DNA from: Cytobacillus oceanisediminis 2691
GTDB taxonomy: Bacteria > Bacillota > Bacilli > Bacillales > Cytobacillaceae
DNA length: 64,000 bases
Reading direction: 5' to 3'
Assembly (NCBI RefSeq): GCF_007678455.1
Contig: NZ_VEEP01000004.1
Coordinates: 62,001 to 126,000, forward strand
Part shown: positions 1-64,000 of the stretch, piece after piece
Position numbering within the stretch: position 1 is the stretch's first letter
Layout of the letters: each line of letters opens with the position of its first letter
Program-made: the position numbers and the translations under genes
Notes under the pieces: model-generated
What the model was told of the DNA's origin: nothing
The model's input: the letters and a program-made list of their open reading frames with translations, nothing else
Database searches by the model: none

Positions 1-41
1 GTTCCAGATCAAAGGCAGGTAACTTACATAGAATGCAAAAT

Positions 42-72
42 AAAAAAACGACCCTGACAGGTCGTTTTTTTA
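42..72. terminator. Bidirectional intrinsic terminator downstream of rpsT
   Basis: AAAAAACGACC and GGTCGTTTTTT form a stem around a CTGACA loop, with A and T tracts on both sides, so it can stop transcription from either strand. It lies just past the minus-strand rpsT stop and would also end a plus-strand gene entering from the left; in B. subtilis that neighbour is holA, which is outside this window. Confidence 0.85.
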
Positions 73-90
73 TTAGCAGTATGAAAAAAA

Positions 91-351
91 TTAGCCGTTA
101 GCGTTCAATTTTTTCATAAGACGGGCTTTTTTGCGGGCAGCTGCATTTTTGTGGATAAGACCTTTAGCTGCTGCTTTATCAAGCTTGCTTGCTGCTTGAG
201 CGTAAGAAGCTTTTGCTTCAGTATCGTTGTTCACGATTGCTGCTTCAGCTTTTTTAACTGCTGTACGCATAGTTGATTTAACAGTAATGTTGTGAGCTCT
301 GCTCTCTTCACTTGTTTTTACACGTTTAATTGCAGACTTAATGTTTGGCAT
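91..351 (-). CDS. rpsT: 30S ribosomal protein S20
   Basis: Small basic protein of 86 residues beginning [10 protein letters not shown], the usual S20 N terminus, and rich in Ala, Lys and Arg as expected for this helical-bundle protein that binds 16S rRNA in the small subunit. An upstream in-frame ATG (360) would add MNG, but the start at 351 fits the family and has an AGGAGGT Shine-Dalgarno sequence on the minus strand at about 359-366. It is a single gene on the strand opposite to gpr, as in B. subtilis, with its own sigma-A promoter at 434-462 and a terminator just past its stop. Confidence 0.96.
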
Positions 352-433
352 TCCGTTCACCTCCTAAAAAGCATCGAGATTTTATGGAACTCGACATTTC
401 CAGTACATTTCTTATTTATTAAGAACAAATGAT

Positions 434-462
434 ATTTTATCAAACAGGGGTGAATAATGCAA
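434..462 (-). promoter_or_regulatory. Sigma-A promoter of rpsT
   Basis: On the minus strand TTGCAT (457-462) and TAAAAT (434-439) are separated by exactly 17 bp, about 80 bp upstream of the rpsT start. This is a good match to the sigma-A consensus. Confidence 0.7.
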
Positions 463-573
463 TACTCTGCTTTAATTTATGTCCAGAGCTGCGTGAATGT
501 TTTTTGATATAAAAGGAAAAGATAGGCAATAGTATGCTGTTTAGCAGCCAAACTGTTTGGGAGGAATGCGACC

Positions 574-1698
574 ATGAAGGAACCAATCGACTTGAGCATG
601 TATTCAATCAGGACTGACCTGGCTGTGGAAGCGAGGGAGATGGTGCTTGCAGACCAGGCATCAACCGTCCATACCGAGGAGAATCTCTCTCAAATTGAAG
701 GCGTCATTATAAAAGAAAAAGAGGAAAATGATATAAAGATTTCTCTCGTTGAGGTAACCGCCGAGGGTGAGAAGAGCCTCGGTAAAAAGCAGGGGCAGTA
801 TTTGACAATCGAAGTTGTCGGCATCCGCCAGCAGGATACCGAGCTGCAAGGGAAAGTAGAGAAAGTCTTCGCCAATGAATTTGCCCAGTTTATCAAACAA
901 TCCGGGATTAAGGAGGATGCATCCTGCCTTGTTGTTGGGTTGGGGAACTGGAATGTGACCCCCGATGCTCTCGGACCGCTCGTTTGTGAAAATTTGCTTG
1001 TGACCAAGCATCTATTCGAACTGCAGCCTGAGTCTGTCGAGAAGGGGTACCGCTCTGTCAGTGCGCTTTCTCCTGGTGTGATGGGATTAACGGGAATCGA
1101 AACATCGGACATTATTTTTGGCGTAGTCGAAAAGACGAAGCCGGACTTTGTGATTGCAATCGATGCGCTTGCGTCACGCTCTATTGAAAGAGTCAATTCA
1201 ACAATCCAGATATCCGATACGGGAATCCATCCCGGCTCTGGAGTAGGGAATAAAAGGAAGGAACTCAGCAAAGAGACGCTCGGGATCCCGGTAATTGCGA
1301 TCGGCGTTCCGACAGTCGTCGATGCTGTTTCGATTACAAGTGACACAATTGATTTTATCCTGAAGCATTTCGGAAAGGAAATGAGGGAAGGAAACAAGCC
1401 TTCGAGATCACTTGTTCCTGCGGGGATGAGTTTTGGGAAGAGAAGGAAGCTGACGGACGAAGACTTGCCTGAGGCAGAACAACGTCAGACATTCATGGGA
1501 ATGATCGGCACACTTGAGGATGAAGAAAAAAGGAAGCTGATTTATGAGGTTCTTTCACCATTGGGCCACAACCTGATGGTCACTCCAAAAGAAGTGGATG
1601 TTTTCATCGATGATATGGCGAATTTGATTGCCAGCGGACTCAATTCTGCGCTGCATTCGAACATCGACCAGGATAACACTGGTATGTATACACATTAG
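574..1698 (+). CDS. gpr: Germination protease GPR
   Basis: Spore-specific endopeptidase of 374 residues that starts degradation of small acid-soluble spore proteins (SASP) at germination. Made as a zymogen in the forespore. The N terminus contains RTDLAVEA, where cleavage between Asp15 and Leu16 would release the propeptide; this resembles the SASP cleavage site. Two aspartates 66 residues apart, Asp131 (NVTPDALG) and Asp197 (AIDALAS), have the same spacing as the catalytic pair described for the B. megaterium enzyme. The start has a GGGAGGA Shine-Dalgarno sequence at 559-565. Placed directly upstream of spoIIP as in B. subtilis. Family members are transcribed by sigma-F/sigma-G; I could not fix such a promoter in the 210-bp gap with rpsT. 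Confidence 0.96.
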
Positions 1699-1732
1699 GT
1701 TATATTTCAAAATGATTACGATTGGAATCCTG

Positions 1733-1762
1733 GTTCTATCTTCTCTAGCAAAGTCATAACAT
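1733..1762 (+). promoter_or_regulatory. Possible sigma-E promoter of spoIIP
   Basis: CATAACAT at 1755-1762 resembles the sigma-E -10 element, and GTTCTATC at 1733-1740 is a weak -35. It lies 31 bp before the spoIIP start, and the family is expressed in the mother cell under sigma-E. The -35 match is poor. Confidence 0.3.
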
Positions 1763-1792
1763 TTACTAGACTTGCATGAGAGAGGTGGAGCA

Positions 1793-2998
1793 ATGAGACT
1801 TAATAAACGTTCGGGAATAATTGTAGCTGTCCAGGGGACTCAAGTTGTAAAAGCCGCACTAGCATTTGTATTCTTTCTCATTGGGATTTTTTCGATAAGC
1901 GGGGCCATGACGACGCTGAGGCCGGAGCTTAGGCTTTCCTCCGATTCTGTCAATCAGGCTGCAACTAACCTGAACGGCCAGCTGCTGTTCAGCTTGATGG
2001 GGTGGGAAAATCATCAGTTCCTGCAGGCGCTGCCAGAGGAATATGAAGCTCCAAAGCTGACCAATGTCATGTTCAAGCTTACTACCAATATCAATCTGGA
2101 TGATCCCAGAAGCTTGCTGGGAAGGGAACTGCCTGGTTTCTCGCTTTTTGATGGGAAAATTCTGGTTGCGGGTAAGGGAACCAATTATACAAACATGCCG
2201 ATGGAATCTGCTCCTCCGCTAGATGTGTTGAAAGCGGAGCAGGAGGCAGCCTTGCAAAATACCGAGGATCTTCCAGGTGCTTCGGAAGGAAGTACGGCAA
2301 CTCCGCCACTGTCAACCGGCGACCGTAAAGCTGTATATATTTATTTTACCCATACAAGAGAATCGTATCTTCCGTACCTTAAGGGTGTAACCGATCCGAA
2401 TCAGGCGTATCATTCACAGGTAAACGTGACCAGGATTGGTGATCATCTGAAATCAGGTCTTGAACAGCGGGGAATCGGAACGACGGTTGATAAAACCGAT
2501 GTCATGGGAAACCTGAACAAGAAAGGGCTTGGATTTGGAAAAGCCTATCAGGAAGCACGCCCGGTAGTTGAAGCGGCCATGTCAGGAGACCGGAATCTGC
2601 AATACTTCATAGATATCCATCGGGATGGTTACCGAAAAGATAAAACAACCCTACAAATCAACGGAAAATCCTATGCTAAACTGGCGTTTGTCATTGGCGG
2701 GGAAAATGCGAATTATGAGAAAAACCTAGCACTCGCACGCGAACTGCATAATCTCCTTGATAAAAAGTATGGCAAAGGACTCAGCAGGGGCGTCATAGAG
2801 AAAAAGGGTGCGTCAACCAACGGGAAATTCAATCAGGACCTTTCAGGGAATGCATTATTGATCGAATTCGGCGGTGTCGATAATACATTCGAGGAATTAA
2901 ATAGGTCCGCGGATGCTTTGGCAGATGTATTCAGCGAATTTTACTGGCAGGCCGAAAAAGTAGGAGCGCCAGCCCAACAGCCTCCAGACAAGAAATAA
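1793..2998 (+). CDS. spoIIP: Stage II sporulation protein P, peptidoglycan amidase
   Basis: Membrane-anchored N-acetylmuramoyl-L-alanine amidase that works with SpoIID and SpoIIM to thin septal peptidoglycan during engulfment. The ATG at 1793 follows GAGGTGGAG and gives 401 residues; the upstream in-frame ATG at 1775 has no such site. Residues about 19-37 form one transmembrane anchor (KAALAFVFFLIGIFSISG), followed by a low-complexity linker and a C-terminal amidase domain with FTHTRESYLP, FIDIHRDG and LLIEFGGVDN. The two His and the Glu in these motifs are the expected zinc and catalytic residues. Third in the conserved order rpsT, gpr, spoIIP, yqxA. Confidence 0.95.
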   Translation: MRLNKRSGIIVAVQGTQVVKAALAFVFFLIGIFSISGAMTTLRPELRLSSDSVNQAATNLNGQLLFSLMGWENHQFLQALPEEYEAPKLTNVMFKLTTNINLDDPRSLLGRELPGFSLFDGKILVAGKGTNYTNMPMESAPPLDVLKAEQEAALQNTEDLPGASEGSTATPPLSTGDRKAVYIYFTHTRESYLPYLKGVTDPNQAYHSQVNVTRIGDHLKSGLEQRGIGTTVDKTDVMGNLNKKGLGFGKAYQEARPVVEAAMSGDRNLQYFIDIHRDGYRKDKTTLQINGKSYAKLAFVIGGENANYEKNLALARELHNLLDKKYGKGLSRGVIEKKGASTNGKFNQDLSGNALLIEFGGVDNTFEELNRSADALADVFSEFYWQAEKVGAPAQQPPDKK

Positions 2999-3017
2999 AA
3001 TCAGTCAGGTGATCGAG

Positions 3018-3350
3018 ATGAAAATGTTCATGCTAAAAAGCTTAATGCTCGCTTCTTTAATGTTCATATCCGTATTGTTCGGCATGCAGCAGGCAAACGA
3101 AGGAATCCATAAAATGAAAGGGTATGATGATCCCGAATTCAAAAGTGCCCTCAGTGTAAAAGAAAACGAAAGTGGCAGCTTCGAGACCGCAATCCTGGGC
3201 AACGACATTTCCAGCCATGACCTTGAACAAAAGCGAAAAAAGCTAGAAGAAATGAAAGCATTCAACCTCTTTTCATCAATCGGAAAAAAGCTGGCAGACG
3301 GAATATCCGTTGTTATGGAAAAAACAGTAGAATTGATTACCGGGAAGTAG
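3018..3350 (+). CDS. yqxA: YqxA family protein (DUF3679)
   Basis: Small protein of 110 residues with an N-terminal hydrophobic segment (about residues 5-22, LKSLMLASLMFISVLFG) and a charged remainder, so probably membrane-anchored. Length and position directly behind spoIIP match B. subtilis YqxA. The ATG at 3018 has AGGTGA at 3007-3012; the GTG at 3009 lies inside that site. No biochemical function is known for the family. In B. subtilis lepA follows at once; here a repeat array and a NERD gene separate the two. Confidence 0.8.
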   Translation: MKMFMLKSLMLASLMFISVLFGMQQANEGIHKMKGYDDPEFKSALSVKENESGSFETAILGNDISSHDLEQKRKKLEEMKAFNLFSSIGKKLADGISVVMEKTVELITGK

Positions 3351-3355
3351 CGAGG

Positions 3356-3390
3356 ACAGCGGGCTTGGGGCCTGCTGTTTTTCTTTTGTA
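3356..3390 (+). terminator. Intrinsic terminator after yqxA
   Basis: ACAGCGGGC pairs with GCCTGCTGT (one G-T pair) around a TTGGG loop and is followed by TTTTTCTTTT. It closes the spoIIP-yqxA unit. Confidence 0.8.
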
Positions 3391-3398
3391 AGGCGTGT

Positions 3399-4140
3399 TT
3401 GGGACTGTGAAACTCCAGATAATGGAAAATAGTATCGTCAATAGACCATATTGGGACTGCTGAACTCCAGATAATGGGAAAAGGTGTCACCAATAGGGTG
3501 TATTGGGACTGTGAAACTCCAGATAATGGAAAATGGTGTCATCAATAGATCGCATTGGGACTGCGAAACTCCATATAATGGAAAATGGTGTCACCAATAG
3601 ACCGCATTGGGACTGCTGAACTCCAAATAATGGGAAAAGGTGTCACCAATAGGGTGTATTGGGACTGTAAAACTCCAGATAATGGAAAATGGTGTCACCA
3701 ATAGACCGCATTGGGATTGCTGAACTCGAGATAATGGAACATAGTGTCGCCAATAGACCACATTGGGACTGCGAAACTCCAGATAATGGAAAATGGTGTC
3801 ATCAATAGATCGCATTGGGACTGCGAAACTCCATATAATGGAAAATGGTGTCACCAATAACCGGATTGGGACTGCTGAACTCGAGATAATTGGAAAAGGT
3901 GTCACCAATAGGGTGTATTGGGACTGTGGAACTCCAGATAATGGAAAATAGAGTCACCAATAGATCGCATTGGGACTGCTGAATTCCAGATAATGGGAAA
4001 TAGTGTCGCTAATAGACCACATTGGGACCGCAAAAATCCAGATAATGGAAAATGGTGTCACCAATAACCGCATTGGGACTGCTGAACTCCAGATAATGGA
4101 AATTTGTGTCACCAATAGACCGTATTGGAACCCCTTTAAC
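3399..4140. repeat. Hairpin tandem array 1, 52-bp period, 14 units
   Basis: Fourteen head-to-tail units start with TTGGGAC (TTGGGAT in one) at 3399, 3451 and so on to about 4073; all are 52 bp except two of 51 bp, and a degenerate half unit follows at 4125. Unit junctions form a dyad: GTC-A-CCAAT, a 6-7 nt loop, then ATTGG-GAC. Most changes inside the stem keep pairing through G-U (CCAAT to TCAAT or CTAAT). On the minus strand the dyad is followed by ACCATTTTCC. Because 52 is not a multiple of three, the reading frame shifts at every unit, so the open frames crossing it are not credible genes. It sits between convergent yqxA and the NERD gene. Confidence 0.95.
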
Positions 4141-4189
4141 TCCAAAAAAAGAACGGAGCATCATTAAAGCTATGGACGCCCTATTACAA

Positions 4190-4221
4190 AATAATAGTCA
4201 CCAATGAAAACCATTGGTGAC
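4190..4221 (-). terminator. Terminator of the NERD gene; perfect copy of the array 1 dyad
   Basis: GTCACCAATG (4197-4206) and CATTGGTGAC (4212-4221) are perfect complements with a 5-nt loop. On the minus strand the hairpin follows the NERD stop by a few bases and is followed by a T/A-rich tract. The stem matches the dyad repeated in array 1, but without its bulge. Confidence 0.75.
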
Positions 4222-4228
4222 CAAAAAT

Positions 4229-5134
4229 TCATTCATAATATGACCATTGGCCATATCCTGAGACTATTAAATTCTCCTTCAATGTCTGTCTGATGGTTCT
4301 CTTGGGAAATAAATCACCAGTCCATTCATAGATTGTATTGGTGGATAACTTTTCAGACGGATATAGAACTTGATAATCCTCAATGCTTTGCACCAGCGCG
4401 CTTTTAGTATTCACAGGTTTTCCGCATTTTGGGCATGTTAGTATATGTGAATGATATTCTACCATTCCTGTCCCGCATTTCTGACAAAATACACCCTTTC
4501 TTAGCTGTGAATACTCAAAATGAGGCACCTTGCTAAAAGGGGATTTCGTAATATGGGATGCTAATAACTTTTCGGATAATCTTACATGCTGATGGTTCAA
4601 AGTAGTCTGCTGGTTATTCAATTGATGGATAAAGCGGTTCAGGTTTGTCGGGAGGATGATTTTCCTGTTAAGCGGGGCATGGTACAAAGTAAATTCGGGA
4701 TTGACAAATACGAGATACGGCTCAATGGGGATTTTAATTCCGGAACTATTAAAAAATTGTCTTAGGAGTGAAACGTTCCTGTCTAGTTGCAGCAGTGGGT
4801 TTTTAACTTCGTTCCCGTTAATGGTTTTGAATGTATCACCTTCGAAATAATACTCTCCTTCAAAATTTTTAACTTCAAATAGGTAGGAAAGTCTCTGTAT
4901 GATCATCAACGAGTCAATCTGGAAATGAGAATGATTCTGCTCAAGCAGCAAGTCATTTAAAATATATGACTGCATGGTTATTTGTTGCAGGTACCCGTCA
5001 AACATCACCTCGCCTTCAAATCCCTTTTGTAAATTTAAATAGTACTGTTTCTCTTTTTCGGATAAAACCATCCGTGTGTTCAATGCCTTCAAAACTTTTA
5101 ATTCTTCAGACTCATAACGTTCTTTTAAAAACAT
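4229..5134 (-). CDS. NERD domain-containing protein with C-terminal zinc ribbon
   Basis: A 301-residue protein. Residues about 36-130 form a nuclease-related (NERD) domain: GEVMFD near 41-46, Asp74 in QIDSLM and E87-x-K89 in LFEVKNFEGEYYF, the D...ExK pattern of PD-(D/E)xK-type nucleases. A zinc ribbon follows (C217-x2-C220, C234-x2-C237), then a basic tail. Nuclease activity is inferred from the fold; the substrate is unknown. It has its own promoter and terminator and interrupts the conserved yqxA-lepA neighbourhood, so it is accessory here. Start ATG at 5134 follows GGGAGATG on the minus strand. Confidence 0.85.
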   Translation of the reverse strand: MFLKERYESEELKVLKALNTRMVLSEKEKQYYLNLQKGFEGEVMFDGYLQQITMQSYILNDLLLEQNHSHFQIDSLMIIQRLSYLFEVKNFEGEYYFEGDTFKTINGNEVKNPLLQLDRNVSLLRQFFNSSGIKIPIEPYLVFVNPEFTLYHAPLNRKIILPTNLNRFIHQLNNQQTTLNHQHVRLSEKLLASHITKSPFSKVPHFEYSQLRKGVFCQKCGTGMVEYHSHILTCPKCGKPVNTKSALVQSIEDYQVLYPSEKLSTNTIYEWTGDLFPKRTIRQTLKENLIVSGYGQWSYYE

Positions 5135-5164
5135 AATTCATCTCCCTTCTACCATTCATTTTAC

Positions 5165-5193
5165 TTAATAAGTTCCTAATATTCTGTGAACAA
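5165..5193 (-). promoter_or_regulatory. Probable sigma-A promoter of the NERD gene
   Basis: On the minus strand TTGTTC (5188-5193) and TATTAA (5165-5170) are 17 bp apart, about 30 bp before the NERD start. Confidence 0.4.
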
Positions 5194-5254
5194 TATATGG
5201 ACGCAATCCTGCCGTGATAAGGCACCCTCCACGAGACTCTTCCTCCATTATTTA

Positions 5255-5283
5255 TTGAATCTTGATATTCCTGCTGATATAAT
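5255..5283 (+). promoter_or_regulatory. Sigma-A promoter of lepA
   Basis: TTGAAT (5255-5260), a 17-bp spacer and a perfect TATAAT (5278-5283) preceded by TG one base upstream (extended -10). It lies about 43 bp before the chosen lepA start. Confidence 0.8.
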
Positions 5284-5325
5284 CAACAATAGTGTACATG
5301 CGCGAGTATAGTAGGAGTGAACGCA

Positions 5326-7161
5326 ATGAGCAGAGAAGATAGACTTAATAGACAAAGTAAAATACGAAATTTTTCGATTATCGCCCATATTGACCATGGA
5401 AAGTCCACGCTGGCTGACCGGATCCTTGAAAAGACGAATGCCTTGACTGCGCGTGAAATGAAGGATCAGCTGCTGGATTCGATGGATCTTGAGCGTGAAC
5501 GTGGAATCACGATAAAGCTGAACTCAGTACAATTGAAGTACCAGGCGAAAGATGGAGAGATCTATACTTTCCACCTTATCGATACACCTGGACACGTAGA
5601 CTTCACTTATGAAGTATCTCGAAGCCTTGCAGCATGTGAAGGTGCTGTCCTTGTTGTCGATGCAGCACAGGGAATCGAGGCACAGACGCTGGCGAATGTT
5701 TACCTTGCAATCGATAATGACCTGGAAATCGTGCCGGTCATCAATAAAATCGATCTGCCGAGTGCGGATCCTGAACGTGTCAGAAACGAAATTGAAGAAG
5801 TGATCGGCCTGGATGCTTCTGAAGCTGTCCTCGCATCCGCAAAAGCAGGAATCGGGATTGAAGATATCCTTGAGCAAATCGTCGAGAAGGTTCCGGCCCC
5901 GCAGGGAGATCCTGATGCTCCATTAAAAGCATTGATTTTCGACTCTTTGTATGACGCGTACCGCGGCGTAGTTGCATATATCCGCGTTGTCGATGGAACG
6001 GTCAAAGTCGGCGACAAAATCAAAATGATGGCGACAGGCAAAGAGTTTGAAGTAACAGAAGTCGGAGTATTCACGCCAAAGGCTACTCCTTCACCTGAGC
6101 TGACTGTCGGAGATGTAGGTTTCCTGACAGCGGCAATCAAGAACGTCGGCGACACACGTGTGGGTGATACGATCACAAACGCGAAAAACGGTGCTGCCGA
6201 AGCACTTCCGGGATACCGTCGCTTGAACCCAATGGTATATTGCGGTCTGTATCCGATCGACTCAGCGAAATTCAATGACCTGAGGGAAGCACTTGAAAAA
6301 CTTGAGCTTAACGATTCAGCGCTTCAATTCGAACCGGAAACATCACAGGCATTAGGCTTCGGTTTCCGCTGCGGATTCCTGGGACTTCTTCATATGGAAA
6401 TCATCCAGGAGCGCATCGAGCGTGAATTCAAGATTGACCTGATCACGACTGCGCCAAGCGTTATCTACGATGTCATCATGACAGACGGCACTGAAATTAA
6501 GGTGGATAACCCTTCCAATATGCCTGATCCGCAAAAGATCGACCGTGTTGAAGAGCCATATGTAAAAGCAACAATGATGGCGCCGAATGATTATGTCGGA
6601 GCGATCATGGAGCTTTGCCAGGAGAAACGCGGTATCTTCATCGACATGCAATATATGGATGAGACACGCGTCAGCATCGTGTATGAAATCCCGCTGTCTG
6701 AAATTGTCTATGATTTCTTTGACCAGCTGAAATCAAGCACGAAAGGCTATGCTTCGTTCGATTACGAGCTAATCGGCTACAAGCCTTCCAAGCTGGTGAA
6801 GATGGACATCCTGCTTAATGCTGAAAAAGTAGATGCATTGAGCTTCATCGTTCACAGGGACTTTGCTTATGAGCGCGGAAAAGTCATCGTCGATAAGCTG
6901 AAGGACCTTATTCCACGACAGCAATTCGAGGTGCCAATCCAGGCGGCCATCGGCCAGAAAATTGTTGCGCGTTCGACCATCAAGGCGATGCGCAAAAACG
7001 TTCTGGCCAAATGTTATGGCGGGGATATCTCACGTAAGCGTAAGCTCCTTGAGAAACAAAAAGAAGGTAAGAAGCGCATGAAGCAGGTTGGTTCTGTAGA
7101 AGTGCCGCAGGAAGCCTTCATGGCAGTCCTGAAGATGGACGATAACAATACAAAGAAATAA
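5326..7161 (+). CDS. lepA: Elongation factor 4 (ribosomal back-translocase GTPase)
   Basis: A 611-residue translational GTPase that binds the ribosome and acts on stalled or mistranslocated complexes. The G domain at the N terminus shows AHIDHGKST (P loop), DTPGH (G3) and NKID (G4); EF-G-like domains II, III and V and the LepA-specific C-terminal domain (rich in K/R, ending near [17 protein letters not shown]) follow. The full length is nearly identical in pattern to B. subtilis LepA. The ATG at 5326 is preferred over the GTG at 5317 because TAGGAG ends at 5315, too close to the GTG. Single gene ended by a hairpin at 7171. Confidence 0.97.
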
Positions 7162-7170
7162 TATAGAGTG

Positions 7171-7217
7171 GAGGCTGGATGCGCTTGATGACCAAGCGAT
7201 TCTGGCCTCTTTTTTCA
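7171..7217 (+). terminator. Intrinsic terminator after lepA
   Basis: A long stem (GAGGCTGGAT...GCGCTTG pairing with CAAGCG...TGGCCTC) is followed by TTTTTT at 7211-7216, shortly before hemW. Confidence 0.8.
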
Positions 7218-7240
7218 ATAAACCAGGGAAGTGAAAATTA

Positions 7241-8380
7241 ATGAAATCAGCATATATCCATATTCCGTTCTGCCATCATATTTGCCACTATTGTGATTTC
7301 AATAAGGTCTTCATGAAAGGGCAGCCTGTTGATGACTATCTTGATGCCCTTGCAAAAGAAATGGAGTTAACAGTAAAACATGACCAGCATGTCCTTGATA
7401 CGATTTTCGTGGGCGGCGGTACTCCGACTGCATTGGATGAAAGGCAGTTAGGCAAATTGGTCAAGTCAATCCAGGAAAAGCTGAACTTCAATAAAAACAC
7501 AGAATATACATTCGAAGCGAATCCAGGCGACTTGTCAAAAGAAAAGTTGGCCATCCTGAAAGATGCCGGTGTTAACCGCCTGAGTTTTGGAGTACAGACA
7601 TTTAATGATGAACTTCTGAAAAAAATCGGCCGCAGCCACCGGGCGAGGGATGTATTTGAATCAATCGAAAATGCGAAAGCGGCAGGCTTCGATAATATCA
7701 GCATCGATTTGATATACAGTCTTCCCGGCCAGACGAAGGCTGACTTCATCGAATCCATCGAAACGGCCCTTTCTTTGGGCCTGGTCCATTACTCTGGTTA
7801 TTCATTAATCATTGAACCAAAAACAGTATTTTATAATTTAATGCAAAAAGGGAAGCTGCCAATCCCTGGCGAGGATGCCGAAGCGGAAATGTATGAAACG
7901 CTTATGGATCATATGGAAACAAACGGCTTCCATCAATACGAAATCAGCAATTTTGCTGTCCCGGGATACGAAAGCAGGCATAATCTAACCTACTGGAACA
8001 ACGAGGAGTACTATGGTTTTGGTGCAGGAGCTCATAGTTATGTAAAAGGCATGAGACAGTCCAATTACGGTCCCCTGAAAAAGTATATGGAACCGATCGA
8101 CAGGGGAGAGCTGCCTCTTATGGATGTGCATAAGGTTACCCTTGAAGAACAAATGGAAGAAGAAATGTTCCTGGGATTAAGGAAGACAAAAGGTGTTTCC
8201 ATTCGACATTTCGAAGAAAAATTCGGCCGCAATCCAATGCAATTTTTCGCTGGACAAATTGAAGATTGGACCAGGAAAGGGCTGCTGGAAACCGATGATG
8301 ACCGCATCTTCCTGACAAGGCAGGGACGTATGCTTGGCAATGAAGTTTTTCAATCATTCATTGGGGTATCAAATCATTGA
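7241..8380 (+). CDS. hemW: Radical SAM heme chaperone HemW
   Basis: A 379-residue HemN-like protein (YqeR/HemN in older annotation). Its N terminus has the radical SAM cluster motif C11-x3-C15-x2-C18 followed by DF, and VGGGTPT for SAM binding; the C terminus carries the HemN/HemW domain. HemW proteins bind heme and hand it to target proteins; coproporphyrinogen dehydrogenase activity was an earlier assumption. CDF after the last cysteine, and not the longer motif of true HemN, supports HemW. The stop codon lies within the hrcA promoter, so its transcription continues towards the heat-shock operon. Confidence 0.93.
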   Translation: MKSAYIHIPFCHHICHYCDFNKVFMKGQPVDDYLDALAKEMELTVKHDQHVLDTIFVGGGTPTALDERQLGKLVKSIQEKLNFNKNTEYTFEANPGDLSKEKLAILKDAGVNRLSFGVQTFNDELLKKIGRSHRARDVFESIENAKAAGFDNISIDLIYSLPGQTKADFIESIETALSLGLVHYSGYSLIIEPKTVFYNLMQKGKLPIPGEDAEAEMYETLMDHMETNGFHQYEISNFAVPGYESRHNLTYWNNEEYYGFGAGAHSYVKGMRQSNYGPLKKYMEPIDRGELPLMDVHKVTLEEQMEEEMFLGLRKTKGVSIRHFEEKFGRNPMQFFAGQIEDWTRKGLLETDDDRIFLTRQGRMLGNEVFQSFIGVSNH

Positions 8381-8405
8381 CATCCTTATCGATTACTGAT
8401 AAATT
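8377..8405 (+). promoter_or_regulatory. Sigma-A promoter of the hrcA heat-shock operon
   Basis: Perfect TTGACA (8377-8382) and TAAATT (8400-8405) 17 bp apart, immediately before the CIRCE operator. The -35 overlaps the hemW stop codon. Confidence 0.85.
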
Positions 8406-8415
8406 ATTTTTAGAA

Positions 8416-8442
8416 TTAGCACTCGTTATTATAGAGTGCTAA
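8416..8442 (+). promoter_or_regulatory. CIRCE operator bound by HrcA
   Basis: TTAGCACTC, nine bases, GAGTGCTAA: a perfect match to the CIRCE inverted repeat, just downstream of the -10 element. HrcA bound here represses the operon under non-stress conditions; folding of HrcA by GroEL sets its activity. Confidence 0.98.
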
Positions 8443-8456
8443 CAGAGGTGATGATG

Positions 8457-9488
8457 TTGTTAACAGATCGTCAGGTGCTTATTTTGCAGGTGATTGTTGA
8501 TGACTTTATTCGTTCAGCTCAGCCGATAGGTTCGAGGAGCTTGTCGAAAAAAGAAGAAATTAATTTCAGTTCGGCGACAATCCGGAATGAAATGGCAGAT
8601 TTGGAGGATATGGGATTTATTGAGAAGACCCATACATCCTCAGGGAGGATTCCTTCCGAAAAGGGCTATCGTTTTTATGTTGATAACCTTCTGCTGCCGC
8701 AAAAAGTGAACCGTTCTGATATGGCGGCGATCAAATCGATTTTTGCTGAAAGAATATACGAGCTTGAGAAAATCGTCCAGAAATCGGCAAAGATTTTATC
8801 TGAAATGACCAATTATACATCAATCGTTTTAGGACCGGCTGTAAAAGACAACAGGCTGAGAAAGCTGCAGATCGTTCCGTTGAATAAGGATACGGCGATT
8901 GCCATTATCGTGACAGATACAGGGCATGTGGAAAACAGGATGTTCCACTTCCCTACCAGCATTGATCCGTCTGATGTAGAAAAAATGGTCAATATCCTGA
9001 ACGAGCGATTGGCCGGCGTCCCGCTTACCAATCTTAACTCCAAGATCTACAAGGAGATCGCTATGCTGCTGCGCCAGCATATCAGCAGTTATGACACACT
9101 CCTTAATACAATCATGGACACTTTGAATATGCCAGCCCATGAAAAAGTTTTCTTTGGCGGGAAGACGAATATCCTCAGCCAGCCGGAATTCAACGATGTT
9201 GAAAAAATCCGCAACCTGATGAATATGATCGAGCATGAGGATGGCTTATATAACCTCATCAGGAAAAACCCGGCCGGGATCAATGTCAGGATTGGTACGG
9301 AAAACGATAATTCAGCAATGGAAAATTGCAGTCTGATCACTGCCACTTATTCCATGGGTGAAGAAAAGCTGGGATCCATTGCAGTTTTAGGTCCGACACG
9401 GATGGAGTACTCACGGGTCATCAGCTTGCTTCAGTTGATCAGTACGGATTTGTCCAAGGTACTTACACAGCTGTATCAAAATAAATAA
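8457..9488 (+). CDS. hrcA: Heat-inducible transcription repressor HrcA
   Basis: Repressor of class I heat-shock genes. An N-terminal winged helix (about residues 1-70, with [21 protein letters not shown]) binds CIRCE; GAF-like and dimerisation regions follow. I chose TTG at 8457, giving [11 protein letters not shown], which matches the family N terminus and lies 6 nt after AGAGGTG; the ATGs at 8451 and 8454 are too close to that site. The length of 343 is typical. First gene of hrcA-grpE-dnaK and autoregulated through the CIRCE upstream. Confidence 0.96.
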
Positions 9489-9646
9489 GCATGGAAATAT
9501 TGATTAAGGGTGGAGCAGCCTGTTCCATCCTGAATCGTCATGTGTTTTCTACTGAAGCGATTATGCTTCGTTGAAATATATCCAGATTAACCTGGACAAA
9601 GCGGCCCGTGATCCTTGCCGCGATACTTTTAGGGAGGTGAGTTGAC

Positions 9647-10240
9647 GTGACAGAAGAGAGAAACAACACTGAGCAAGAATTGAACAGCCAGGCAGAAGAA
9701 GAAGCGGTTGAAGAGGTTTTTGCTGAAAATGAAGCTTCTGAACAGACTGAAGATATTCCGGCTCAAGAGGAAGGGCAACAAGATCCGATGGAGCAGAAAA
9801 TTGCTGAATTGGAAGGCAAGCTTGAAGAAGCCGATAACCGTTACTTGCGCCTTCAGGCTGATTTTGACAACTTCCGCCGCCGTTCAAGGATTGAACTTGA
9901 AGCGAGCGCTAAATATAGAGCCCAAAACATTATTACAGATCTGCTTCCGGCCATCGATAACTTCGAGCGTGCATTGAAGATGGACGTGGATAATGAACAG
10001 GCGAAATCCCTTAAACAGGGAGTAGAAATGGTTTACCGCAGCTTGCTTGACGCCCTTAAGAATGAAGGCGTTGAAGTAATTGATGCAGTTGGCAAAGAAT
10101 TTGATCCGCATCTTCACCAGGCAGTGATGCAGGCTGAAGATGAAAATTACGGTCCAAACATTGTTGTTGAAGAATTCCAAAAAGGCTATATACTGAAGGA
10201 CCGCATCATTCGTCCAGCGATGGTAAAAGTGAACCAATAA
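9647..10240 (+). CDS. grpE: Nucleotide exchange factor GrpE
   Basis: A 197-residue DnaK co-chaperone that drives ADP release. The N-terminal 60 residues are very acidic and probably disordered, followed by the long coiled coil ([20 protein letters not shown]), the conserved [10 protein letters not shown] stretch and the C-terminal beta domain ending near [16 protein letters not shown] start at 9647 with GGGAGGTGA 6 nt upstream. The 158-bp gap after hrcA holds no other gene. Confidence 0.95.
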
Positions 10241-10270
10241 CAGTGGTTACATAAAAGATCCAGGAGGTAA

Positions 10271-12109
<1,839 letters not shown>

Positions 12110-12128
12110 AAAAAAATAAATAGAAATC

Positions 12129-12168
12129 AAAAAGTCAAAGTCAGGTATAACTTGGCTTTGACTTTTTT
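12129..12168 (+). terminator. Intrinsic terminator between dnaK and dnaJ
   Basis: AAAGTCAAAGTCA pairs with TGGCTTTGACTTT (one wobble) and is followed by a T tract. Such a terminator would give more dnaK than dnaJ message. Confidence 0.85.
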
Positions 12169-12229
12169 CATGTAATAGAACGTCAGCTAAAAAGGGAACT
12201 AAATTACCGCATAACAGATATTTTAATTA

Positions 12230-12259
12230 TTGCGTATGAATATATGGAAATGTTAAAAT
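12230..12259 (+). promoter_or_regulatory. Possible internal sigma-A promoter before dnaJ
   Basis: TTGCGT (12230-12235) and TAAAAT (12254-12259) with an 18-bp spacer, after the dnaK terminator. A separate promoter here would uncouple dnaJ, prmA, rsmE and mtaB from CIRCE. Confidence 0.5.
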
Positions 12260-12293
12260 TACCTTTATGTGAAAAGATTCGGGAGTGGTAATC

Positions 12294-13418
12294 ATGAGTA
12301 AACGGGATTACTATGAAGTCCTCGGTGTCAGTAAATCGGCTACCAAGGATGAATTAAAGAAAGCCTATCGCAAGCTTTCTAAACAATTCCATCCGGACAT
12401 CAACAAAGAGCCGGGAGCAGATGAAAAGTTCAAAGAAGTTAAAGAAGCATACGAGGTCCTTAGTGACGACCAGAAGCGCGCCCAGTATGACCAGTTCGGC
12501 CATGTGGACCCTAACCAGGGTTTTGGCGGAGGTGATTTCGGCGGAGGGTTTGGCGGTTTCGAAGACATCTTCAATTCCTTCTTCGGCGGAGGAGGCGGAA
12601 GACGCCGTGATCCGAATGCACCAAGACAGGGTGCTGACCTGCAGTACACGATGACATTGAAATTCGAGGAAGCTGTCTTCGGCAAGGAAACAGATATCGA
12701 GATTCCTCGTGAAGAAGAATGTGACACTTGTGACGGAACAGGTGCAAAACCGGGTACAAAAGTGGATACATGTAAACACTGTCATGGCAGCGGACAGATC
12801 AGCGTGGAACAAAACACGCCATTTGGACGTATTGTTAACCGCAGAGTGTGTCATTACTGTAATGGAACAGGCAAGGAAATTAAAGAAAAATGCACAACAT
12901 GTTCTGGTACCGGGAAGGTTACGAGAAGAAACAAAATTCATGTTAAAATCCCGGCGGGTGTCGATGATGGCCAACAGTTGAGAGTGGCTGGAAAAGGGGA
13001 AGCTGGAATCAATGGCGGACCTTCAGGAGATCTTTATATTGTCTTCCATATCAGGTCGCATGAATTTTTCGAGCGTGACGGCGATGACATTTATTGTGAA
13101 ATGCCAATCACATTCGTCCAGGCATCGCTTGGTGACGAAGTGGAAGTCCCGACACTGCACGGCAAGGTAAAGCTTAAAGTACCTGCAGGAACACAAACTG
13201 GAACCAAATTCCGCTTGAAGGGCAAAGGGGTTCCCAATGTCCGCGGCTATGGTACAGGAGACCAGCATGTCCTGGTACGAATCGTGACTCCGACAAAGCT
13301 GTCTGAAAAACAAAAGCAGCTGTTGCGCGAGTTTGCGGAAGTAAGCGGGCAATCTCCTCTTGGAGAGCAAGAGGAAAGCTTTTTTTCAAAAGTGAAACGC
13401 GCCATTAAAGGTGATTAA
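12294..13418 (+). CDS. dnaJ: Chaperone protein DnaJ (Hsp40)
   Basis: A 374-residue co-chaperone that stimulates DnaK ATPase and delivers unfolded clients. The J domain (1-70) has the HPD triad in [10 protein letters not shown]; then a Gly/Phe-rich stretch, four CxxCxGxG zinc repeats ([32 protein letters not shown]) and the C-terminal client-binding domains. ATG at 12294 with GGGAG 8 nt upstream. All canonical parts are present. Confidence 0.98.
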
Positions 13419-13437
13419 TCGAATGGAGTTGGTATAA

Positions 13438-14376
13438 ATGAAATGGTCCGAAATCAGCATTTTAACAACAAATGAAGCGGTTGAGCCGATTTCAAATATC
13501 CTGCATGAAGCAGGCGCAAGCGGCGTCGTGATTGAAGATCCACTTGAGCTTGTGAAGGAAAGAGAGGACCAGTTCGGGGAAATATACCAACTCAATCCAG
13601 ATGATTATCTTGAAGAAGGCGTCATCGTCAAGGCGTATCTCCCTGTAAACAGCTTCCTGGGAGAAACAGTCGATGAAATCAAAGAAGCAATCAATAATCT
13701 GATCATCTACAATATTGATATCGGATTGAATAAAGTATCAATCAGCGAAGTGAATGAGGAAGAGTGGGCAACTGCCTGGAAAAAGTACTATAATCCTGTG
13801 AAGATTTCCGAAAAGTTCACGATTGTCCCTACCTGGGAGGAGTACACTCCAGTGAATACGGATGAACTGATCATCGAGCTTGATCCAGGCATGGCTTTTG
13901 GGACCGGGACCCATCCAACAACCGTCATGTGTATCCAGGCGCTGGAAAGAACAGTTCGTCCTGGCGACCGGGTCGTTGATGTTGGAACAGGTTCAGGTGT
14001 ACTTAGTATTGCCGCAGCGAAACTGGGTGCTGAAAAAGTGGAAGCGATGGACCTCGATGATGTAGCGGTCCAGGTGGCAAAACTCAACCTTAAGCTGAAC
14101 AAAGTCCATGATGTTGCAACCATTTCACAAAACAACCTTCTTGATGGAGTTGCAGAAGGGGCCGACATTGTTGTCGCGAATATTCTCGCAGAGGTCATCC
14201 TGCGTTTTGCGGATGATGCCGGAAAGATTGTCAAGAGTGGCGGTCATTTCATAACTTCAGGGATCATCCAGCAGAAGAAAGAAGTCGTCAAGGATGCAAT
14301 GATCAATGCTGGCTTTGAAATAGAAGAGATTATGACAATGGAAGACTGGGTTGCGATTATCGGGAAAAAGAAATAA
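13438..14376 (+). CDS. prmA: Ribosomal protein L11 methyltransferase
   Basis: A 312-residue SAM-dependent enzyme that methylates lysines and the N terminus of ribosomal protein L11. An N-terminal substrate-recognition domain precedes the Rossmann methyltransferase core with [12 protein letters not shown] and [13 protein letters not shown] (SAM-binding motif I), then VVANILAEV. It starts 19 bp after dnaJ, as B. subtilis yqeT does, and is followed by a short hairpin. Confidence 0.95.
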
Positions 14377-14381
14377 TGAAG

Positions 14382-14412
14382 AAAAAAGGGGAACAGCTTA
14401 ACCCCTTTTTTC
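14382..14412 (+). terminator. Probable terminator or attenuator after prmA
   Basis: AAAAAAGGGG and CCCCTTTTTT flank a short loop. It lies between prmA and rsmE, which otherwise look co-transcribed, so partial read-through is likely. Confidence 0.7.
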
Positions 14413-14452
14413 TGTCTTTTTAAAACAGCTTTTTTCGAAAGCGGGTGCTGTG

Positions 14453-15202
14453 ATGCAGCGTTACTTTATTGACGATCTAGAAAGTCAGGAGCAATTCCGT
14501 ATTATCGGCGATGATTTTCATCACATTGTTCGAGTGATGAGGATGAAGACTGGGGATGAAATCATCTGCGTCAGTCCCAATGGCAAAAGCGCAGTTTGTC
14601 AGATTGAAGAAATTACCGATGAAATGGTTGTGGCAAACGTTGTAAAATGGGAGGAAGGGACGAGGGAGCTTCCCGTCCATGTCGTGATTGCGAGCGGTCT
14701 GCCCAAAGGGGATAAGCTCGAATTGATCATTCAAAAAGGCACTGAACTGGGTGCCTATGAATTTGTCCCCTTCACCGCATCCCGCTCGATTGTGAAATGG
14801 GACAGCAAGAAGGCTGGCAAAAAGGTTGAACGCTGGCAAAAGATAGCCAAAGAAGCGGCAGAACAGTCCCATCGCAATATTGTACCGTCGGTTAAGGAGC
14901 CGGTCAGCCTAAAACAATTAGTCAAACTTGCTGATGATTATACTTATAAGCTAATTGCCTATGAGGAAGAGGCGAAGGCCGGGGAAGCATCTGTCCTGTC
15001 TGCGACTCTCGCGAAAATGGAGAAAGATCAAAGTCTCCTGATTGTTTTTGGCCCAGAAGGGGGATTGACCGCTGAGGAAGTCACCCTTTTAACTGAAAAT
15101 GGATTTTTGGCTTGTGGTCTTGGACCACGCATTTTACGTACTGAAACAGCACCGCTTTATGCATTGTCTGCTGTTTCCTATCATTTTGAACTATTGAGGT
15201 GA
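14453..15202 (+). CDS. rsmE: 16S rRNA (uracil1498-N3)-methyltransferase
   Basis: A 249-residue SPOUT-family enzyme that methylates U1498 of 16S rRNA. It begins MQRYFID, the usual RsmE start; an N-terminal PUA-like domain is followed by the trefoil-knot domain with VFGPEGGLT and LGPRILRTETAPL, the SAM-binding knot. Its last bases lie within the ribosome-binding site of mtaB, so the two are probably translationally coupled. The Shine-Dalgarno sequence at its own start is weak. Confidence 0.94.
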   Translation: MQRYFIDDLESQEQFRIIGDDFHHIVRVMRMKTGDEIICVSPNGKSAVCQIEEITDEMVVANVVKWEEGTRELPVHVVIASGLPKGDKLELIIQKGTELGAYEFVPFTASRSIVKWDSKKAGKKVERWQKIAKEAAEQSHRNIVPSVKEPVSLKQLVKLADDYTYKLIAYEEEAKAGEASVLSATLAKMEKDQSLLIVFGPEGGLTAEEVTLLTENGFLACGLGPRILRTETAPLYALSAVSYHFELLR

Positions 15203-15207
15203 AGATC

Positions 15208-16560
15208 ATGCCTGCAGTTGCTTTTCATACATTAGGTTGCAAGGTTAACCATTACGAAACAGAAGCCATCTGGCAATTATTCAAGGAACAAGGATACGAA
15301 AGAGTGGATTTTGAATCTACCTCTGATGTTTACGTCATCAACACATGTACGGTAACGAATACTGGGGATAAAAAGAGCCGCCAGGTCATCCGCCGCGCTG
15401 TCCGCAAAAATCCGGACGCTGTTATTTGTGTTACCGGCTGCTACGCCCAGACATCTCCAGCTGAAATAATGGCGATTCCTGGAGTTGATATTGTTGTCGG
15501 AACTCAGGACCGTGTGAAAATGCTTGAATATATCGAGCAGTACAAGCAAGAGCGACAGCCAATCAATGCTGTCGGCAACATCATGAAAAACCGTGTATAT
15601 GAAGAGCTTGACGTACCTGCCTTCACGGATCGTACAAGAGCTTCATTGAAAATCCAGGAAGGCTGCAACAACTTCTGTACTTTCTGTATCATTCCATGGG
15701 CACGCGGTCTGATGAGATCCCGTGATCCGCAGGAAGTCATTCGCCAGGCTCAGCAGCTTGTTGATGCCGGCTATAAGGAAATTGTTCTTACAGGCATCCA
15801 TACAGGCGGCTATGGTGAAGATATGAAGGATTATAATCTTGCAGCATTGCTTAGAGATTTAGAGGCACAAGTAAAAGGGATTAAGCGTCTGCGTATTTCT
15901 TCTATCGAGGCAAGCCAGATTACAGACGAAGTGATTGAAGTAATCGACCTGTCCAATATCATTGTCCGTCACCTGCACATTCCGCTTCAATCCGGCTCTG
16001 ATACCGTTTTGAAAAGAATGCGCCGCAAGTACACAATGGAATTTTTCGGGGAGCGCCTTGATCGTCTGAAAGAAGTCTTGCCAGGTCTTGCGGTCACTTC
16101 TGATGTCATCGTAGGATTCCCTGGTGAAACAGAAGAAGAATTTATGGAGACTTACAACTTTGTGAAAGAGCACCAATTCTCAGAGCTTCACGTCTTCCCA
16201 TATTCAAAACGAACAGGCACACCTGCCGCAAGAATGGAAGACCAGGTCGATGAAGAGGTAAAGAACGAACGAGTTCACCGCTTGATTGAACTATCTGACC
16301 AGCTTGCAAAGGAATATGCTTCACAGTTTGAGGACGAAGTACTGGAAGTAATCCCTGAAGAACTTTACAAAGAAGCTCCAGAAAGCGGGCTTTATGTAGG
16401 GTACACAGACAACTATTTAAAGGTTGTTTTCCCTGCTGCCGAGGATATGGTCGGCAAAATTGTCAAGGTGAAGATCGCAAAGTCGGGATATCCTTACAAT
16501 GAAGGCCAGTTCGTACGCGTGCTTGAAGATGAAAACGCAGCAGAACAAGCTGTTATATAA
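15208..16560 (+). CDS. mtaB: tRNA threonylcarbamoyladenosine(37) C2-methylthiotransferase
   Basis: A 450-residue radical SAM methylthiotransferase that converts t6A37 to ms2t6A37 in tRNAs reading ANN codons. The N-terminal UPF0004 domain (FHTLGCKVNHYE) carries the auxiliary cluster cysteines; the radical SAM motif is C-x3-C-x2-C in EGCNNFCTFCII; a TRAM domain closes the protein. The ATG at 15208 has TGAGGTGA 5 nt upstream; the GTG at 15199 lies within that site. Last gene of the heat-shock cluster, as yqeV is in B. subtilis. Confidence 0.95.
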   Translation: MPAVAFHTLGCKVNHYETEAIWQLFKEQGYERVDFESTSDVYVINTCTVTNTGDKKSRQVIRRAVRKNPDAVICVTGCYAQTSPAEIMAIPGVDIVVGTQDRVKMLEYIEQYKQERQPINAVGNIMKNRVYEELDVPAFTDRTRASLKIQEGCNNFCTFCIIPWARGLMRSRDPQEVIRQAQQLVDAGYKEIVLTGIHTGGYGEDMKDYNLAALLRDLEAQVKGIKRLRISSIEASQITDEVIEVIDLSNIIVRHLHIPLQSGSDTVLKRMRRKYTMEFFGERLDRLKEVLPGLAVTSDVIVGFPGETEEEFMETYNFVKEHQFSELHVFPYSKRTGTPAARMEDQVDEEVKNERVHRLIELSDQLAKEYASQFEDEVLEVIPEELYKEAPESGLYVGYTDNYLKVVFPAAEDMVGKIVKVKIAKSGYPYNEGQFVRVLEDENAAEQAVI

Positions 16561-16568
16561 GGGAAATG

Positions 16569-16604
16569 CAAAGAGCTGGCCAAATGCCAGTTCTTTTTGT
16601 TTTT
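16569..16604 (+). terminator. Intrinsic terminator after mtaB
   Basis: AAGAGCTGGC pairs with GCCAGTTCTT (one wobble) and is followed by TTTTGTTTTT. Confidence 0.85.
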
Positions 16605-16767
16605 ACGCTAACTAAAGAACAAGAGTAATTCAGGTGTATTGTCCCTTATTAAAAAGATTTTGGCGAAAGTTTAATTATATCGACCACATTCCAAGTTTTA
16701 TCGTCGGATCTTTAAATATATCAAACACATAGGGGTTAAAGTACATTTTACAGATGAATCGACCATC

Positions 16768-17694
16768 TCACCGACCCTTCCCATGAATCACTTCAATCAT
16801 CACCCCGAATTTCTCCGCGACAGGCAGAACCAGCAATGAAGCGATTAGGTTATAAATGACGCTGACATGCGCCAGCTGGACATCTGGCCTTTCGGCAGTA
16901 AAAGGGGCCAATGCTGCAATCTCGCCGATGAAGGGGAAAAATAAAGCGGCTCCTGCAATGTTCAGCCATACATGGGCAAAAGCTGTCAGTCTTGCCTCTT
17001 TGCCTGCGCCAATCGACGCAAGCAGGGCGGTAATGCAGGTCCCGATATTGGCGCCAAGCATTGCAGCTATGGCTGAGTCCATCGATAATGTTCCTTCAGA
17101 CAGGAATCCCATCACGATGCCGGTCATTGCAGTACTGGACTGGATCATCCCTGTCACAATGGTACCAGTAAATATGCTGATCCAATGACTGTTGTTCAAG
17201 TTGGCGAGTGCATGTTCAACTGCCGGCAGACTTGTTACAGGGTCGGCGAGAAAGGTGAAACCGCGCATGGCTGCAAAAATAGCAGCGATACCAAAAGAAA
17301 TCGCGCCAAGATTTTGCCATGTCCGGTTGCGGAAAACCAATAGAATTGCCCCGATGATCGCAAAGGGCACAATGAAGGCATCAATATTGAAAGTTATGAT
17401 TTCAAGAGTGAAGGTTGTCCCGATATTCGATCCAAGAATGATGCCGATTGATTGCGAGAATCTTAGCAGCCCAGCAGAAATCAAGCCGATAGTAATGACC
17501 ATGACAGCAGAACTGCTGTGCAAAAGTGCGGTCACTGTCATTCCGGCTATCATACCCTTTATTGGTGTATCAGTCATGAGAGCCAGCCAGTTTTTCATCC
17601 TGCTTGCCGAAAGCTCGAATAAGCCTTTACGGAGCAGCGTCATGCCTCCGATAAATACAGCGAGGAAAACAATAAATAATAGCAGATAGACCAT
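16768..17694 (-). CDS. yqeW: Na/Pi cotransporter family protein (YqeW)
   Basis: A hydrophobic protein of 308 residues with about eight membrane segments and the duplicated Na/Pi-cotransport signature: LLHSSSAVMVITIG and GMIQSSTAMTGIV, each followed by a GSNIGTT or GANIGTC loop. These QSS/HSS repeats are the substrate-binding half-repeats of the NptA family. No C-terminal PhoU domain, unlike the paralogue at 54722. It is transcribed opposite to its neighbours, as in B. subtilis. The ATG at 17694 has AAAGGA 9 nt upstream; the ATG at 17703 is too close to it. Sodium-coupled phosphate transport is inferred, not shown, for YqeW. Confidence 0.85.
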   Translation of the reverse strand: MVYLLLFIVFLAVFIGGMTLLRKGLFELSASRMKNWLALMTDTPIKGMIAGMTVTALLHSSSAVMVITIGLISAGLLRFSQSIGIILGSNIGTTFTLEIITFNIDAFIVPFAIIGAILLVFRNRTWQNLGAISFGIAAIFAAMRGFTFLADPVTSLPAVEHALANLNNSHWISIFTGTIVTGMIQSSTAMTGIVMGFLSEGTLSMDSAIAAMLGANIGTCITALLASIGAGKEARLTAFAHVWLNIAGAALFFPFIGEIAALAPFTAERPDVQLAHVSVIYNLIASLLVLPVAEKFGVMIEVIHGKGR

Positions 17695-17810
17695 AAGCAC
17701 CATCCTTTCATTTAAATGTATGAAAAGGAAAAAGGGACATGCATGGATTTTCTTTTTTTAAGGATCGTTGAGGGCGAAAATACATAATTTAAAACAAGGG
17801 CCAATTACAG

Positions 17811-17839
17811 TTGACCTCCTGCCAGTGATATATTATAAT
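17811..17839 (+). promoter_or_regulatory. Sigma-A promoter of rpsU-yqeY
   Basis: TTGACC (17811-17816), 17-bp spacer, perfect TATAAT (17834-17839). A leader of about 60 nt precedes rpsU. Confidence 0.88.
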
Positions 17840-17905
17840 TGCAAGGTACATGGTTTCCCATGTGTTTTGGTGTTAGTGTGTTGTGCTCGGAGGGAGGGAA
17901 AGAGA

Positions 17906-18079
17906 ATGTCTAAAACTGTCGTTCGTAAAAACGAATCGCTTGAAGATGCTCTTCGACGCTTCAAACGTACTGTATCTAAATCAGGTACTATCCAAGAAGC
18001 TAGAAAGCGCGAATTCTACGAAAAACCTAGTGTAAAGCGTAAGAAAAAGTCTGAAGCTGCTAGAAAACGCAAGTTCTAA
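17906..18079 (+). CDS. rpsU: 30S ribosomal protein S21
   Basis: A 57-residue very basic protein beginning [20 protein letters not shown] and ending [12 protein letters not shown], a complete S21. The longer open frame starting upstream is not supported: GGAGGGAG at 17889-17897 fits the ATG at 17906. S21 helps base pairing between mRNA and the 3' end of 16S rRNA. Co-transcribed with yqeY, 17 bp downstream. Confidence 0.97.
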
Positions 18080-18096
18080 GAGAGGGTGGAATTAAC

Positions 18097-18543
18097 TTGA
18101 GCCTGCTCGAGCGTTTAAATAATGATATGAAACAAGCGATGAAGAACAAAGAAAAGGACAGACTCACGACGATTCGGATGGTAAAAGCTTCCTTGCAGAA
18201 CGAAGCGATCAAGTTCGGCAAGCAGGAATTATCCGAAGAAGAAGAGTTAACTGTACTTTCTCGTGAAGTGAAACAACGCAAAGATTCCCTCCAGGAATTT
18301 GAAAAAGCTGGTCGTCAAGACCTCGTTGAAAAGATACAAACAGAACTAAAGCATGTCGAAATTTACATGCCACAGCAGCTTAGCGAAGAAGAAGTGACGG
18401 AAATCGTCAAAGAAGCTATCGCGGAGACCGGTGCGGCATCAAAAGCCGATATGGGTAGAGTAATGGCTGTCCTTATGCCTAAAGTAAAAGGTAAAGCAGA
18501 CGGATCTCTCGTTAATAAACTTGTACAACAACACCTTTCATAA
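18097..18543 (+). CDS. yqeY: GatB/YqeY domain protein
   Basis: A 148-residue helical protein of the YqeY family, related to the tRNA-binding tail domain of the amidotransferase subunit GatB. Typical features: [28 protein letters not shown] (shown here only in part by its first residues [10 protein letters not shown]) and the C-terminal [17 protein letters not shown] stretch. TTG start at 18097 with GAGGGTGG 7 nt upstream. Role unknown; a tRNA-linked role is inferred from the domain. Confidence 0.92.
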
Positions 18544-18551
18544 AAAGCTCG

Positions 18552-18583
18552 AAGGCCGCAGGATACTCTTGCGGCCTTTTTAG
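18552..18583 (+). terminator. Intrinsic terminator after yqeY
   Basis: AAGGCCGCA pairs with TGCGGCCTT, followed by TTTT. Confidence 0.88.
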
Positions 18584-18721
18584 CGCATATTAAAAGATGT
18601 GCCAGCATGATTCATGTGTTATGTTTGTTGCGTGGTTCCCAGGACATTCTGCACTTCGGTTGGCTGGGATTCAAGAGGCCCCCATTCCAAAATACATAAT
18701 TAACAAATCTGTAAAAAACAT

Positions 18722-18750
18722 TGAAACCTTTTGGTGTACCTATGCGTATT
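18722..18750 (+). promoter_or_regulatory. Sigma-W (ECF) promoter of nfeD-floA-yqfB
   Basis: TGAAAC (18722-18727) followed by CTTTT, then CGTATT (18745-18750) after a 17-bp spacer. This matches the sigma-W consensus (TGAAAC, CGTA) and the known control of the B. subtilis yqeZ-yqfA-yqfB operon. The region 18584-18721 shows nothing else I could identify. Confidence 0.85.
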
Positions 18751-18790
18751 ACCAATATGGCCTTATTTTTTACAGAATGGAGGTGCCTAA

Positions 18791-20110
18791 TTGAAAATCA
18801 AATCAGTGATTGCCAGCATCATCATCCTCTTGTCACTGGCCAGTCTGGTCAATCCTTTCACTGCGGATGCTGACCAAAAAGTGGTCTATGTCGTTCCGAT
18901 TGAAGAAACAGTGGAAAAAGGCCTGCTTGCCTTCTTGAAGAGAGCTGTGGGAGAGGCGGAAGAGGCTGGTGCGGAAGCAATCATTTTTGATGTGAATACA
19001 CCTGGCGGAGCTGTCGATGCCGCTGATGGGATTGGAAAATTGTTGACGGGAACTGACTTAAAAACGGTGTCATTCGTCAATAAAAAGGCGTTATCAGCGG
19101 GTGCCTATATTTCCCTGAATACAGATGAAATTTATATGGTTCCCGGAGCTACAATGGGATCGGCTGCGATCATCGACCAGCAGGGCAACACTGCTGGAAA
19201 GAAGGCGGAATCTTATTGGTTTGCAGCCATGAAAGCTGCGGCTGTCGAAAGTGGCAGAGATCCGATCTATGCCCAGGCGATGGCTGACGAAAGCATCGAC
19301 CTTCCTGAACTGGGTGCAGGAAAAGGGAAGTTGCTTACCCTGACGGCAGAACAGGCACTTGAAGTGGGATATTCGGAAGGAACAGTCAAAAACCTCAATG
19401 ACTTGCTTAATAAACTGGGCTATGAGGATGCCGAAGTCCGGAATGTAAATGAAACTTTCGCTGAAAAGCTGGCGAGGTTCATTACACATCCTATAGTGAT
19501 CCCAATCCTTATGACAATAGGCAGTCTTGGTTTGGTCCTTGAGCTTTACTCACCTGGATTTGGCCTGCCGGGAATTGCTGGGTTGTCAGCGCTGCTATTA
19601 TTCTTCTATGGACATATGGTTGCCGGACTGGCCGGTTTTGAAACACTGATCCTGTTTGCGCTCGGAGTCGGGCTAATCCTGCTCGAGTTGTTCATCCCAG
19701 GCGGAATTGCCGGAGTCATTGGTTTACTGGCCATTGTCGCGAGCTTTTTTATGGCATCGGATAATGTGGTCCATATGGGAATCTCTTTATTGGTTGCCCT
19801 GACAGCGTCCATTGTTTTATCTATTTTGATGATAAGGGTGTTTGGAAAAAAGATGAAATTTTTCAAAAGAATCATACTGACCGATTCAACAAGCACTGAA
19901 AAAGGCTATGTGTCTAACAAGAACCGTCTGGAACTGATTGGAGTAGAAGGGGTGACGCTGACACCTCTCAGGCCTTCAGGCACCATCATCGTGGAAGATG
20001 AGCGCATTGATGTGGTGAGCGAGGGCGGCTTTGTTCCAAAAGGAAAGAAAGTAAGGATTGTTAAAACGGAAGGCTCAAGAATCGTGGTAAGAGAAATTAA
20101 TGAGATCTAA
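18791..20110 (+). CDS. yqeZ: NfeD family membrane-bound serine protease (YqeZ)
   Basis: A 439-residue protein with a signal peptide (about 1-27), a ClpP-like protease domain and a C-terminal multi-span NfeD region with a soluble OB-fold tail. Catalytic features: VNTPGGAV (oxyanion region, 69-75), Ser102 in KKALSAGAY and Lys137/138 in TAGKKAES, matching the Ser-Lys dyad of family members. NfeD proteins work with a flotillin or stomatin partner encoded next to them; here floA follows. TTG start with GGAGGTG upstream. Part of the antibiotic/envelope-stress response by its sigma-W promoter. Confidence 0.92.
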   Translation: MKIKSVIASIIILLSLASLVNPFTADADQKVVYVVPIEETVEKGLLAFLKRAVGEAEEAGAEAIIFDVNTPGGAVDAADGIGKLLTGTDLKTVSFVNKKALSAGAYISLNTDEIYMVPGATMGSAAIIDQQGNTAGKKAESYWFAAMKAAAVESGRDPIYAQAMADESIDLPELGAGKGKLLTLTAEQALEVGYSEGTVKNLNDLLNKLGYEDAEVRNVNETFAEKLARFITHPIVIPILMTIGSLGLVLELYSPGFGLPGIAGLSALLLFFYGHMVAGLAGFETLILFALGVGLILLELFIPGGIAGVIGLLAIVASFFMASDNVVHMGISLLVALTASIVLSILMIRVFGKKMKFFKRIILTDSTSTEKGYVSNKNRLELIGVEGVTLTPLRPSGTIIVEDERIDVVSEGGFVPKGKKVRIVKTEGSRIVVREINEI

Positions 20111-20256
20111 TTTGTTTTTTTTCATTGTCATGTTCCAAAGCAAAACAATGAAAAACCATAACAAGTAGAGATAAAACCAAAGGTATTTGATCGATTGATT
20201 TTCTAACACTGAAAGATCAAAAGCCTGGGTAATATAATTCTTAGGAGGCAGTTCAA

Positions 20257-21252
20257 ATGGATGCAGGTACAGCGTTTGTATTGATTGCGGTTGCACTTGG
20301 GATCATTTTCCTTGGTGTATTGCTGACATTCGTGCCGGTAATGCTATGGATTTCAGCATTGGCAGCGGGTGTAAGGGTCAGCATTTTCACGCTGATCGGA
20401 ATGAGATTAAGAAGGGTAATCCCAAGCAGGGTCATCAATCCGATGATCAAGGCACATAAAGCAGGTTTGAATGTAACGACTAACCAGCTGGAAAGCCACT
20501 ACCTTGCAGGGGGTAATGTTGATAGGGTCGTTAATGCCCTGATAGCTGCACACCGTGCGAATATTGAGCTTTCATTCGAGCGAGCGGCTGCGATTGACCT
20601 GGCAGGTCGTGACGTACTGGAAGCCGTACAAATGAGTGTTAATCCGAAGGTCATTGAAACTCCATTCATCGCAGGTGTAGCCATGGATGGAATCGAGGTA
20701 AAGGCAAAGGCGAGAATCACAGTAAGAGCGAACATCGACCGACTCGTCGGGGGTGCTGGTGAAGAAACGATTGTTGCCCGTGTTGGTGAAGGGATCGTAT
20801 CGACAATCGGTTCTTCCGACAACCATAAAAAAGTGTTGGAAAATCCTGATATGATTTCACAAACCGTCCTTTCCAAAGGTCTTGATGCAGGAACAGCATT
20901 TGAAATTCTATCGATTGATATCGCGGACGTTGATATCGGCAAAAACATCGGTGCTGAGCTGCAGACTGAGCAGGCGGAGGCAGACAAGAAGATTGCCCAG
21001 GCGAAGGCCGAAGAGCGCCGTGCGATGGCTGTTGCACAAGAACAGGAAATGAAGGCGCGCGTCGAAGAAATGAGAGCGAAAGTGGTCGAAGCGGAAGCTA
21101 CTGTACCATTGGCAATGGCCGAAGCGCTTCGTGAAGGGAACATTGGTGTGATGGACTATATGAATATCCAGAATATCGAAGCCGACACAGATATGAGAGG
21201 TTCCATCGGCAAGCTGTCAAACGGTAAAAAAGACGATAAGAATAATCAATGA
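20257..21252 (+). CDS. floA: Flotillin-like protein FloA
   Basis: A 331-residue scaffold protein of functional membrane microdomains (YqfA). The N terminus carries one or two hydrophobic segments (about 4-42), then a PHB/SPFH-like domain and a C-terminal coiled coil rich in Glu-Ala repeats ([19 protein letters not shown]). Such proteins cluster lipids and protein partners and affect membrane fluidity. AGGAGG about 10 nt before the ATG. Second gene of the sigma-W operon; the 146-bp gap upstream contains an AT-rich inverted repeat (TTTTTCATTGT/ACAATGAAAAA) but no clear terminator. Confidence 0.95.
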
Positions 21253-21286
21253 TGAGAGAACCCGATAAAAGAAAGGGGGGCTCCAC

Positions 21287-21847
21287 ATGCAAATTTTATT
21301 AGAATTATTCAGTAATCCAATAGCCCTGTTCATTCTGATCGGGGTAATCTCAAGTCTGTTCAATCAAAAAAAGAAGGATGGCAGCCAGCAACAGCAGCGC
21401 CGTCCTGTCAGGCCGCCCGGACCAGTCCAGCAGCCACGTCCGGCGCCTGTGAGAAGACAGCAGGCCGAAGCAAAAAGGGAGCCGCTCCGTCCTGAGATTG
21501 AAAAAGCTGATGATTACTATCCCCGGTCCGAGAACCGCAGACCTGCAGAACCAAGCAGGGACAAGAGAAGTCAGAGCCCGGCCGATTCAGGAGTTGAAGT
21601 CCTGACAGATATTCAAAAGAAATATCAAGAACGAAAGCATCAAACTGAAGAATCTGCAAAAAAACAGCAAACTGGCAGGATGTCGTCCAGTCAAACATCT
21701 GGCCGGCTGAACCAAAAGAGAGAACAGGTACAAACCGATGTCGTATTCCAGCCGGATAAAGACACTCTGTTAGAGGGATTGATCTGGGCTGAAGTCCTAG
21801 GAAAGCCCCGTGCGAAAAAGCCTTACAACCCGTCGAGGAGATATTAG
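21287..21847 (+). CDS. yqfB: YqfB-like membrane-anchored protein
   Basis: A 186-residue protein with one N-terminal membrane segment (about 3-23, ending SSLFNQKKK), a long low-complexity middle rich in Gln, Pro and Arg, and a conserved-looking C terminus (LLEGLIWAEVLGKPRAKKPY). Third gene of the nfeD-floA-yqfB operon, 34 bp after floA with AAAGGGGGG upstream. Function unknown; a role with the FloA/NfeD complex is inferred from position only. The C-terminal motif is a candidate interaction site. Confidence 0.7.
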   Translation: MQILLELFSNPIALFILIGVISSLFNQKKKDGSQQQQRRPVRPPGPVQQPRPAPVRRQQAEAKREPLRPEIEKADDYYPRSENRRPAEPSRDKRSQSPADSGVEVLTDIQKKYQERKHQTEESAKKQQTGRMSSSQTSGRLNQKREQVQTDVVFQPDKDTLLEGLIWAEVLGKPRAKKPYNPSRRY

Positions 21848-21912
21848 GCAAAGGATTTTGACCGCTCCTGCTGGTTTGAAAGAATGCTTATGATAAAGTT
21901 AAAAATGGTGCT

Positions 21913-21963
21913 AGAACCTCCCTTTTTCTCATACATATGAGATGAAAGGGGGTTCTTTTTTTT
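21913..21963 (+). terminator. Terminator-like hairpin ending at the yqfC start codon
   Basis: AGAACC(T)CCCTTTTT pairs with AAAGGGGGTTCT around a palindromic CTCATACATATGAG top, followed by an eleven-base T tract whose next base is the A of the yqfC ATG. The AAAGGGGG arm is also the only Shine-Dalgarno-like sequence for yqfC. Confidence 0.8.
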
Positions 21964-22248
21964 ATGGCAAAAAAATGGGGCCAGTATGTACGCAAATGGA
22001 TGACACAAAAAATGGATCTTCCTCAAGATGTCATGATGGATCTCCCTAGAATCACGATGATTGGGCAAGTCCATATTTATATAGAAAATCATCGGGGCCT
22101 GCTTGCTTTTTCAGATGGTGAAGTGAGGCTTATGATCAAAGGCGGCCAGCTTCTGGTCAAGGGCAAGGCGTTCGTGATCAAGACAATATTGCCTGAAGAG
22201 ATACTGCTCGAAGGAAAAATCGATCAGGTTCTATATATAAATGATTGA
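21964..22248 (+). CDS. yqfC: Sporulation protein YqfC
   Basis: A 94-residue protein matching B. subtilis YqfC over its whole length (MAKKWGQYVRKW at the start; DLPRITMIGQVHIYIENHRG in the middle; PEEILLEGKIDQV at the end). B. subtilis yqfC-yqfD is a mother-cell operon. Molecular role unknown; the region after residue 30 resembles a small beta-rich YabP/YqfC-type domain. It overlaps the next reading frame by a few bases. The start codon directly abuts the T tract of a terminator-like hairpin, an unusual arrangement. Confidence 0.9.
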   Translation: MAKKWGQYVRKWMTQKMDLPQDVMMDLPRITMIGQVHIYIENHRGLLAFSDGEVRLMIKGGQLLVKGKAFVIKTILPEEILLEGKIDQVLYIND

Positions 22249-22265
22249 AGTTGAGGGGGAGCCAA

Positions 22266-23453
22266 ATGAAAAACCAATGGATACACACCTTTTCTGGCAC
22301 TGTGAAGGTGAAATTGACAGGCAGGGGCATAGAAAGATTCCTGAACCAGCTGACACGTAATGGCGTGTCAATTTGGAATGTGAAGAAACATGGTTCTGAG
22401 GCGGTTACTTTTTATGTCAATCTGCAGGACGTGAAAAAGCTGCGGATCCCGGCGAGGGACAGTCACTGCAAGATCAGGTTCCTGGAGAGGGCGGGTGGCC
22501 CTTTCTTTTTAAAGAAGTTATGGACAAACAGTGGGTTTTTAGCAGGAGCAATTTTGTTTTTTGCGTTGATCGTGCTCCTCTCAAACATGGTTTGGGGAAT
22601 TGAAATAAACGGTGCCAGCCCCGCGACTGAATATCAAATTCGCAAGGAATTGGACAAGATGGGAATAGGTGTCGGTAAAATGCAGTTTTCGATTGACAAT
22701 GTCGAAAGCATCCAGAAGGAACTGACAGATAAGGTAGGGGCTTTGACGTGGATTGGTGTGGAGCTGAAGGGGACGACCTATCATTTTCAGGCTGTCGAGA
22801 AAAGTGAGCCGGAAAAAGCGGAAGCAATTGGTCCAAGGCATTTAGTTGCGAAAAAGAAGGCGGCCATTGTCAAAATTTTCGTGGAGAAAGGGGATCCGGT
22901 GGTGGAAGTGAATGATTTTGTGCAGCCCGGTCAGCTCCTTGTATCAGGCTTGTATGGTAAGGAGAATGAGCAAAAAGTGGTAGCGGCCACTGGTGAAATC
23001 CTTGGGGAGACCTGGTATTCAACCAAGGTGGAATTGCCTTTAAATAGTACATTCCAGGTCTATAACGGAAATGAAAAAAGAATTTATTCTCTGAAAATAG
23101 CCGGAAAAGCAATACCTGTATGGGGTTTTGGGAAGAATGAATTCAAGGAGTATGAAACCGAAGTCTCAGAGCAGCCAATAAAATTTTTCAAATGGGAGCT
23201 TCCGGCTAAAATCGAAAAAAGGACGATCAGGGAGCGGGAACAGGTTACCCGCATCTATACAAGGGAAGAAGCGATCGAAAGTGCAAAAGAACTTGCCAGG
23301 AAGGATATAAAAAACACGCTGCCTGAAAATGCTATCATAAAAGGGGAAAAAATTTTACATCAGTCAATTGAGAATGATAAAGTAAGACTAATCACACATT
23401 TTACAATCATTGAAGATATTGCAGAAGGACAACCAATTATCCAAGGAGACTGA
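22266..23453 (+). CDS. yqfD: Sporulation protein YqfD
   Basis: A 395-residue protein with an N-terminal soluble part (1-85), one transmembrane segment (FLAGAILFFALIVLLSNMVWG, about 92-112) and a large C-terminal extracytoplasmic domain, as in B. subtilis YqfD. The ATG at 22266 is chosen because GAGGGGGAG lies 5 nt upstream; a TTG at 22245 would overlap yqfC. Required for efficient spore formation in B. subtilis as far as is known; the mechanism is not known. Two bases separate it from phoH. Confidence 0.92.
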   Translation: MKNQWIHTFSGTVKVKLTGRGIERFLNQLTRNGVSIWNVKKHGSEAVTFYVNLQDVKKLRIPARDSHCKIRFLERAGGPFFLKKLWTNSGFLAGAILFFALIVLLSNMVWGIEINGASPATEYQIRKELDKMGIGVGKMQFSIDNVESIQKELTDKVGALTWIGVELKGTTYHFQAVEKSEPEKAEAIGPRHLVAKKKAAIVKIFVEKGDPVVEVNDFVQPGQLLVSGLYGKENEQKVVAATGEILGETWYSTKVELPLNSTFQVYNGNEKRIYSLKIAGKAIPVWGFGKNEFKEYETEVSEQPIKFFKWELPAKIEKRTIREREQVTRIYTREEAIESAKELARKDIKNTLPENAIIKGEKILHQSIENDKVRLITHFTIIEDIAEGQPIIQGD

Positions 23454-23455
23454 GA

Positions 23456-24415
23456 ATGACAGAAGACCTAAAGACGACTGAAATCCAACTAGCGAATCCA
23501 ACTGAAGCCGTTTCATTATTCGGCAATGCAGATATCAACCTGAAATTGATTGAACAGGAGCTTGGAGTCTCGATTGTGACACGCGGTGAGACGATAGGGA
23601 TTTCCGGGCCTGAGGAGCAGGTGGCACTGGCCCAGGCCGTTTTGGAAAACCTGCTTGCGGTGATCCGTAAAGGCATTAGTGTTAGCCAGAGAGAGGCTGT
23701 TTACGCTATTCAAATGGCTGAAAAAGGGACCTTGGAATATTTCAGGGATTTATACGATGAAGAAATCAGTAAAAATGTAAAAGGTAAATCCATCAGGGTC
23801 AAGACACTTGGCCAGAGACATTATGTGAATGCCATCAAAAGCCGCGACCTTGTTTTTGGCATCGGACCGGCTGGTACTGGGAAAACATATCTAGCTGTCG
23901 TGATGGCCGTCACGGCGCTGAAAAATGGAACGGTATCCAAAATCATTTTAACAAGACCGGCTGTAGAAGCAGGAGAAAGCCTCGGTTTCCTCCCTGGGGA
24001 CTTGAAGGAAAAGGTCGACCCTTATCTCCGTCCGCTGTATGATGCTTTGCATGATATCCTGGGCACTGAACATACATTGCGTCTGATTGAAAGAGGAACG
24101 ATCGAGATTGCACCCCTTGCTTATATGAGGGGAAGGACTCTTGATGATGCGTTCGTCATTCTCGATGAAGCCCAGAACACGACACAGGCTCAGATGAAGA
24201 TGTTCCTGACGCGTCTGGGATTTGGATCCAAAATGATCATAACAGGTGATACCACCCAGATTGATTTGCCGAAAGGCGCTAAGTCAGGCCTGGTAGAGGC
24301 GGAGAATGTATTGCAGGATGTCTCCGGAATCTCTTTTGTGCACCTTGAACAGGCTGATGTGGTGCGTCATCCGCTTGTCGGACGGATCATTGAAGCATAT
24401 GGAAAAAATGAATGA
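23456..24415 (+). CDS. phoH: PhoH family ATPase
   Basis: A 319-residue protein with an N-terminal KH-like region and an AAA-type NTPase core: P loop GPAGTGKT (137-144), VEAGESLGFLPGDLKEK and Walker B FVILDEAQNTT. PhoH-like proteins are predicted RNA-associated ATPases or helicases; next to ybeY they are often linked with RNA processing. Here pgpH lies between phoH and ybeY. The name comes from a phosphate-starvation gene in E. coli, but no Pho box is seen here. AAGGAG precedes the ATG. Confidence 0.94.
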   Translation: MTEDLKTTEIQLANPTEAVSLFGNADINLKLIEQELGVSIVTRGETIGISGPEEQVALAQAVLENLLAVIRKGISVSQREAVYAIQMAEKGTLEYFRDLYDEEISKNVKGKSIRVKTLGQRHYVNAIKSRDLVFGIGPAGTGKTYLAVVMAVTALKNGTVSKIILTRPAVEAGESLGFLPGDLKEKVDPYLRPLYDALHDILGTEHTLRLIERGTIEIAPLAYMRGRTLDDAFVILDEAQNTTQAQMKMFLTRLGFGSKMIITGDTTQIDLPKGAKSGLVEAENVLQDVSGISFVHLEQADVVRHPLVGRIIEAYGKNE

Positions 24416-24423
24416 ACAACCTC

Positions 24424-24463
24424 AGTCCGCTCCTGAAAAAATTGTGAGCGGACTTTTGCTTTT
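24424..24463 (+). terminator. Intrinsic terminator after phoH
   Basis: AGTCCGCTC pairs with GAGCGGACT, followed by TTTGCTTTT. Confidence 0.85.
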
Positions 24464-24612
24464 GCATGGAAAAGTACAATTTTACTCCTGTAAACGGCGG
24501 TTATTTCAATTAGTGATGAAACTTTGGATAAAAACTGATATGATGGTACTTAAAGTCAGGTGATTTCCCAGTTATTCTCAAACTGGCTCGATTTGTTTAG
24601 CGGGAGGGCAGT

Positions 24613-26799
24613 ATGGATATGGAAAAGCTGCAGGTCCAATTAACAGCGATTTTAGACTTGTTGAATATAAAGATTTTCCGGGTTTTATTATTCTTGCTTA
24701 TTGGTATTGTTATGTATTCTGCTATGTTCACCAATGTGAAGCCTGAAAAGCTTAATCTCGAGTTATTCTCTGTGGCAGAGAAAACCATCAGGTCCCCTAT
24801 TACGATTGAGGATAAAGAAAGCACAGAAGCGAACCGCAGAGAAGCGGTCGAACAGGTCAATGACGTTTATCGGGTCAAGAGGGAATATGCCCAGAACAGG
24901 GTGGATCTGGTCACTTCGATATTTGGTTCTGTGTCTGAAGTCAATGCAGAAGCACAGGAAGAAATTGATAAACAGAAGACAGCCGCCGAGGCGGATGGGA
25001 AAGACGTTTCCGCACCTCAGGTCCCGACGATTGAGGAGAAAATCGAAAAGCTGAAAACCAAATTGACCGACAGTGAAACGAAGAGTCTTTCAGATGACGT
25101 ATTCATTGCTTTACTGCAAGCCCCAAAGGAAGAACTGCAAGCTGCAAAGGACCTCACCGTCACGGCGATCAATAATACAATGAAGCATAGTGTTCCCGCG
25201 GATGAAGTGGAGAATGCAAAATTGAATGTTGAGGAAGAATTGAAGTATACCAGTCTAAACGGCAGCTTGAAAAGGGCTGTCATCGAAATTGGCCGTTATG
25301 CTGTCGTCCAGAATGAATTTTATGATCCTGAAGCTACCGAGGACCTGCGCCAGCAGACAATGGATAGTGTGGAACCAGTGAGGATTCTTGAAGGTCAAAT
25401 TCTCGTGGATGAGGGACAACTGATCAGCAGGGATATCTATAAGAAACTGCAACTGGTCGGCCTGCTGGAAAGTGAAAATTCATATAAGCCGTTCATCGGG
25501 CTAGGGATGCTTACTGCATTAACCTTGTTTGGACTTTATGTCGTTTTTAATGAAATGGAAAACGCTGATAAAAAACAAAAGAACCTGTTGATTTTCAGTA
25601 TTATTTTTATTACCGCGATTTTATTGATGAAACTGGTCAGCCTGTTCGATGAATTTGAATACTCCGAGATTGGATATATTTTCCCTGCAGCTATGGGAGC
25701 GATGCTGATCAAGATCCTGATCAACGAAAGGCTTGCCCTGCTGCAGGTGGCCATTCTTGCGGTGATCGGCACGATCATATTCAACGAAGGCATTACCGGG
25801 ACATTGAATGTCTCCCTGGGAATTTATATTTTATTGAGCGGTTTGGCGGCGATCCTGTTTTTGCAAAAACAGAATCGGAGGTCCAAAATACTCCAGGCAG
25901 GTTTATTTGTCTCGGTGATCAACCTTATTGTCATTCTTTCAATTTTGTTCCTGAGGAATAGCCAGTATTCTGGATTGGAATATGGGTTTTATATTACTGC
26001 CGCGTTCGTTTCCGGAATTGTCTCGGCTGTACTGACAATTGGTCTGCTGCCGTTTTTTGAAGCGGGATTCGGCATTCTTTCTACCTTAAGGCTGATTGAA
26101 CTGTCCAATCCTAATCACCCGCTCTTAAGAAAGATTCTTACTGAGGCTCCGGGAACATACCATCACAGTGTCATGGTCGCCAATCTATCGGAAGCCGCAT
26201 GTGAGGCAATCGGTGCAAATGGCCTTCTTGCAAGGGTTGGATGCTATTATCACGATATCGGGAAGACGAAACGCCCGCAGTTTTTTATCGAAAACCAGAT
26301 CAATATCGATAATCCTCATGATAAATTGCCAGCGCTGACAAGCAAAAATATCATCATCGCCCATGCGACGGATGGCGCAGAGATGCTTCGCAAACATCGT
26401 ATGCCTAAAGAGATAATTGATATCGCTGAGCAGCATCATGGGACTACTTTGCTGAAATTCTTTTATCATAAAGCAAAACAAAATGACCATGAAGTGAAGG
26501 AAGAAGATTTCCGCTATCCAGGGCCAAAGCCGCAGACAAAAGAGTCTGCGGTCATCGGAATTGCCGACAGTGTCGAAGCAGCCGTACGATCGATGAACCA
26601 TCCAACCCATGAGCAGATCGAAACACTGGTCGACAACATTATCAGGGACCGGCTTCAGGATGACCAGCTGAGTGAATGTGATATCACCTTAAAAGAGCTG
26701 GACACCGTTGCTGATACTTTATGTGAGACATTAAAGGGAATTTTTCATTCCAGAATTGAATATCCAGAAATGAATAAACAGAAGGTGAAGCAGGCATGA
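24613..26799 (+). CDS. pgpH: Cyclic-di-AMP phosphodiesterase PgpH (7TM-HD protein)
   Basis: A 728-residue membrane protein: a first transmembrane segment (about 21-40), an extracytoplasmic 7TMR-HDED domain (about 45-290), seven membrane helices (about 295-500) and a cytosolic HD domain. The HD site is readable as [29 protein letters not shown] and EQHHGT. It hydrolyses c-di-AMP to 5'-pApA and so tunes potassium and cell-wall homeostasis. Start ATG 24613 with GGGAGG upstream. It overlaps ybeY by 4 bp (ATGA), indicating translational coupling. Confidence 0.95.
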
Positions 26800-27266
26800 G
26801 TTTAGAAATCGATTTTTTGGATGAAACAAATGAATTGGCAGAAGAGCAGATGATTGAAATTGAAAAACTTTTGAATCATGCTGCGGTGAATGAGAATGTC
26901 CAGGACGGAAGCGAGCTTTCTGTAACTTTCGTTTCAAATGAACGCATTCAGGAAATCAACAGGGAATATCGGGATAAAGACCGGCCGACAGATGTCATTT
27001 CTTTCGCATTAGAGGAAATGGGCGAAGGTGAATTGGAGATTGTCGGGGAGGATATCCCCCGCATCCTGGGGGATATCATCATCTCCATTCCTAAGGCAAG
27101 GGAACAAGCAGAGGAATACAACCATTCATTCATGAGAGAGCTTGGCTTTCTCACAGTCCATGGTTTCCTCCACTTATTGGGCTATGATCATATGAATGAA
27201 AATGATGAAAAACAGATGTTTGACAGGCAAAGGGAACTGCTCGAAGGATATGGCCTTGGACGCTGA
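26796..27266 (+). CDS. ybeY: Endoribonuclease YbeY (rRNA maturation factor)
   Basis: A 156-residue zinc-dependent RNase involved in 16S rRNA 3'-end maturation and ribosome quality control. The metal site is the H-x3-H-x5-H motif in [14 protein letters not shown] near the C terminus; [11 protein letters not shown] is also conserved. Overlaps pgpH upstream and, in all likelihood, dgkA downstream, forming a tight three-gene unit. Confidence 0.96.
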
Positions 27267-27633
27267 TAAACGGAGGAAGCATCCGTTGACTTCCTCCTTC
27301 AAATTTGGTTTTGAAGGAATTGCAGCAGCAGCCAGGGAACGAAATGTACAAATCCATTTCGGTATTTCAGTTTTCGTCGTTCTGTCTGGCTTCATTTTTG
27401 AGATTAACAAATACGAATGGATTGCGATTATTCTGTGTATTGGCGGAATGGTGTCGTTGGAGATGATGAATACGGCAATCGAGAGAACGGTTGATTTGTA
27501 TACAGAAGAATTCCATCCGCTTGCGAAGCAGGCGAAAGACATTGCTGCCGGTGCTGTGCTCATTTTTGCGATTGCCAGCGTCATTATTGGTATGATCATC
27601 TTTTTGCCGAAAATTCCAGCATGGTTCAGTTAG
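27250..27633 (+). CDS. dgkA: Undecaprenol/diacylglycerol kinase family protein
   Basis: A small integral membrane kinase of about 127 residues with three membrane segments ([53 protein letters not shown]) and the family motif [13 protein letters not shown] followed by AKDIAAGAV. In Gram-positives it phosphorylates undecaprenol to replenish the wall lipid carrier. Start uncertain: I give ATG 27250, but TTG 27256 has GAAGGA at better spacing (7 nt); both overlap ybeY. In B. subtilis cdd follows; it is absent here. Confidence 0.9.
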
Positions 27634-27664
27634 TTGTCCGAACAGGGCAACTTTTCTTTTTTAA
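27632..27664 (+). terminator. Intrinsic terminator after dgkA
   Basis: GTTGTCC pairs with GGGCAAC around GAACA, followed by TTTTCTTTTTT. Confidence 0.85.
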
Positions 27665-28055
27665 AGGCTGTTTTCGTAAAGATTGTTGTTAAAATCTTAA
27701 AGCCGATTTTAACGTGCTATAAGCAATTTTGCAGTTCGTTTTTAATTGTGCAAGCTCTTTTCTCATAATAAGCTTGAATTTTATAAAGAAAACTAGGTCA
27801 TTCAATCCAATTTAGTAGTCAATAGCAACAAAGTTTGAGAAAAGAGCCTTTTTAAAAGGCTCCTATCGCGACAATAGCCAGTTACATGTTAGAACGATTT
27901 GAAAATAGGAAAGAACTTGAGTAAAATATCATCACAGTGTACAAACAGTGCTTGAATGTTTTTAGAAAATTTAAAAATTTATATTTCATTTTCGCTACAA
28001 ACGATGAAATCACACTGGAAATAAGTTAAAATAAAGTGGAGAAGGGAATTACAGG
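27665..28055. other. AT-rich gap with structured repeats where B. subtilis has cdd
   Basis: No gene is visible in about 390 bp between dgkA and era. GCTCTTTTCTCA at 27754-27765 recurs inverted and perfect at 27836-27847. The second arm overlaps a perfect hairpin GAGCCTTTT/AAAAGGCTC (27844-27862) which on the minus strand is followed by TTTTCTC, as in an intrinsic terminator. No cytidine deaminase remnant is recognisable. Confidence 0.6.
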
Positions 28056-28985
28056 ATGAACTTTAATAATCAAGACTCAAATAATAAATCGCACAAATCA
28101 GGATTCATATCAATCATTGGAAGGCCAAATGTAGGAAAGTCGACCTTTCTTAACAGGGTAATCGGGCAAAAAATTGCGATCATGAGCGATAAGCCCCAAA
28201 CGACCCGGAACAAGGTGCAGGGAGTATTGACACTCGATGATTCACAATTGATTTTCATCGACACTCCAGGAATCCATAAACCAAAGCACCGTCTTGGCGA
28301 TTTCATGATGAAGGTTGCACAAAATACTTTAAAAGAAGTCGATTTGGTGTTATTTATGGTCAATGCCCAGGAAGGATATGGCCGCGGAGAAGAATTCATC
28401 ATTGAAAAACTCCAAAATGTGAAGACGCCTGTTTTCCTTGTCATCAATAAAATCGATCTTATTCATCCGGATGAGCTGTTGAAACTGATCGAGTCCTACC
28501 AGCAGAAATTCAATTTTGCAGAAATTGTTCCGATTTCTGCGCTTGAAGGGAATAATATAGATCGGCTGCTTCAGCAAATCAAGGAAAAAATGCCGGAAGG
28601 ACCACAGTTCTATCCAGCCGACCAGGTAACAGATCATCCGGAACGCTTCATCGTTTCTGAACTGATCAGGGAAAAAGCGTTGCACCTGACAAGGGAAGAA
28701 ATTCCTCATTCACTCGCTGTCGTGATCGAAAAAATGGAACGCCAGCCTGAAAAGGAAATGGTGCATGTCATGGCAACGATCATTGTTGAGAGGGACTCCC
28801 AGAAGGGAATCATCATCGGCAAGCAGGGAGGCATGCTGAAGGAGATTGGCAAACGAGCCCGTCATGATATCGAAAGCCTCCTTGGATCAAAGGTATTCCT
28901 GGAGTTATGGGTCAAGGTCCAGAAGGATTGGAGAAACAAAGCCACTCAGCTTCGTGATTTCGGTTTCAGGGAAGACGAATATTAA
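28056..28985 (+). CDS. era: GTPase Era
   Basis: A 309-residue essential GTPase that binds the 3' end of 16S rRNA and assists 30S assembly. G domain: GRPNVGKST (P loop), DTPGIHKP (G3), NKID (G4). A C-terminal KH domain ([18 protein letters not shown]) binds RNA. The sequence tracks B. subtilis Era closely to the final FREDEY. The start has only a moderate Shine-Dalgarno sequence (GAGAAGGG about 9 nt upstream). Confidence 0.97.
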
Positions 28986-29155
28986 GCCTGTTTGGCAAAT
29001 GCTCCACCAATAACATATTAACGGATTCCAAATATTATTCATAAACAGGATTTACAATTTTTGCGTAACATGAAAATCTGATTGACAGGCTATGATATTC
29101 ATAAGGATTTGGGATAGATGCATTGCTAGTGAAAAAATGAAAGGTGGGGTTTTCG

Positions 29156-29299
29156 ATGTTGGATTTTACCTGGAAGGTGTTTTCGCAAACAGGTAACATT
29201 GACACGTATCTTCTCTTTAAGGAATTAGAGAAAGACAATCAAGAAATACCCGGTTATCAGGAGGATGAACTAGCACAAATTGATTTTCCAATCTCATAG
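29156..29299 (+). CDS. yqzL: YqzL family small protein
   Basis: A 47-residue reading frame, MLDFTWKVFSQTGNIDTYLL and so on, ending in DELAQIDFPIS. It matches the YqzL family encoded between era and recO in Bacillus. AGGTGGGG at 29141-29148 is well placed for the ATG at 29156. Function unknown; its conserved core is FTWKVFSQTG plus YLLFKELE. Confidence 0.88.
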   Translation: MLDFTWKVFSQTGNIDTYLLFKELEKDNQEIPGYQEDELAQIDFPIS

Positions 29300-29330
29300 G
29301 TTTGTCTGTAGTAATGGATGGTGACAACAG

Positions 29331-30083
29331 ATGCTGCAGAAATGCGAAGGCATTGTCATTAGGACAACTGATTATGGCGAGAACAATAAAATTGTAACTT
29401 TATATACCAGGGAATTCGGAAAAGTTGGTGTGATGGCAAGAGGTGCGAAAAAGCCCAGCAGCAGGCTCGCTGCCGTCACCCAGCTTTTTGCGTATGGCCA
29501 CTATCTTTTCCAGGCAAGCTCAGGACTGGGCGGATTGCAGCAGGGAGAGATGATTTCATCCATGCGGTCAATCCGGGAGGATATTTTTCTGACAGCCCAT
29601 GCCAGTTATGTTGTAGATTTGACGGATAAAGTGACTGAGGATAAAAAATCGAATCCTTTTATGTTCGAATTGCTCCTTCAGACCCTCAACTATATGAATG
29701 AGGGCTATGATATGGAAATCCTCACATTTATCTATGAAATGAAAATGCTCAATGTCCAGGGACTGTATCCGGTTCTGGACAGGTGTACAAATTGCGGCAG
29801 CACAGAAGGAGAGTTCCACTTTTCAATCAGAGAGGGAGGGCTCCTGTGCCATCGGTGCTTTGAAACGGATCCGTACAGGATTAAAATCTCTCCTGGCACA
29901 GTCAGGCTGCTGCGGCTTTTTTATCTGCTGGACTTAAGCCGGCTGGGCAATATTTCGGTCAAACCAGAAACAAAAGCTGAATTGAAAAAGGTCATTTCCG
30001 CATACTATGATGAATATTCAGGTCTTTATCTAAAAACAAGAAAGTTTCTGGACCAAATGGATTCATTCAGGGACCGCCTTTAA
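29331..30083 (+). CDS. recO: DNA repair protein RecO
   Basis: A 250-residue recombination mediator that helps load RecA on SSB-coated DNA in the RecFOR pathway. N-terminal OB fold ([20 protein letters not shown]) and a helical C-terminal domain with a zinc site made by C-x2-C (CTNC) and a later C-x2-C (CHRC), spaced by about 20 residues. Typical length. Thirty-one bp after yqzL; likely in one unit with it. Confidence 0.96.
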
Positions 30084-30155
30084 CTATTGACATTGCTGAA
30101 TCTTTTCGCTATTATTCAAATCAATAGCTTTCTCAGATTTTTAATGACAATTACA

Positions 30156-30364
30156 TATGTTGCTGTGAAGGAAAAGAGTACTTAACTCCCTCTGCATTAG
30201 CGAGTCCGGGTATGGTGTGAGCCGGGTGGCAGAAAGTAAGGAAGGCGTTCCGGAGCGACATCACTTTTAAAGTGGCTGCTTTCTGGCAGCAAATAGGGTG
30301 GAACCGCGGGTAAACTCTCGTCCCTATGCATGAAAACGATGCATAGGGGGCGGGAGTTTTTTTG
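30156..30364 (+). promoter_or_regulatory. Glycine T-box riboswitch of glyQS
   Basis: The T-box sequence AGGGTGGAACCGCGGGT is at 30295-30311. A terminator stem follows (ACTCTCG-CCCTATGCAT with ATGCATAGGG-CGGGAGT, 30314-30357, then seven T). Upstream, in the Stem I region, GAAGGCGTTCCGGAGC places GGC (30244-30246) as the specifier codon for tRNA-Gly(GCC), in the same context as the B. subtilis glyQS leader. Uncharged tRNA-Gly would stabilise the antiterminator and turn on glyQS. Confidence 0.95.
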
Positions 30365-30419
30365 TTGTAAAGATAATCGATCCATAAACTTGAACTGAAA
30401 ATTTTCCGGAGGTGTAAAG

Positions 30420-31310
30420 ATGAATATCCAAAACATGATTTTAACACTGCAAAAACACTGGTCTGAACAGGGATGCGTCCTTATGCAGGCTTATGACACC
30501 GAAAAAGGGGCAGGAACGATGAGCCCATATACTTTTTTGCGGGCAATTGGACCTGAGCCATGGAATGTCGCTTATGTAGAGCCATCACGCCGCCCGGCAG
30601 ACGGCCGCTACGGAGAGAACCCGAACAGGCTTTATCAGCATCATCAATTCCAGGTGATCATGAAGCCTTCTCCAGACAATATCCAGGAACTTTACCTGGA
30701 TTCCCTGAAAGCGCTCGGAATTGATCCGCTGGAACATGATATCCGTTTTGTAGAAGATAACTGGGAAAACCCGTCACTTGGCTGCGCTGGTCTTGGCTGG
30801 GAAGTATGGCTGGATGGAATGGAAATCACCCAATTCACCTATTTCCAGCAGGTAGGCGGGCTTGACTGCAAACCAGTATCTGTTGAAATTACTTACGGAA
30901 TCGAACGCCTTGCGTCTTATATCCAGGATAAAGAAAATGTTTTTGACCTTGAGTGGACAAACGGTTTTACAGTGAGGGACATATTCGGTCAGCCTGAATA
31001 TGAGCATTCCAAGTATACATTTGAAACTTCTGACAAAGATATGCTGTTCAACCTTTTCAATATTTACGAAAAGGAAGCGAATCGCCAGATGGATGAAGGG
31101 CTTGTCCATCCTGCCTATGATTATGTCCTGAAGTGTTCGCATACTTTTAACATTCTTGATGCGCGCGGTGCTATTTCCGTAACAGAAAGAACGGGTTATA
31201 TTGCCCGTATCCGCAACCTTGCCAAGAAAGTTGCGAAGACTTTTTATGAAGAAAGAGAGAAACTGGGCTTCCCAATCATTAAAAGGAAGGAGCAGGTTAA
31301 AAATGACTAA
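30420..31310 (+). CDS. glyQ: Glycine--tRNA ligase alpha subunit
   Basis: A 296-residue class II synthetase subunit of the bacterial alpha2beta2-type enzyme. Family signatures: FWSEQGC-like opening ([16 protein letters not shown]), [27 protein letters not shown] and [17 protein letters not shown]. It carries the aminoacylation active site. GGAGGTG upstream of the ATG. It overlaps glyS by 8 bp. Confidence 0.97.
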
Positions 31311-33378
31311 ACGGAATTTATTGCTTGAAATCGGTCTTGAAGAAATGCCTGCAAGATTCATTACCGACTCCATTAACCAGCTGGCTTCCAAAGTAGAGAA
31401 CTGGCTGAATACAAATAATATTGGATTTGAGGGCATCAGCATCTTCTCGACACCTCGCAGGCTTGCCTTGCTTGTCGCGAATGTCGATGAGCGTCAGGAG
31501 GATAGCGAGGAAGAGGCAAAAGGACCTGCGAAAAAGATCGCTTTAACTGAGGATGGCAAGTGGTCCAAGGCAGCAATGGGCTTCACACGCGGACAGGGAA
31601 TGACGGTCGAAGATATTTATTTCAAGGAAATCAACGGCGTAGAGTATGCCCATGTAAAGAAATTTATCAAGGGGCAGGAAACCTTTGATCTTCTTGTTGA
31701 GTTAAAAGCGATTATCACAGGGTTGACCTTTCCGAAAAACATGCGTTGGGCAGATCTTGAACTTCGTTATGTCCGCCCGATCAAATGGCTTGTGGCTATG
31801 TTCGGCAACGACATCATTCCTTTTGAAATAGCCGGTGTTCAAACAGGCAGTACGACAAGAGGCCATCGCTTTCTTGGAGAAGGGGAAATTCAGTTATCAG
31901 CTCCTGAAGAATATGAAGAAGTATTATTGGGCCAGTATGTGGTCGCAGATGCACAAAAGCGCAAAGACGCGATTACTTCCCAGCTTGAAAAAATTGAGGA
32001 AGAAAACGGATGGGTAATCCCAGTAGATGAAGACTTGCTGGAAGAGGTCAATAATCTGGTCGAATATCCAACAGCCTTATATGGCCGTTTTGAAGAAGAA
32101 TTCCTCGAAATCCCGAGTGAAGTCCTGATCACATCCATGAAGGAGCATCAGAGATATTTCCCTGTCAAGTCAGCAGAAGGGGAGCTTCTTCCTCATTTCA
32201 TCACTGTCAGGAACGGTGACCACCTCCATATCGAAAAAGTGGCCCGCGGAAATGAAAAAGTATTAAGAGCAAGATTGGCTGATGCTGCGTTTTTCTATAA
32301 AGAAGATCAAAAAATGCAGATCGAATCAGCTTTAGAAAAATTAAAGAATATTGTCTATCACGAAGAAATCGGCACAATCGCTGAAAAATCAGATCGTGTC
32401 CGCAAGCTTGTCAGATTGATTGCTGAAAGAATGGATTTTGCACCTGAGATCGTAAGCGCCGCAGACAGAGCAGCGGAAATCAGCAAATTCGACCTGGTTT
32501 CACAGATGGTCTACGAATTCCCGGAACTTCAGGGAATAATGGGAGAAAAATACGCTTTGCAAAAAGGCGAAAGCCGGGATGTGGCAACTGCAATCAACGA
32601 GCATTATATGCCTCGCAATGCGGATGACTCTATTCCAGGATCACCTGCAGGTGCACTGGTTGCAATCGCCGATAAACTTGACACGATTGTTGCGTTTTTC
32701 TCACTTGGCATCATTCCAAGCGGCTCACAGGATCCTTATGCATTAAGGAGACAGGCGGCAGGTATTGTCCAGACGCTTATGGAAAAGAAGTGGGACATCA
32801 CCCTTGAAAACCTTGTCGGCTTATCGCTTAACCTTGTGTCTGAAGCAGGAATCGGCAAGCGCTCTGAAGAAGAGGTATACCATGACCTTATCCAGTTCTT
32901 TAAGCTGAGAGTCAAGCACATGCTGCAGGAGCGGGGAATCCGCTACGATCTCATCGATGCCGTACTTGGCGGGGAAATTGGTATCGTTTCTGCCCTTATG
33001 GATAAAGCAGCGGCACTTCAGGATGCCAGCGGCAAGGAAGACTTTAAGGAAAATATGGAAGCATTGAGCCGGGTCTTGAATATTGCCAGCAAGAAAGAAG
33101 TGCTTGGTGAAATCGAACCGGAACGCTTCGAAAATGAGTATGAGCAAAAGTTATATGAAAAGTATCTTCAACTCGGCAAGAAGGCTGAAGATGGAATGGA
33201 TGCAGCTTCCTATTATCAGCTGCTGGCTGAAATCAAGCCGGAAATCAATGATTATTTTGAGCATACCATGGTTATGGCAGAAAACCCTGATGTCCGGGAA
33301 AATCGCCTGAATCAAATGGCAGCACTAGCGGTTCTGATCATGAAACTTGGCAAGGTGAATGATATCGTCGTAAAATAG
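31303..33378 (+). CDS. glyS: Glycine--tRNA ligase beta subunit
   Basis: A 691-residue subunit that recognises tRNA-Gly. Start [19 protein letters not shown] matches the family; the longer upstream extension lies inside glyQ and is not credible. Contains an HD-like segment ([16 protein letters not shown]-type region) and a C-terminal anticodon-binding DALR-like domain ([17 protein letters not shown]). The overlap with glyQ supports coupled synthesis of equal amounts. Both subunits are under the upstream T-box. Confidence 0.96.
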
Positions 33379-33415
33379 CATGCTTTATTCACAGAAACAG
33401 ATCGGTGAACTGAAA

Positions 33416-33460
33416 GAGTGCCTTCCTGCATGGGAAGGCACTCTAATAAGTACTTTTTTA
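33416..33460 (+). terminator. Intrinsic terminator after glyS
   Basis: GAGTGCCTTCC and GGAAGGCACTC form a perfect 11-bp stem around a short loop, followed by a T-rich stretch ending TACTTTTTT. Confidence 0.85.
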
Positions 33461-33673
33461 TTAGGTATGATCTGTGAGAAGAGAAAAAGTCATTAGATTG
33501 ATAAGAAGGTTATAAAAATTCTTTCTTTTGGTTACCTCATGTAGTATATAATAATCTTATTAAGCTTTTTTCGGGAAACCTGTAATACATAAATCCTCAG
33601 TGTCAGCTAATGAGGCTATCTCGGAAAAGCTGAAAACCAAGAATACGGGATAAATAGAAAATCCCGATGGGTG

Positions 33674-34303
33674 GTGAGGACAATCGAACTGAATAAACGA
33701 CAGGAGCAGATCCTGCAAATCGTAAAGGATAACGGACCGATCACCGGAGAACATATAGCAGAAAAACTTAATCTGACCAGAGCTACCCTCAGGCCTGATC
33801 TTGCCATCCTGACGATGGCGGGATATTTGGATGCCAGACCTCGAGTCGGGTACTTCTATACCGGAAAATCCGGTAATCAGCTGCTTTCTGAGAATCTTAA
33901 AAAAATCCTTGTCAGGGATTATCAGTCCATTCCGGTCGTCGTCCCTGAAAATGTATCTGTCTATGATGCGATTGTTACGATGTTCCTTGAGGATGTAGGT
34001 ACATTATTCGTGGTAGATAAGACTTCGAAACTCGTAGGTGTGCTGTCCCGGAAAGATTTATTGAGGGCAAGCATCGGGAATCAGGAGCTGTCCACGCTGC
34101 CAGTGAATATCATCATGACAAGGATGCCGAATATAACAGTTTGCAGGCGGGATGATCTGCTGATTGATGCTGCAAAGGAATTAATTGAAAAACAGATTGA
34201 TGCCCTGCCGATCATCAAGGATACAGATGAAGGATATGAGATTGTTGGAAGATTGACAAAGACAAACATTACAAAGGCTTTTGTTGCCTTGGGAGAAGAA
34301 TAA
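33674..34303 (+). CDS. ccpN: Transcriptional repressor CcpN
   Basis: A 209-residue repressor of gluconeogenic genes (gapB, pckA in B. subtilis) during growth on glycolytic carbon. The N-terminal winged helix has [17 protein letters not shown] and [17 protein letters not shown]; two CBS domains follow (about 78-205) and sense ligand state. Start GTG at 33674 (or the adjacent GTG at 33671). A TATAAT at 33547-33552 with a weak -35 may be its promoter. It is followed by ppsR, its known functional partner. Confidence 0.93.
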
Positions 34304-34334
34304 GAATCAAGGCGGAGAAGGGGTTGATTGGAGA

Positions 34335-35153
34335 ATGAATAAAACACCTATTATTTATGTGGTTTCTGACTCTGTCGGCGAGACAGCAGAGCTCGTGACA
34401 AAGGCTGCCATCAGCCAATTCGAACATTTGGATGTATCTCTAAAAAGATTTCCTTATGTTGAGGATAAAATACATATCGATGAAGTCATCTCCATGGCCA
34501 AGCATGATGACGGAATGATCGCTTACACATTGGTTAAGCCTGAAATCAGCGATTATTTGCAGGAGTCTGCCAGTAAAGAGGGAATTTATGCATGCGACAT
34601 CATAGGTCCGCTCATGCAGCAGATCCAGGTAGTTAGCGGCGAGACACCATTATATGAACCTGGTCTTGTCCGTAAACTTGACGAAGATTACTTCAAGAAA
34701 GTCGAAGCCATCGAGTTTGCGGTTAAGTACGATGACGGCCGCGACCCAAGGGGCATACTTAAAGCAGATATCGTCCTTGTGGGGGTTTCAAGAACTTCCA
34801 AGACGCCTTTATCACAATACCTGGCCCATAAGCGATACAAAGTGGCGAATGTGCCGCTTGTACCTGAAGTTGATCCTCCGGAAGAATTATTCCTTGTTCC
34901 AAAGGAAAAATGCTTTGGCCTTAGAATTACGCCTGATAAGTTAAACCAGATCAGGCGAGAAAGACTGATTTCCCTTGGATTGAATGACCAGGCAATTTAT
35001 GCCAATATCGAGAGAATAAAAGAAGAAATACAGTATTTTGACGGAATTGTTGAAAAAATCGGATGCCCAGTAATCGATGTGACAAATAAAGCCGTAGAAG
35101 AAACGGCCAATGTCATCCTCCATACCGTCCGAAACAGGCAGATAGGCAATTAG
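34335..35153 (+). CDS. yqfL: PEP synthase/PPDK regulatory kinase-pyrophosphorylase (YqfL)
   Basis: A 272-residue DUF299 protein: a bifunctional ADP-dependent kinase and Pi-dependent pyrophosphorylase that acts on pyruvate phosphate dikinase or PEP synthase. P-loop-like motif [15 protein letters not shown] and the family opening [14 protein letters not shown] are visible. In B. subtilis, which lacks PPDK, YqfL modulates CcpN, so the ccpN-yqfL pairing here fits that role. ATG at 34335; the upstream frame overlaps ccpN and lacks family similarity. The GGAG before the ATG is close. Confidence 0.92.
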
Positions 35154-35181
35154 CACATATTTTGTATGTGCTTTCTTTTTG
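35152..35181 (+). terminator. Intrinsic terminator after yqfL
   Basis: AGCACATA and TATGTGCT form a stem around a short T-rich loop, followed by TTCTTTTT. Confidence 0.8.
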
Positions 35182-35204
35182 CTCTGTTAAATTTTATGTC
35201 CTGT

Positions 35205-35365
35205 TAATTTAGTGCAGCGCGGAGACTCCTCGAAAAGGTTTACGTATTTTCTTCGTTCGTGGACAAGTTCGTGGAAGTTTCTCATTGTCCTGCGGGTTAA
35301 GCGCCACCCTGAGGACAACTAAGTGGCTGGATTAAGAATCAACAGTCTTGTTTAACAGAGCATTC
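35205..35365. repeat. Degenerate dispersed intergenic repeat, copy A
   Basis: Resembles 58815-58985 over two blocks: CGTTCGTGGACAAGTTCGTG against CGTGCGTGGGCAAGTTCGAG, and the terminal AATCAACAGTCTTGTTTAA against AATCATCAGCCTTGTTTAA. The middles differ. No coding capacity. Similar GC-rich intergenic elements ending near CTTGTTTAACA are, to my recollection, frequent in Bacillaceae genomes. Confidence 0.6.
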
Positions 35366-35384
35366 TTTTTATGAAGCCATTTTG

Positions 35385-35442
35385 TTCTCGAAAATTTCGC
35401 GCACCTCAGCTTCCACTTCTAAACACTGATGATTTTCGAGAA
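35385..35442. repeat. Perfect 11-bp inverted repeat upstream of the sigA operon
   Basis: TTCTCGAAAAT (35385-35395) and ATTTTCGAGAA (35432-35442) are exact complements around a 36-nt loop, followed by AAAAATAAT. Possible regulatory stem or remnant element; no known factor recognised. Confidence 0.6.
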
Positions 35443-35517
35443 AAAATAATGGAAAAATAGGCGTTCTTATACTATAATAAAAAATTGTGATAAAAATGTA
35501 TCTGTTTAGGTTTAGAC

Positions 35518-35547
35518 TTGACAGATTACGAATAAACTATTTACTAT
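35518..35547 (+). promoter_or_regulatory. Sigma-A promoter of yqxD-dnaG-sigA
   Basis: Perfect TTGACA (35518-35523) and TACTAT (35542-35547), 18-bp spacer, about 90 bp before yqxD. A second TATAAT at about 35473 may mark another start. Confidence 0.65.
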
Positions 35548-35637
35548 CAGTTGTCAAGATGTAGACCGCGAAAAAATTCGACAAAATTCCCTGTAAAAAA
35601 TACATTCCTGAAGAAGGAATATGCGGAGTGATGTAGA

Positions 35638-36123
35638 ATTAATACTAGTGAAATCAACAGTCAGTCCCTTTTTGTGGATGCAGACTCTTGCCCGGTCATA
35701 AAGGAAATTGTCGAAATTGCTTCGAAGTTTTCCATCGAAGCTGTTTTTGTGGCTTCATACGCTCATATGAAGAATGATCTTCAGGGGCAGAACTGGGTTT
35801 TTGTCGATTCCTATAAGGAGGCTGTAGACCTTTATTTAATGAATCACGTTAAGAAAGGTGATTTTGCAGTGACGCAAGACATTGGGCTTGCATCTACACT
35901 CATTGCGAAAGGGGTTTACACAATCTCCCCGAGGGGAAGTTTATACGAAGAAAAAGGAATCCAGACTGCACTTGAGCTTAGGCATATTTCTGCCAAGGCC
36001 AGGAGGCAGGGTTTTTACGGGAAAGGCCCAAAACCTTTCACCGAAAAAGACAGAGAAAAATTCATGAAGGAATTGAACATGCTTTTGTCGAATTTTAAGA
36101 TATGTTCAAGGAATCACAACTAA
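35638..36123 (+). CDS. yqxD: YaiI/YqxD family protein (UPF0178)
   Basis: A PIN-like fold protein of unknown function with the family motifs VDADSCPV, VTQDIGLAS, ISPRG and GKGPKPFTEKDREKF. Its place before dnaG is conserved. The start is problematic: a GTG at 35674 would cut off the first beta strand (SLFVDAD) and has no Shine-Dalgarno sequence. The frame is open upstream to a TGA at 35629 but holds no ATG, GTG or TTG. The only start with a site (GGAGTG, 9 nt upstream) is ATT at 35638, giving 161 residues. I annotate that, with GTG 35674 (149 residues) as the conventional alternative. Confidence 0.75.
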   Translation: MNTSEINSQSLFVDADSCPVIKEIVEIASKFSIEAVFVASYAHMKNDLQGQNWVFVDSYKEAVDLYLMNHVKKGDFAVTQDIGLASTLIAKGVYTISPRGSLYEEKGIQTALELRHISAKARRQGFYGKGPKPFTEKDREKFMKELNMLLSNFKICSRNHN

Positions 36124-36138
36124 TATGGGGTCATGCAT

Positions 36139-37944
36139 ATGGCAGAGAGGATTGCCGAGGAAAAAGTAAATGAAATCCGGCAGGCGGTTGAAATAGTCGA
36201 TGTCATTGGTGATTATGTCCAATTGAAAAAGCAGGGCCGGAATTATTTTGGGCTTTGTCCATTTCATGGAGAAAATTCCCCATCATTTTCGGTTTCACCT
36301 GACAAGCAGATTTACCACTGCTTTGGTTGTGGAGCTGGAGGGAATGTGTTTTCATTCCTGATGGATATCGATGGACTGTCTTTTCAGGAAGCTGCAGTAA
36401 AACTTGCCGAATTGGCAAATATTGAACTGAAGCTAGAAGGCACAACAGCCAGCAGGAATCCGCAATTGCCTGAAGGTTCGAAGCAAATGATCGACGCGCA
36501 TGAACTCTTGCGTAAATTCTACCATCATTTGCTGGTAAACACAAAAGAGGGCCAGGATGCCCTGGAGTACCTTCTGAATAGGGGATTCACCGAGGAATCT
36601 ATAGACAGGTTCCAAATAGGCTATGCATTGCCGTCCTGGGATTTTGCAGTGAAACTTCTTGAAAAAAGAGGTTTTTCGCCTGGGGTGATGGCTAAGGCAG
36701 GATTGGTCATCCAGAGGGAAAACGATGGGACATACTTTGACAGGTTCCGGAACAGGATTATGTTCCCAATCCTGGACCATCAGGGTAATACGATTGCGTT
36801 TTCAGGGAGAGCAATGGGGGACGAAGAGCCCAAATATTTGAATAGTCCCGAGACGCAGATCTTTAATAAAAGTAAAATTTTATATAATTTTCATCTTGCG
36901 CGCGGCTCGATCCGGAAACAGCAGCAAGCTGTTCTATTCGAGGGATTCGCGGATGTCATCTCCGCCAACCGTGCAGGGGTAGAAAACGGAGTCGCCACGA
37001 TGGGGACTTCGTTGACCGAAGAGCATATTTCCTTGCTCAAAAGAAATGTGCAGGCTGTAACGCTATGTTATGACTCGGATAAAGCCGGTATTGAAGCGGC
37101 ATTCAGGGCCTCTAACATGCTGTCGAAGGCAGGGTTCGCTGTCAGGGTAGCGACCATGCCGGACGGGATGGACCCGGACGATTTCATAAAGATGCATGGC
37201 GAAGAAAAGTTCAGGAACGATATTATTGGGTCCAGCTCCACTTTGATGGCATTTAAATTACTATATTACCGTCGAGGAAAAAACCTTCAGAATGAAGGAG
37301 ATCGCCTTCAATATATCGAAGAAGTACTTAAAGAAATCAGCAAACTTGATAAGGCAGTAGAAAAAGATTTGTATCTGCGTCAGCTGGCAAATGAATTCTC
37401 GCTGTCGCTTGATGCTCTGATCCAACAGCTTAACCAGTTGGAACAGGCTTCAGCTCCCAGAAAACAAAACCAGCCACGTCCCGAAACAAGACCAGCGGCC
37501 TATACAAGGAAAGCAGAGCTTAAGCCGGCATACCATACGGCTGAGAGACGGCTGATCTTCCATATGATGAGAGACGCAGACGTCACCTACAAGGTCCAGG
37601 GAATGCTGGCAGGAAGCATGATGAATATTGATGAACACCAGGCTATTATTACTTATTTATTTGCATACTATGAAAAAGGACATGACCCTGATCCAAGTGC
37701 GTTCTTAAATTATCTTCAGGATAATAAGCTAAAAAGGGTTGTTGCTGATATTGAGATGATGCCTCTGAACGAGGAAATCAGCGATCAGGAATTATCTGAT
37801 TATATCAAGCAGGTCTTGAATTATCAAAAAATGTTAAAAATAAAGGAAAAAATGGCAGAACAAAAACAGGCAGAACGTCAAAACGACATTTTGCGCGCTG
37901 CGGCAATCGCAACAGAGATTATCCAATTGCGCAAGACATTATAA
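36139..37944 (+). CDS. dnaG: DNA primase
   Basis: A 601-residue primase that makes RNA primers at the replication fork. N-terminal zinc-binding domain (CPFH ... CFGC, about residues 38-64), RNA polymerase core with the TOPRIM motif LFEGFADVI and CYDSDKAG, and a C-terminal helicase-binding domain (after about 450) that contacts DnaB/DnaC helicase. The ATG at 36139 lies 8 nt after GGGG; the one at 36133 is too near. Central gene of the yqxD-dnaG-sigA operon. Confidence 0.97.
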   Translation: MAERIAEEKVNEIRQAVEIVDVIGDYVQLKKQGRNYFGLCPFHGENSPSFSVSPDKQIYHCFGCGAGGNVFSFLMDIDGLSFQEAAVKLAELANIELKLEGTTASRNPQLPEGSKQMIDAHELLRKFYHHLLVNTKEGQDALEYLLNRGFTEESIDRFQIGYALPSWDFAVKLLEKRGFSPGVMAKAGLVIQRENDGTYFDRFRNRIMFPILDHQGNTIAFSGRAMGDEEPKYLNSPETQIFNKSKILYNFHLARGSIRKQQQAVLFEGFADVISANRAGVENGVATMGTSLTEEHISLLKRNVQAVTLCYDSDKAGIEAAFRASNMLSKAGFAVRVATMPDGMDPDDFIKMHGEEKFRNDIIGSSSTLMAFKLLYYRRGKNLQNEGDRLQYIEEVLKEISKLDKAVEKDLYLRQLANEFSLSLDALIQQLNQLEQASAPRKQNQPRPETRPAAYTRKAELKPAYHTAERRLIFHMMRDADVTYKVQGMLAGSMMNIDEHQAIITYLFAYYEKGHDPDPSAFLNYLQDNKLKRVVADIEMMPLNEEISDQELSDYIKQVLNYQKMLKIKEKMAEQKQAERQNDILRAAAIATEIIQLRKTL

Positions 37945-37987
37945 AGCTTATGCTGATTGTTTTTGATTTTTGGAAGGAGGGGGACAT

Positions 37988-39118
37988 ATGGCTGAAAAGT
38001 CAGCCCGTTCTAAAGAAGTCACCGAAAATGAAGTGACAGTTGAACAAGTGAAAGACCAGTTAACGGCACTGGGCAAGAAAACAGGTGTCCTTGCTTATGA
38101 TGATATTGCAGAGAGGCTTTCAAGCTTCGAACTGGATTCCGATCAAATGGATGAGTTTTACGAATTCCTCGGTGAACAGGGAATTGAACTTGTCGGCGAA
38201 AGTGATGAAGAGGAAGATCCGGACATCAAACAGCTTGCCAAGGACGATGAAGAATTCGACCTGAATGATTTAAGTGTTCCTCCCGGTGTCAAAATTAATG
38301 ACCCGGTAAGAATGTACCTGAAGGAAATTGGCCGAGTAGACCTTCTTTCTGCAGAGGAAGAAATCAACCTCGCTGAAAGAATCGAGCAGGGCGATGAAGA
38401 AGCGAAAAGACGGCTTGCTGAAGCAAACCTTCGACTTGTCGTAAGTATTGCGAAACGCTATGTAGGCAGAGGCATGCTATTCCTTGACCTGATTCAGGAA
38501 GGGAATATGGGCTTGATCAAGGCAGTTGAGAAATTCGACTACCGAAAAGGGTTCAAGTTCAGTACCTATGCTACCTGGTGGATTCGCCAGGCTATCACTC
38601 GTGCGATCGCTGACCAGGCGAGGACAATCAGGATCCCTGTCCATATGGTCGAAACAATCAACAAATTGATCCGTGTGCAAAGACAGCTCCTGCAGGACTT
38701 AGGACGCGAACCAACACCTGAAGAAATTGGTGAAGATATGGACCTTTCACCAGAAAAAGTCCGTGAAATCCTTAAAATCGCCCAGGAGCCGGTCTCACTT
38801 GAAACACCAATCGGTGAAGAGGATGATTCACACCTTGGAGATTTCATTGAAGACCAGGATGCTACATCTCCTTCAGAACACGCAGCATATGAGCTGCTGA
38901 AGGAACAGCTGGAGGATGTCCTAGATACGCTTACAGACCGTGAAGAGAACGTCCTGAGATTGCGTTTCGGCCTGGATGACGGGCGCACACGTACGCTTGA
39001 AGAAGTAGGTAAAGTTTTCGGGGTTACACGCGAACGGATCCGTCAGATCGAGGCTAAGGCTCTGCGTAAGCTAAGACACCCTAGCCGAAGCAAGCGATTA
39101 AAAGACTTTTTAGAATAG
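37988..39118 (+). CDS. sigA: RNA polymerase sigma factor SigA (RpoD)
   Basis: The housekeeping sigma factor, 376 residues. Region 1.1 is at the N terminus ([18 protein letters not shown]), region 1.2 near [11 protein letters not shown], regions 2.1-2.4 include [19 protein letters not shown], and region 4.2 has [20 protein letters not shown], which recognises the -35 element. ATG at 37988 with GGAGGGGG 5 nt upstream; the frame before it lies in the ribosome-binding region. Forty-three bp after dnaG. Confidence 0.98.
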
Positions 39119-39125
39119 GATTGCC

Positions 39126-39172
39126 AAGGAATAATTTACTTTTTAAAATAAGAGTAAATTATTCCTTTTTTT
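39126..39172 (+). terminator. Intrinsic terminator after sigA
   Basis: AGGAATAATTTACT pairs with AGTAAATTATTCCT, followed by seven T. Confidence 0.88.
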
Positions 39173-39206
39173 CTGTATAAATGTTTGAGACAGGATGTGC
39201 CGATAA

Positions 39207-39734
39207 ATGGATGACCATCGCAGGAAAATCATTACGAATGAAATCAAATACTGGAAAGAAAGCAGGCTGCTGCCGGATCATTATTGTGACTTTCTCCTGA
39301 ACCTATATACTGAAGGAGGTTCAGAGGGGGAGCCAATCAGCAAAAATAGCCATAGACCTTTGAATCTTCTTAGGATAATTTTGATTGGATTGTTATCGCT
39401 TTCAGTTTTTTTATTTTATTTTACTGAATTGTCCCTTTTTTTGCAAATCGGTTTGACAATATTTTTTGGAATAACATCCGTTTTAATCGCTGTTTATATG
39501 CTGAAGAATTCTTATCTTGATTTAGTCATTTTGCTATCTTCGGGACTCCTCTTATTGATCACATCCATTCAGGCGGGTGAAATACTATTTCCAGACAAAC
39601 ATGCTATTCTCTATTTGATCACTGCTCTCAACTGTCTGTTATGGCTTGCTGCAGGCATGAAGTGGAAGATGGTGTCATTCAAAGTTTCGGGAATTGCAGG
39701 ATTAATTGTCCTGCTAGTTGCTATATTCATATAA
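39207..39734 (+). CDS. Five-span membrane protein of unknown function
   Basis: A 175-residue protein I do not recognise with certainty. Residues 1-45 are soluble and charged (KIITNEIKYWKESRLLPDHY, then FLLNLYTEGG), a layout reminiscent of DUF2157-type N termini. Five hydrophobic segments follow (about 55-73, 75-100, 105-127, 132-150, 155-174), ending at the C terminus. Start ATG 39207 has only a weak AGGATG upstream. It follows sigA after a terminator, and no clear promoter was found in the 35-bp gap. Confidence 0.7.
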   Translation: MDDHRRKIITNEIKYWKESRLLPDHYCDFLLNLYTEGGSEGEPISKNSHRPLNLLRIILIGLLSLSVFLFYFTELSLFLQIGLTIFFGITSVLIAVYMLKNSYLDLVILLSSGLLLLITSIQAGEILFPDKHAILYLITALNCLLWLAAGMKWKMVSFKVSGIAGLIVLLVAIFI

Positions 39735-39762
39735 TAATTCAAAATTTAAAAGTTTTTAAATG

Positions 39763-39792
39763 TTGAGAAAATTGTCTGTTCACCTTTATAAT
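39763..39792 (+). promoter_or_regulatory. Sigma-A promoter of the acyl-CoA dehydrogenase gene
   Basis: TTGAGA (39763-39768) and perfect TATAAT (39787-39792), 18-bp spacer, ending 40 bp before the start codon. Confidence 0.75.
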
Positions 39793-39797
39793 GTAGA

Positions 39798-39812
39798 ATG
39801 TAAACGCATTCA
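39798..39812 (+). promoter_or_regulatory. cre operator for CcpA
   Basis: ATGTAAACGCATTCA matches every fixed position of the consensus WTGNAANCGNWNNCW. It starts 6 bp after the -10 and so covers the transcription start, a position at which CcpA blocks transcription. Catabolite repression of the acyl-CoA dehydrogenase is the expected result. Confidence 0.85.
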
Positions 39813-39832
39813 ATGTCTTGAGGGGGATGGAA

Positions 39833-40972
39833 ATGAATTTTGATTTAACATCAGAACAGGCGATGATTAAAAGGACGATTAGAGAATTTGCCGAGGAAGA
39901 AGTAGCTCCTGGAGCGATTGAGAGGGATAAAACGAAACAGTTTCCGACAGAAATTTTTAAGAAGCTGGGTGAACTCGGTATGCTCGGGCTGCCTTTCCCT
40001 GAGGAATATAGTGGAGCAGGCGCTGATACGGTCAGCTTTGCCATTGTAACCGAGGAGTTGAGCAGGGCATGTGCTTCCACCGGCATTACTTATTCAGCAC
40101 ATATATCCCTTGGCGGAGCTCCTATTAACCTATTCGGCACAGAAGAACAAAAGCAGAAATACCTGACACCTATTTGTACAGGTGAATCTTTGGGCGCATT
40201 TGGGCTTACTGAACCTAATGCTGGCTCGGATGCAGGCGGGACACAGACTACAGCCAAAGAAGTGGATGGTGAATACATCATCAATGGAAGCAAGAACTTT
40301 ATCACTAATGCAAGTTATGCCAAACATCTTGCAATGACTGCCATCACAGGCAATAAGGATGGAGAAAAAGAAATCAGTGCAATTATTGTGCCTACAGATG
40401 CACCTGGCTTCACTGTCATCGATAATTATGAAAAAATGGGCCTGAATGCCTCGAATACAACACAGCTGGTGATGGAGGATGTCCATGTCCCGGTTGAAAA
40501 CCTGCTTGGAAAGAAAGGGGAAGGCTTCAAGCAATTCCTTGTGACACTTGATGGCGGCAGGATTGGCATTGGTGCTATGGCAGTGGGAGTAGCACAGGCT
40601 GCTTATGAAAAGGCTTTGAAATATGCAAAGGAAAGACAGCAATTTGGAAGATCGATTTCCCAGTTCCAGGCAATCCAGTTCAAGCTTGCTGACATGGCAA
40701 TGAAAATTGAACTTGCACGCAATATGGTCTATAAGGCGGCATGGCTGAAGGACCAGAAACGTCCGTTCTCGAAGGAAGCTTCGATGTGTAAGCTATATGC
40801 TTCAGAAATCGCGATGGAAGTTGCTGACCAGGCTGTACAGATTCATGGTGGATACGGATATATGCGGGAGTATGAGGTCGAGCGCTATATGCGGGATGCG
40901 AAATTGCTGGAGATTGGCGAAGGAACATCTGAAGTCCAAAGAATGGTGATTGCAAGATTAATTGGCTGCTAA
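39833..40972 (+). CDS. Acyl-CoA dehydrogenase
   Basis: A 379-residue flavoprotein of the acyl-CoA dehydrogenase superfamily, oxidising acyl-CoA to enoyl-CoA with FAD and passing electrons to ETF. Visible motifs: GAFGLTEPNAGSDAGG (FAD and substrate loop), QFGRSISQFQAIQFKLADM, QIHGGYGYMREYEVERYMRD and the catalytic Glu in EIGEGTSEVQR. Short-chain (butyryl-CoA-like) specificity is plausible but not proven. ATG at 39833, after GAGGGGGA. Single gene with its own promoter, cre site and terminator, placed between sigA and cccA. Confidence 0.93.
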   Translation: MNFDLTSEQAMIKRTIREFAEEEVAPGAIERDKTKQFPTEIFKKLGELGMLGLPFPEEYSGAGADTVSFAIVTEELSRACASTGITYSAHISLGGAPINLFGTEEQKQKYLTPICTGESLGAFGLTEPNAGSDAGGTQTTAKEVDGEYIINGSKNFITNASYAKHLAMTAITGNKDGEKEISAIIVPTDAPGFTVIDNYEKMGLNASNTTQLVMEDVHVPVENLLGKKGEGFKQFLVTLDGGRIGIGAMAVGVAQAAYEKALKYAKERQQFGRSISQFQAIQFKLADMAMKIELARNMVYKAAWLKDQKRPFSKEASMCKLYASEIAMEVADQAVQIHGGYGYMREYEVERYMRDAKLLEIGEGTSEVQRMVIARLIGC

Positions 40973-41001
40973 AAGGGAAACCTAAATATGCCTTAATCAT
41001 C

Positions 41002-41030
41002 AAAACTTCATCAATTGATGGAGTTTTTTG
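41002..41030 (+). terminator. Intrinsic terminator after the acyl-CoA dehydrogenase gene
   Basis: AACTTCATC and GATGGAGTT pair (one wobble) around AATT, followed by TTTTT. Confidence 0.75.
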
Positions 41031-41154
41031 TCTAAATTGTGAACATGTGTGACAAAGTTTGCTTTTTTACTTTCCCTGTAAACGTTTTTCAAGTAAAATA
41101 ATATCTGTGTGAAATCATTATTTAGTTGATGTTGTACATAAAGGAGGGTATATG

Positions 41155-41517
41155 ATGAATCGTAATCCAATTATCCCGTTTGTATTGATCATGGTAATGG
41201 GGATCGGCTTGATGTTCCTGCTTTCTTTCAAAGGTCTTGGTGACGCTAAGGATCTTACGAAGGAAAAAGAAGGCGGCGGAAAGACCGAAGAAACTGCTGA
41301 AGTGAACCCAGAGGAGTTTTACCAGCAAACTTGTGCAGGCTGCCACGGCAACCAGTATGAAGGTGTATCTGGTCCCGCGCTAAAAGGTGTAGGCAGCAAG
41401 TACTCCAAAGACGAAATCAAAGACATTCTGACAAATGGTAAAGGCAACATGCCTCCTGGAATGGCTGCAGGCAAGGAAGAACAAATGGCTGAATGGATCG
41501 TAAAAGAATTGAAGTAA
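41155..41517 (+). CDS. cccA: Membrane-anchored cytochrome c550
   Basis: A 120-residue class I cytochrome c. One N-terminal membrane anchor (about 6-24, PIIPFVLIMVMGIGLMFLL), a Gly/Lys/Glu linker and a small heme domain with C60-x2-C63-H64 and an axial Met in GNMPPGM (Met99 or Met103). It carries electrons between the bc complex and caa3 oxidase on the outer face of the membrane. AAGGAGGG precedes the second ATG (41155), which gives the family start MNRNPIIPF. Same position after sigA as in B. subtilis. Confidence 0.94.
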   Translation: MNRNPIIPFVLIMVMGIGLMFLLSFKGLGDAKDLTKEKEGGGKTEETAEVNPEEFYQQTCAGCHGNQYEGVSGPALKGVGSKYSKDEIKDILTNGKGNMPPGMAAGKEEQMAEWIVKELK

Positions 41518-41523
41518 TTTTTT

Positions 41524-41560
41524 AAAGGCTCTTTGCTTTTTGCAGAGGGCCTTTACTATT
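41524..41560 (+). terminator. Intrinsic terminator after cccA
   Basis: AAAGGCTCT pairs with AGAGGGCCTTT (one bulge) around a T-rich loop; the T tract is short and interrupted. Confidence 0.6.
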
Positions 41561-41673
41561 TTAAATAGTCCGCAATCCAGTTCTCTGCCGTCAGCTTTTT
41601 TCGATGATTGGACAAGGGGCGGGCGGTTTTCATATACTTATAAAAGTAAAATATGATTTAGTAGGTGACTTTT

Positions 41674-42384
41674 ATGAATGCTGAAAAGCTCTCAGACCGG
41701 CTGAATGCCGTTGCAAACAATATTCCGCAAGGTGCCAGGCTTGCCGATATCGGCTCCGATCATGCCTATCTTCCTTGTTATGTAGTTAAAAAGGGGGCCG
41801 TTCCGAAGGCCATTGCAGGAGAGGTCGCCAATGGACCGTTCCAATCTGCCCTTGAGCAGGTTCGAGAGGAAAATCTAACAGACTGGATCACCGTCCGTAA
41901 GGGTGACGGACTCGAAGTGATTGATCCAGGAGAAGTGGATTGCATTACGATTGCCGGCATGGGCGGAACATTGATCTCATCTATTTTGGAAAAAGGGAAA
42001 TCGAAGCTCGAAGGAGTCACCAGGCTGGTGTTACAGCCAAATGTGGGAAGCTTTGCAGTGCGCAGGTGGCTGATTGACAACGGATGGGAGCTTGTAGAAG
42101 AAGAAATCCTGAAAGAAGATGGAAAGATCTACGAAATCCTTGTTGCCGAAAAAGGCGAACCATTAAAAGCATATCAGGGCTTCAATCTCGAAAATGGCAT
42201 TCTGTTTGGCCCAATTTTATTGAGGGAAAAATCTGCAATATTCATGGAAAAATGGAACGCAGAGATAAAAAATTGGCAGCGGATATTAAAGCAGCTGGAT
42301 GAAGCTGTACAAAATGAAGAAACAGAAAGCAAGAAGAGGGAATTAGAGAAGAAACTTAAAATGGCAGAGGAGGCGTTCCAGTGA
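41674..42384 (+). CDS. trmK: tRNA (adenine22-N1)-methyltransferase TrmK
   Basis: A 236-residue SAM enzyme that makes m1A22 in tRNA. Rossmann core with RLADIGSDHAYLP (SAM motif), ITIAGMGGTLISSIL and LVLQPNVGSFAVRRWL, then a C-terminal coiled coil (KIYEILVAEKGE onwards, ending with Glu/Lys-rich helices). TAGGTGA lies 6 nt before the ATG at 41674. Overlaps yqfO by 4 bp, so the pair is coupled. Confidence 0.94.
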   Translation: MNAEKLSDRLNAVANNIPQGARLADIGSDHAYLPCYVVKKGAVPKAIAGEVANGPFQSALEQVREENLTDWITVRKGDGLEVIDPGEVDCITIAGMGGTLISSILEKGKSKLEGVTRLVLQPNVGSFAVRRWLIDNGWELVEEEILKEDGKIYEILVAEKGEPLKAYQGFNLENGILFGPILLREKSAIFMEKWNAEIKNWQRILKQLDEAVQNEETESKKRELEKKLKMAEEAFQ

Positions 42385-43496
42385 AAAAAGTAAATGGGCA
42401 TGAAGTGATCCAGCTTTTCGAACAATTTTCACCCAAAGCCTTCGCGATGGAAGGCGACAAGATTGGCCTGCAAATTGGGGCATTGAACCAGCCGGTTGAA
42501 AATGTCCTGATCGCTCTCGATGTTACAGAGGAAGTGGTAGAAGAGGCGATCACAAAGAATGTTCAGTTAATCATTGCCCACCACCCGCCGATTTTCCGGC
42601 CATTGAAAAAAATCGCGACGGACACACCGGCAGGCAGAATGATTGCCAGGCTGATCAAACATGACATCGCGGTTTATGCTGCACATACAAATCTTGATGT
42701 CGCAAAAGGCGGAGTGAATGACCTGCTTGCGGAGGCACTTGGCCTTAAGGATCCCCAGGTACTGGTTCCGACTTATGAAGACCAGCTGAAAAAACTGGTT
42801 GTTTTTGTACCTGAGGAAAATGCAGAGCAAATCCGTGAGGCATTAGGAAATGCAGGGGCAGGGGCGATCGGTGATTATAGACATTGTTCCTTCACAGCCT
42901 CAGGAAAGGGACGATTCCTGCCCGGGGAAAACACGAACCCTCATATCGGCGAACAGGGAAAGCTTGAAGCAGTTAATGAAGTCCGGATTGAAACGGTTTT
43001 TCCGCAGAGTATCGAAAAGAAGGTAATCCAGGCTATGATCAAAGCGCACCCTTATGAAGAGGTCGCCTATGATGTATATAGACTGGAGAATAGCGGAGAA
43101 CAGCTTGGACTGGGCAGAATCGGAAAAGTCGAGGAGACAACCCTGGGAGATTATGCAAACTTTGTGAAGGAAGCGCTTGGTGTCAACAAAGTGCGAGTAG
43201 TCGGGGACTTGAATGCTAAAGTGAAAAAAGCAGCTGTCCTTGGCGGTGACGGGAATAAGTACTTCACTCAGGCAAAGTTCCGGGGAGCTGATGTGTACAT
43301 AACAGGCGATATCTATTATCACACTGCACATGACGCACTGATGGACGGCTTGAACATGATTGATCCCGGACATAATGTTGAAAAAATCATGAAAAAAGGA
43401 ACCGCCAGCGTCATGGAAAGGCTCTGTAAGGAAAAAGGGTATGATGTCCAGTTCTTGGCTTCAGAAATTGACACTGACCCTTTTACTTTTATCTAA
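42381..43496 (+). CDS. yqfO: Nif3-like dinuclear metal centre protein (YqfO)
   Basis: A 371-residue NIF3/DUF34 protein. The two halves of the metal-binding NIF3 fold (IIAHHPPIFRPLKKI and YAAHTNLDVAKGGVNDLLAE; later GDIYYHTAHDALMDG and DPGHNVE) flank a CutA/PII-like insert (about 125-235), the long form typical of Firmicutes. Forms hexamers; proposed as a GTP cyclohydrolase-like or metal-handling protein, function unsettled. GTG start with GAGGAGG upstream. Confidence 0.93.
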   Translation: MKKVNGHEVIQLFEQFSPKAFAMEGDKIGLQIGALNQPVENVLIALDVTEEVVEEAITKNVQLIIAHHPPIFRPLKKIATDTPAGRMIARLIKHDIAVYAAHTNLDVAKGGVNDLLAEALGLKDPQVLVPTYEDQLKKLVVFVPEENAEQIREALGNAGAGAIGDYRHCSFTASGKGRFLPGENTNPHIGEQGKLEAVNEVRIETVFPQSIEKKVIQAMIKAHPYEEVAYDVYRLENSGEQLGLGRIGKVEETTLGDYANFVKEALGVNKVRVVGDLNAKVKKAAVLGGDGNKYFTQAKFRGADVYITGDIYYHTAHDALMDGLNMIDPGHNVEKIMKKGTASVMERLCKEKGYDVQFLASEIDTDPFTFI

Positions 43497-43566
43497 TGCA
43501 TCTTTTGCAGAACTAGGAGCTAGCCCAAATTCAGAATGGAAGTCGGAAGCAGTAGCCTCTCGTACC

Positions 43567-43603
43567 AAAAAAGCAGCCCGAATTCTTTCGGGCTGCTTTC
43601 ATC
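43567..43603. terminator. Bidirectional terminator between yqfO and ispH
   Basis: AAAAAAGCAGCCCGAA and TTTCGGGCTGCTTTC form a strong stem between convergent genes; A and T tracts on both sides. Confidence 0.88.
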
Positions 43604-44557
43604 TTATACACTTGCTTCGGTTTTCTTAACCTTCGGCAGAATTTTAGAGAGTGGCACCTTTTTCTCTTTTACCCAGGTTGCTTCGTTTTCCTGGTCAAAC
43701 TGTTCAAGGAAAGTGATGACTTCTTTTGTGATTGGTGTCGGAGTCGATGCGCCGGAAGTGACGGCTACTGTTTCGGCATCCTTGATCCAATCAATTTCAA
43801 GTTCGGTAATATCGGCAATCCGATAGGCTTTAGTACTGGCGATTTCTTGTGATACCTGGGCAAGGCGGTTGGAGTTATTGCTCTTTGGATCACCCACGAC
43901 AATCAGGACATCCGCTTCTTTCGCCTGCTCTGCCACGGCCTCCTGCCGTACCTGTGTTGCCATGCAGATTTCTCTGTGCACCTCTGCGTGTGGATACTTT
44001 TCTTTTACTTTTTCCATAATCTCGGCAACGTCCCACTGGCTCATGGTTGTTTGATTGGTAACAATCAATTTCTCAGCATGTAAATTCAATGCTTCCACAT
44101 CAGCTTCTGTTTCTACAAGATGGACGATTCCGGGAGCAACGCCAACGGCACCCTCTGGCTCTGGATGCCCTTTTTTGCCAATGTAAATGACTTCGCAGCC
44201 TTCTTTTTCCTTATCGCGAATCAGGTTATGGGTGTTCGTGACATCCGGACATGTAGCATCAATCGATACCAGCCCTTTTTTCCTGGCAAGCTCCCTGACC
44301 TCAGGGGAGATTCCATGCGCAGTGAAAATAACTGTCCCGCCCTCAACTTTTTCGAGGATCTCCTTACGGTTGTTTCCGTCCAGAGTGATGATGCCTTCTT
44401 CTTCAAATGCATCGGTAACATGCTTGTTATGGACAATCATTCCCAGTATATATATAGGTCGCGGCAAGCTTTTATCCAATGCAGCATTGCGGGCAATGAC
44501 CATTGCGTCGACAACGCCGTAGCAATAGCCGCGCGGCGAAATTTTAATTACATTCAT
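43604..44557 (-). CDS. ispH: 4-hydroxy-3-methylbut-2-enyl diphosphate reductase
   Basis: A 317-residue iron-sulfur enzyme that makes IPP and DMAPP in the last step of the MEP pathway. Cluster cysteines Cys12 (RGYCYGV), Cys103 (DATCPDV) and Cys198 (REICMAT); catalytic region [12 protein letters not shown] and SGASTPTP. Transcribed against yqfO. ispG, the preceding step of the pathway, is also in this window at 51988. Confidence 0.96.
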
Positions 44558-44664
44558 TGAGTCATCCTCCTAAGAATACCTCTGATTCTTTCTTTTATTA
44601 TATAAGACTTATAGAAAGATTACAAAAGAGGATTTCCGGAAGGAAGAATTAACTATTCTTCAGA

Positions 44665-45306
44665 CTAAATGAAAAGTTTTGGTGTTGATGCCCCGTTCTG
44701 CTTTTGGGCTGGTTTGTCTGATACAGCTGTGTTTTCGGCTTTCACTGGCTTCTTCTTGTTCTTACTCTTGCTCTTACTCTTGTTTTCGTTCTTGTTCTTT
44801 TCTGGCTGATTTGTCTCCGCTTCAGTTGTTTGTTCATCTGCATCCGGAAGATCCTTCAATCCTCGATAAAGTTTCCACATCGATGGCAGATTGCGGACAA
44901 GCGGACCATATTGCTGGATCATCGGACCGAACTGCTGTGCCGTGCCTAATACCTTTTGCGTGTTCGTAAGAAACCCGCTCAGTGCGGATGGGTCAGCGAG
45001 TGATTTAAGGATTCCGCCGCCTGAGCCGGCTCCCCGTGTCGCTGTATTGGCTCCAGTTAAGAAACCTGCTGGACCATTTTGCTGGCCGGTGCCTCTTCCC
45101 AATATCTTCGAGAGCAGTCCGCCTCCCTGGCTTGAGCGCATATTCCTGCCCCCCATTCGCGGCATCTGGCCTGGCGGCATCATTGGGCCTTGGGCGAATG
45201 GATTGGAATACATCTGACGCTGGCCCATCCCCGGCCCTCCCATCATGCGGGGGCCTTGAAAGCGATTCGGCATTCCGCGTGGATTCATATGGGGTCCTTG
45301 TAGCAT
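44665..45306 (-). CDS. yqfQ: YqfQ/VrrA family protein
   Basis: A 213-residue protein with a Met/Gly/Pro/Arg-rich N-terminal half (HMNPRGMPNRFQGPRM and similar), a short conserved hydrophobic core (FGPMIQQYGPLVRNLPSMWKLYRGL, given here only by its start FGPMIQQYGPLVRNL) and a Lys/Asn/Glu-rich C terminus. This fits YqfQ, the homologue of B. anthracis VrrA, whose gene contains a variable repeat used in typing. Function unknown. ATG at 45306, with GGAGGGG upstream on the minus strand. Same place between ispH and cshB as in B. subtilis. Confidence 0.8.
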   Translation of the reverse strand: MLQGPHMNPRGMPNRFQGPRMMGGPGMGQRQMYSNPFAQGPMMPPGQMPRMGGRNMRSSQGGGLLSKILGRGTGQQNGPAGFLTGANTATRGAGSGGGILKSLADPSALSGFLTNTQKVLGTAQQFGPMIQQYGPLVRNLPSMWKLYRGLKDLPDADEQTTEAETNQPEKNKNENKSKSKSKNKKKPVKAENTAVSDKPAQKQNGASTPKLFI

Positions 45307-45552
45307 TGAGACCCCTCCTTTCCCAATATATCTTCTCCTATTAGACTATGCGGGAAGTCCGGAATGGTTTAAGGAAAAAGTATGTAATGAAACAGGTTTG
45401 TTTTTTTCATAGGAAAGGTTAAGATAGTACTGATTGGAGATTTTCTGCAATCTTTATTATAATTACAGGATGAACCTGAAAAAGAACAGCTTACGGAACA
45501 GGCTGTAATCCCGGAAACACTTGCGGGACAGGGGAAAAAAAGGAGATTTTCA

Positions 45553-46869
45553 ATGAGTGAAACGAAATTTACACGTTATGAACTGAAGCCGTTCATTATA
45601 GATGCAATCAATAAATTAGGCTTTTACGAGCCGACTGAGATTCAGGAACGTCTGATCCCGACTGTGCTGAAAGGTGACAGCGCGATCGGTCAATCACAGA
45701 CAGGGACGGGAAAGACGCATGCCTATGTCCTGCCGATCATGGACAAGCTTGATCCTTCGCGCAATGAAGTACAGGCAGTCATCACGGCACCGACTCGTGA
45801 ACTTGCCAACCAGATTTATCATGAAGTCCTTAAAATAGCTGAACATGCTCCGGAGGGAGAGCAGATCACTGCCCGCTGCTATATTGGCGGAACGGATAAG
45901 CAAAGAACCATCGAGAAGCTGAAGACCCAGCCGCAAATCGTGATTGGCACGCCAGGCAGGATCAACGACCTCGTGAAGGAAAACGCTTTGTTTGTGCATA
46001 CAGCCAATACCCTCGTTATTGATGAGGCAGATTTGATGCTCGATATGGGATTCATCGAGGACATCGACCAATTTGCATCCCGCATGCCGGAAAAGCTTCA
46101 GATGCTCGTATTCTCGGCTACCATTCCTGAAAAACTTAAACCGTTTTTGAAAAAGTACATGGAAAACCCTAAATACGTCCAGATCGATCCTAACCAAGCT
46201 ACAGCGGCGAAGATAGAACACATTCTCCTTCCTTCAAGGCACCGGGATAAAATTGGCCTTGTGCACTCTGCATTGCTGGCATTCAATCCATATTTGGGGA
46301 TTGTATTCGCGAATACAAAGAAAAAAGCGGATGAAATTGCGGATGGTCTGATTCAAAAGGGCATGAAGGTCGGCAGGATCCATGGTGATCTCAGTCCGAG
46401 GGAACGTAAACGGGTCATGAAGCAAATCAAGGACCTTGAGTTCCAGTACCTGGTTGCGACAGACCTCGCTGCAAGAGGAATCGACATCGAGGGCATCAGC
46501 CATGTCATCAACTACGAGCTGCCAACGGACCTTGATTTTTATATCCACAGGGTCGGAAGGACTGCGCGTGCCGGGTCATCAGGGGTTGCATTGACAATCT
46601 ACGAGCAGAGCGATGAAGATGCACTGGTTCGCCTGGAAAAGATGGGCATCACTTTCAAACACATCGACTTGAAAAAAGGTGAATTTACCGAAATAGAAGA
46701 GCGAAACAGAAGACAGAACCGCAAGAAGAAGGAAACAGCAGGCGAGGCGAAGGCAAAGACGCTTGTCTCCAAGCCTAAAAGGGTAAAACCAGGCTATAAA
46801 AAGAAGATGAAATATGAAATGGATAAAATCAAAAAACGCGAAAACCGTATCCAGAAGAGAAATAAATAA
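45553..46869 (+). CDS. cshB: DEAD-box RNA helicase CshB
   Basis: A 438-residue cold-shock RNA helicase. Motifs in order: Q motif region (GFYEPTEIQERLIP), SQTGTGKT (I), PTRELA (Ia), VIDEADLM (II, DEAD), SATIP (III), ATDLAARGIDIEG (V) and YIHRVGRTARAG (VI), then a basic tail of about 60 residues (KKKMKYEMDKIKKREN). It remodels structured RNA and helps ribosome assembly at low temperature. Probably co-transcribed with nfo, 21 bp downstream. Confidence 0.95.
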   Translation: MSETKFTRYELKPFIIDAINKLGFYEPTEIQERLIPTVLKGDSAIGQSQTGTGKTHAYVLPIMDKLDPSRNEVQAVITAPTRELANQIYHEVLKIAEHAPEGEQITARCYIGGTDKQRTIEKLKTQPQIVIGTPGRINDLVKENALFVHTANTLVIDEADLMLDMGFIEDIDQFASRMPEKLQMLVFSATIPEKLKPFLKKYMENPKYVQIDPNQATAAKIEHILLPSRHRDKIGLVHSALLAFNPYLGIVFANTKKKADEIADGLIQKGMKVGRIHGDLSPRERKRVMKQIKDLEFQYLVATDLAARGIDIEGISHVINYELPTDLDFYIHRVGRTARAGSSGVALTIYEQSDEDALVRLEKMGITFKHIDLKKGEFTEIEERNRRQNRKKKETAGEAKAKTLVSKPKRVKPGYKKKMKYEMDKIKKRENRIQKRNK

Positions 46870-46890
46870 AGGGATTTAGGAGAGATCTAG

Positions 46891-47781
46891 ATGTTAATTG
46901 GCTCACATGTTTCAATGAGCGGCAAGAAAATGCTGCTAGCAGCGAGCGAAGAAGCTGTCTCATATGGTGCAAATACTTTCATGATCTATACTGGAGCACC
47001 TCAGAATACTAGAAGGAAGAAAATCGAGGACCTGAATATTGAAGCAGGGCGCCTGCATATGGAGCAAAATGGCATCAGCGAGATTGTTGTCCATGCTCCA
47101 TATATCATCAATATCGGGAACACCCAGAATCCTGACACCTTCGATTTGGGAGTCAGGTTTTTGCGGAGTGAAATCGACAGGACTGAAGCCATTGGAGCGA
47201 AGCAAATTGTGCTGCATCCAGGTGCACACGTAGGTGCAGGTTCAGACAAAGGAATCGAGAAAATCATTGAAGGCCTGAACGAGGTCCTTAGCGCAGAAGA
47301 CAAAGTCCAAATCGCTCTGGAAACCATGGCCGGAAAAGGATCAGAATGCGGGAAGTCTTTTGAGGAGCTTGCGATGATCATCGACGGTGTCAAATACAAT
47401 GACAAGCTTTCTGTCTGCTTTGATACCTGCCATACCCATGACGCAGGTTATCGAATCGTCGAGGATTTCGATGGCGTGCTGAACGAATTCGATAAAATCA
47501 TCGGACTCGACAGGCTTAAAGTCATGCACATCAATGACAGCAAAAATGAGTTCGGGACAAGGAAAGACCGCCATGAAAATATCGGTTTCGGCCATATCGG
47601 CTTTGAAGCATTAAACTACATCGTCCATCACCCGCAACTGACGCAAATACCAAAAATCCTTGAAACCCCATTTGTCGGTCCTGACAAGAATAATAAAAAA
47701 GCGCCATACAAACATGAAATCGCGATGCTGAAAAACAAGAAATTCGAAGAAAACCTGCTAGACACAATCATGAATGACTAA
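46891..47781 (+). CDS. nfo: Endonuclease IV (apurinic/apyrimidinic)
   Basis: A 296-residue trinuclear zinc AP endonuclease of base-excision repair. TIM-barrel metal ligands lie in [31 protein letters not shown] and MHINDSK plus [10 protein letters not shown]. In B. subtilis Nfo protects spore DNA. TTAGGAGAG precedes the ATG at 46891. No terminator separates it from cshB. Confidence 0.96.
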
Positions 47782-47782
47782 A

Positions 47783-47818
47783 CAAAAGCTGCGGACACTC
47801 CGCAGCTTTTTTCTTTTT
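47783..47818 (+). terminator. Intrinsic terminator after nfo
   Basis: AAAAGCTGCGG and CCGCAGCTTTT with an ACACT loop, followed by TTCTTTTT. Confidence 0.9.
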
Positions 47819-47870
47819 GTTGAGGTTAAACGATAATGAGTATTACCTTTTAGAGGAAATAATAACAGTG

Positions 47871-48128
47871 ATGATGGACATAGAGGGTGGAAGTGTCCGT
47901 CCTCGGGTTGATGATGGACAGAAATAGTGGAGAGAAGGAGAAAAGTGTCCGTCATCGGGTTCATGATGGACAAAAATGCCGGAGAGAAGGGAAAAAGTGT
48001 CCGTCATCAGGGTCATGATGGACAAAAGTGCTTGAGAGAAGGGAAAAAGTGTCCGTCATCAAGCCCATGATGGACAAAAACCCTAAAGAAAGACGAAAAA
48101 ATGTCCGTCATAGATTTCTACGACGGAC
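47871..48128. repeat. Hairpin tandem array 2, 52-bp period
   Basis: Five dyads begin at 47895, 47947, 47999, 48051 and 48103, exactly 52 bp apart, plus a half unit at the left end. Each is GTCCGTCAT, a 7-nt loop, then ATGATGGAC, with one G-U pair. In the last unit the right arm reads GACGGAC, turning the wobble into a Watson-Crick pair. On the minus strand each dyad is followed by CTTTTTCCC. The array lies between convergent nfo and yqfT, and its rightmost dyad is the likely yqfT terminator. Confidence 0.92.
48091..48128 (-). terminator. Last array 2 dyad acting as yqfT terminator
   Basis: On the minus strand, 8 bp after the yqfT stop, TGTCCGTC and GACGGACA flank a second short stem (TAG/CTA) and are followed by TTTTTT. 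This is a normal intrinsic terminator layout built from the array unit. Confidence 0.75.
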
Positions 48129-48135
48129 ACAAACC

Positions 48136-48390
48136 CTATTTCGTGAATTTCACAAACAATTTATTGACTTCCCTTGCGGTTTCCGGGTTGGTGATTCTGG
48201 CAATTTGCTTAATGAGTGCCGTTCTTTCTGAATCATTAAAGATATTGACCTTTTTACCGCGTAAGTATCTGGCGATCTTATCTGCTTGTGCCTCTGTTAT
48301 GGATATATTGAATTGAGAGGCGTATCTCAGCAGCTCATCCGCCGTTATGCTGCTTATTTTATGGTTAATGATATTTTCAAAAATAGCCAA
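48136..48390 (-). CDS. yqfT: YqfT family protein (DUF2624)
   Basis: An 84-residue, probably all-helical cytosolic protein (ITADELLRYASQFNISITEAQ; IARYLRGKKVNIFND). Family DUF2624, function unknown, found at this locus in Bacillus. TTG start at 48390 with AAGGAG about 9 nt upstream on the minus strand. Divergent from the zinc uptake operon. Confidence 0.82.
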   Translation of the reverse strand: MAIFENIINHKISSITADELLRYASQFNISITEAQADKIARYLRGKKVNIFNDSERTALIKQIARITNPETAREVNKLFVKFTK

Positions 48391-48468
48391 AGATCATCAC
48401 TCCTTCATAGTAGGGTATGTGCCCAGTTCTAAATTCGTGACAATTTTCTTGAGTGGAAAGTTCTTTTG

Positions 48469-48497
48469 TTTACTTTATGGGCAGTAAGAGATATACT
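48469..48497 (+). promoter_or_regulatory. Sigma-A promoter of the zinc uptake operon
   Basis: TTTACT (48469-48474) and TATACT (48492-48497) with a 17-bp spacer. The Zur box lies just downstream, over the expected transcription start. Confidence 0.65.
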
Positions 48498-48506
48498 ACT
48501 TAAAGT

Positions 48507-48527
48507 AAATCGGAATGATTCTTATTT
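48507..48527 (+). promoter_or_regulatory. Zur box before znuC
   Basis: A 21-bp near-palindrome: AAAT-CG-GAAT, one base, ATTC-TT-ATTT. It follows the Bacillus Zur consensus (AAATCGTAAT-N-ATTACGATTT) at 17 of 20 positions, and two of the changes are symmetric (T to G and A to C). Its position between the -10 and the start codon, and zur at the end of the operon, support zinc-dependent repression. Confidence 0.82.
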
Positions 48528-48541
48528 TGCAGGTGATAAAA

Positions 48542-49336
48542 GTGGATACGAATGATTACATCGTCCAGGTACAGGATGTTTATTACCGATACGATAAAGA
48601 AAATGTACTTGAAAATATAAATCTGTCTATTCTTCGAGGGAGCTTTTTGGCAATCGTTGGTCCTAATGGATCTGGAAAGTCGACGCTGCTGAAGCTGATG
48701 CTTGGTCTCATCAAGCCACAAACAGGCACTATCCGACTGTTTGGACAGGATATCAATAAGTTTAGGGAGCAGCATAAAATCGGGTTTGTGTCGCAAAAGG
48801 CCAATTCCTTCAACACGGGCTTCCCTGCTACTGTTTTTGAGGTGGTGGCCAGCGGGTTGACGAAAAAACTCGGGCTGTTCCATTTTTTAAAGAAGACAGA
48901 CCATGCAAAGATTAAACTGGCGATTGAATCTGTCGGGATGGGAAAATTCCTGGACAGGAATATCGGTGAGCTTTCCGGGGGCCAGCAGCAAAGGGTGTTC
49001 ATTGCCAGGGCACTTGTGAGCGAACCTGAATTGCTGATTCTGGATGAGCCGACGGTCGGTGTCGACGTGCAGAATGTAAACTCCTTTTATGAAATGCTCG
49101 AAACACTTAACAAAGAGAAGGGAATTACTTTGCTTCTGGTGACACATGATATCGGCACGATTTCCGAAAAAGTCACAAATGTAGCATGCTTGAATAAAAA
49201 TATGCATTTCCATGGAAGTGCCGAGGAATTCGAACAATTGAAGCTGAATGATGTATCAGAAATATATGGGCATGATGTGCATGTTTTGACTCATGACCAT
49301 GATCATCATCACGGGGGAGGCCACCATCATGATTAG
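48542..49336 (+). CDS. znuC: Zinc ABC transporter ATP-binding protein
   Basis: A 264-residue ABC ATPase energising zinc import. Walker A GPNGSGKST, Q loop VSQKA, signature LSGGQQQR and Walker B LLILDEPTVGVD are intact. The last 21 residues contain ten His with Asp and Gly (HDVHVLTHDHD, HHHGGGHHHD), a likely zinc-binding or sensing tail. GTG at 48542 with AGGTGAT 4-5 nt upstream; the longer frame includes the Zur box. Overlaps znuB by 8 bp. No substrate-binding protein gene is present in the operon. Confidence 0.92.
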   Translation: MDTNDYIVQVQDVYYRYDKENVLENINLSILRGSFLAIVGPNGSGKSTLLKLMLGLIKPQTGTIRLFGQDINKFREQHKIGFVSQKANSFNTGFPATVFEVVASGLTKKLGLFHFLKKTDHAKIKLAIESVGMGKFLDRNIGELSGGQQQRVFIARALVSEPELLILDEPTVGVDVQNVNSFYEMLETLNKEKGITLLLVTHDIGTISEKVTNVACLNKNMHFHGSAEEFEQLKLNDVSEIYGHDVHVLTHDHDHHHGGGHHHD

Positions 49337-50171
49337 TGGACTGATGCAATACGAGTTTTTGCAGAATGCCTTTTTGACCGGCATGATCATTGGTGTGATC
49401 GCTCCCCTTCTCGGCGTTTTCATTGTTGTAAGAAGGCTTTCCCTTATAGCTGATGCCCTTAGCCATGTTACCTTGGCGGGAATCGCAGCAAGCCTGCTGC
49501 TTGAGAAGAAGTTCATGGTTTTCAGCGGCCTAAATCCGCTTTACATGGGGATGGCTTTTTCGGTTGGCGGATCGCTGTTCATTGAAAAACTCCGCACAGT
49601 TTATAAGCATTATCAGGAACTGGCAATTCCGATTATCCTTTCGGGTGGAATTGGACTCGGCGTTATTTTTATTTCACTTGCCGACGGCTTCAATACAGAT
49701 TTGTTCAGTTATTTATTTGGAAGCGTCAGCGCTGTAAGCAGAGCGGATTTATGGACCATCCTGATTATTAGTATCCTGGTGATCGCACTCGTTGCTTTGC
49801 TGTACAAAGAACTGTTTCTGTTATCATTTGATGAAGAATATGCTAGGGCAACCGGAATTGCTGCAAAGTCATTGCACTTTATTTTCATCGTCATGGTGGC
49901 ACTGGTGATTGCAGCTTCCATGAGGATCGTTGGCATCCTGCTTGTTTCGTCCCTTATGACTTTGCCGGTGGCAGCAAGCATCCGGTTCGCCAAAGGGTTC
50001 AAGCAGACGATTTTCTTCTCCATCCTGTTCGGTGAAATTTCGGTGCTGGGGGGCTTATTCCTGTCATACTACATGGATCTCGCTCCCGGCGGAACCATTG
50101 TCATGATTGCTGTATTCATCCTTGTGCTGGCTATCTGGCTAAAAAAACGCAGTGCAACAAGATCCATTTAA
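49329..50171 (+). CDS. znuB: Zinc ABC transporter permease
   Basis: A 280-residue ABC-3 family permease with about eight membrane helices; the family sequence VVRRLSLIADALSHVTLAG (coupling region) and RIVGILLVSSLMTLPVAAS are clear. ATG at 49329 overlaps the end of znuC and has GGGGGAGG 8 nt upstream within the His-codon stretch. Forms the transmembrane pore with ZnuC. Confidence 0.93.
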   Translation: MISGLMQYEFLQNAFLTGMIIGVIAPLLGVFIVVRRLSLIADALSHVTLAGIAASLLLEKKFMVFSGLNPLYMGMAFSVGGSLFIEKLRTVYKHYQELAIPIILSGGIGLGVIFISLADGFNTDLFSYLFGSVSAVSRADLWTILIISILVIALVALLYKELFLLSFDEEYARATGIAAKSLHFIFIVMVALVIAASMRIVGILLVSSLMTLPVAASIRFAKGFKQTIFFSILFGEISVLGGLFLSYYMDLAPGGTIVMIAVFILVLAIWLKKRSATRSI

Positions 50172-50183
50172 AGAGGTGTTATC

Positions 50184-50597
50184 ATGAATGTGAATGAAGC
50201 AATGAACCTGCTGAAGGAACAGGGGTATAAACATACAGGTAAGCGTGAGGACATGCTCCAGCTATTTTCCGAACATGATAAATATTTGACGGCACGTGAT
50301 GTCCTTGAGCAAATGAAGGAGAATTACCCTGGATTGTCGTTTGATACGATCTATCGTAATTTAAGTGTGTTTGTAGAGCTGGGGATTCTGGAGATGACTG
50401 AGCTGTCAGGAGAAAAACATTTCCGTTTTACCTGTTCACATAAAGAGCATCATCACCATTTCATCTGCCTTGACTGCGGAAAGACAAAAGAGATTGAGAC
50501 CTGCCCAATGAGGAATATCGAATCAAGCTTTAAGGGCTATGATATTTCGGGCCATAAGTTTGAAATATACGGAAGATGCCCTGATTGCATACACTAG
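50184..50597 (+). CDS. zur: Zinc uptake regulator Zur (Fur family)
   Basis: A 137-residue Fur-type repressor. Winged-helix N-terminal domain ([39 protein letters not shown]) and a metal domain with [15 protein letters not shown] and a final CPDC, giving two C-x2-C pairs for the structural zinc. Thirteen bp after znuB, so it is the last gene of an autoregulated zinc operon with the Zur box at 48507. In B. subtilis the zur gene (yqfV) sits at this same place. Confidence 0.92.
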
Positions 50598-50630
50598 TGC
50601 CTCTATTATCAGTTCAATATTGAAATGGAA

Positions 50631-50660
50631 AAACGGCCATCCTCAAATGGCCGTTTAACT
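50631..50660. terminator. Bidirectional terminator between zur and yqfW
   Basis: AAACGGCCAT and ATGGCCGTTT around CCTCAA, between convergent genes. Confidence 0.82.
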
Positions 50661-51224
50661 GTTTTCTATCCAATTTCTTACCCATTCATTGGCTTCCTGC
50701 CAGTTGTTAACTCGAATGACGCCATCAGGGATTGGCTCCTGGTTATACGGGGTGTCAAAAAGGATGACTGGAATTTTCAGTTCTTCATGCAGATTGACCG
50801 CATTATCATGTTTATCCTCAAAGAAAATATCTACATCATACTTCCGTGCTGCCTGAATTTTATCATGTGAACCAATCAGGTGAATATCATGATATTTAAG
50901 TTCATTGGCAGTAAACCACTCTTGAGTTAGTTCAAGTAAATGTGTGCCCCTCGCGCTGATGAAATACAATTCATGTTCATTTTCCCAGCTCTTCAGGATT
51001 TCCTTTGCTCCTGCTGCTAAAGGGGATTTGGAATAGATAACCGGTTCCATTTTTTTGAACCAGGCTGCAAACTCTTTTTCACTTACTGTTACAAGCGGCA
51101 TAAAATCATACTGCTTGATATCATCAAGGGTAATATCCAAATCGAATGCTTCGTTCAAATACGGTACAAATGTAGTGGGACAGGTGACTGTTCCATCTAT
51201 ATCTATGCCAAAACGTCTTTTCAT
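50655..51224 (-). CDS. yqfW: YqfW, HAD-type nucleotidase-like protein
   Basis: A 189-residue haloacid dehalogenase-fold protein related to 5'(3')-deoxyribonucleotidases. HAD motif I is IDIDGTV (nucleophile Asp, acid Asp+2), motif II FISAR, and motif III/IV include DIFFEDKHDNA. Substrate not known. ATG at 51224 with AAGGAG 8 nt upstream on the minus strand; the longer frame upstream has no family similarity. Its stop overlaps the terminator shared with zur. Confidence 0.87.
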   Translation of the reverse strand: MKRRFGIDIDGTVTCPTTFVPYLNEAFDLDITLDDIKQYDFMPLVTVSEKEFAAWFKKMEPVIYSKSPLAAGAKEILKSWENEHELYFISARGTHLLELTQEWFTANELKYHDIHLIGSHDKIQAARKYDVDIFFEDKHDNAVNLHEELKIPVILFDTPYNQEPIPDGVIRVNNWQEANEWVRNWIENS

Positions 51225-51383
51225 CAGTCTGCTCCTTAACATTGATCTCCTATTAATTTTACCAAATATGGATAGCACGCAAAAGATTAACTTTTTCGTG
51301 CATCAGTCAAACATTGCCATGATGAAAATCAATCCACTCGTAAACAATAATAAATGCTCCACTTAAGAAAGCGAGGGATTAAA

Positions 51384-51938
51384 GTGGCAGACCAAGAGCG
51401 AAAACAGATTGGTACCGAATATATTACTGAACCTAAGCAGGATGTCATTACTATAAGGGATGCGCGTGACGAGATCTACCAGGAGGAAACAGCAACAGAG
51501 CTGTATACTCCTGCACGTGATGAGCATTATCAGGAAATGACGGCAATCGCCGGACCTGGGCGAGATGAGCACTACCAGGAAATGACGGCAATCGCCGGAA
51601 GTGATCGTGATGATCACTATCAGGAGATGACAGCGATTGCGGTGCCTGTTCGTGAAGAACATTATCGTGAGGAGACAGCGGTTGAAATTGCTGCTCCTGC
51701 ACCCCCTGCGATCAGAAGAAGGTCAGAAGAAGAAAGTACAACTGGAGGACGGGGGCTTGCATACTCGGCTCTTGCCCTATCGATCTTGTCGCTGTTTATT
51801 TTGCCTGTTCTTTTCGGAGCAGCTGGAATTGTCCTTGGCTTCATGGCCCGCCGTCGAGGTTCCGCAATCGGCAGCTGGGCGATTGGAATTGGGACAATCT
51901 CCATTCTGGTCGGCATCTTTATTCTTCCGTTCTTTTGA
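51384..51938 (+). CDS. yqfX: YqfX-like membrane protein with internal repeats
   Basis: A 184-residue protein. Residues about 27-102 hold five copies of a 15-17-residue repeat built on RDEHYQEMTAIA (variants RDEIYQEETATE, RDDHYQEMTAIA, REEHYREETAVE). A Pro/Arg/Glu linker follows, then two membrane helices (LAYSALALSILSLFILPVLF and WAIGIGTISILVGIFILPFF) separated by FMARRRGSAIG, a DUF4190-like tail. Position between yqfW and ispG fits B. subtilis YqfX. Function unknown. GTG at 51384 with GCGAGGGA upstream. Confidence 0.8.
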   Translation: MADQERKQIGTEYITEPKQDVITIRDARDEIYQEETATELYTPARDEHYQEMTAIAGPGRDEHYQEMTAIAGSDRDDHYQEMTAIAVPVREEHYREETAVEIAAPAPPAIRRRSEEESTTGGRGLAYSALALSILSLFILPVLFGAAGIVLGFMARRRGSAIGSWAIGIGTISILVGIFILPFF

Positions 51939-51950
51939 CGGAAAATGCCA

Positions 51951-51983
51951 AAAAAATGCCCGGGATTCCCGGGCATTTTTTAT
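51951..51983. terminator. Bidirectional terminator between yqfX and ispG
   Basis: AAAATGCCCGGGA and TCCCGGGCATTTT form a near-perfect palindrome with A and T tracts. Confidence 0.92.
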
Positions 51984-51987
51984 ATGC

Positions 51988-53085
51988 TTATTTTTGGAGG
52001 GCAGCTTCCTGAAGCTTCTCCTCGGCGATTTTATCGATTTCTTTCTTTAATTCTTCTACCATTGTTTCTTCAGGAACTTTACGGACAATTTCTCCTTTTC
52101 GGAAAAGCAGTCCTTCCCCTCTGGCGCCGGCAATACCGATGTCGGCTTCCCGTGCCTCGCCAGGACCGTTTACCGCGCAGCCGAGCACGGCCACTTTGAT
52201 CGGTGCTTTGATCTTTGAGATATATTCTTCCACCTCATTGGCGATGCTGATCAAATCGATCTCGATTCGTCCACACGTTGGGCACGAAATCAATGTTGCG
52301 GCATTGGCAGCCAGGCCGAAAGATTTTAACAGCTCTCTTGCTACCTTTACTTCCTCTACCGGGTCTGCACTTAGTGACACCCTAACCGTGTTCCCGATTC
52401 CTTTGCTGAGGATCGCCCCAAGGCCAGCGGCACTTTTTACAGTTCCGGCAAATAAAGTTCCTGATTCGGTGATTCCAAGATGCAGCGGATAATCGAAGGC
52501 CTTTGCTGCTTTCTCATATGCTTCAATTGCAAGGTTCACGTCCGAAGCCTTCATGGAAACAATGATATTGTGGAAATCAAGATCCTCAAGGATTTTGATG
52601 TGGTGCAAAGCACTTTCCACCATGCCATCAGCAGTAGGGTAACCGTATTTTTCGAGGATTCGTCTCTCTAGTGAACCGGCATTTACACCGATTCTAATAG
52701 GGATACCCTTCTCTTTTGCTGCCTTTACAACAGCCTCTACCTTTTCGCGCTTGCCGATATTCCCGGGATTGATCCTGATCTTATCAGCTCCCCCTTCGAT
52801 TGCTTTAAGCGCCAGGCGGTAATCAAAGTGGATATCAACTACCAAAGGTATATTGATTCGTTTTTTTATTTCAGAAATCGCATTAGCTGCTCTTTCATCT
52901 GGACATGCAACCCGGACAATCTGGCAGCCTGCTTCTTCAAGGCGTTTAATCTCGGCAACAGTCGCTTCGACATCATGTGTCTTGGTAGTTGTCATACTCT
53001 GGATGACCACTTCATTGTTACCGCCAATTGTTAAATTCCCAACCTTTATCGGGCGGGTTTTAGTACGATGTATGATTTCACTCAA
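51988..53085 (-). CDS. ispG: 4-hydroxy-3-methylbut-2-en-1-yl diphosphate synthase
   Basis: A 365-residue [4Fe-4S] enzyme converting MEcPP to HMBPP in the MEP pathway. N-terminal TIM barrel ([37 protein letters not shown]) and a C-terminal iron-sulfur domain with LISCPTCGR and [12 protein letters not shown], giving the three cluster cysteines plus a Glu ligand. Complete and of normal length. Confidence 0.96.
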
Positions 53086-53202
53086 CAGTGATTCGCTCCT
53101 TTAAAAAATGGAATTCATGATAAATTTCCTTAAGATGCACAACCCCATTTTATCAATCTTTTGTTCAAATTGACAAGGAAAGACTTTCTTAGTTAGGCTT
53201 TG

Positions 53203-53550
53203 TTAATTTCGACTGCTGTAATCCGGGAATTTATAGGTATGGCCAAATTTGATTTTTTGGGGATCTGTCCCTCCATTAAGCTGTTTAAAGTCTTCTACCG
53301 CTTGGGAAACCGGGATTGCGAGAGGTTTTTTGGAATTGCTGTCGAGGACAGACAGTACTGTATCGCCAGGCTTGACTTCATGCTCGAAATAAGGAATCTT
53401 CTCCTCAGCCTGGCTTCCTGCTTCTTCCGATTCCGCTTCTACTAAAACTGGTTCTGACGTTCTCGCTGCGGGAAGCGTTCCTATGCTTAAATCATTATAA
53501 ATCGCATATGCTAATACCAGGAAAACCAGGAATCCTGCCAATTTTTTCAT
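53203..53550 (-). CDS. yqfZ: YqfZ, LysM-like exported protein
   Basis: A 115-residue protein with an N-terminal signal or anchor (KKLAGFLVFLVLAYAI), a short acidic linker and a C-terminal LysM-like domain (HEVKPGDTVLSVLD ... DFKQLNGG ... IKFGHTYKFP). B. subtilis YqfZ, encoded after ispG, is a mother-cell (sigma-E) gene for a LysM protein. A role at the spore or cell envelope is inferred. Confidence 0.85.
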   Translation of the reverse strand: MKKLAGFLVFLVLAYAIYNDLSIGTLPAARTSEPVLVEAESEEAGSQAEEKIPYFEHEVKPGDTVLSVLDSNSKKPLAIPVSQAVEDFKQLNGGTDPQKIKFGHTYKFPDYSSRN

Positions 53551-53698
53551 GGAACCTTCCTCCTAAACAGCTTATACCATTATTTATGCAGGAAAAATAG
53601 AGTTAAGAACCAATTTGCTAGAAAAAATACCTATTAATTTATTTGGTCAGGAAGAAAGTGATTAAGATTTATTAAATCAGGGGAGATAGGTAGAAACT

Positions 53699-53726
53699 AA
53701 AAAAATGCGCCCTTGGCGCATTTTTA
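53699..53726 (-). terminator. Intrinsic terminator overlapping the yqgB stop codon
   Basis: On the minus strand AAAAATGCGCC and GGCGCATTTTT form the stem, with the T tract ending at 53699. The stop codon (53724-53726) lies in the leading arm. Confidence 0.8.
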
Positions 53727-54506
53727 AATCTCTTCATTCTTCTGTACAGTTGGTATTTCCTTTATAGCTAATAGAAGAATCATCGATGCTACAAACCAGT
53801 TAATCGCAAAACTAAATGGCACCGTCGTTTTAAGGAATGCCATCAATGTAAAAAATAGAGTAGGGAGCGTTGTACTATATGCAGACATTCTCCATAAATG
53901 TCTGTATTGAAGTTTCCTTTCGGCAAGGTTTTTTAATAGTAAACCGAAAAGTGCAAGTATCGAGACCTCTATGAATTTCATTCCTGCAGAAAAGACAAAA
54001 ATGATGATAAACAGTAATCCGAGCATGACTGGGAGAGAAGATTCCGCCGTTTCAATGAGGGATTGAACATCCTCTTTGGATAAGTTCCCAGTCGAGAAAA
54101 GGGAATAGGGCACCGTATGGGTTTGGCCGCCCGCACTAAGGACAACCTCATGCTCCAGCATTCCGATAGTAGTCTCCATATTTTTCATATCCTTTTCCTC
54201 TACGGCGCCCGTTGGATCGAAAATAATTGTGTAAAGATCTCTTTTCAAGGTGATCGGCGCCTTAATATCCGATTTTAGCACGCCTTCCTCTATGGAAAAG
54301 GGAGGCAGGTCATTTGAGACAACTTGCTTTGCCGAGTCAATTGCTCCAGAAATGGCAGTAAACATATAAAAAATAACTGGCAGAATGGATAGTAACGTTA
54401 ATAAGAAAACAAACAGAATGGTTTTTCCGATGCCCTGAAAGCGGGTAATCGCAATATCTTTAGGTGAATACAGGCTTTTTGCCATTTGGGTAATAAGATT
54501 CATCAT
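53724..54506 (-). CDS. yqgB: DUF1189 membrane protein (YqgB)
   Basis: A 260-residue membrane protein: first transmembrane helix about 20-45 (ILFVFLLTLLSILPVIFYMF), an extracytoplasmic domain of about 120 residues, then four helices. Matches DUF1189 and the locus of B. subtilis yqgB. Function unknown. I chose the ATG at 54506 because AAAGGA lies 9 nt upstream on the minus strand; the ATG at 54530 would include this site. It is divergent from the Na/Pi cotransporter gene. Confidence 0.8.
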   Translation of the reverse strand: MMNLITQMAKSLYSPKDIAITRFQGIGKTILFVFLLTLLSILPVIFYMFTAISGAIDSAKQVVSNDLPPFSIEEGVLKSDIKAPITLKRDLYTIIFDPTGAVEEKDMKNMETTIGMLEHEVVLSAGGQTHTVPYSLFSTGNLSKEDVQSLIETAESSLPVMLGLLFIIIFVFSAGMKFIEVSILALFGLLLKNLAERKLQYRHLWRMSAYSTTLPTLFFTLMAFLKTTVPFSFAINWFVASMILLLAIKEIPTVQKNEEI

Positions 54507-54582
54507 TACACGTCCTTTAATAGATTCCATTGTCTATTTTAGCTTTTTAAAGGAGATTATAACAAGCAATTCAAACTTCTCT

Positions 54583-54628
54583 TGTAACATTTCTGTAATA
54601 TTACTCCTGATTGTTAAGGTATTGTAAA
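54583..54628 (-). promoter_or_regulatory. PhoP-like direct repeats between yqgB and the Na/Pi gene
   Basis: Read on the minus strand: TTTACA (54623-54628), 5 bp, TTAACA (54612-54617); then, 18 bp further, ATTACA, 5 bp, GTTACA (54583-54588). Within each pair the spacing is the 11 bp typical of PhoP boxes. Two of the four hexamers fit the consensus fully and two miss the first base. Control of the divergent Na/Pi cotransporter is possible. Confidence 0.4.
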
Positions 54629-54721
54629 TTCGGCTCTTAAACAGTTTACTTTTTATTAATAATTCCTTCATAATGATTGTGTTTGTAGATGTTTGTCGAA
54701 ATAAATCTAGGGGTTGAAAAA

Positions 54722-56353
54722 ATGGAATTGAATTTACAAGAAATGCTGTTTGAATTCTTTGGGGGTCTTGGAATTTTCTTATACGGCATTAAATTCATGG
54801 GAGATGGGCTGCAAAAATCAGCAGGGGATCGACTAAGGGATGTCCTGGACAAGTTCACGACCAACCCGGTAATGGGTGTACTGGCTGGTCTGATTGTTAC
54901 GGTTTTAGTACAGAGCAGTTCAGCGACCACAGTTATTACGGTTGGACTGGTAAGTGCCGGTTTCATGACATTGCGCCAGGCAATTGGAGTCATCATGGGT
55001 GCGAACATTGGTACGACAATCACTGCATTTATCATCGGAATTGACGTAGGTGAATATGCGCTTCCAATCATTGCCGTTGGTTCAATACTTTTATTCTTCT
55101 TTAAAAGTAAAAAAGTCCATAACATCGGACAGATTGTTTTTGGATTCGGTGCGTTATTCTATGGATTGGAACTGATGAGTGGAGGAATGAAGCCTTTAAG
55201 GAGTCTTGAATCATTCCATGACTTGACTGTGGAATTAAGCTCAAATCCATTCCTTGGAGTTGTAATTGGTACTTTATTCACAGTGATTGTTCAGAGTTCG
55301 AGTGCGACGATCGGTATTCTTCAAGGTTTGCACGCTGAGAATCTGATCAATCTTCAGGGAGCTCTCCCTGTATTATTTGGTGATAATGTTGGGACAACCA
55401 TTACAGCTGTGCTTGCTGCCATCGGTACTTCGGTTGCGGCAAAAAGAGCTGCTGCTACCCATGTATTATTCAATTTGATAGGTACAACGCTGTTTTTAAT
55501 ATTATTGAAGCCATTCACACTTTTAATAGAAATGCTCAGGGATCAACTTTCTCTTAACCCTGAAATGACAATAGCTTTTGCTCACGGTATTTTCAACTCA
55601 ACGAATACGATAATTCAATTGCCATTTATTGCGGTTTTGGCTTTCATTGTGACAAAGCTGATTCCGGGAGAAGACTCAATTGTCGACTACAAGGCACAGC
55701 ATCTTGATCCGGTATTCATCGAGCAATCACCGTCTATCGCTCTTGGCCAGGCTAAAGAAGAAGTTCTTCGCATGGGTAAGTTCGCATTAAAGGGACTTGA
55801 AGAAACGAATGAGTTTTTGAAAACAAAAAATACAAAGCATTCTGGGAATGCCTATCAGCTTGAGGAAGCCATCAATAATCTTGACCGCAAGATTACAGAT
55901 TATCTGGTGGATCTTGCCACAAGCTCTCTATCTGAGCATGAGTCAGAAGAACACAGCATGTTGATTGACACTGTTCGGGATATTGAAAGAATCGGCGACC
56001 ATTTTGAGAATATCATCGAACTGATTGAATACCAGCAGGCTAATAAAGTGAGAGTGACAGACACAGCCATGGATGACCTGGAAACAATGTTTAACTTGAC
56101 TGTCAGTACGGTCGAAGAGGCATTGCAGGCACTAGATCAGAAGAATCTTGATGCAGCCCGGGCTGTTGTAACAAAAGAAGATGAAATTGACGGCATGGAA
56201 CGCAGATTAAGAAAGCAGCACATTATGCGTATGAATGAAGGTCAGTGTTCGGGCCAGGCTGGTATCGTGTTCGTCGATATCATCAGCAACCTTGAACGGA
56301 TCGGCGACCATGCAGTAAATATCGCAGAGTACGTTTTGGGAGAACAGAAATAG
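54722..56353 (+). CDS. Na/Pi cotransporter with PhoU domain
   Basis: A 543-residue membrane protein of the NptA/PNaS family. The membrane part (about 1-310) has the two inverted half-repeats with VLVQSSSATTVIT and VIVQSSSATIGIL, each followed by GANIGTT or GDNVGTT. The C-terminal cytosolic part (about 340-540) is a PhoU-like helical domain with VRDIERIGDHFENI and ISNLERIGDHAVNIAEY. Sodium-driven phosphate transport is expected; PhoU may gate it. ATG 54722 chosen over the upstream ATG 54689 for alignment to the family and TAGGGG upstream. It has a relative without PhoU (yqeW) at 16768. Confidence 0.9.
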   Translation: MELNLQEMLFEFFGGLGIFLYGIKFMGDGLQKSAGDRLRDVLDKFTTNPVMGVLAGLIVTVLVQSSSATTVITVGLVSAGFMTLRQAIGVIMGANIGTTITAFIIGIDVGEYALPIIAVGSILLFFFKSKKVHNIGQIVFGFGALFYGLELMSGGMKPLRSLESFHDLTVELSSNPFLGVVIGTLFTVIVQSSSATIGILQGLHAENLINLQGALPVLFGDNVGTTITAVLAAIGTSVAAKRAAATHVLFNLIGTTLFLILLKPFTLLIEMLRDQLSLNPEMTIAFAHGIFNSTNTIIQLPFIAVLAFIVTKLIPGEDSIVDYKAQHLDPVFIEQSPSIALGQAKEEVLRMGKFALKGLEETNEFLKTKNTKHSGNAYQLEEAINNLDRKITDYLVDLATSSLSEHESEEHSMLIDTVRDIERIGDHFENIIELIEYQQANKVRVTDTAMDDLETMFNLTVSTVEEALQALDQKNLDAARAVVTKEDEIDGMERRLRKQHIMRMNEGQCSGQAGIVFVDIISNLERIGDHAVNIAEYVLGEQK

Positions 56354-56357
56354 TGGT

Positions 56358-56392
56358 AAAATAAGCAAGGGGAAACCCTTGCTTATTTTTAT
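56358..56392 (+). terminator. Intrinsic terminator after the Na/Pi gene
   Basis: AAATAAGCAAGGG and CCCTTGCTTATTT form a perfect stem, followed by TTATCTTT. Confidence 0.88.
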
Positions 56393-56431
56393 CTTTAGAT
56401 TTCATAGTCTGCAGAAAAAAGGATGGATTGT

Positions 56432-56911
56432 ATGGATGCATTATACTGGTCAATAATAGGGCTATTATTCGCAGGCGCATTTGCCAGCCTGGTAATACCG
56501 ATTTTGCCTGGTGTTCTTTTCATGCTGGGCGGTTTTATTTTATATGGCGTTTTTTATTCCTTTGACCCATTTAACTGGTTTTTTTGGACGATTCAGGGTG
56601 CGTTCGTCGCCTTGTTGTTCGGTGCTGACTATATTGCGAACATCATAGGTGTGAAAAAGTATGGGGGAAGAAAGGCTGGTATCTGGGGAAGTACAATCGG
56701 ACTGATCGTTGGACCTTTTGTCATCCCAATTGTCGGTATCCTTGTCGGTCCGTTTATCGGAGCGGCGATTGCGGAGTTGCTGGTCAATAAAAAGAACCTG
56801 AATGACGCGATCAAAATCGGTTTCGGTTCAGTGGTCGGATTTGTCAGCAGCGTAGTGACGAAAGGAATCATCATGGCAATCATGCTTGTTTATTTCTTCC
56901 TGATCATATAA
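56432..56911 (+). CDS. yqgC: DUF456 membrane protein (YqgC)
   Basis: A 159-residue very hydrophobic protein with four to five membrane helices and the DUF456 pattern: ASLVIPILPGVLFMLGGF at the start, GVKKYGGRKAGIWGSTIG, then VGPFIGAAIAELL and a C-terminal helix. Function unknown. ATG at 56432 is better spaced from AAAAGG than the ATG at 56423. Its synteny near sodA matches B. subtilis yqgC. Confidence 0.83.
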   Translation: MDALYWSIIGLLFAGAFASLVIPILPGVLFMLGGFILYGVFYSFDPFNWFFWTIQGAFVALLFGADYIANIIGVKKYGGRKAGIWGSTIGLIVGPFVIPIVGILVGPFIGAAIAELLVNKKNLNDAIKIGFGSVVGFVSSVVTKGIIMAIMLVYFFLII

Positions 56912-56943
56912 AAAAATCGTGCTGATGCAGCACGATTTTTTTA
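56911..56943. terminator. Bidirectional terminator between yqgC and fnr
   Basis: AAAAAATCGTGCTG and CAGCACGATTTTTT with a short ATG loop, between convergent genes; it starts at the last base of yqgC. Confidence 0.88.
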
Positions 56944-56971
56944 TTCCATTTAGGTTGACCTGGCGCAGAGA

Positions 56972-57664
56972 TCAATTTAATCCGCAGATTTCAAATGAAC
57001 AATTCTGGCAATCGACTTCCCTCTTTAAATAGCTAAGGTTTTTAACAGTGAATTTTAGCTGGTCATAGGCAATGATGTCTTTTTCGCGCAATTCCTTCAG
57101 CATCCTTTGGATTACTTCACGCGTGCCATAGGTCAGATTGGCAAGCTCCTGGTGTGTGAGCGGCAAATCAATCAGGATGCCTTCATCTGTCATCACACCG
57201 TAGCTGTTGCACAGCCTGATCAAAATGGAATACAATCCGCCTTTTTTACCGTTCATGATCAGGTCCTGGCACTTCATTTGCGCCTTGAGGTATCTTGTGC
57301 TCAGCCAATTCACCAGTGCATTCATGGCGGTGTTATCATTAAGGACGAATTCCTCGAACTGTTCCCTTTTGATCATCAGGACCTCACAGTCTGTGAGCGT
57401 TTTTGCAGAAAAATGGTATCGTGGAGTATGTTTGAACAATTCATATTCTATGATCATCTCTTCGCCATTCAGGATTTTGAGGATGAATTCCTTTCCCTTC
57501 ATGTGGACGCGTCCGACTGAGACACTTCCGCTCAGGATAATATAAACGTTCTGAACATTTTCGTCTTCCTGAAAAAGGAGGGTATCTGCTTTAATTTTTT
57601 GGATTGTTTCCTTATCAATGAAGTTTTGTAAAATTAAACTGTATAATGATATATTTTTGTCCAT
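56972..57664 (-). CDS. fnr: Fnr-type oxygen-sensing regulator (Crp/Fnr family)
   Basis: A 230-residue Crp/Fnr regulator: cNMP-like beta barrel (about 20-110), dimer helix and a winged helix (LTHQELANLTYGTREVIQRM). The C terminus carries C219-x2-C222-x4-C227 (DCQNCSFEICGLN), the same spacing as the C-terminal cluster cysteines of Bacillus Fnr, so an oxygen-labile [4Fe-4S] cluster is likely. It would activate anaerobic respiration genes. I use ATG 57664, which has AAGGAG 9 nt upstream; an in-frame ATG 132 bp earlier has no site. B. subtilis fnr lies beside narK, so its place near sodA is different. Confidence 0.82.
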   Translation of the reverse strand: MDKNISLYSLILQNFIDKETIQKIKADTLLFQEDENVQNVYIILSGSVSVGRVHMKGKEFILKILNGEEMIIEYELFKHTPRYHFSAKTLTDCEVLMIKREQFEEFVLNDNTAMNALVNWLSTRYLKAQMKCQDLIMNGKKGGLYSILIRLCNSYGVMTDEGILIDLPLTHQELANLTYGTREVIQRMLKELREKDIIAYDQLKFTVKNLSYLKREVDCQNCSFEICGLN

Positions 57665-57913
57665 CAGGATCGTCTCCTTATTATTCCTCTCTATACTTTG
57701 ATTTAAAAGAATTGTTGCTACTGTGTCAATTGTGTTTTGGAAATAAATGGGTGTATTTTTGGTGAGGTGCGACAAATATCGTTGACACGACTGCATTCGG
57801 GGAATATTGACGATTTTCTGAAACTTGTTTTAATTGGCTCAGGTAAAGATGAATGTAGATTTATAAACCCTGTGGATTGAAAAGAAAGGTGCGTAGACTG
57901 CTCCAAAAATGAA
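57665..57913. other. Region upstream of fnr without a recognised gene
   Basis: About 250 bp between the fnr start and array 3. I see no open frame with a ribosome-binding site and no TGTGA-N6-TCACA Fnr box. AT-rich at the left, then array 3 begins. Confidence 0.5.
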
Positions 57914-58820
57914 CCTGTCCGAAGTTGCCTTTACTTCGGACAGCTTCTGCTACTTTTCCCTCAAACCTGTCTGAAGCTAGCTCTAGTTCGGACAGCTTTT
58001 CGCTGGTTTCCCCCAAACCTGTCTGAAGTTAGCTCTAGTTCGGACAGCTTTTCGCTGGTTTCCCCCAAACCTGTCTGAAGATGCCTCTGGTTCGGACAGC
58101 TTTTGCTGCTTTTCCCCCAAACCTGTCTGTAGATGCCTTTAGTTCGGACAGGTTTTGCTGCTTTTCCGCCAAACCAGTCCTAAGTTAGCTCTGGTTCGGA
58201 CAGCTTTTCGTTGTTTTCCCCCAAAGCTGTCTAAAGTTGCCTCTGGTTCGGACAGGTTTTCGTTGATTTCCGCCAAACCTGTCTGAAGTTGCCTCTAGTT
58301 CGGACAGCTTTTCGTTGTGTTCCCTCAAACCTGTCTGAAGATGCCTTTAGTTCGGACAGCTTTTGCTGCTTTTCCGTCAAACCTGTCAGAAGATGCCTCT
58401 AGTTCGGACAGCTTTTCGTTGATTTCCCCCAAAGCTGTCTGAAGTTGCCTCTGGTTCGGACAGCTTTTGCTGCTTTTCCCCCAAACCTGTCTGAAGATGC
58501 CTCTTGTTAGGACAGCTTTTGCTGCTTTTCCGTCAAACCTGTCTGAAGGTGCCTCTAGTTCGGACAGGTTTTCGTTGATTTCCTCCAAACCTGTCTGAAG
58601 TTAGCTCTAGTTCGGACAGCTTTGCTGCTTTTCCGTCAAACCTGTCTGAAGATGCCTCTAGTTCGGAAAGGTTTTCGTTGATTTCCTCCAAACCTGTCTG
58701 AAGTTGCCTCTGGTTAAGACAGCTTTTCGCTGTTTTCCCTCAAACCTGTCTGAAGTTAGCTCTACTTCGGCCAGCTTTTGTATCCTTTCTCCCAAACCTG
58801 TCTGAAGTCGCCCCTGGTTC
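57914..58820 (+). repeat. Hairpin tandem array 3, 52-bp period, 17 units
   Basis: Seventeen head-to-tail units begin with CCTGTC or a variant at 57914, 57966, 58018 and onward; all are 52 bp except one of 51 bp, and an eighteenth is cut off by the dispersed repeat. Each has CTGTCTGAA, an 11-nt loop, then TTCGGACAG: nine pairs with one U-G. The first unit has a perfect 11-bp stem (CTGTCCGAAGT/ACTTCGGACAG). On the plus strand the dyad is followed by CTTTTCG or CTTTTGC and then TTTCCC. It lies between divergent fnr and sodA. Confidence 0.95.
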
Positions 58821-58985
58821 CTTATTTTCCTCGTGCGTGGGCAAGTTCGAGGCAGCTTCTTAATGTCCTCGGTGCAGCAGCTCTAGTGGGACTCTACAGG
58901 AGGAAAGCGGCAGGGAAAATCCGCCCCAGCCCCGCGGAACGCAAAGCGACTGGAGAGAAAATCATCAGCCTTGTTTAATAAAACC
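58821..58985. repeat. Degenerate dispersed intergenic repeat, copy B
   Basis: Shares its ends with copy A (35205-35365). It begins inside unit 18 of array 3 and includes GC-rich stems (GGAGGAAAGCGGC; CCCCAGCCCCGCGG). No coding capacity. It ends in CAGCCTTGTTTAATAAAAC. Confidence 0.6.
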
Positions 58986-59044
58986 TTATGAATAAAAGTA
59001 GGGGGATCGGGGAAGTTTAATCTCGTTAAGCCAAAGCATTTTAT

Positions 59045-59073
59045 TTGAAACCATTACCGTTCTTTGGTAATCT
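59045..59073 (+). promoter_or_regulatory. Probable sigma-A promoter of sodA
   Basis: TTGAAA (59045-59050) and TAATCT (59068-59073) with a 17-bp spacer. The spacer and -10 are overlapped by a perfect dyad ATTACC-N7-GGTAAT (59053-59071). Confidence 0.55.
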
Positions 59074-59088
59074 AATCATGAAGCACTT

Positions 59089-59115
59089 TTAGAACAATTC
59101 TAATTACTGAATTGT
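59089..59115 (+). promoter_or_regulatory. Two overlapping dyads in the sodA leader
   Basis: TTAGAA-CAA-TTCTAA (59089-59103) and ACAATTC-N8-GAATTGT (59094-59115) share bases just downstream of the predicted transcription start. The first resembles a Fur/PerR-type box (11 of 14 positions of TTATAAT-N-ATTATAA). A metal or peroxide regulator is possible, not shown. Confidence 0.4.
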
Positions 59116-59165
59116 ATGAAAGATTGTTCCGAAAGTGAAACACGATACATAGGAGGATGTTAAAA

Positions 59166-59774
59166 ATGGCATTTGAATTACCGCAATTACCTTACGCATA
59201 TGATGCACTTGAGCCACACATCGACAAGGAAACAATGAATATCCACCACACAAAGCACCACAACACTTACGTTACAAATCTTAACAACGCTTTGGAAGGA
59301 AACGAAGAGCTTCTATCTAAATCTGTTGAAGAAGTCGTTTCTAACCTGGATGCTGTTCCTGAAGCAGCACGTACTGCAGTTCGCAACAATGGCGGCGGCC
59401 ATGCGAACCACTCTCTATTCTGGCAAGTCATTTCTCCAAACGGAGGCGGCGAGCCTACTGGTGAATTGGCTGAAGCAATCAACTCAAAGTTCGGCGGCTT
59501 TGAAGGCTTCAAAGAAGAATTCTCTAAAGCAGCAACTACTCGCTTTGGCTCTGGCTGGGCTTGGCTAGTTGTTAACAATGGCGAGCTAGAAGTGACTAGC
59601 ACTCCAAACCAGGACTCTCCTTTAATGGAAGGCAAGACGCCTATCCTTGGATTGGATGTTTGGGAGCATGCTTACTACCTGAACTACCAAAACAGAAGAC
59701 CAGAATACATCGGTGCATTCTGGAACGTTGTTAACTGGGAAGAAGTTAGCAAGCGTTTCGCTTCTGCGAAATAA
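59166..59774 (+). CDS. sodA: Superoxide dismutase [Mn]
   Basis: A 202-residue iron/manganese superoxide dismutase. Metal ligands: His27 in MNIHHTKHH, the His in GHANHSLFW, the Asp in [11 protein letters not shown] and the His three to four residues later. [10 protein letters not shown] followed later by NQDSPL is the manganese-type pattern. It converts superoxide to oxygen and peroxide. AGGAGG lies before the ATG at 59166; the frame from 59157 adds MLK within the ribosome-binding spacer. Codon use is strongly biased, fitting high expression. Single gene with terminator. Confidence 0.97.
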
Positions 59775-59788
59775 TAGAGTGAATATGC

Positions 59789-59825
59789 GAGAGGCTGCAG
59801 TTATTGCAGCCTCTCTATTTGTTTT
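59789..59825 (+). terminator. Intrinsic terminator after sodA
   Basis: GAGAGGCTGCA and TGCAGCCTCTC form a perfect stem around GTTAT, followed by TATTTGTTTTG. Confidence 0.88.
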
Positions 59826-59914
59826 GTCAGGTTTTCCTTTCAAAGACCCTCCAGAAAACTGAATAACCCCGATTGCTTTGTAAGAAACTACCCAAGAGAA
59901 AAGGGGAGTCGATC

Positions 59915-61132
59915 ATGAGCAAAGTAAACAAATTATTAGGAGACATTGAACTGACAAAGGATTTGGCGCTCCTATTGATTATTGGGGGTTTGTACTCATT
60001 AAGCATTGCCCTTTCCAATACTTTTGTTAATATCTATTTATGGAAGCAATCCGGCGAGCTATCGGATTTGGCAATGTATAATCTATCGATTGTCGTTGCC
60101 CAGCCTCTCACCTTTATCCTTGCTGGGAGATGGGCAAAGAAGGTCGACAGAGTCATTGTGCTTCGCATTGGTGTCATCTTTCTGGCGCTTTTTTATGTCA
60201 CGGTATTGTTTGTGGGCACAAAAGCGTCCGACTTCTTATTACTGCTGGGTATCCTTTTGGGAATCGGCTATGGTTTCTATTGGCTTGCCTACAATGTCCT
60301 CACCTTTGAGATCACCGAGCCGGAAACACGTGATTTCTTTAATGGGTTTCTTGGAATTCTCGGTTCTGTTGGAGGTATGATCGGACCGGTGGCTGCAGGC
60401 TTCATCATATCAAGATTAGAAAAGCTGACAGGTTATACAGTGGTTTTCGGACTTTCATTGGGATTGTTTTCAATCGCTGTTTTATTGAGCTTTTTCCTGA
60501 AGCGCCGGCCAGCCCATGGCAAGTATTGGTTCAGGCGGATTATTACTGAAAGGAAGCATGACAAAAATTGGCGGATGGTTACAAATGCGCATTTCTTCCA
60601 GGGACTCAGAGAAGGGGTATTTGTATTCATTGTATCTGTTTTTGTTTTCATTGCCACAGACAGCGAAATGGCTTTGGGTACTTATGGATTGATTAATTCC
60701 GGGATATCCTTTCTTGCTTATTACTTTGTATCCCGTACCCTGAAAAAAGAATATCGGAAACAGGCAATTCTGGTTGGCGGACTGATTCTGTTCCTGGCGA
60801 TCTTCCTGATTATATTTGACCTCAGTTACTTCCGGCTTCTATTATATGCTGCCATGATTGCAGTTGCTTACCCGCTGCTCCTTGTTCCATATGCTTCAAT
60901 GACCTACGACGTGATTGGGCGCGGCTGGAAAGCGGCTGAAATGAGGGTCGAATATATTGTCGTCCGGGAATTATTCCTGAATCTTGGCCGTGTCGCATCG
61001 ATTTTATTATTTCTGCTGGCAACTCACCTGTTCAGCGAAAAACAGGCGATCCCGATCCTTTTGGTCATCCTTGGAAGCGGGCATACATTGATTTACTTCT
61101 TTATAAGGAAAATTCATTTAAAACCTGCATAG
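59915..61132 (+). CDS. yqgE: MFS transporter (YqgE)
   Basis: A 405-residue major facilitator protein with about twelve membrane helices. MFS-like loops are visible: GRWAKKVDRVIVLRIG between helices 2 and 3 and RPAHGKYW in the central loop. Substrate unknown; the family member sits between sodA and pbpA in B. subtilis as well. ATG at 59915 with AGGGGAG 7 nt upstream; the longer frame has no homology. Confidence 0.88.
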   Translation: MSKVNKLLGDIELTKDLALLLIIGGLYSLSIALSNTFVNIYLWKQSGELSDLAMYNLSIVVAQPLTFILAGRWAKKVDRVIVLRIGVIFLALFYVTVLFVGTKASDFLLLLGILLGIGYGFYWLAYNVLTFEITEPETRDFFNGFLGILGSVGGMIGPVAAGFIISRLEKLTGYTVVFGLSLGLFSIAVLLSFFLKRRPAHGKYWFRRIITERKHDKNWRMVTNAHFFQGLREGVFVFIVSVFVFIATDSEMALGTYGLINSGISFLAYYFVSRTLKKEYRKQAILVGGLILFLAIFLIIFDLSYFRLLLYAAMIAVAYPLLLVPYASMTYDVIGRGWKAAEMRVEYIVVRELFLNLGRVASILLFLLATHLFSEKQAIPILLVILGSGHTLIYFFIRKIHLKPA

Positions 61133-61161
61133 CCGGGACTTATGAAATTACCAGCAAATGG

Positions 61162-61190
61162 ACCGGGCGTAAAGCCCAGTTTTTCGTTCT
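61162..61190 (+). terminator. Intrinsic terminator after yqgE
   Basis: ACCGGGC pairs with GCCCAGT (one mismatch) around GTAAA, followed by TTTTCG. Confidence 0.6.
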
Positions 61191-61304
61191 GTTTGAAAAA
61201 TGGAAAAATATTCTGTAGTTGTTTATTGATAGAAAATGATGAGGATTTTAGTTAAAATAAAGGATAGTGAATAAAGCCATGGACATATAAAAGGTGGGAG
61301 AGGC

Positions 61305-63485
61305 TTGAACAAAAAGAAAAAGAAGAAAACGCATGTGCCATTCAGGCTGAATATGGTGTTTTTTGCGGTGTTTGTATTATTTTCGATGCTTATTCTAAGG
61401 CTTGGCATCGTTCAGATTGTTTACGGTGAGGACTTCAAAAGGGAAATCGAACGGACAGAAGATGTGACCGTTAATAATCCTGTTCCAAGAGGGAAAATGT
61501 ATGATCGGAATATGAAAGCTATTGTCGACAATACGCCGAGCAATGCAATCACGTATACAAAGAGCCAGAGCACCCAAACGAAGGAAATGCTAATGGTTGC
61601 AGAACGAGTAGCAAAATTAATCGTCAAGGATACAGAAAATGACCTGAAGAAAGTCCGTGAAAGGGATAAAAAGGACTACTGGATTTTAAGGAATGAAGAG
61701 CGCGCACGAGAAAAAATCACAGAAAAAGAATGGGCGCAGTATGAGGAAAAAAAGCTTGATGATAAAGCAATATACAATCTTCAGCTTGAGCGCATCACTG
61801 AAAATGAATTGAAAGAGTTAAAGAAGGATGATCTGGAAATCCTTGCAATTTTACGCGAGATGATGAGCGGATATGCTTTGTCCCCGCAAATCGTCAAAAA
61901 AGATTTAACACCTGAAGAGTTTGCCATTGTAAGCGAAAATCTTGAAATGCTACCTGGTGTGGACACCACTACAGACTGGGAGCGTCAATATAGCTATGAT
62001 AAAACACTCAAAACAATCCTGGGGAAGGTTAGTGATTCCGAAAAGGGACTTCCTAAAGAAAAACTTGAGTATTATCTCGCCAGAGGCTATAGCAGGAATG
62101 ACAGGGTTGGTTTAAGTTATATCGAGCAGCAATATGAAGATGTCCTGCACGGACAGAAAGCAAAGGTAAAGAACATCACCGATAAAGGCGGCAATGTTCT
62201 TGATACCCAGGTGATATCCGAAGGACAGCGGGGAAAGGACCTTGTGCTGACAATTGACATGGATCTGCAGCTTGCTGTTGATAAAATTATTGAAGAAGAA
62301 TTACTGAAGGCGAAGCAGACATCAAGAACAGGGCTTCTTGACAGGGCATTTGTCGTGTTGATGGATCCTAATACTGGGGAAATTTTGACACTTGCAGGGA
62401 AACAGATTGTCAAGGATGAAGACACAGGCAAGGATGTCATGCAGGATTTTGCGAGCGGCAATTTCACAACTTCTTATAATGTCGGGTCTGCGGTAAAAGG
62501 TGCCACGATTTTGACAGGTTTTAGCACCGGTGCGATCAGTCCGGGGACGCAATTTTATGACACGCCTATAAAAATTAAAGGCACGAACCCTAAGAAGTCC
62601 TGGAAAGCGGGATTGGGTACTCTTGATGACCGTAATGCCTTGAAGGTATCCTCGAATGTATATATGTTCAGGACTGCGATCAATATTGGTAAAGGAAATT
62701 ATAAGTATGATCAGCCATTGTATCTAGAGCCCGAGGCTTTTGATACCATGAGGAATCATTTCAGCCAATTCGGACTTGGTGCAAGAACGGGAATCGACTT
62801 GCCAAACGAAATGATCGGTTTTAAAGGAACAGAGAAAAGGCCAGGTCTCTTGCTCGACTTTGCCATCGGCCAGTATGACACCTATACTACGCTGCAATTG
62901 GCACAATATGTTTCAACGATCGCAAATGGCGGAAATAGAATCCAGCCGAGAATTGTCAAGGAAATCAGGGAACCGGTCATGAAAAATGAAGAGGTGGGTC
63001 CTGTCGTGAATGAATTTGAGCCTGTCATCCTGAATAAGGTCGATGCCAAGCCTGAATGGTTTGACCGAGTACAAGAAGGGTTCAGGAGAGTCATGCAGGA
63101 ACCTGGCGGTACGGCATATGGAGCATTTCATTCTGCGGAATATAAGCCAGCGGGAAAAACAGGGACTGCACAGGCATTTTATGATGGACCAAAAAGGAAA
63201 AATTATGACATGCCGCCAGAAGTCATGAACTTAAGCCTTGTTGGATATGCCCCTTATGATAACCCCGAAATCGCCGTGGCAGTAATGGTCCCATGGGCGT
63301 ATGAGGGCAATACGGGCCACCATGCAAATAATGATATCGGGCGAAGAGTCCTTGATACGTATTTTGATTTGAAAAAGAAACGTATGGAAGGGAACATGAA
63401 CCCGGAACAACCGATACAGGAAGTTGAAAAGAAAGAAGCAGGAACTGAACTTTTAGAAGAAATTGCAGAAGATACCGAGCAATAA
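61305..63485 (+). CDS. pbpA: Penicillin-binding protein 2A (class B transpeptidase)
   Basis: A 726-residue class B PBP for side-wall peptidoglycan synthesis in rod-shaped cells and spore outgrowth. Short basic cytosolic tail, one membrane anchor (about 14-38), a dimerisation domain, then the transpeptidase domain with the active-site motifs SAVK (SxxK), SSN (SxN) and KTGTAQ (KTG). The acidic tail after about residue 690 is species-variable. TTG start at 61305 with AGGTGGGAG upstream. Gene order yqgE-pbpA-pstS is that of B. subtilis. Confidence 0.96.
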   Translation: MNKKKKKKTHVPFRLNMVFFAVFVLFSMLILRLGIVQIVYGEDFKREIERTEDVTVNNPVPRGKMYDRNMKAIVDNTPSNAITYTKSQSTQTKEMLMVAERVAKLIVKDTENDLKKVRERDKKDYWILRNEERAREKITEKEWAQYEEKKLDDKAIYNLQLERITENELKELKKDDLEILAILREMMSGYALSPQIVKKDLTPEEFAIVSENLEMLPGVDTTTDWERQYSYDKTLKTILGKVSDSEKGLPKEKLEYYLARGYSRNDRVGLSYIEQQYEDVLHGQKAKVKNITDKGGNVLDTQVISEGQRGKDLVLTIDMDLQLAVDKIIEEELLKAKQTSRTGLLDRAFVVLMDPNTGEILTLAGKQIVKDEDTGKDVMQDFASGNFTTSYNVGSAVKGATILTGFSTGAISPGTQFYDTPIKIKGTNPKKSWKAGLGTLDDRNALKVSSNVYMFRTAINIGKGNYKYDQPLYLEPEAFDTMRNHFSQFGLGARTGIDLPNEMIGFKGTEKRPGLLLDFAIGQYDTYTTLQLAQYVSTIANGGNRIQPRIVKEIREPVMKNEEVGPVVNEFEPVILNKVDAKPEWFDRVQEGFRRVMQEPGGTAYGAFHSAEYKPAGKTGTAQAFYDGPKRKNYDMPPEVMNLSLVGYAPYDNPEIAVAVMVPWAYEGNTGHHANNDIGRRVLDTYFDLKKKRMEGNMNPEQPIQEVEKKEAGTELLEEIAEDTEQ

Positions 63486-63493
63486 GAGCCTTT

Positions 63494-63526
63494 AAAAACT
63501 GTCTCATATGAGGCAGTTTTTTTTAT
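63494..63526 (+). terminator. Intrinsic terminator after pbpA
   Basis: AAAAACTGTCTCA and TGAGGCAGTTTTT pair (one wobble) around TA, followed by a T tract. The stem could work on both strands. Confidence 0.88.
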
Positions 63527-63603
63527 CGTTTGGGAATACTATGCTTAACCGGCAAACCATACAATGCTTGTTTTTCGGCAGGAGTATGCATCAATCCCGC
63601 AAA

Positions 63604-63642
63604 TTTACAAAACCTTTACATTAAGTTAAAACATCCTTAAAA
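63604..63642 (+). promoter_or_regulatory. PhoP box of the pst operon
   Basis: Four direct repeats with exact 11-bp spacing: TTTACA, TTTACA, TTAAAA, TTAAAA, each separated by 5 bp. This is the classic PhoP-P binding arrangement. A -10-like TATTCT follows at 63652-63657. Strong phosphate-starvation induction of pstS is expected. Confidence 0.93.
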
Positions 63643-63705
63643 GAAAAACAGTATTCTTGGTCTTGTAGGACAAAACAACCACATCTCGTAGGGGGAATTC
63701 AAGAA

Positions 63706-64000
63706 ATGAAGAGTCTTAAAAAGATGAGCCTGTTTTTAATGCTTGCAGCTGTTATGGTATTCACCGCAGCCTGCGGCGGTGGAGATAACGAAGGTGGAAA
63801 CGGAGAAGAACTTGAAGGCAGTGTCGTCATTGACGGATCTGGCACAGTTTATCCTTTAATGGCACGTATGGCTGAGAACTATATGGGTGAACAGGAAAAC
63901 GTATCAGTAGAAGTTAGCCGCTCCGGAACTTCAGCAGGTTTCAAGAAATTCCTTGCTAAAAACGGAACTGACTTCAACGATGCTTCCCGTCAGATTAAGG
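63706..64000 (+). CDS. pstS: Phosphate-binding lipoprotein PstS (5' part)
   Basis: First 98 codons; the gene runs off the window. A lipoprotein signal peptide (MKSLKKMSLFLMLAAVMVF) ends in the lipobox TAAC followed by GGGDN. The mature start SVVIDGSGTVYPL contains the phosphate-binding loop SGT, and RSGTSAGFKKFL the second loop. It delivers phosphate to the high-affinity PstCAB importer, whose genes presumably follow. GGGGGA lies before the ATG at 63706; the PhoP box is upstream. Confidence 0.95.
   Translation, partial: MKSLKKMSLFLMLAAVMVFTAACGGGDNEGGNGEELEGSVVIDGSGTVYPLMARMAENYMGEQENVSVEVSRSGTSAGFKKFLAKNGTDFNDASRQIK

Follow-up and report, generated by a model that had tools for sequence, protein, structure and literature searches.

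The 64,000-nt window of the Cytobacillus oceanisediminis 2691 genome analysed here (assembly GCF_007678455.1, contig NZ_VEEP01000004.1, positions 62,001 to 126,000) raises the question of why three separate arrays should repeat at the same interval of 52 bp. The period, described in an earlier note, was confirmed by TRF for all three arrays (Table 1), array 2 being called at 47891–48111 with 4.2 copies. The same note ascribed to every unit one dyad with an 8–11 bp stem. Arrays 2 and 3 had dyad scores of 7.5 and 8.0 against shuffled units (mean 4.6 for both, maximum 8.0 and 7.0, respectively). In array 1 the dyad is weak as a stem: CCAAT-7-ATTGG pairs over 5 bp and scores 5, which does not exceed the shuffled-unit mean of 5.2. 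The unit of array 1 on the plus strand is TGTCACCAAT-7-ATTGGGACTG. A known RNA was rejected as the identity of the arrays, the only Rfam match in the window at the gathering threshold being a T-box, and a phage origin was rejected after two dyads searched against viral contigs gave 0 matches.

Table 1. Positions of the three arrays and the adjoining NERD gene in the window; the strand of array 1 is that of the NERD gene whose 3′ side it adjoins
Feature	Position	Strand	Description
Array 1	3399–4128	−	TRF period 52, 14.1 copies (14 units); CCAAT family
NERD gene	4229–5134	−	NERD-domain protein, clade A, 301 aa; stop codon 100 bp from array 1
Array 2	47871–48128	+	Period 52, about 4–5 units; TGTCCRTCAT-7-ATGAYGGACA family
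Array 3	57912–58820	−	TRF period 52, 17.5 copies; family TGTCCGAA-11-TTCGGACA

A search for further 52-bp arrays, proposed earlier as the means of refuting a shared constraint, returned many with a period of 51–53 bp in the same genome and in relatives. In a sample of 864 kb (864,000 bp) of the C. oceanisediminis 2691 genome, 28 of the 35 tandem arrays with a period of at least 43 bp had a period of 52, 53 or a two- to threefold multiple of 52; one family, CCCTTATG, had a period of 53 of its own. None of these 28 arrays was located inside a called gene, and together they covered 14,410 bp, about 1.7 % of the sample. Over the same 864 kb, GACA started 23 bp after the start of TGTC in 150 cases, compared to a median of 11 across distances, and 149 pairs of TGTC were 52 bp apart, where the median was 10. 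These peaks rule out a chance origin of the 52-bp spacing and bear out the view that it reflects a real constraint. For the TGTCCRTCAT dyad in 20 genomes of the genus, 904 pairs were summed at spacings of 37–67 bp, of which 6 fell outside 51–53 bp and none at 42 or 62 bp; because these last two spacings are absent, mere helical phasing of independent sites is disfavoured.

The arrays had been described as having no primary sequence in common, and as unrelated sequences converging on one period. It was found instead that arrays 2 and 3 have the identical frame TGTC-N19-GACA followed by N25, and that array 1 keeps the left half of this frame (TGTCACCAAT) with the right half shifted by one base. 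Most arrays share this one frame, which in most families takes the form (T/G)GTC-N19-GAC(A/C)-N25 (27 + 25 = 52), and each family is matched to paralogs within a single clade of NERD proteins. The 27-bp frame is defined by the TGTC and GACA positions rather than by the span test, which is not specific for 27 and gives similar scores for neighbouring odd spans because palindromes have a common centre. TGTC-N19-GACA-N25 occurred 607 + 618 times in the C. oceanisediminis genome compared to 0 + 1 for the reversed control, and was also present across many families of the order. A scan of contigs across taxa (80 loci listed of 113 stretches) gave a spacing of exactly 52 in 128 of 145 pairs at 35 loci labelled Bacillales and in 0 of 58 pairs at 45 loci of other taxa, the labels being assigned by title and including three records titled Chryseobacterium sp. 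ISL-80. The repeats in these three records resemble those of Bacillus sp. ISL strains.

The gene adjoining array 1, on which the earlier note was silent, encodes a protein with a NERD domain at residues 37–144, invariant cysteines C217/C220/C234/C237 and a C-terminal helical domain from about residue 243. This protein scored 57.3 bits against the PF08378 profile of the NERD family (cut-off 22.1), and the cut-off was likewise exceeded by seven more proteins from clades A and B; the NERD proteins did not match Y1_Tnp (PF01797). Three clades, A, B and C, were separated on the protein tree with support of 1.0, 0.905 and 0.94, respectively. Clade A comprises proteins of about 300 aa with a NERD domain carrying PD-(D/E)XK-type residues, a zinc ribbon and the C-terminal helical domain. 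The D ... (E/D)xK residues typical of PD-(D/E)XK nucleases are conserved in clade A: among 30 aligned proteins, D74 and K89 were invariant and position 87 was E or D. The CxxC..CxxC pattern was present in 29 of 30 clade A, 37 of 37 clade B and 0 of 26 clade C proteins. Foldseek matches were weak and included nucleases (best E 1.1e-3, none at E ≤ 0.001). NERD was found in 67 of the 69 genomes searched for the domain, and several copies were broken or interrupted. A 2022 paper states that, to its knowledge, the role of bacterial NERD had never been studied before (PMC9040797), and neither a link between NERD and repeats nor a description of 52-bp arrays was found in searches of the open-access PMC literature.

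Nearly every clade A gene examined has an array of its own. In 44 of 47 clade A loci a 51–53-bp array follows directly on the 3′ side of the gene, the remaining three having remnants or a contig edge. This total includes a gene-first sample selected by protein similarity alone, with an array in 23 of 26 loci (two others at a contig end and one with degenerate units; 6 of the 26 are orthologs of the window gene, 65–99 % identical), and a second sample with an array at 21 of 21 genes from five genomes chosen partly for their arrays, where locus L390 gave no reading. The base rate of such an array near genes in general was 20 of 693; this rate and the array-flank classes are approximate because the simple gene caller overlooked some genes, including the window NERD gene. 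Among 34 clade A arrays the period was 51 in 7, 52 in 26 and 53 in 1, and the array started a median of 65.5 nt past the stop codon. On the 5′ side, no 51–53-bp TRF row was found within 900 nt in the five-genome sample.

Gene and array are also present or absent together at one locus. In the yqxA–lepA interval, the CCAAT array was present in 12 of 12 genomes with the NERD gene and in 0 of 5 without it, four further loci ending at contig ends. Array 1 belongs to the neighbouring NERD gene as its private array. At the genome level, with presence taken as a match at E ≤ 1e-40, a hand tally gave clade A NERD in 63 of 66 array-bearing genomes, all except G025, G099 and G365, compared to 82 of 331 others. 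These 82 genomes have a clade A match yet fewer than four TGTC-frame matches, and it is likely that they use other half-sites; the clade A loci of G330 and G219 carry an array with a core other than the TGTC frame. The number of NERD genes by itself fails to split array-rich from array-poor genomes, and clade membership does better. The sister clade B has 20–21-bp arrays 5′ of the gene in 18 of 30 loci (10 of 10 within the genus and 8 of 20 outside), a 20–21-bp array on the 3′ side alone in 3 of 30 and no array in 9 of 30. For clade C, an array row was found in 4 of 28 loci, and NERD proteins without the extension are mostly without arrays.

Paralogs also have half-sites of their own. The six clade A NERD genes of the C. 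oceanisediminis genome adjoin six different half-site families, and among the 28 sampled arrays 20 agree at 85 % or more with the half-site of one of five resident NERD arrays, a sharing of the REP/RAYT type. In the same genome, the NERD gene at G000:C111:330578 is followed on its 3′ side by an array with the half-site of array 3. Six of the 28, including array 2, belong to families for which no clade A NERD was found in this genome, and two more are unassigned. The TGTCCRTCAT family of array 2 is widespread in the genus, and no clade A NERD gene with that half-site was found in G000, G016 or G018. Families retain their half-sites across loci and genomes and the linkers drift freely; in one family the half-sites are asymmetric (TGTCAAGAA / TGTCAAAATAA). 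Half-site similarity was compared with protein identity in a Mantel test, from which L413, where TRF called no array, and all proteins up to 250 aa long were excluded. The relationship was significant over all pairs and vanishes below 55 % identity. Of 21 genomes of the genus, many retain same-family arrays at locus 2, with copy numbers that vary between genomes. Between two strains of one species, all six compared 52-class arrays were at identical places, so movement must be rare. The scanned genes flanking arrays were of mixed kinds and ordinary apart from NERD. Apart from NERD, the families that recurred at the flanks seemed in part to reflect orthologous contexts.

Taken together, we consider it fairly probable that the arrays serve NERD proteins as lattices of binding sites and have spread as REP/RAYT-like partner repeats; binding, dimerization, cleavage and nuclease-driven spread are what we infer from the patterns above. 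Each clade A NERD would recognize its own 27-bp site, probably as a dimer, with the site composed of two inverted 10-bp half-sites 7 bp apart and each half-site consisting mostly of (T/G)G(T/G)C together with six bases specific to the paralog. Sites repeated every 51–53 bp would be five helical turns apart, and adjacent protein units would therefore lie on one face of the DNA. Nearly every gene would keep its own array just 3′ of the stop codon, with further same-family arrays in other intergenic regions. Clade B would often do likewise with directly repeated sites every 20–21 bp (two turns), for the most part on the 5′ side. The NERD protein may make nicks or breaks, or guide them, and thereby promote duplication, homogenization and occasional copying of units. 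A nuclease that cut its own sites would encounter hundreds along the chromosome, so cleavage by NERD must be absent, conditional or single-stranded.

The earlier note had offered a DNA-binding factor, an RNA of regular hairpins or a duplication mechanism measuring 52 bp; the first fits best and the other two are disfavoured. A binding factor could also act without cutting, with NERD folding the nucleoid, insulating neighbouring genes or regulating its own gene over a lattice that the host keeps for its own benefit. The fixed five-turn geometry, the conserved sites with freely drifting linkers, the persistence at locus 2 and the unchanged positions in two strains are all consistent with such an architectural or regulatory role. 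We nevertheless judge it unlikely, since nuclease-type residues are conserved, NERD copies are in several cases broken, flanking genes are of mixed kinds, and the arrays are patchy within genera (forward frame counts of 125, 0 and 125 in G029, G075 and G140 of one genus). It is extremely improbable that the arrays arise by sequence-blind duplication and are no more than tolerated by the NERD genes in their vicinity: this would account for a period constant at 51–53 bp while the unit sequence varies between families, but the gene-specific half-sites kept across loci and genomes, the excess of arrays at clade A loci over genes generally and the second, clade B-specific period disfavour it.

Two further roles were considered. 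In a defence or addiction device, NERD would attack foreign DNA or be a toxin, with arrays as restraining decoys, sensors or operators. NERD is a PD-(D/E)xK subtype that occurs in a rare defence system, as described in PMC12458937. Five of five proteins scanned gave sub-cut-off NCBIfam matches to a defence kinase model, and an arms race would be in keeping with several diverged paralogs per genome and with the broken state of some copies. Against this, PADLOC returned two weak matches to unrelated models for five proteins, the scanned array-side genes are ordinary apart from NERD, and a density of 28 arrays in 864 kb would be a very heavy burden of decoys, making this role quite improbable. 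An RNA device, in which transcribed array hairpins bind and inhibit NERD as in type III toxin–antitoxin loci, would match the gene–repeat layout and those units with stems of up to 10 bp followed by T runs on one strand. However, it is disfavoured because the stem varies (about 6–10 bp) and the 27-bp frame is fixed, and because one family has asymmetric half-sites. Same-family arrays are scattered at many other places, unit polarity relative to the NERD gene is inconstant (L380 versus L379, L381 and L384), and polarity relative to co-directional neighbours was even in a hand count of 15 arrays (7 same, 8 opposite; window arrays 1 and 2 were left out because the gene caller overlooked a neighbour there). 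With no Rfam match for the window arrays either, we regard an RNA device as very unlikely.

If NERD and its lattices are nuclease–satellite pairs, they would amount to a satellite DNA of bacteria that is served by an enzyme family of its own. We see an even chance that Bacillales carry such pairs, previously undescribed, throughout the order, with the two sister zinc-ribbon NERD clades each building or maintaining a tandem lattice and each paralog, with its own site specificity, seeding further ones across the genome. NERD, an ill-understood domain, would gain its first candidate target along with a role open to testing, and the portion of the sampled genome resembling unexplained satellite DNA would be accounted for. 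The diverged paralogs would form a natural set of protein–DNA specificity pairs, the adjoining array in each case spelling out the candidate recognition site, and the arrays offer a natural system for studying how fixed helical spacing persists in tandem repeats.

Several known systems resemble parts of this arrangement. In type III toxin–antitoxin loci, tandem repeats adjoin a nuclease-like gene, as here; the clade A array differs in being 3′ of the gene, with inconsistent polarity and many copies in trans. The res sites of Tn3/gamma-delta have half-sites starting with TGTC, sub-sites of about 28 bp and two sub-sites about five turns apart, and the arrays share the TGTC half-sites, a similar site length and the five-turn spacing. 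A serine resolvase was considered as the partner on this basis and dropped after NERD genes recurred beside arrays; no serine recombinase was found among the array-side proteins scanned. The alternation of a dyad of about 27 bp with about 25 bp recalls CRISPR, but here it is the 25-bp linkers that recur within an array and the dyads that differ, there are no unique spacers, and no cas genes were found among 20 proteins scanned beside arrays or in the neighbourhood. Like the arrays, bcr1 and similar Bacillus MITEs are Bacillaceae repeats outside genes (PMC3733652); by description they are set apart by terminal inverted repeats in place of 52-bp tandem arrays. REP/BIME elements with their RAYT partners are high-copy extragenic palindromes with several families per genome, sometimes in regularly spaced clusters (PMC2817692). 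RAYT itself was rejected as the array partner because no Y1_Tnp match was found in the array-rich genomes G006 and G015. The candidate partner here is the PD-(D/E)XK-type NERD rather than an HUH tyrosine enzyme, and it has a fixed 51–53-bp tandem array on one side of the gene where a RAYT gene is flanked by an inverted pair. The likeness to REP/RAYT consists in array families in high copy that are linked to genes with the same repeat at their flank.

TRF bore out the earlier note's claim of a 52-bp period for all three intergenic arrays of the window. To extend the census to the genome (4.9 Mb, 477 contigs), 40 stretches of 20 kb, distributed at intervals over eight of the larger contigs, were combined with the window into a sample of 864 kb. 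TRF found 35 arrays of period at least 43 in this sample, of which 28 belong to the 52-class (period 52, 53 or two to three times 52), with periods of 52 (23 arrays), 53 (one), 104, 155 and 156 (two); one pair among the 28, separated by 276 bp at a single locus (L056), may be a single array. The remaining seven had periods of 45 (two), 60, 87 (two), 122 and 178. None of the 28 52-class arrays in the 864-kb sample overlapped a called gene by more than 30 %, three of them lying at stretch ends without flank on both sides. A second class of arrays in the genome has periods of 20, 21, 40–42 or 60.

Several other elements were observed. The 45-bp repeat at window 51516–51666 lies within the called gene 51354–51938 and is a protein-coding repeat, separate from the 52-bp arrays. 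A T-box leader (RF00230) at 30156–30328 scored 93.6 bits against a cut-off of 93. A further dispersed intergenic element with CCTAGCCCCTCGAG-like and GGTCGGCCCTCC motifs forms units of approximately 120–180 bp (L023:9503–9902, L027:4427–4665 and L248). Array 3 is adjoined by a G+C-rich stretch at 58875–58960 (GGAGGAAAGCGGCAGGG..CCCCGCGGAACGCAAAGCG), which we take to resemble a repeat common in Bacillaceae.

A Pfam scan of the genes beside arrays returned mostly ordinary proteins and a NERD-domain protein adjoining two arrays. When 211 proteins beside 60 arrays were compared all against all, the 3′ end of the NERD family was found to abut an array in the window and at three further loci (L024, L039 and L327), with four different dyad families; the other recurring families reflect partly orthologous contexts. 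In the reverse test, NERD genes were chosen by protein similarity and arrays were then looked for. All 21 clade A genes in five genomes, partly selected for holding arrays, had a 51–53-bp array 3′ of the gene, at 36–100 % identity to the window protein. The same was found for 23 of 26 further clade A loci, which were drawn from the top hits in a search of 397 genomes and include six orthologs of the window's gene; the contigs of L398 and L405 break off 59 and 132 nt past the stop, by which point a dyad can be seen, and only two or three degenerate units stand in place of a regular array in L413. The base rate of an array beside a called gene was 20/693 in the window's array-rich genome. The association of gene and array is virtually certain. 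At one locus, L368 and L378 (G126:C1:315441–317689) are two pieces of one clade A gene split by approximately 1.3 kb; the insert begins an ORF resembling an insertion-sequence protein, and the array sits beyond it. Another, L384, has a 56-bp tandem repeat (4.9 copies) 401–127 nt 5′ of the NERD match as well as the usual 52-bp array 3′.

In the yqxA–lepA gap, the array 1 family (CCAAT) was present in 12/12 genomes of the genus with the NERD gene and 0/5 without it, four further loci being cut by contig ends. Gene and CCAAT array appear and vanish jointly at this site. Two of the five NERD-less gaps (L246 and L255, from G001 and G012) carry a period-53 array of the CCCTTATG family instead. In two conspecific strains, 6/6 compared 52-class arrays were at identical places, some of them with different numbers of units; one strain has a NERD copy adjoining array 1 that is cut short at 231 aa. 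Across the order, clade A NERD proteins (E ≤ 1e-40) were found in 63/66 genomes with at least four frame hits on one strand, the exceptions being G025, G099 and G365, and in 82/331 of the remainder; both counts were tallied by hand from the frame scan and from a protein search scoring at most five candidates per genome.

Among diverged NERD paralogs, each array has half-sites of its own; most consist of (T/G)G(T/G)C followed by six bases. In the window's genome, 20/28 sampled arrays reached a match of at least 85 % to the half-site of a resident clade A gene, and five of the six resident half-site families were represented. Another 6/28 fall into three families (TGTCCRTCAT, TGTCCGATAG and GGTCGSAG) that were defined from the arrays themselves and yielded no resident clade A gene, and two were left unassigned. 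In other genera, related half-sites (TGTCCTTCAT) adjoin NERD genes (L401, L409 and L414).

Arrays of the window and their relation to clade A NERD genes
Array	NERD gene	Relation
Array 1	4229–5134 (−)	Private array of this gene
Array 2		Orphan family in the window's genome
Array 3	C111:330578	Half-site common to this gene

Side-by-side units showed that one frame underlies the dyads of most families: TGTC, 19 bases, GACA and 25 bases. Stem length varies inside it (TGTCCRTCAT-7-ATGAYGGACA, TGTCCGAA-11-TTCGGACA and TGTCAA-15-TTGACA), and the frame is harder to make out in several families, the period-53 family among them. The pattern TGTC-N19-GACA-N25-TGTC had 607+618 matches on the two strands of the window's genome; the reversed control had 0+1. 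Among 397 genomes, individual members of five further families of the order had at least 100 matches on each strand, and the distribution was patchy, within genera too. Among the matches listed in a scan of named genomes, one dyad was found in Mesobacillus, Metabacillus, Virgibacillus and several Bacillus sp. strains. For the TGTCCRTCAT dyad of array 2, 904 pairs at spacings of 37–67 were summed over G000–G019, and 6 of 904, as counted in 21 genomes of the genus (G000–G019 and G041), fell outside 51–53; none in the genus genomes was one helical turn off the 52-bp spacing. Linkers from different arrays look unrelated and their length is constant. At the position of array 2, the family is kept in many genomes of the genus with varying unit number and diverged linkers, and G014, G002, G008 and G010 have no array there.

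The sister clade B, present in 251/397 genomes (E ≤ 1e-40), is accompanied by 20–21-bp direct-repeat arrays. These were 5′ of the gene in 6/7 readable loci of a first set and 3′ in one. TRF flagged 19 of 30 clade B loci, L436 looking coding and being left out; the array lies within 600 nt 5′ of the gene in 18/30 (10/10 of the window's genus and 8/20 of others), is 3′ only in 3/30 and was not found beside the gene in 9/30. One of the TATAGCGA repeats of the window's genome adjoins a clade B gene at C221:204178. An exceptional clade B locus, L386 (G340:C3:473356), has a 19-copy 21-bp array 20–418 nt 3′ of the gene. A degenerate 20-bp repeat at window 16669–16731, TGGTCGATATA-like on the minus strand, is probably what is left of a clade B NERD repeat; the matching site of strain G041 has a recognisable period-40 array (L287:11220–11320). 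Clade C, with the strongest Pfam scores, had an array row in 4/28 loci, one of them low-complexity. The three clades separated cleanly in a tree, and the CxxC..CxxC pattern was present in 29/30 A, 37/37 B and 0/26 C proteins, a set in which at least one clade B gene was entered twice.

Thirty aligned clade A proteins retain G41, E42, F71, Q72, D74, K89, Q116 and four cysteines, with E or D at position 87. By alignment, these are the residues expected of a putative PD-(D/E)XK nuclease with a zinc ribbon. The predicted structure is confident (mean pLDDT 92.2, pTM 0.85) and closes with three helices after the ribbon, which in this model may form a winged-helix-like DNA-binding domain. Foldseek gave weak matches, including R2 retrotransposon proteins, Can2 and BspD6I (best E 1.1e-3).

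Three features point to recognition of duplex DNA by a dimer: the 27-bp frame stays fixed as stems vary, the strands are used evenly, and the half-sites are specific to each gene. The five-turn spacing would set neighbouring protein units on one face of the DNA. Binding of the arrays by the NERD protein is a highly probable candidate activity; nuclease-promoted spread of the repeats is a tentative one. Such spacing might be read as a lattice serving the host, a reading that we favour less than a partnership of the RAYT/REP type, in which the putative NERD enzyme would help its own sites to duplicate and spread. The partnership is preferred because of the conserved nuclease residues, the patchy spread, the orphan families and the broken gene copies.

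A search of the open-access literature in PMC returned no account of these arrays. NERD is described as a PD-(D/E)xK subtype (PMC12458937), and its bacterial role was called never studied before in a paper from 2022 (PMC9040797). The nearest known arrangement to the NERD–array pairing is that of RAYT and REP (PMC2817692).
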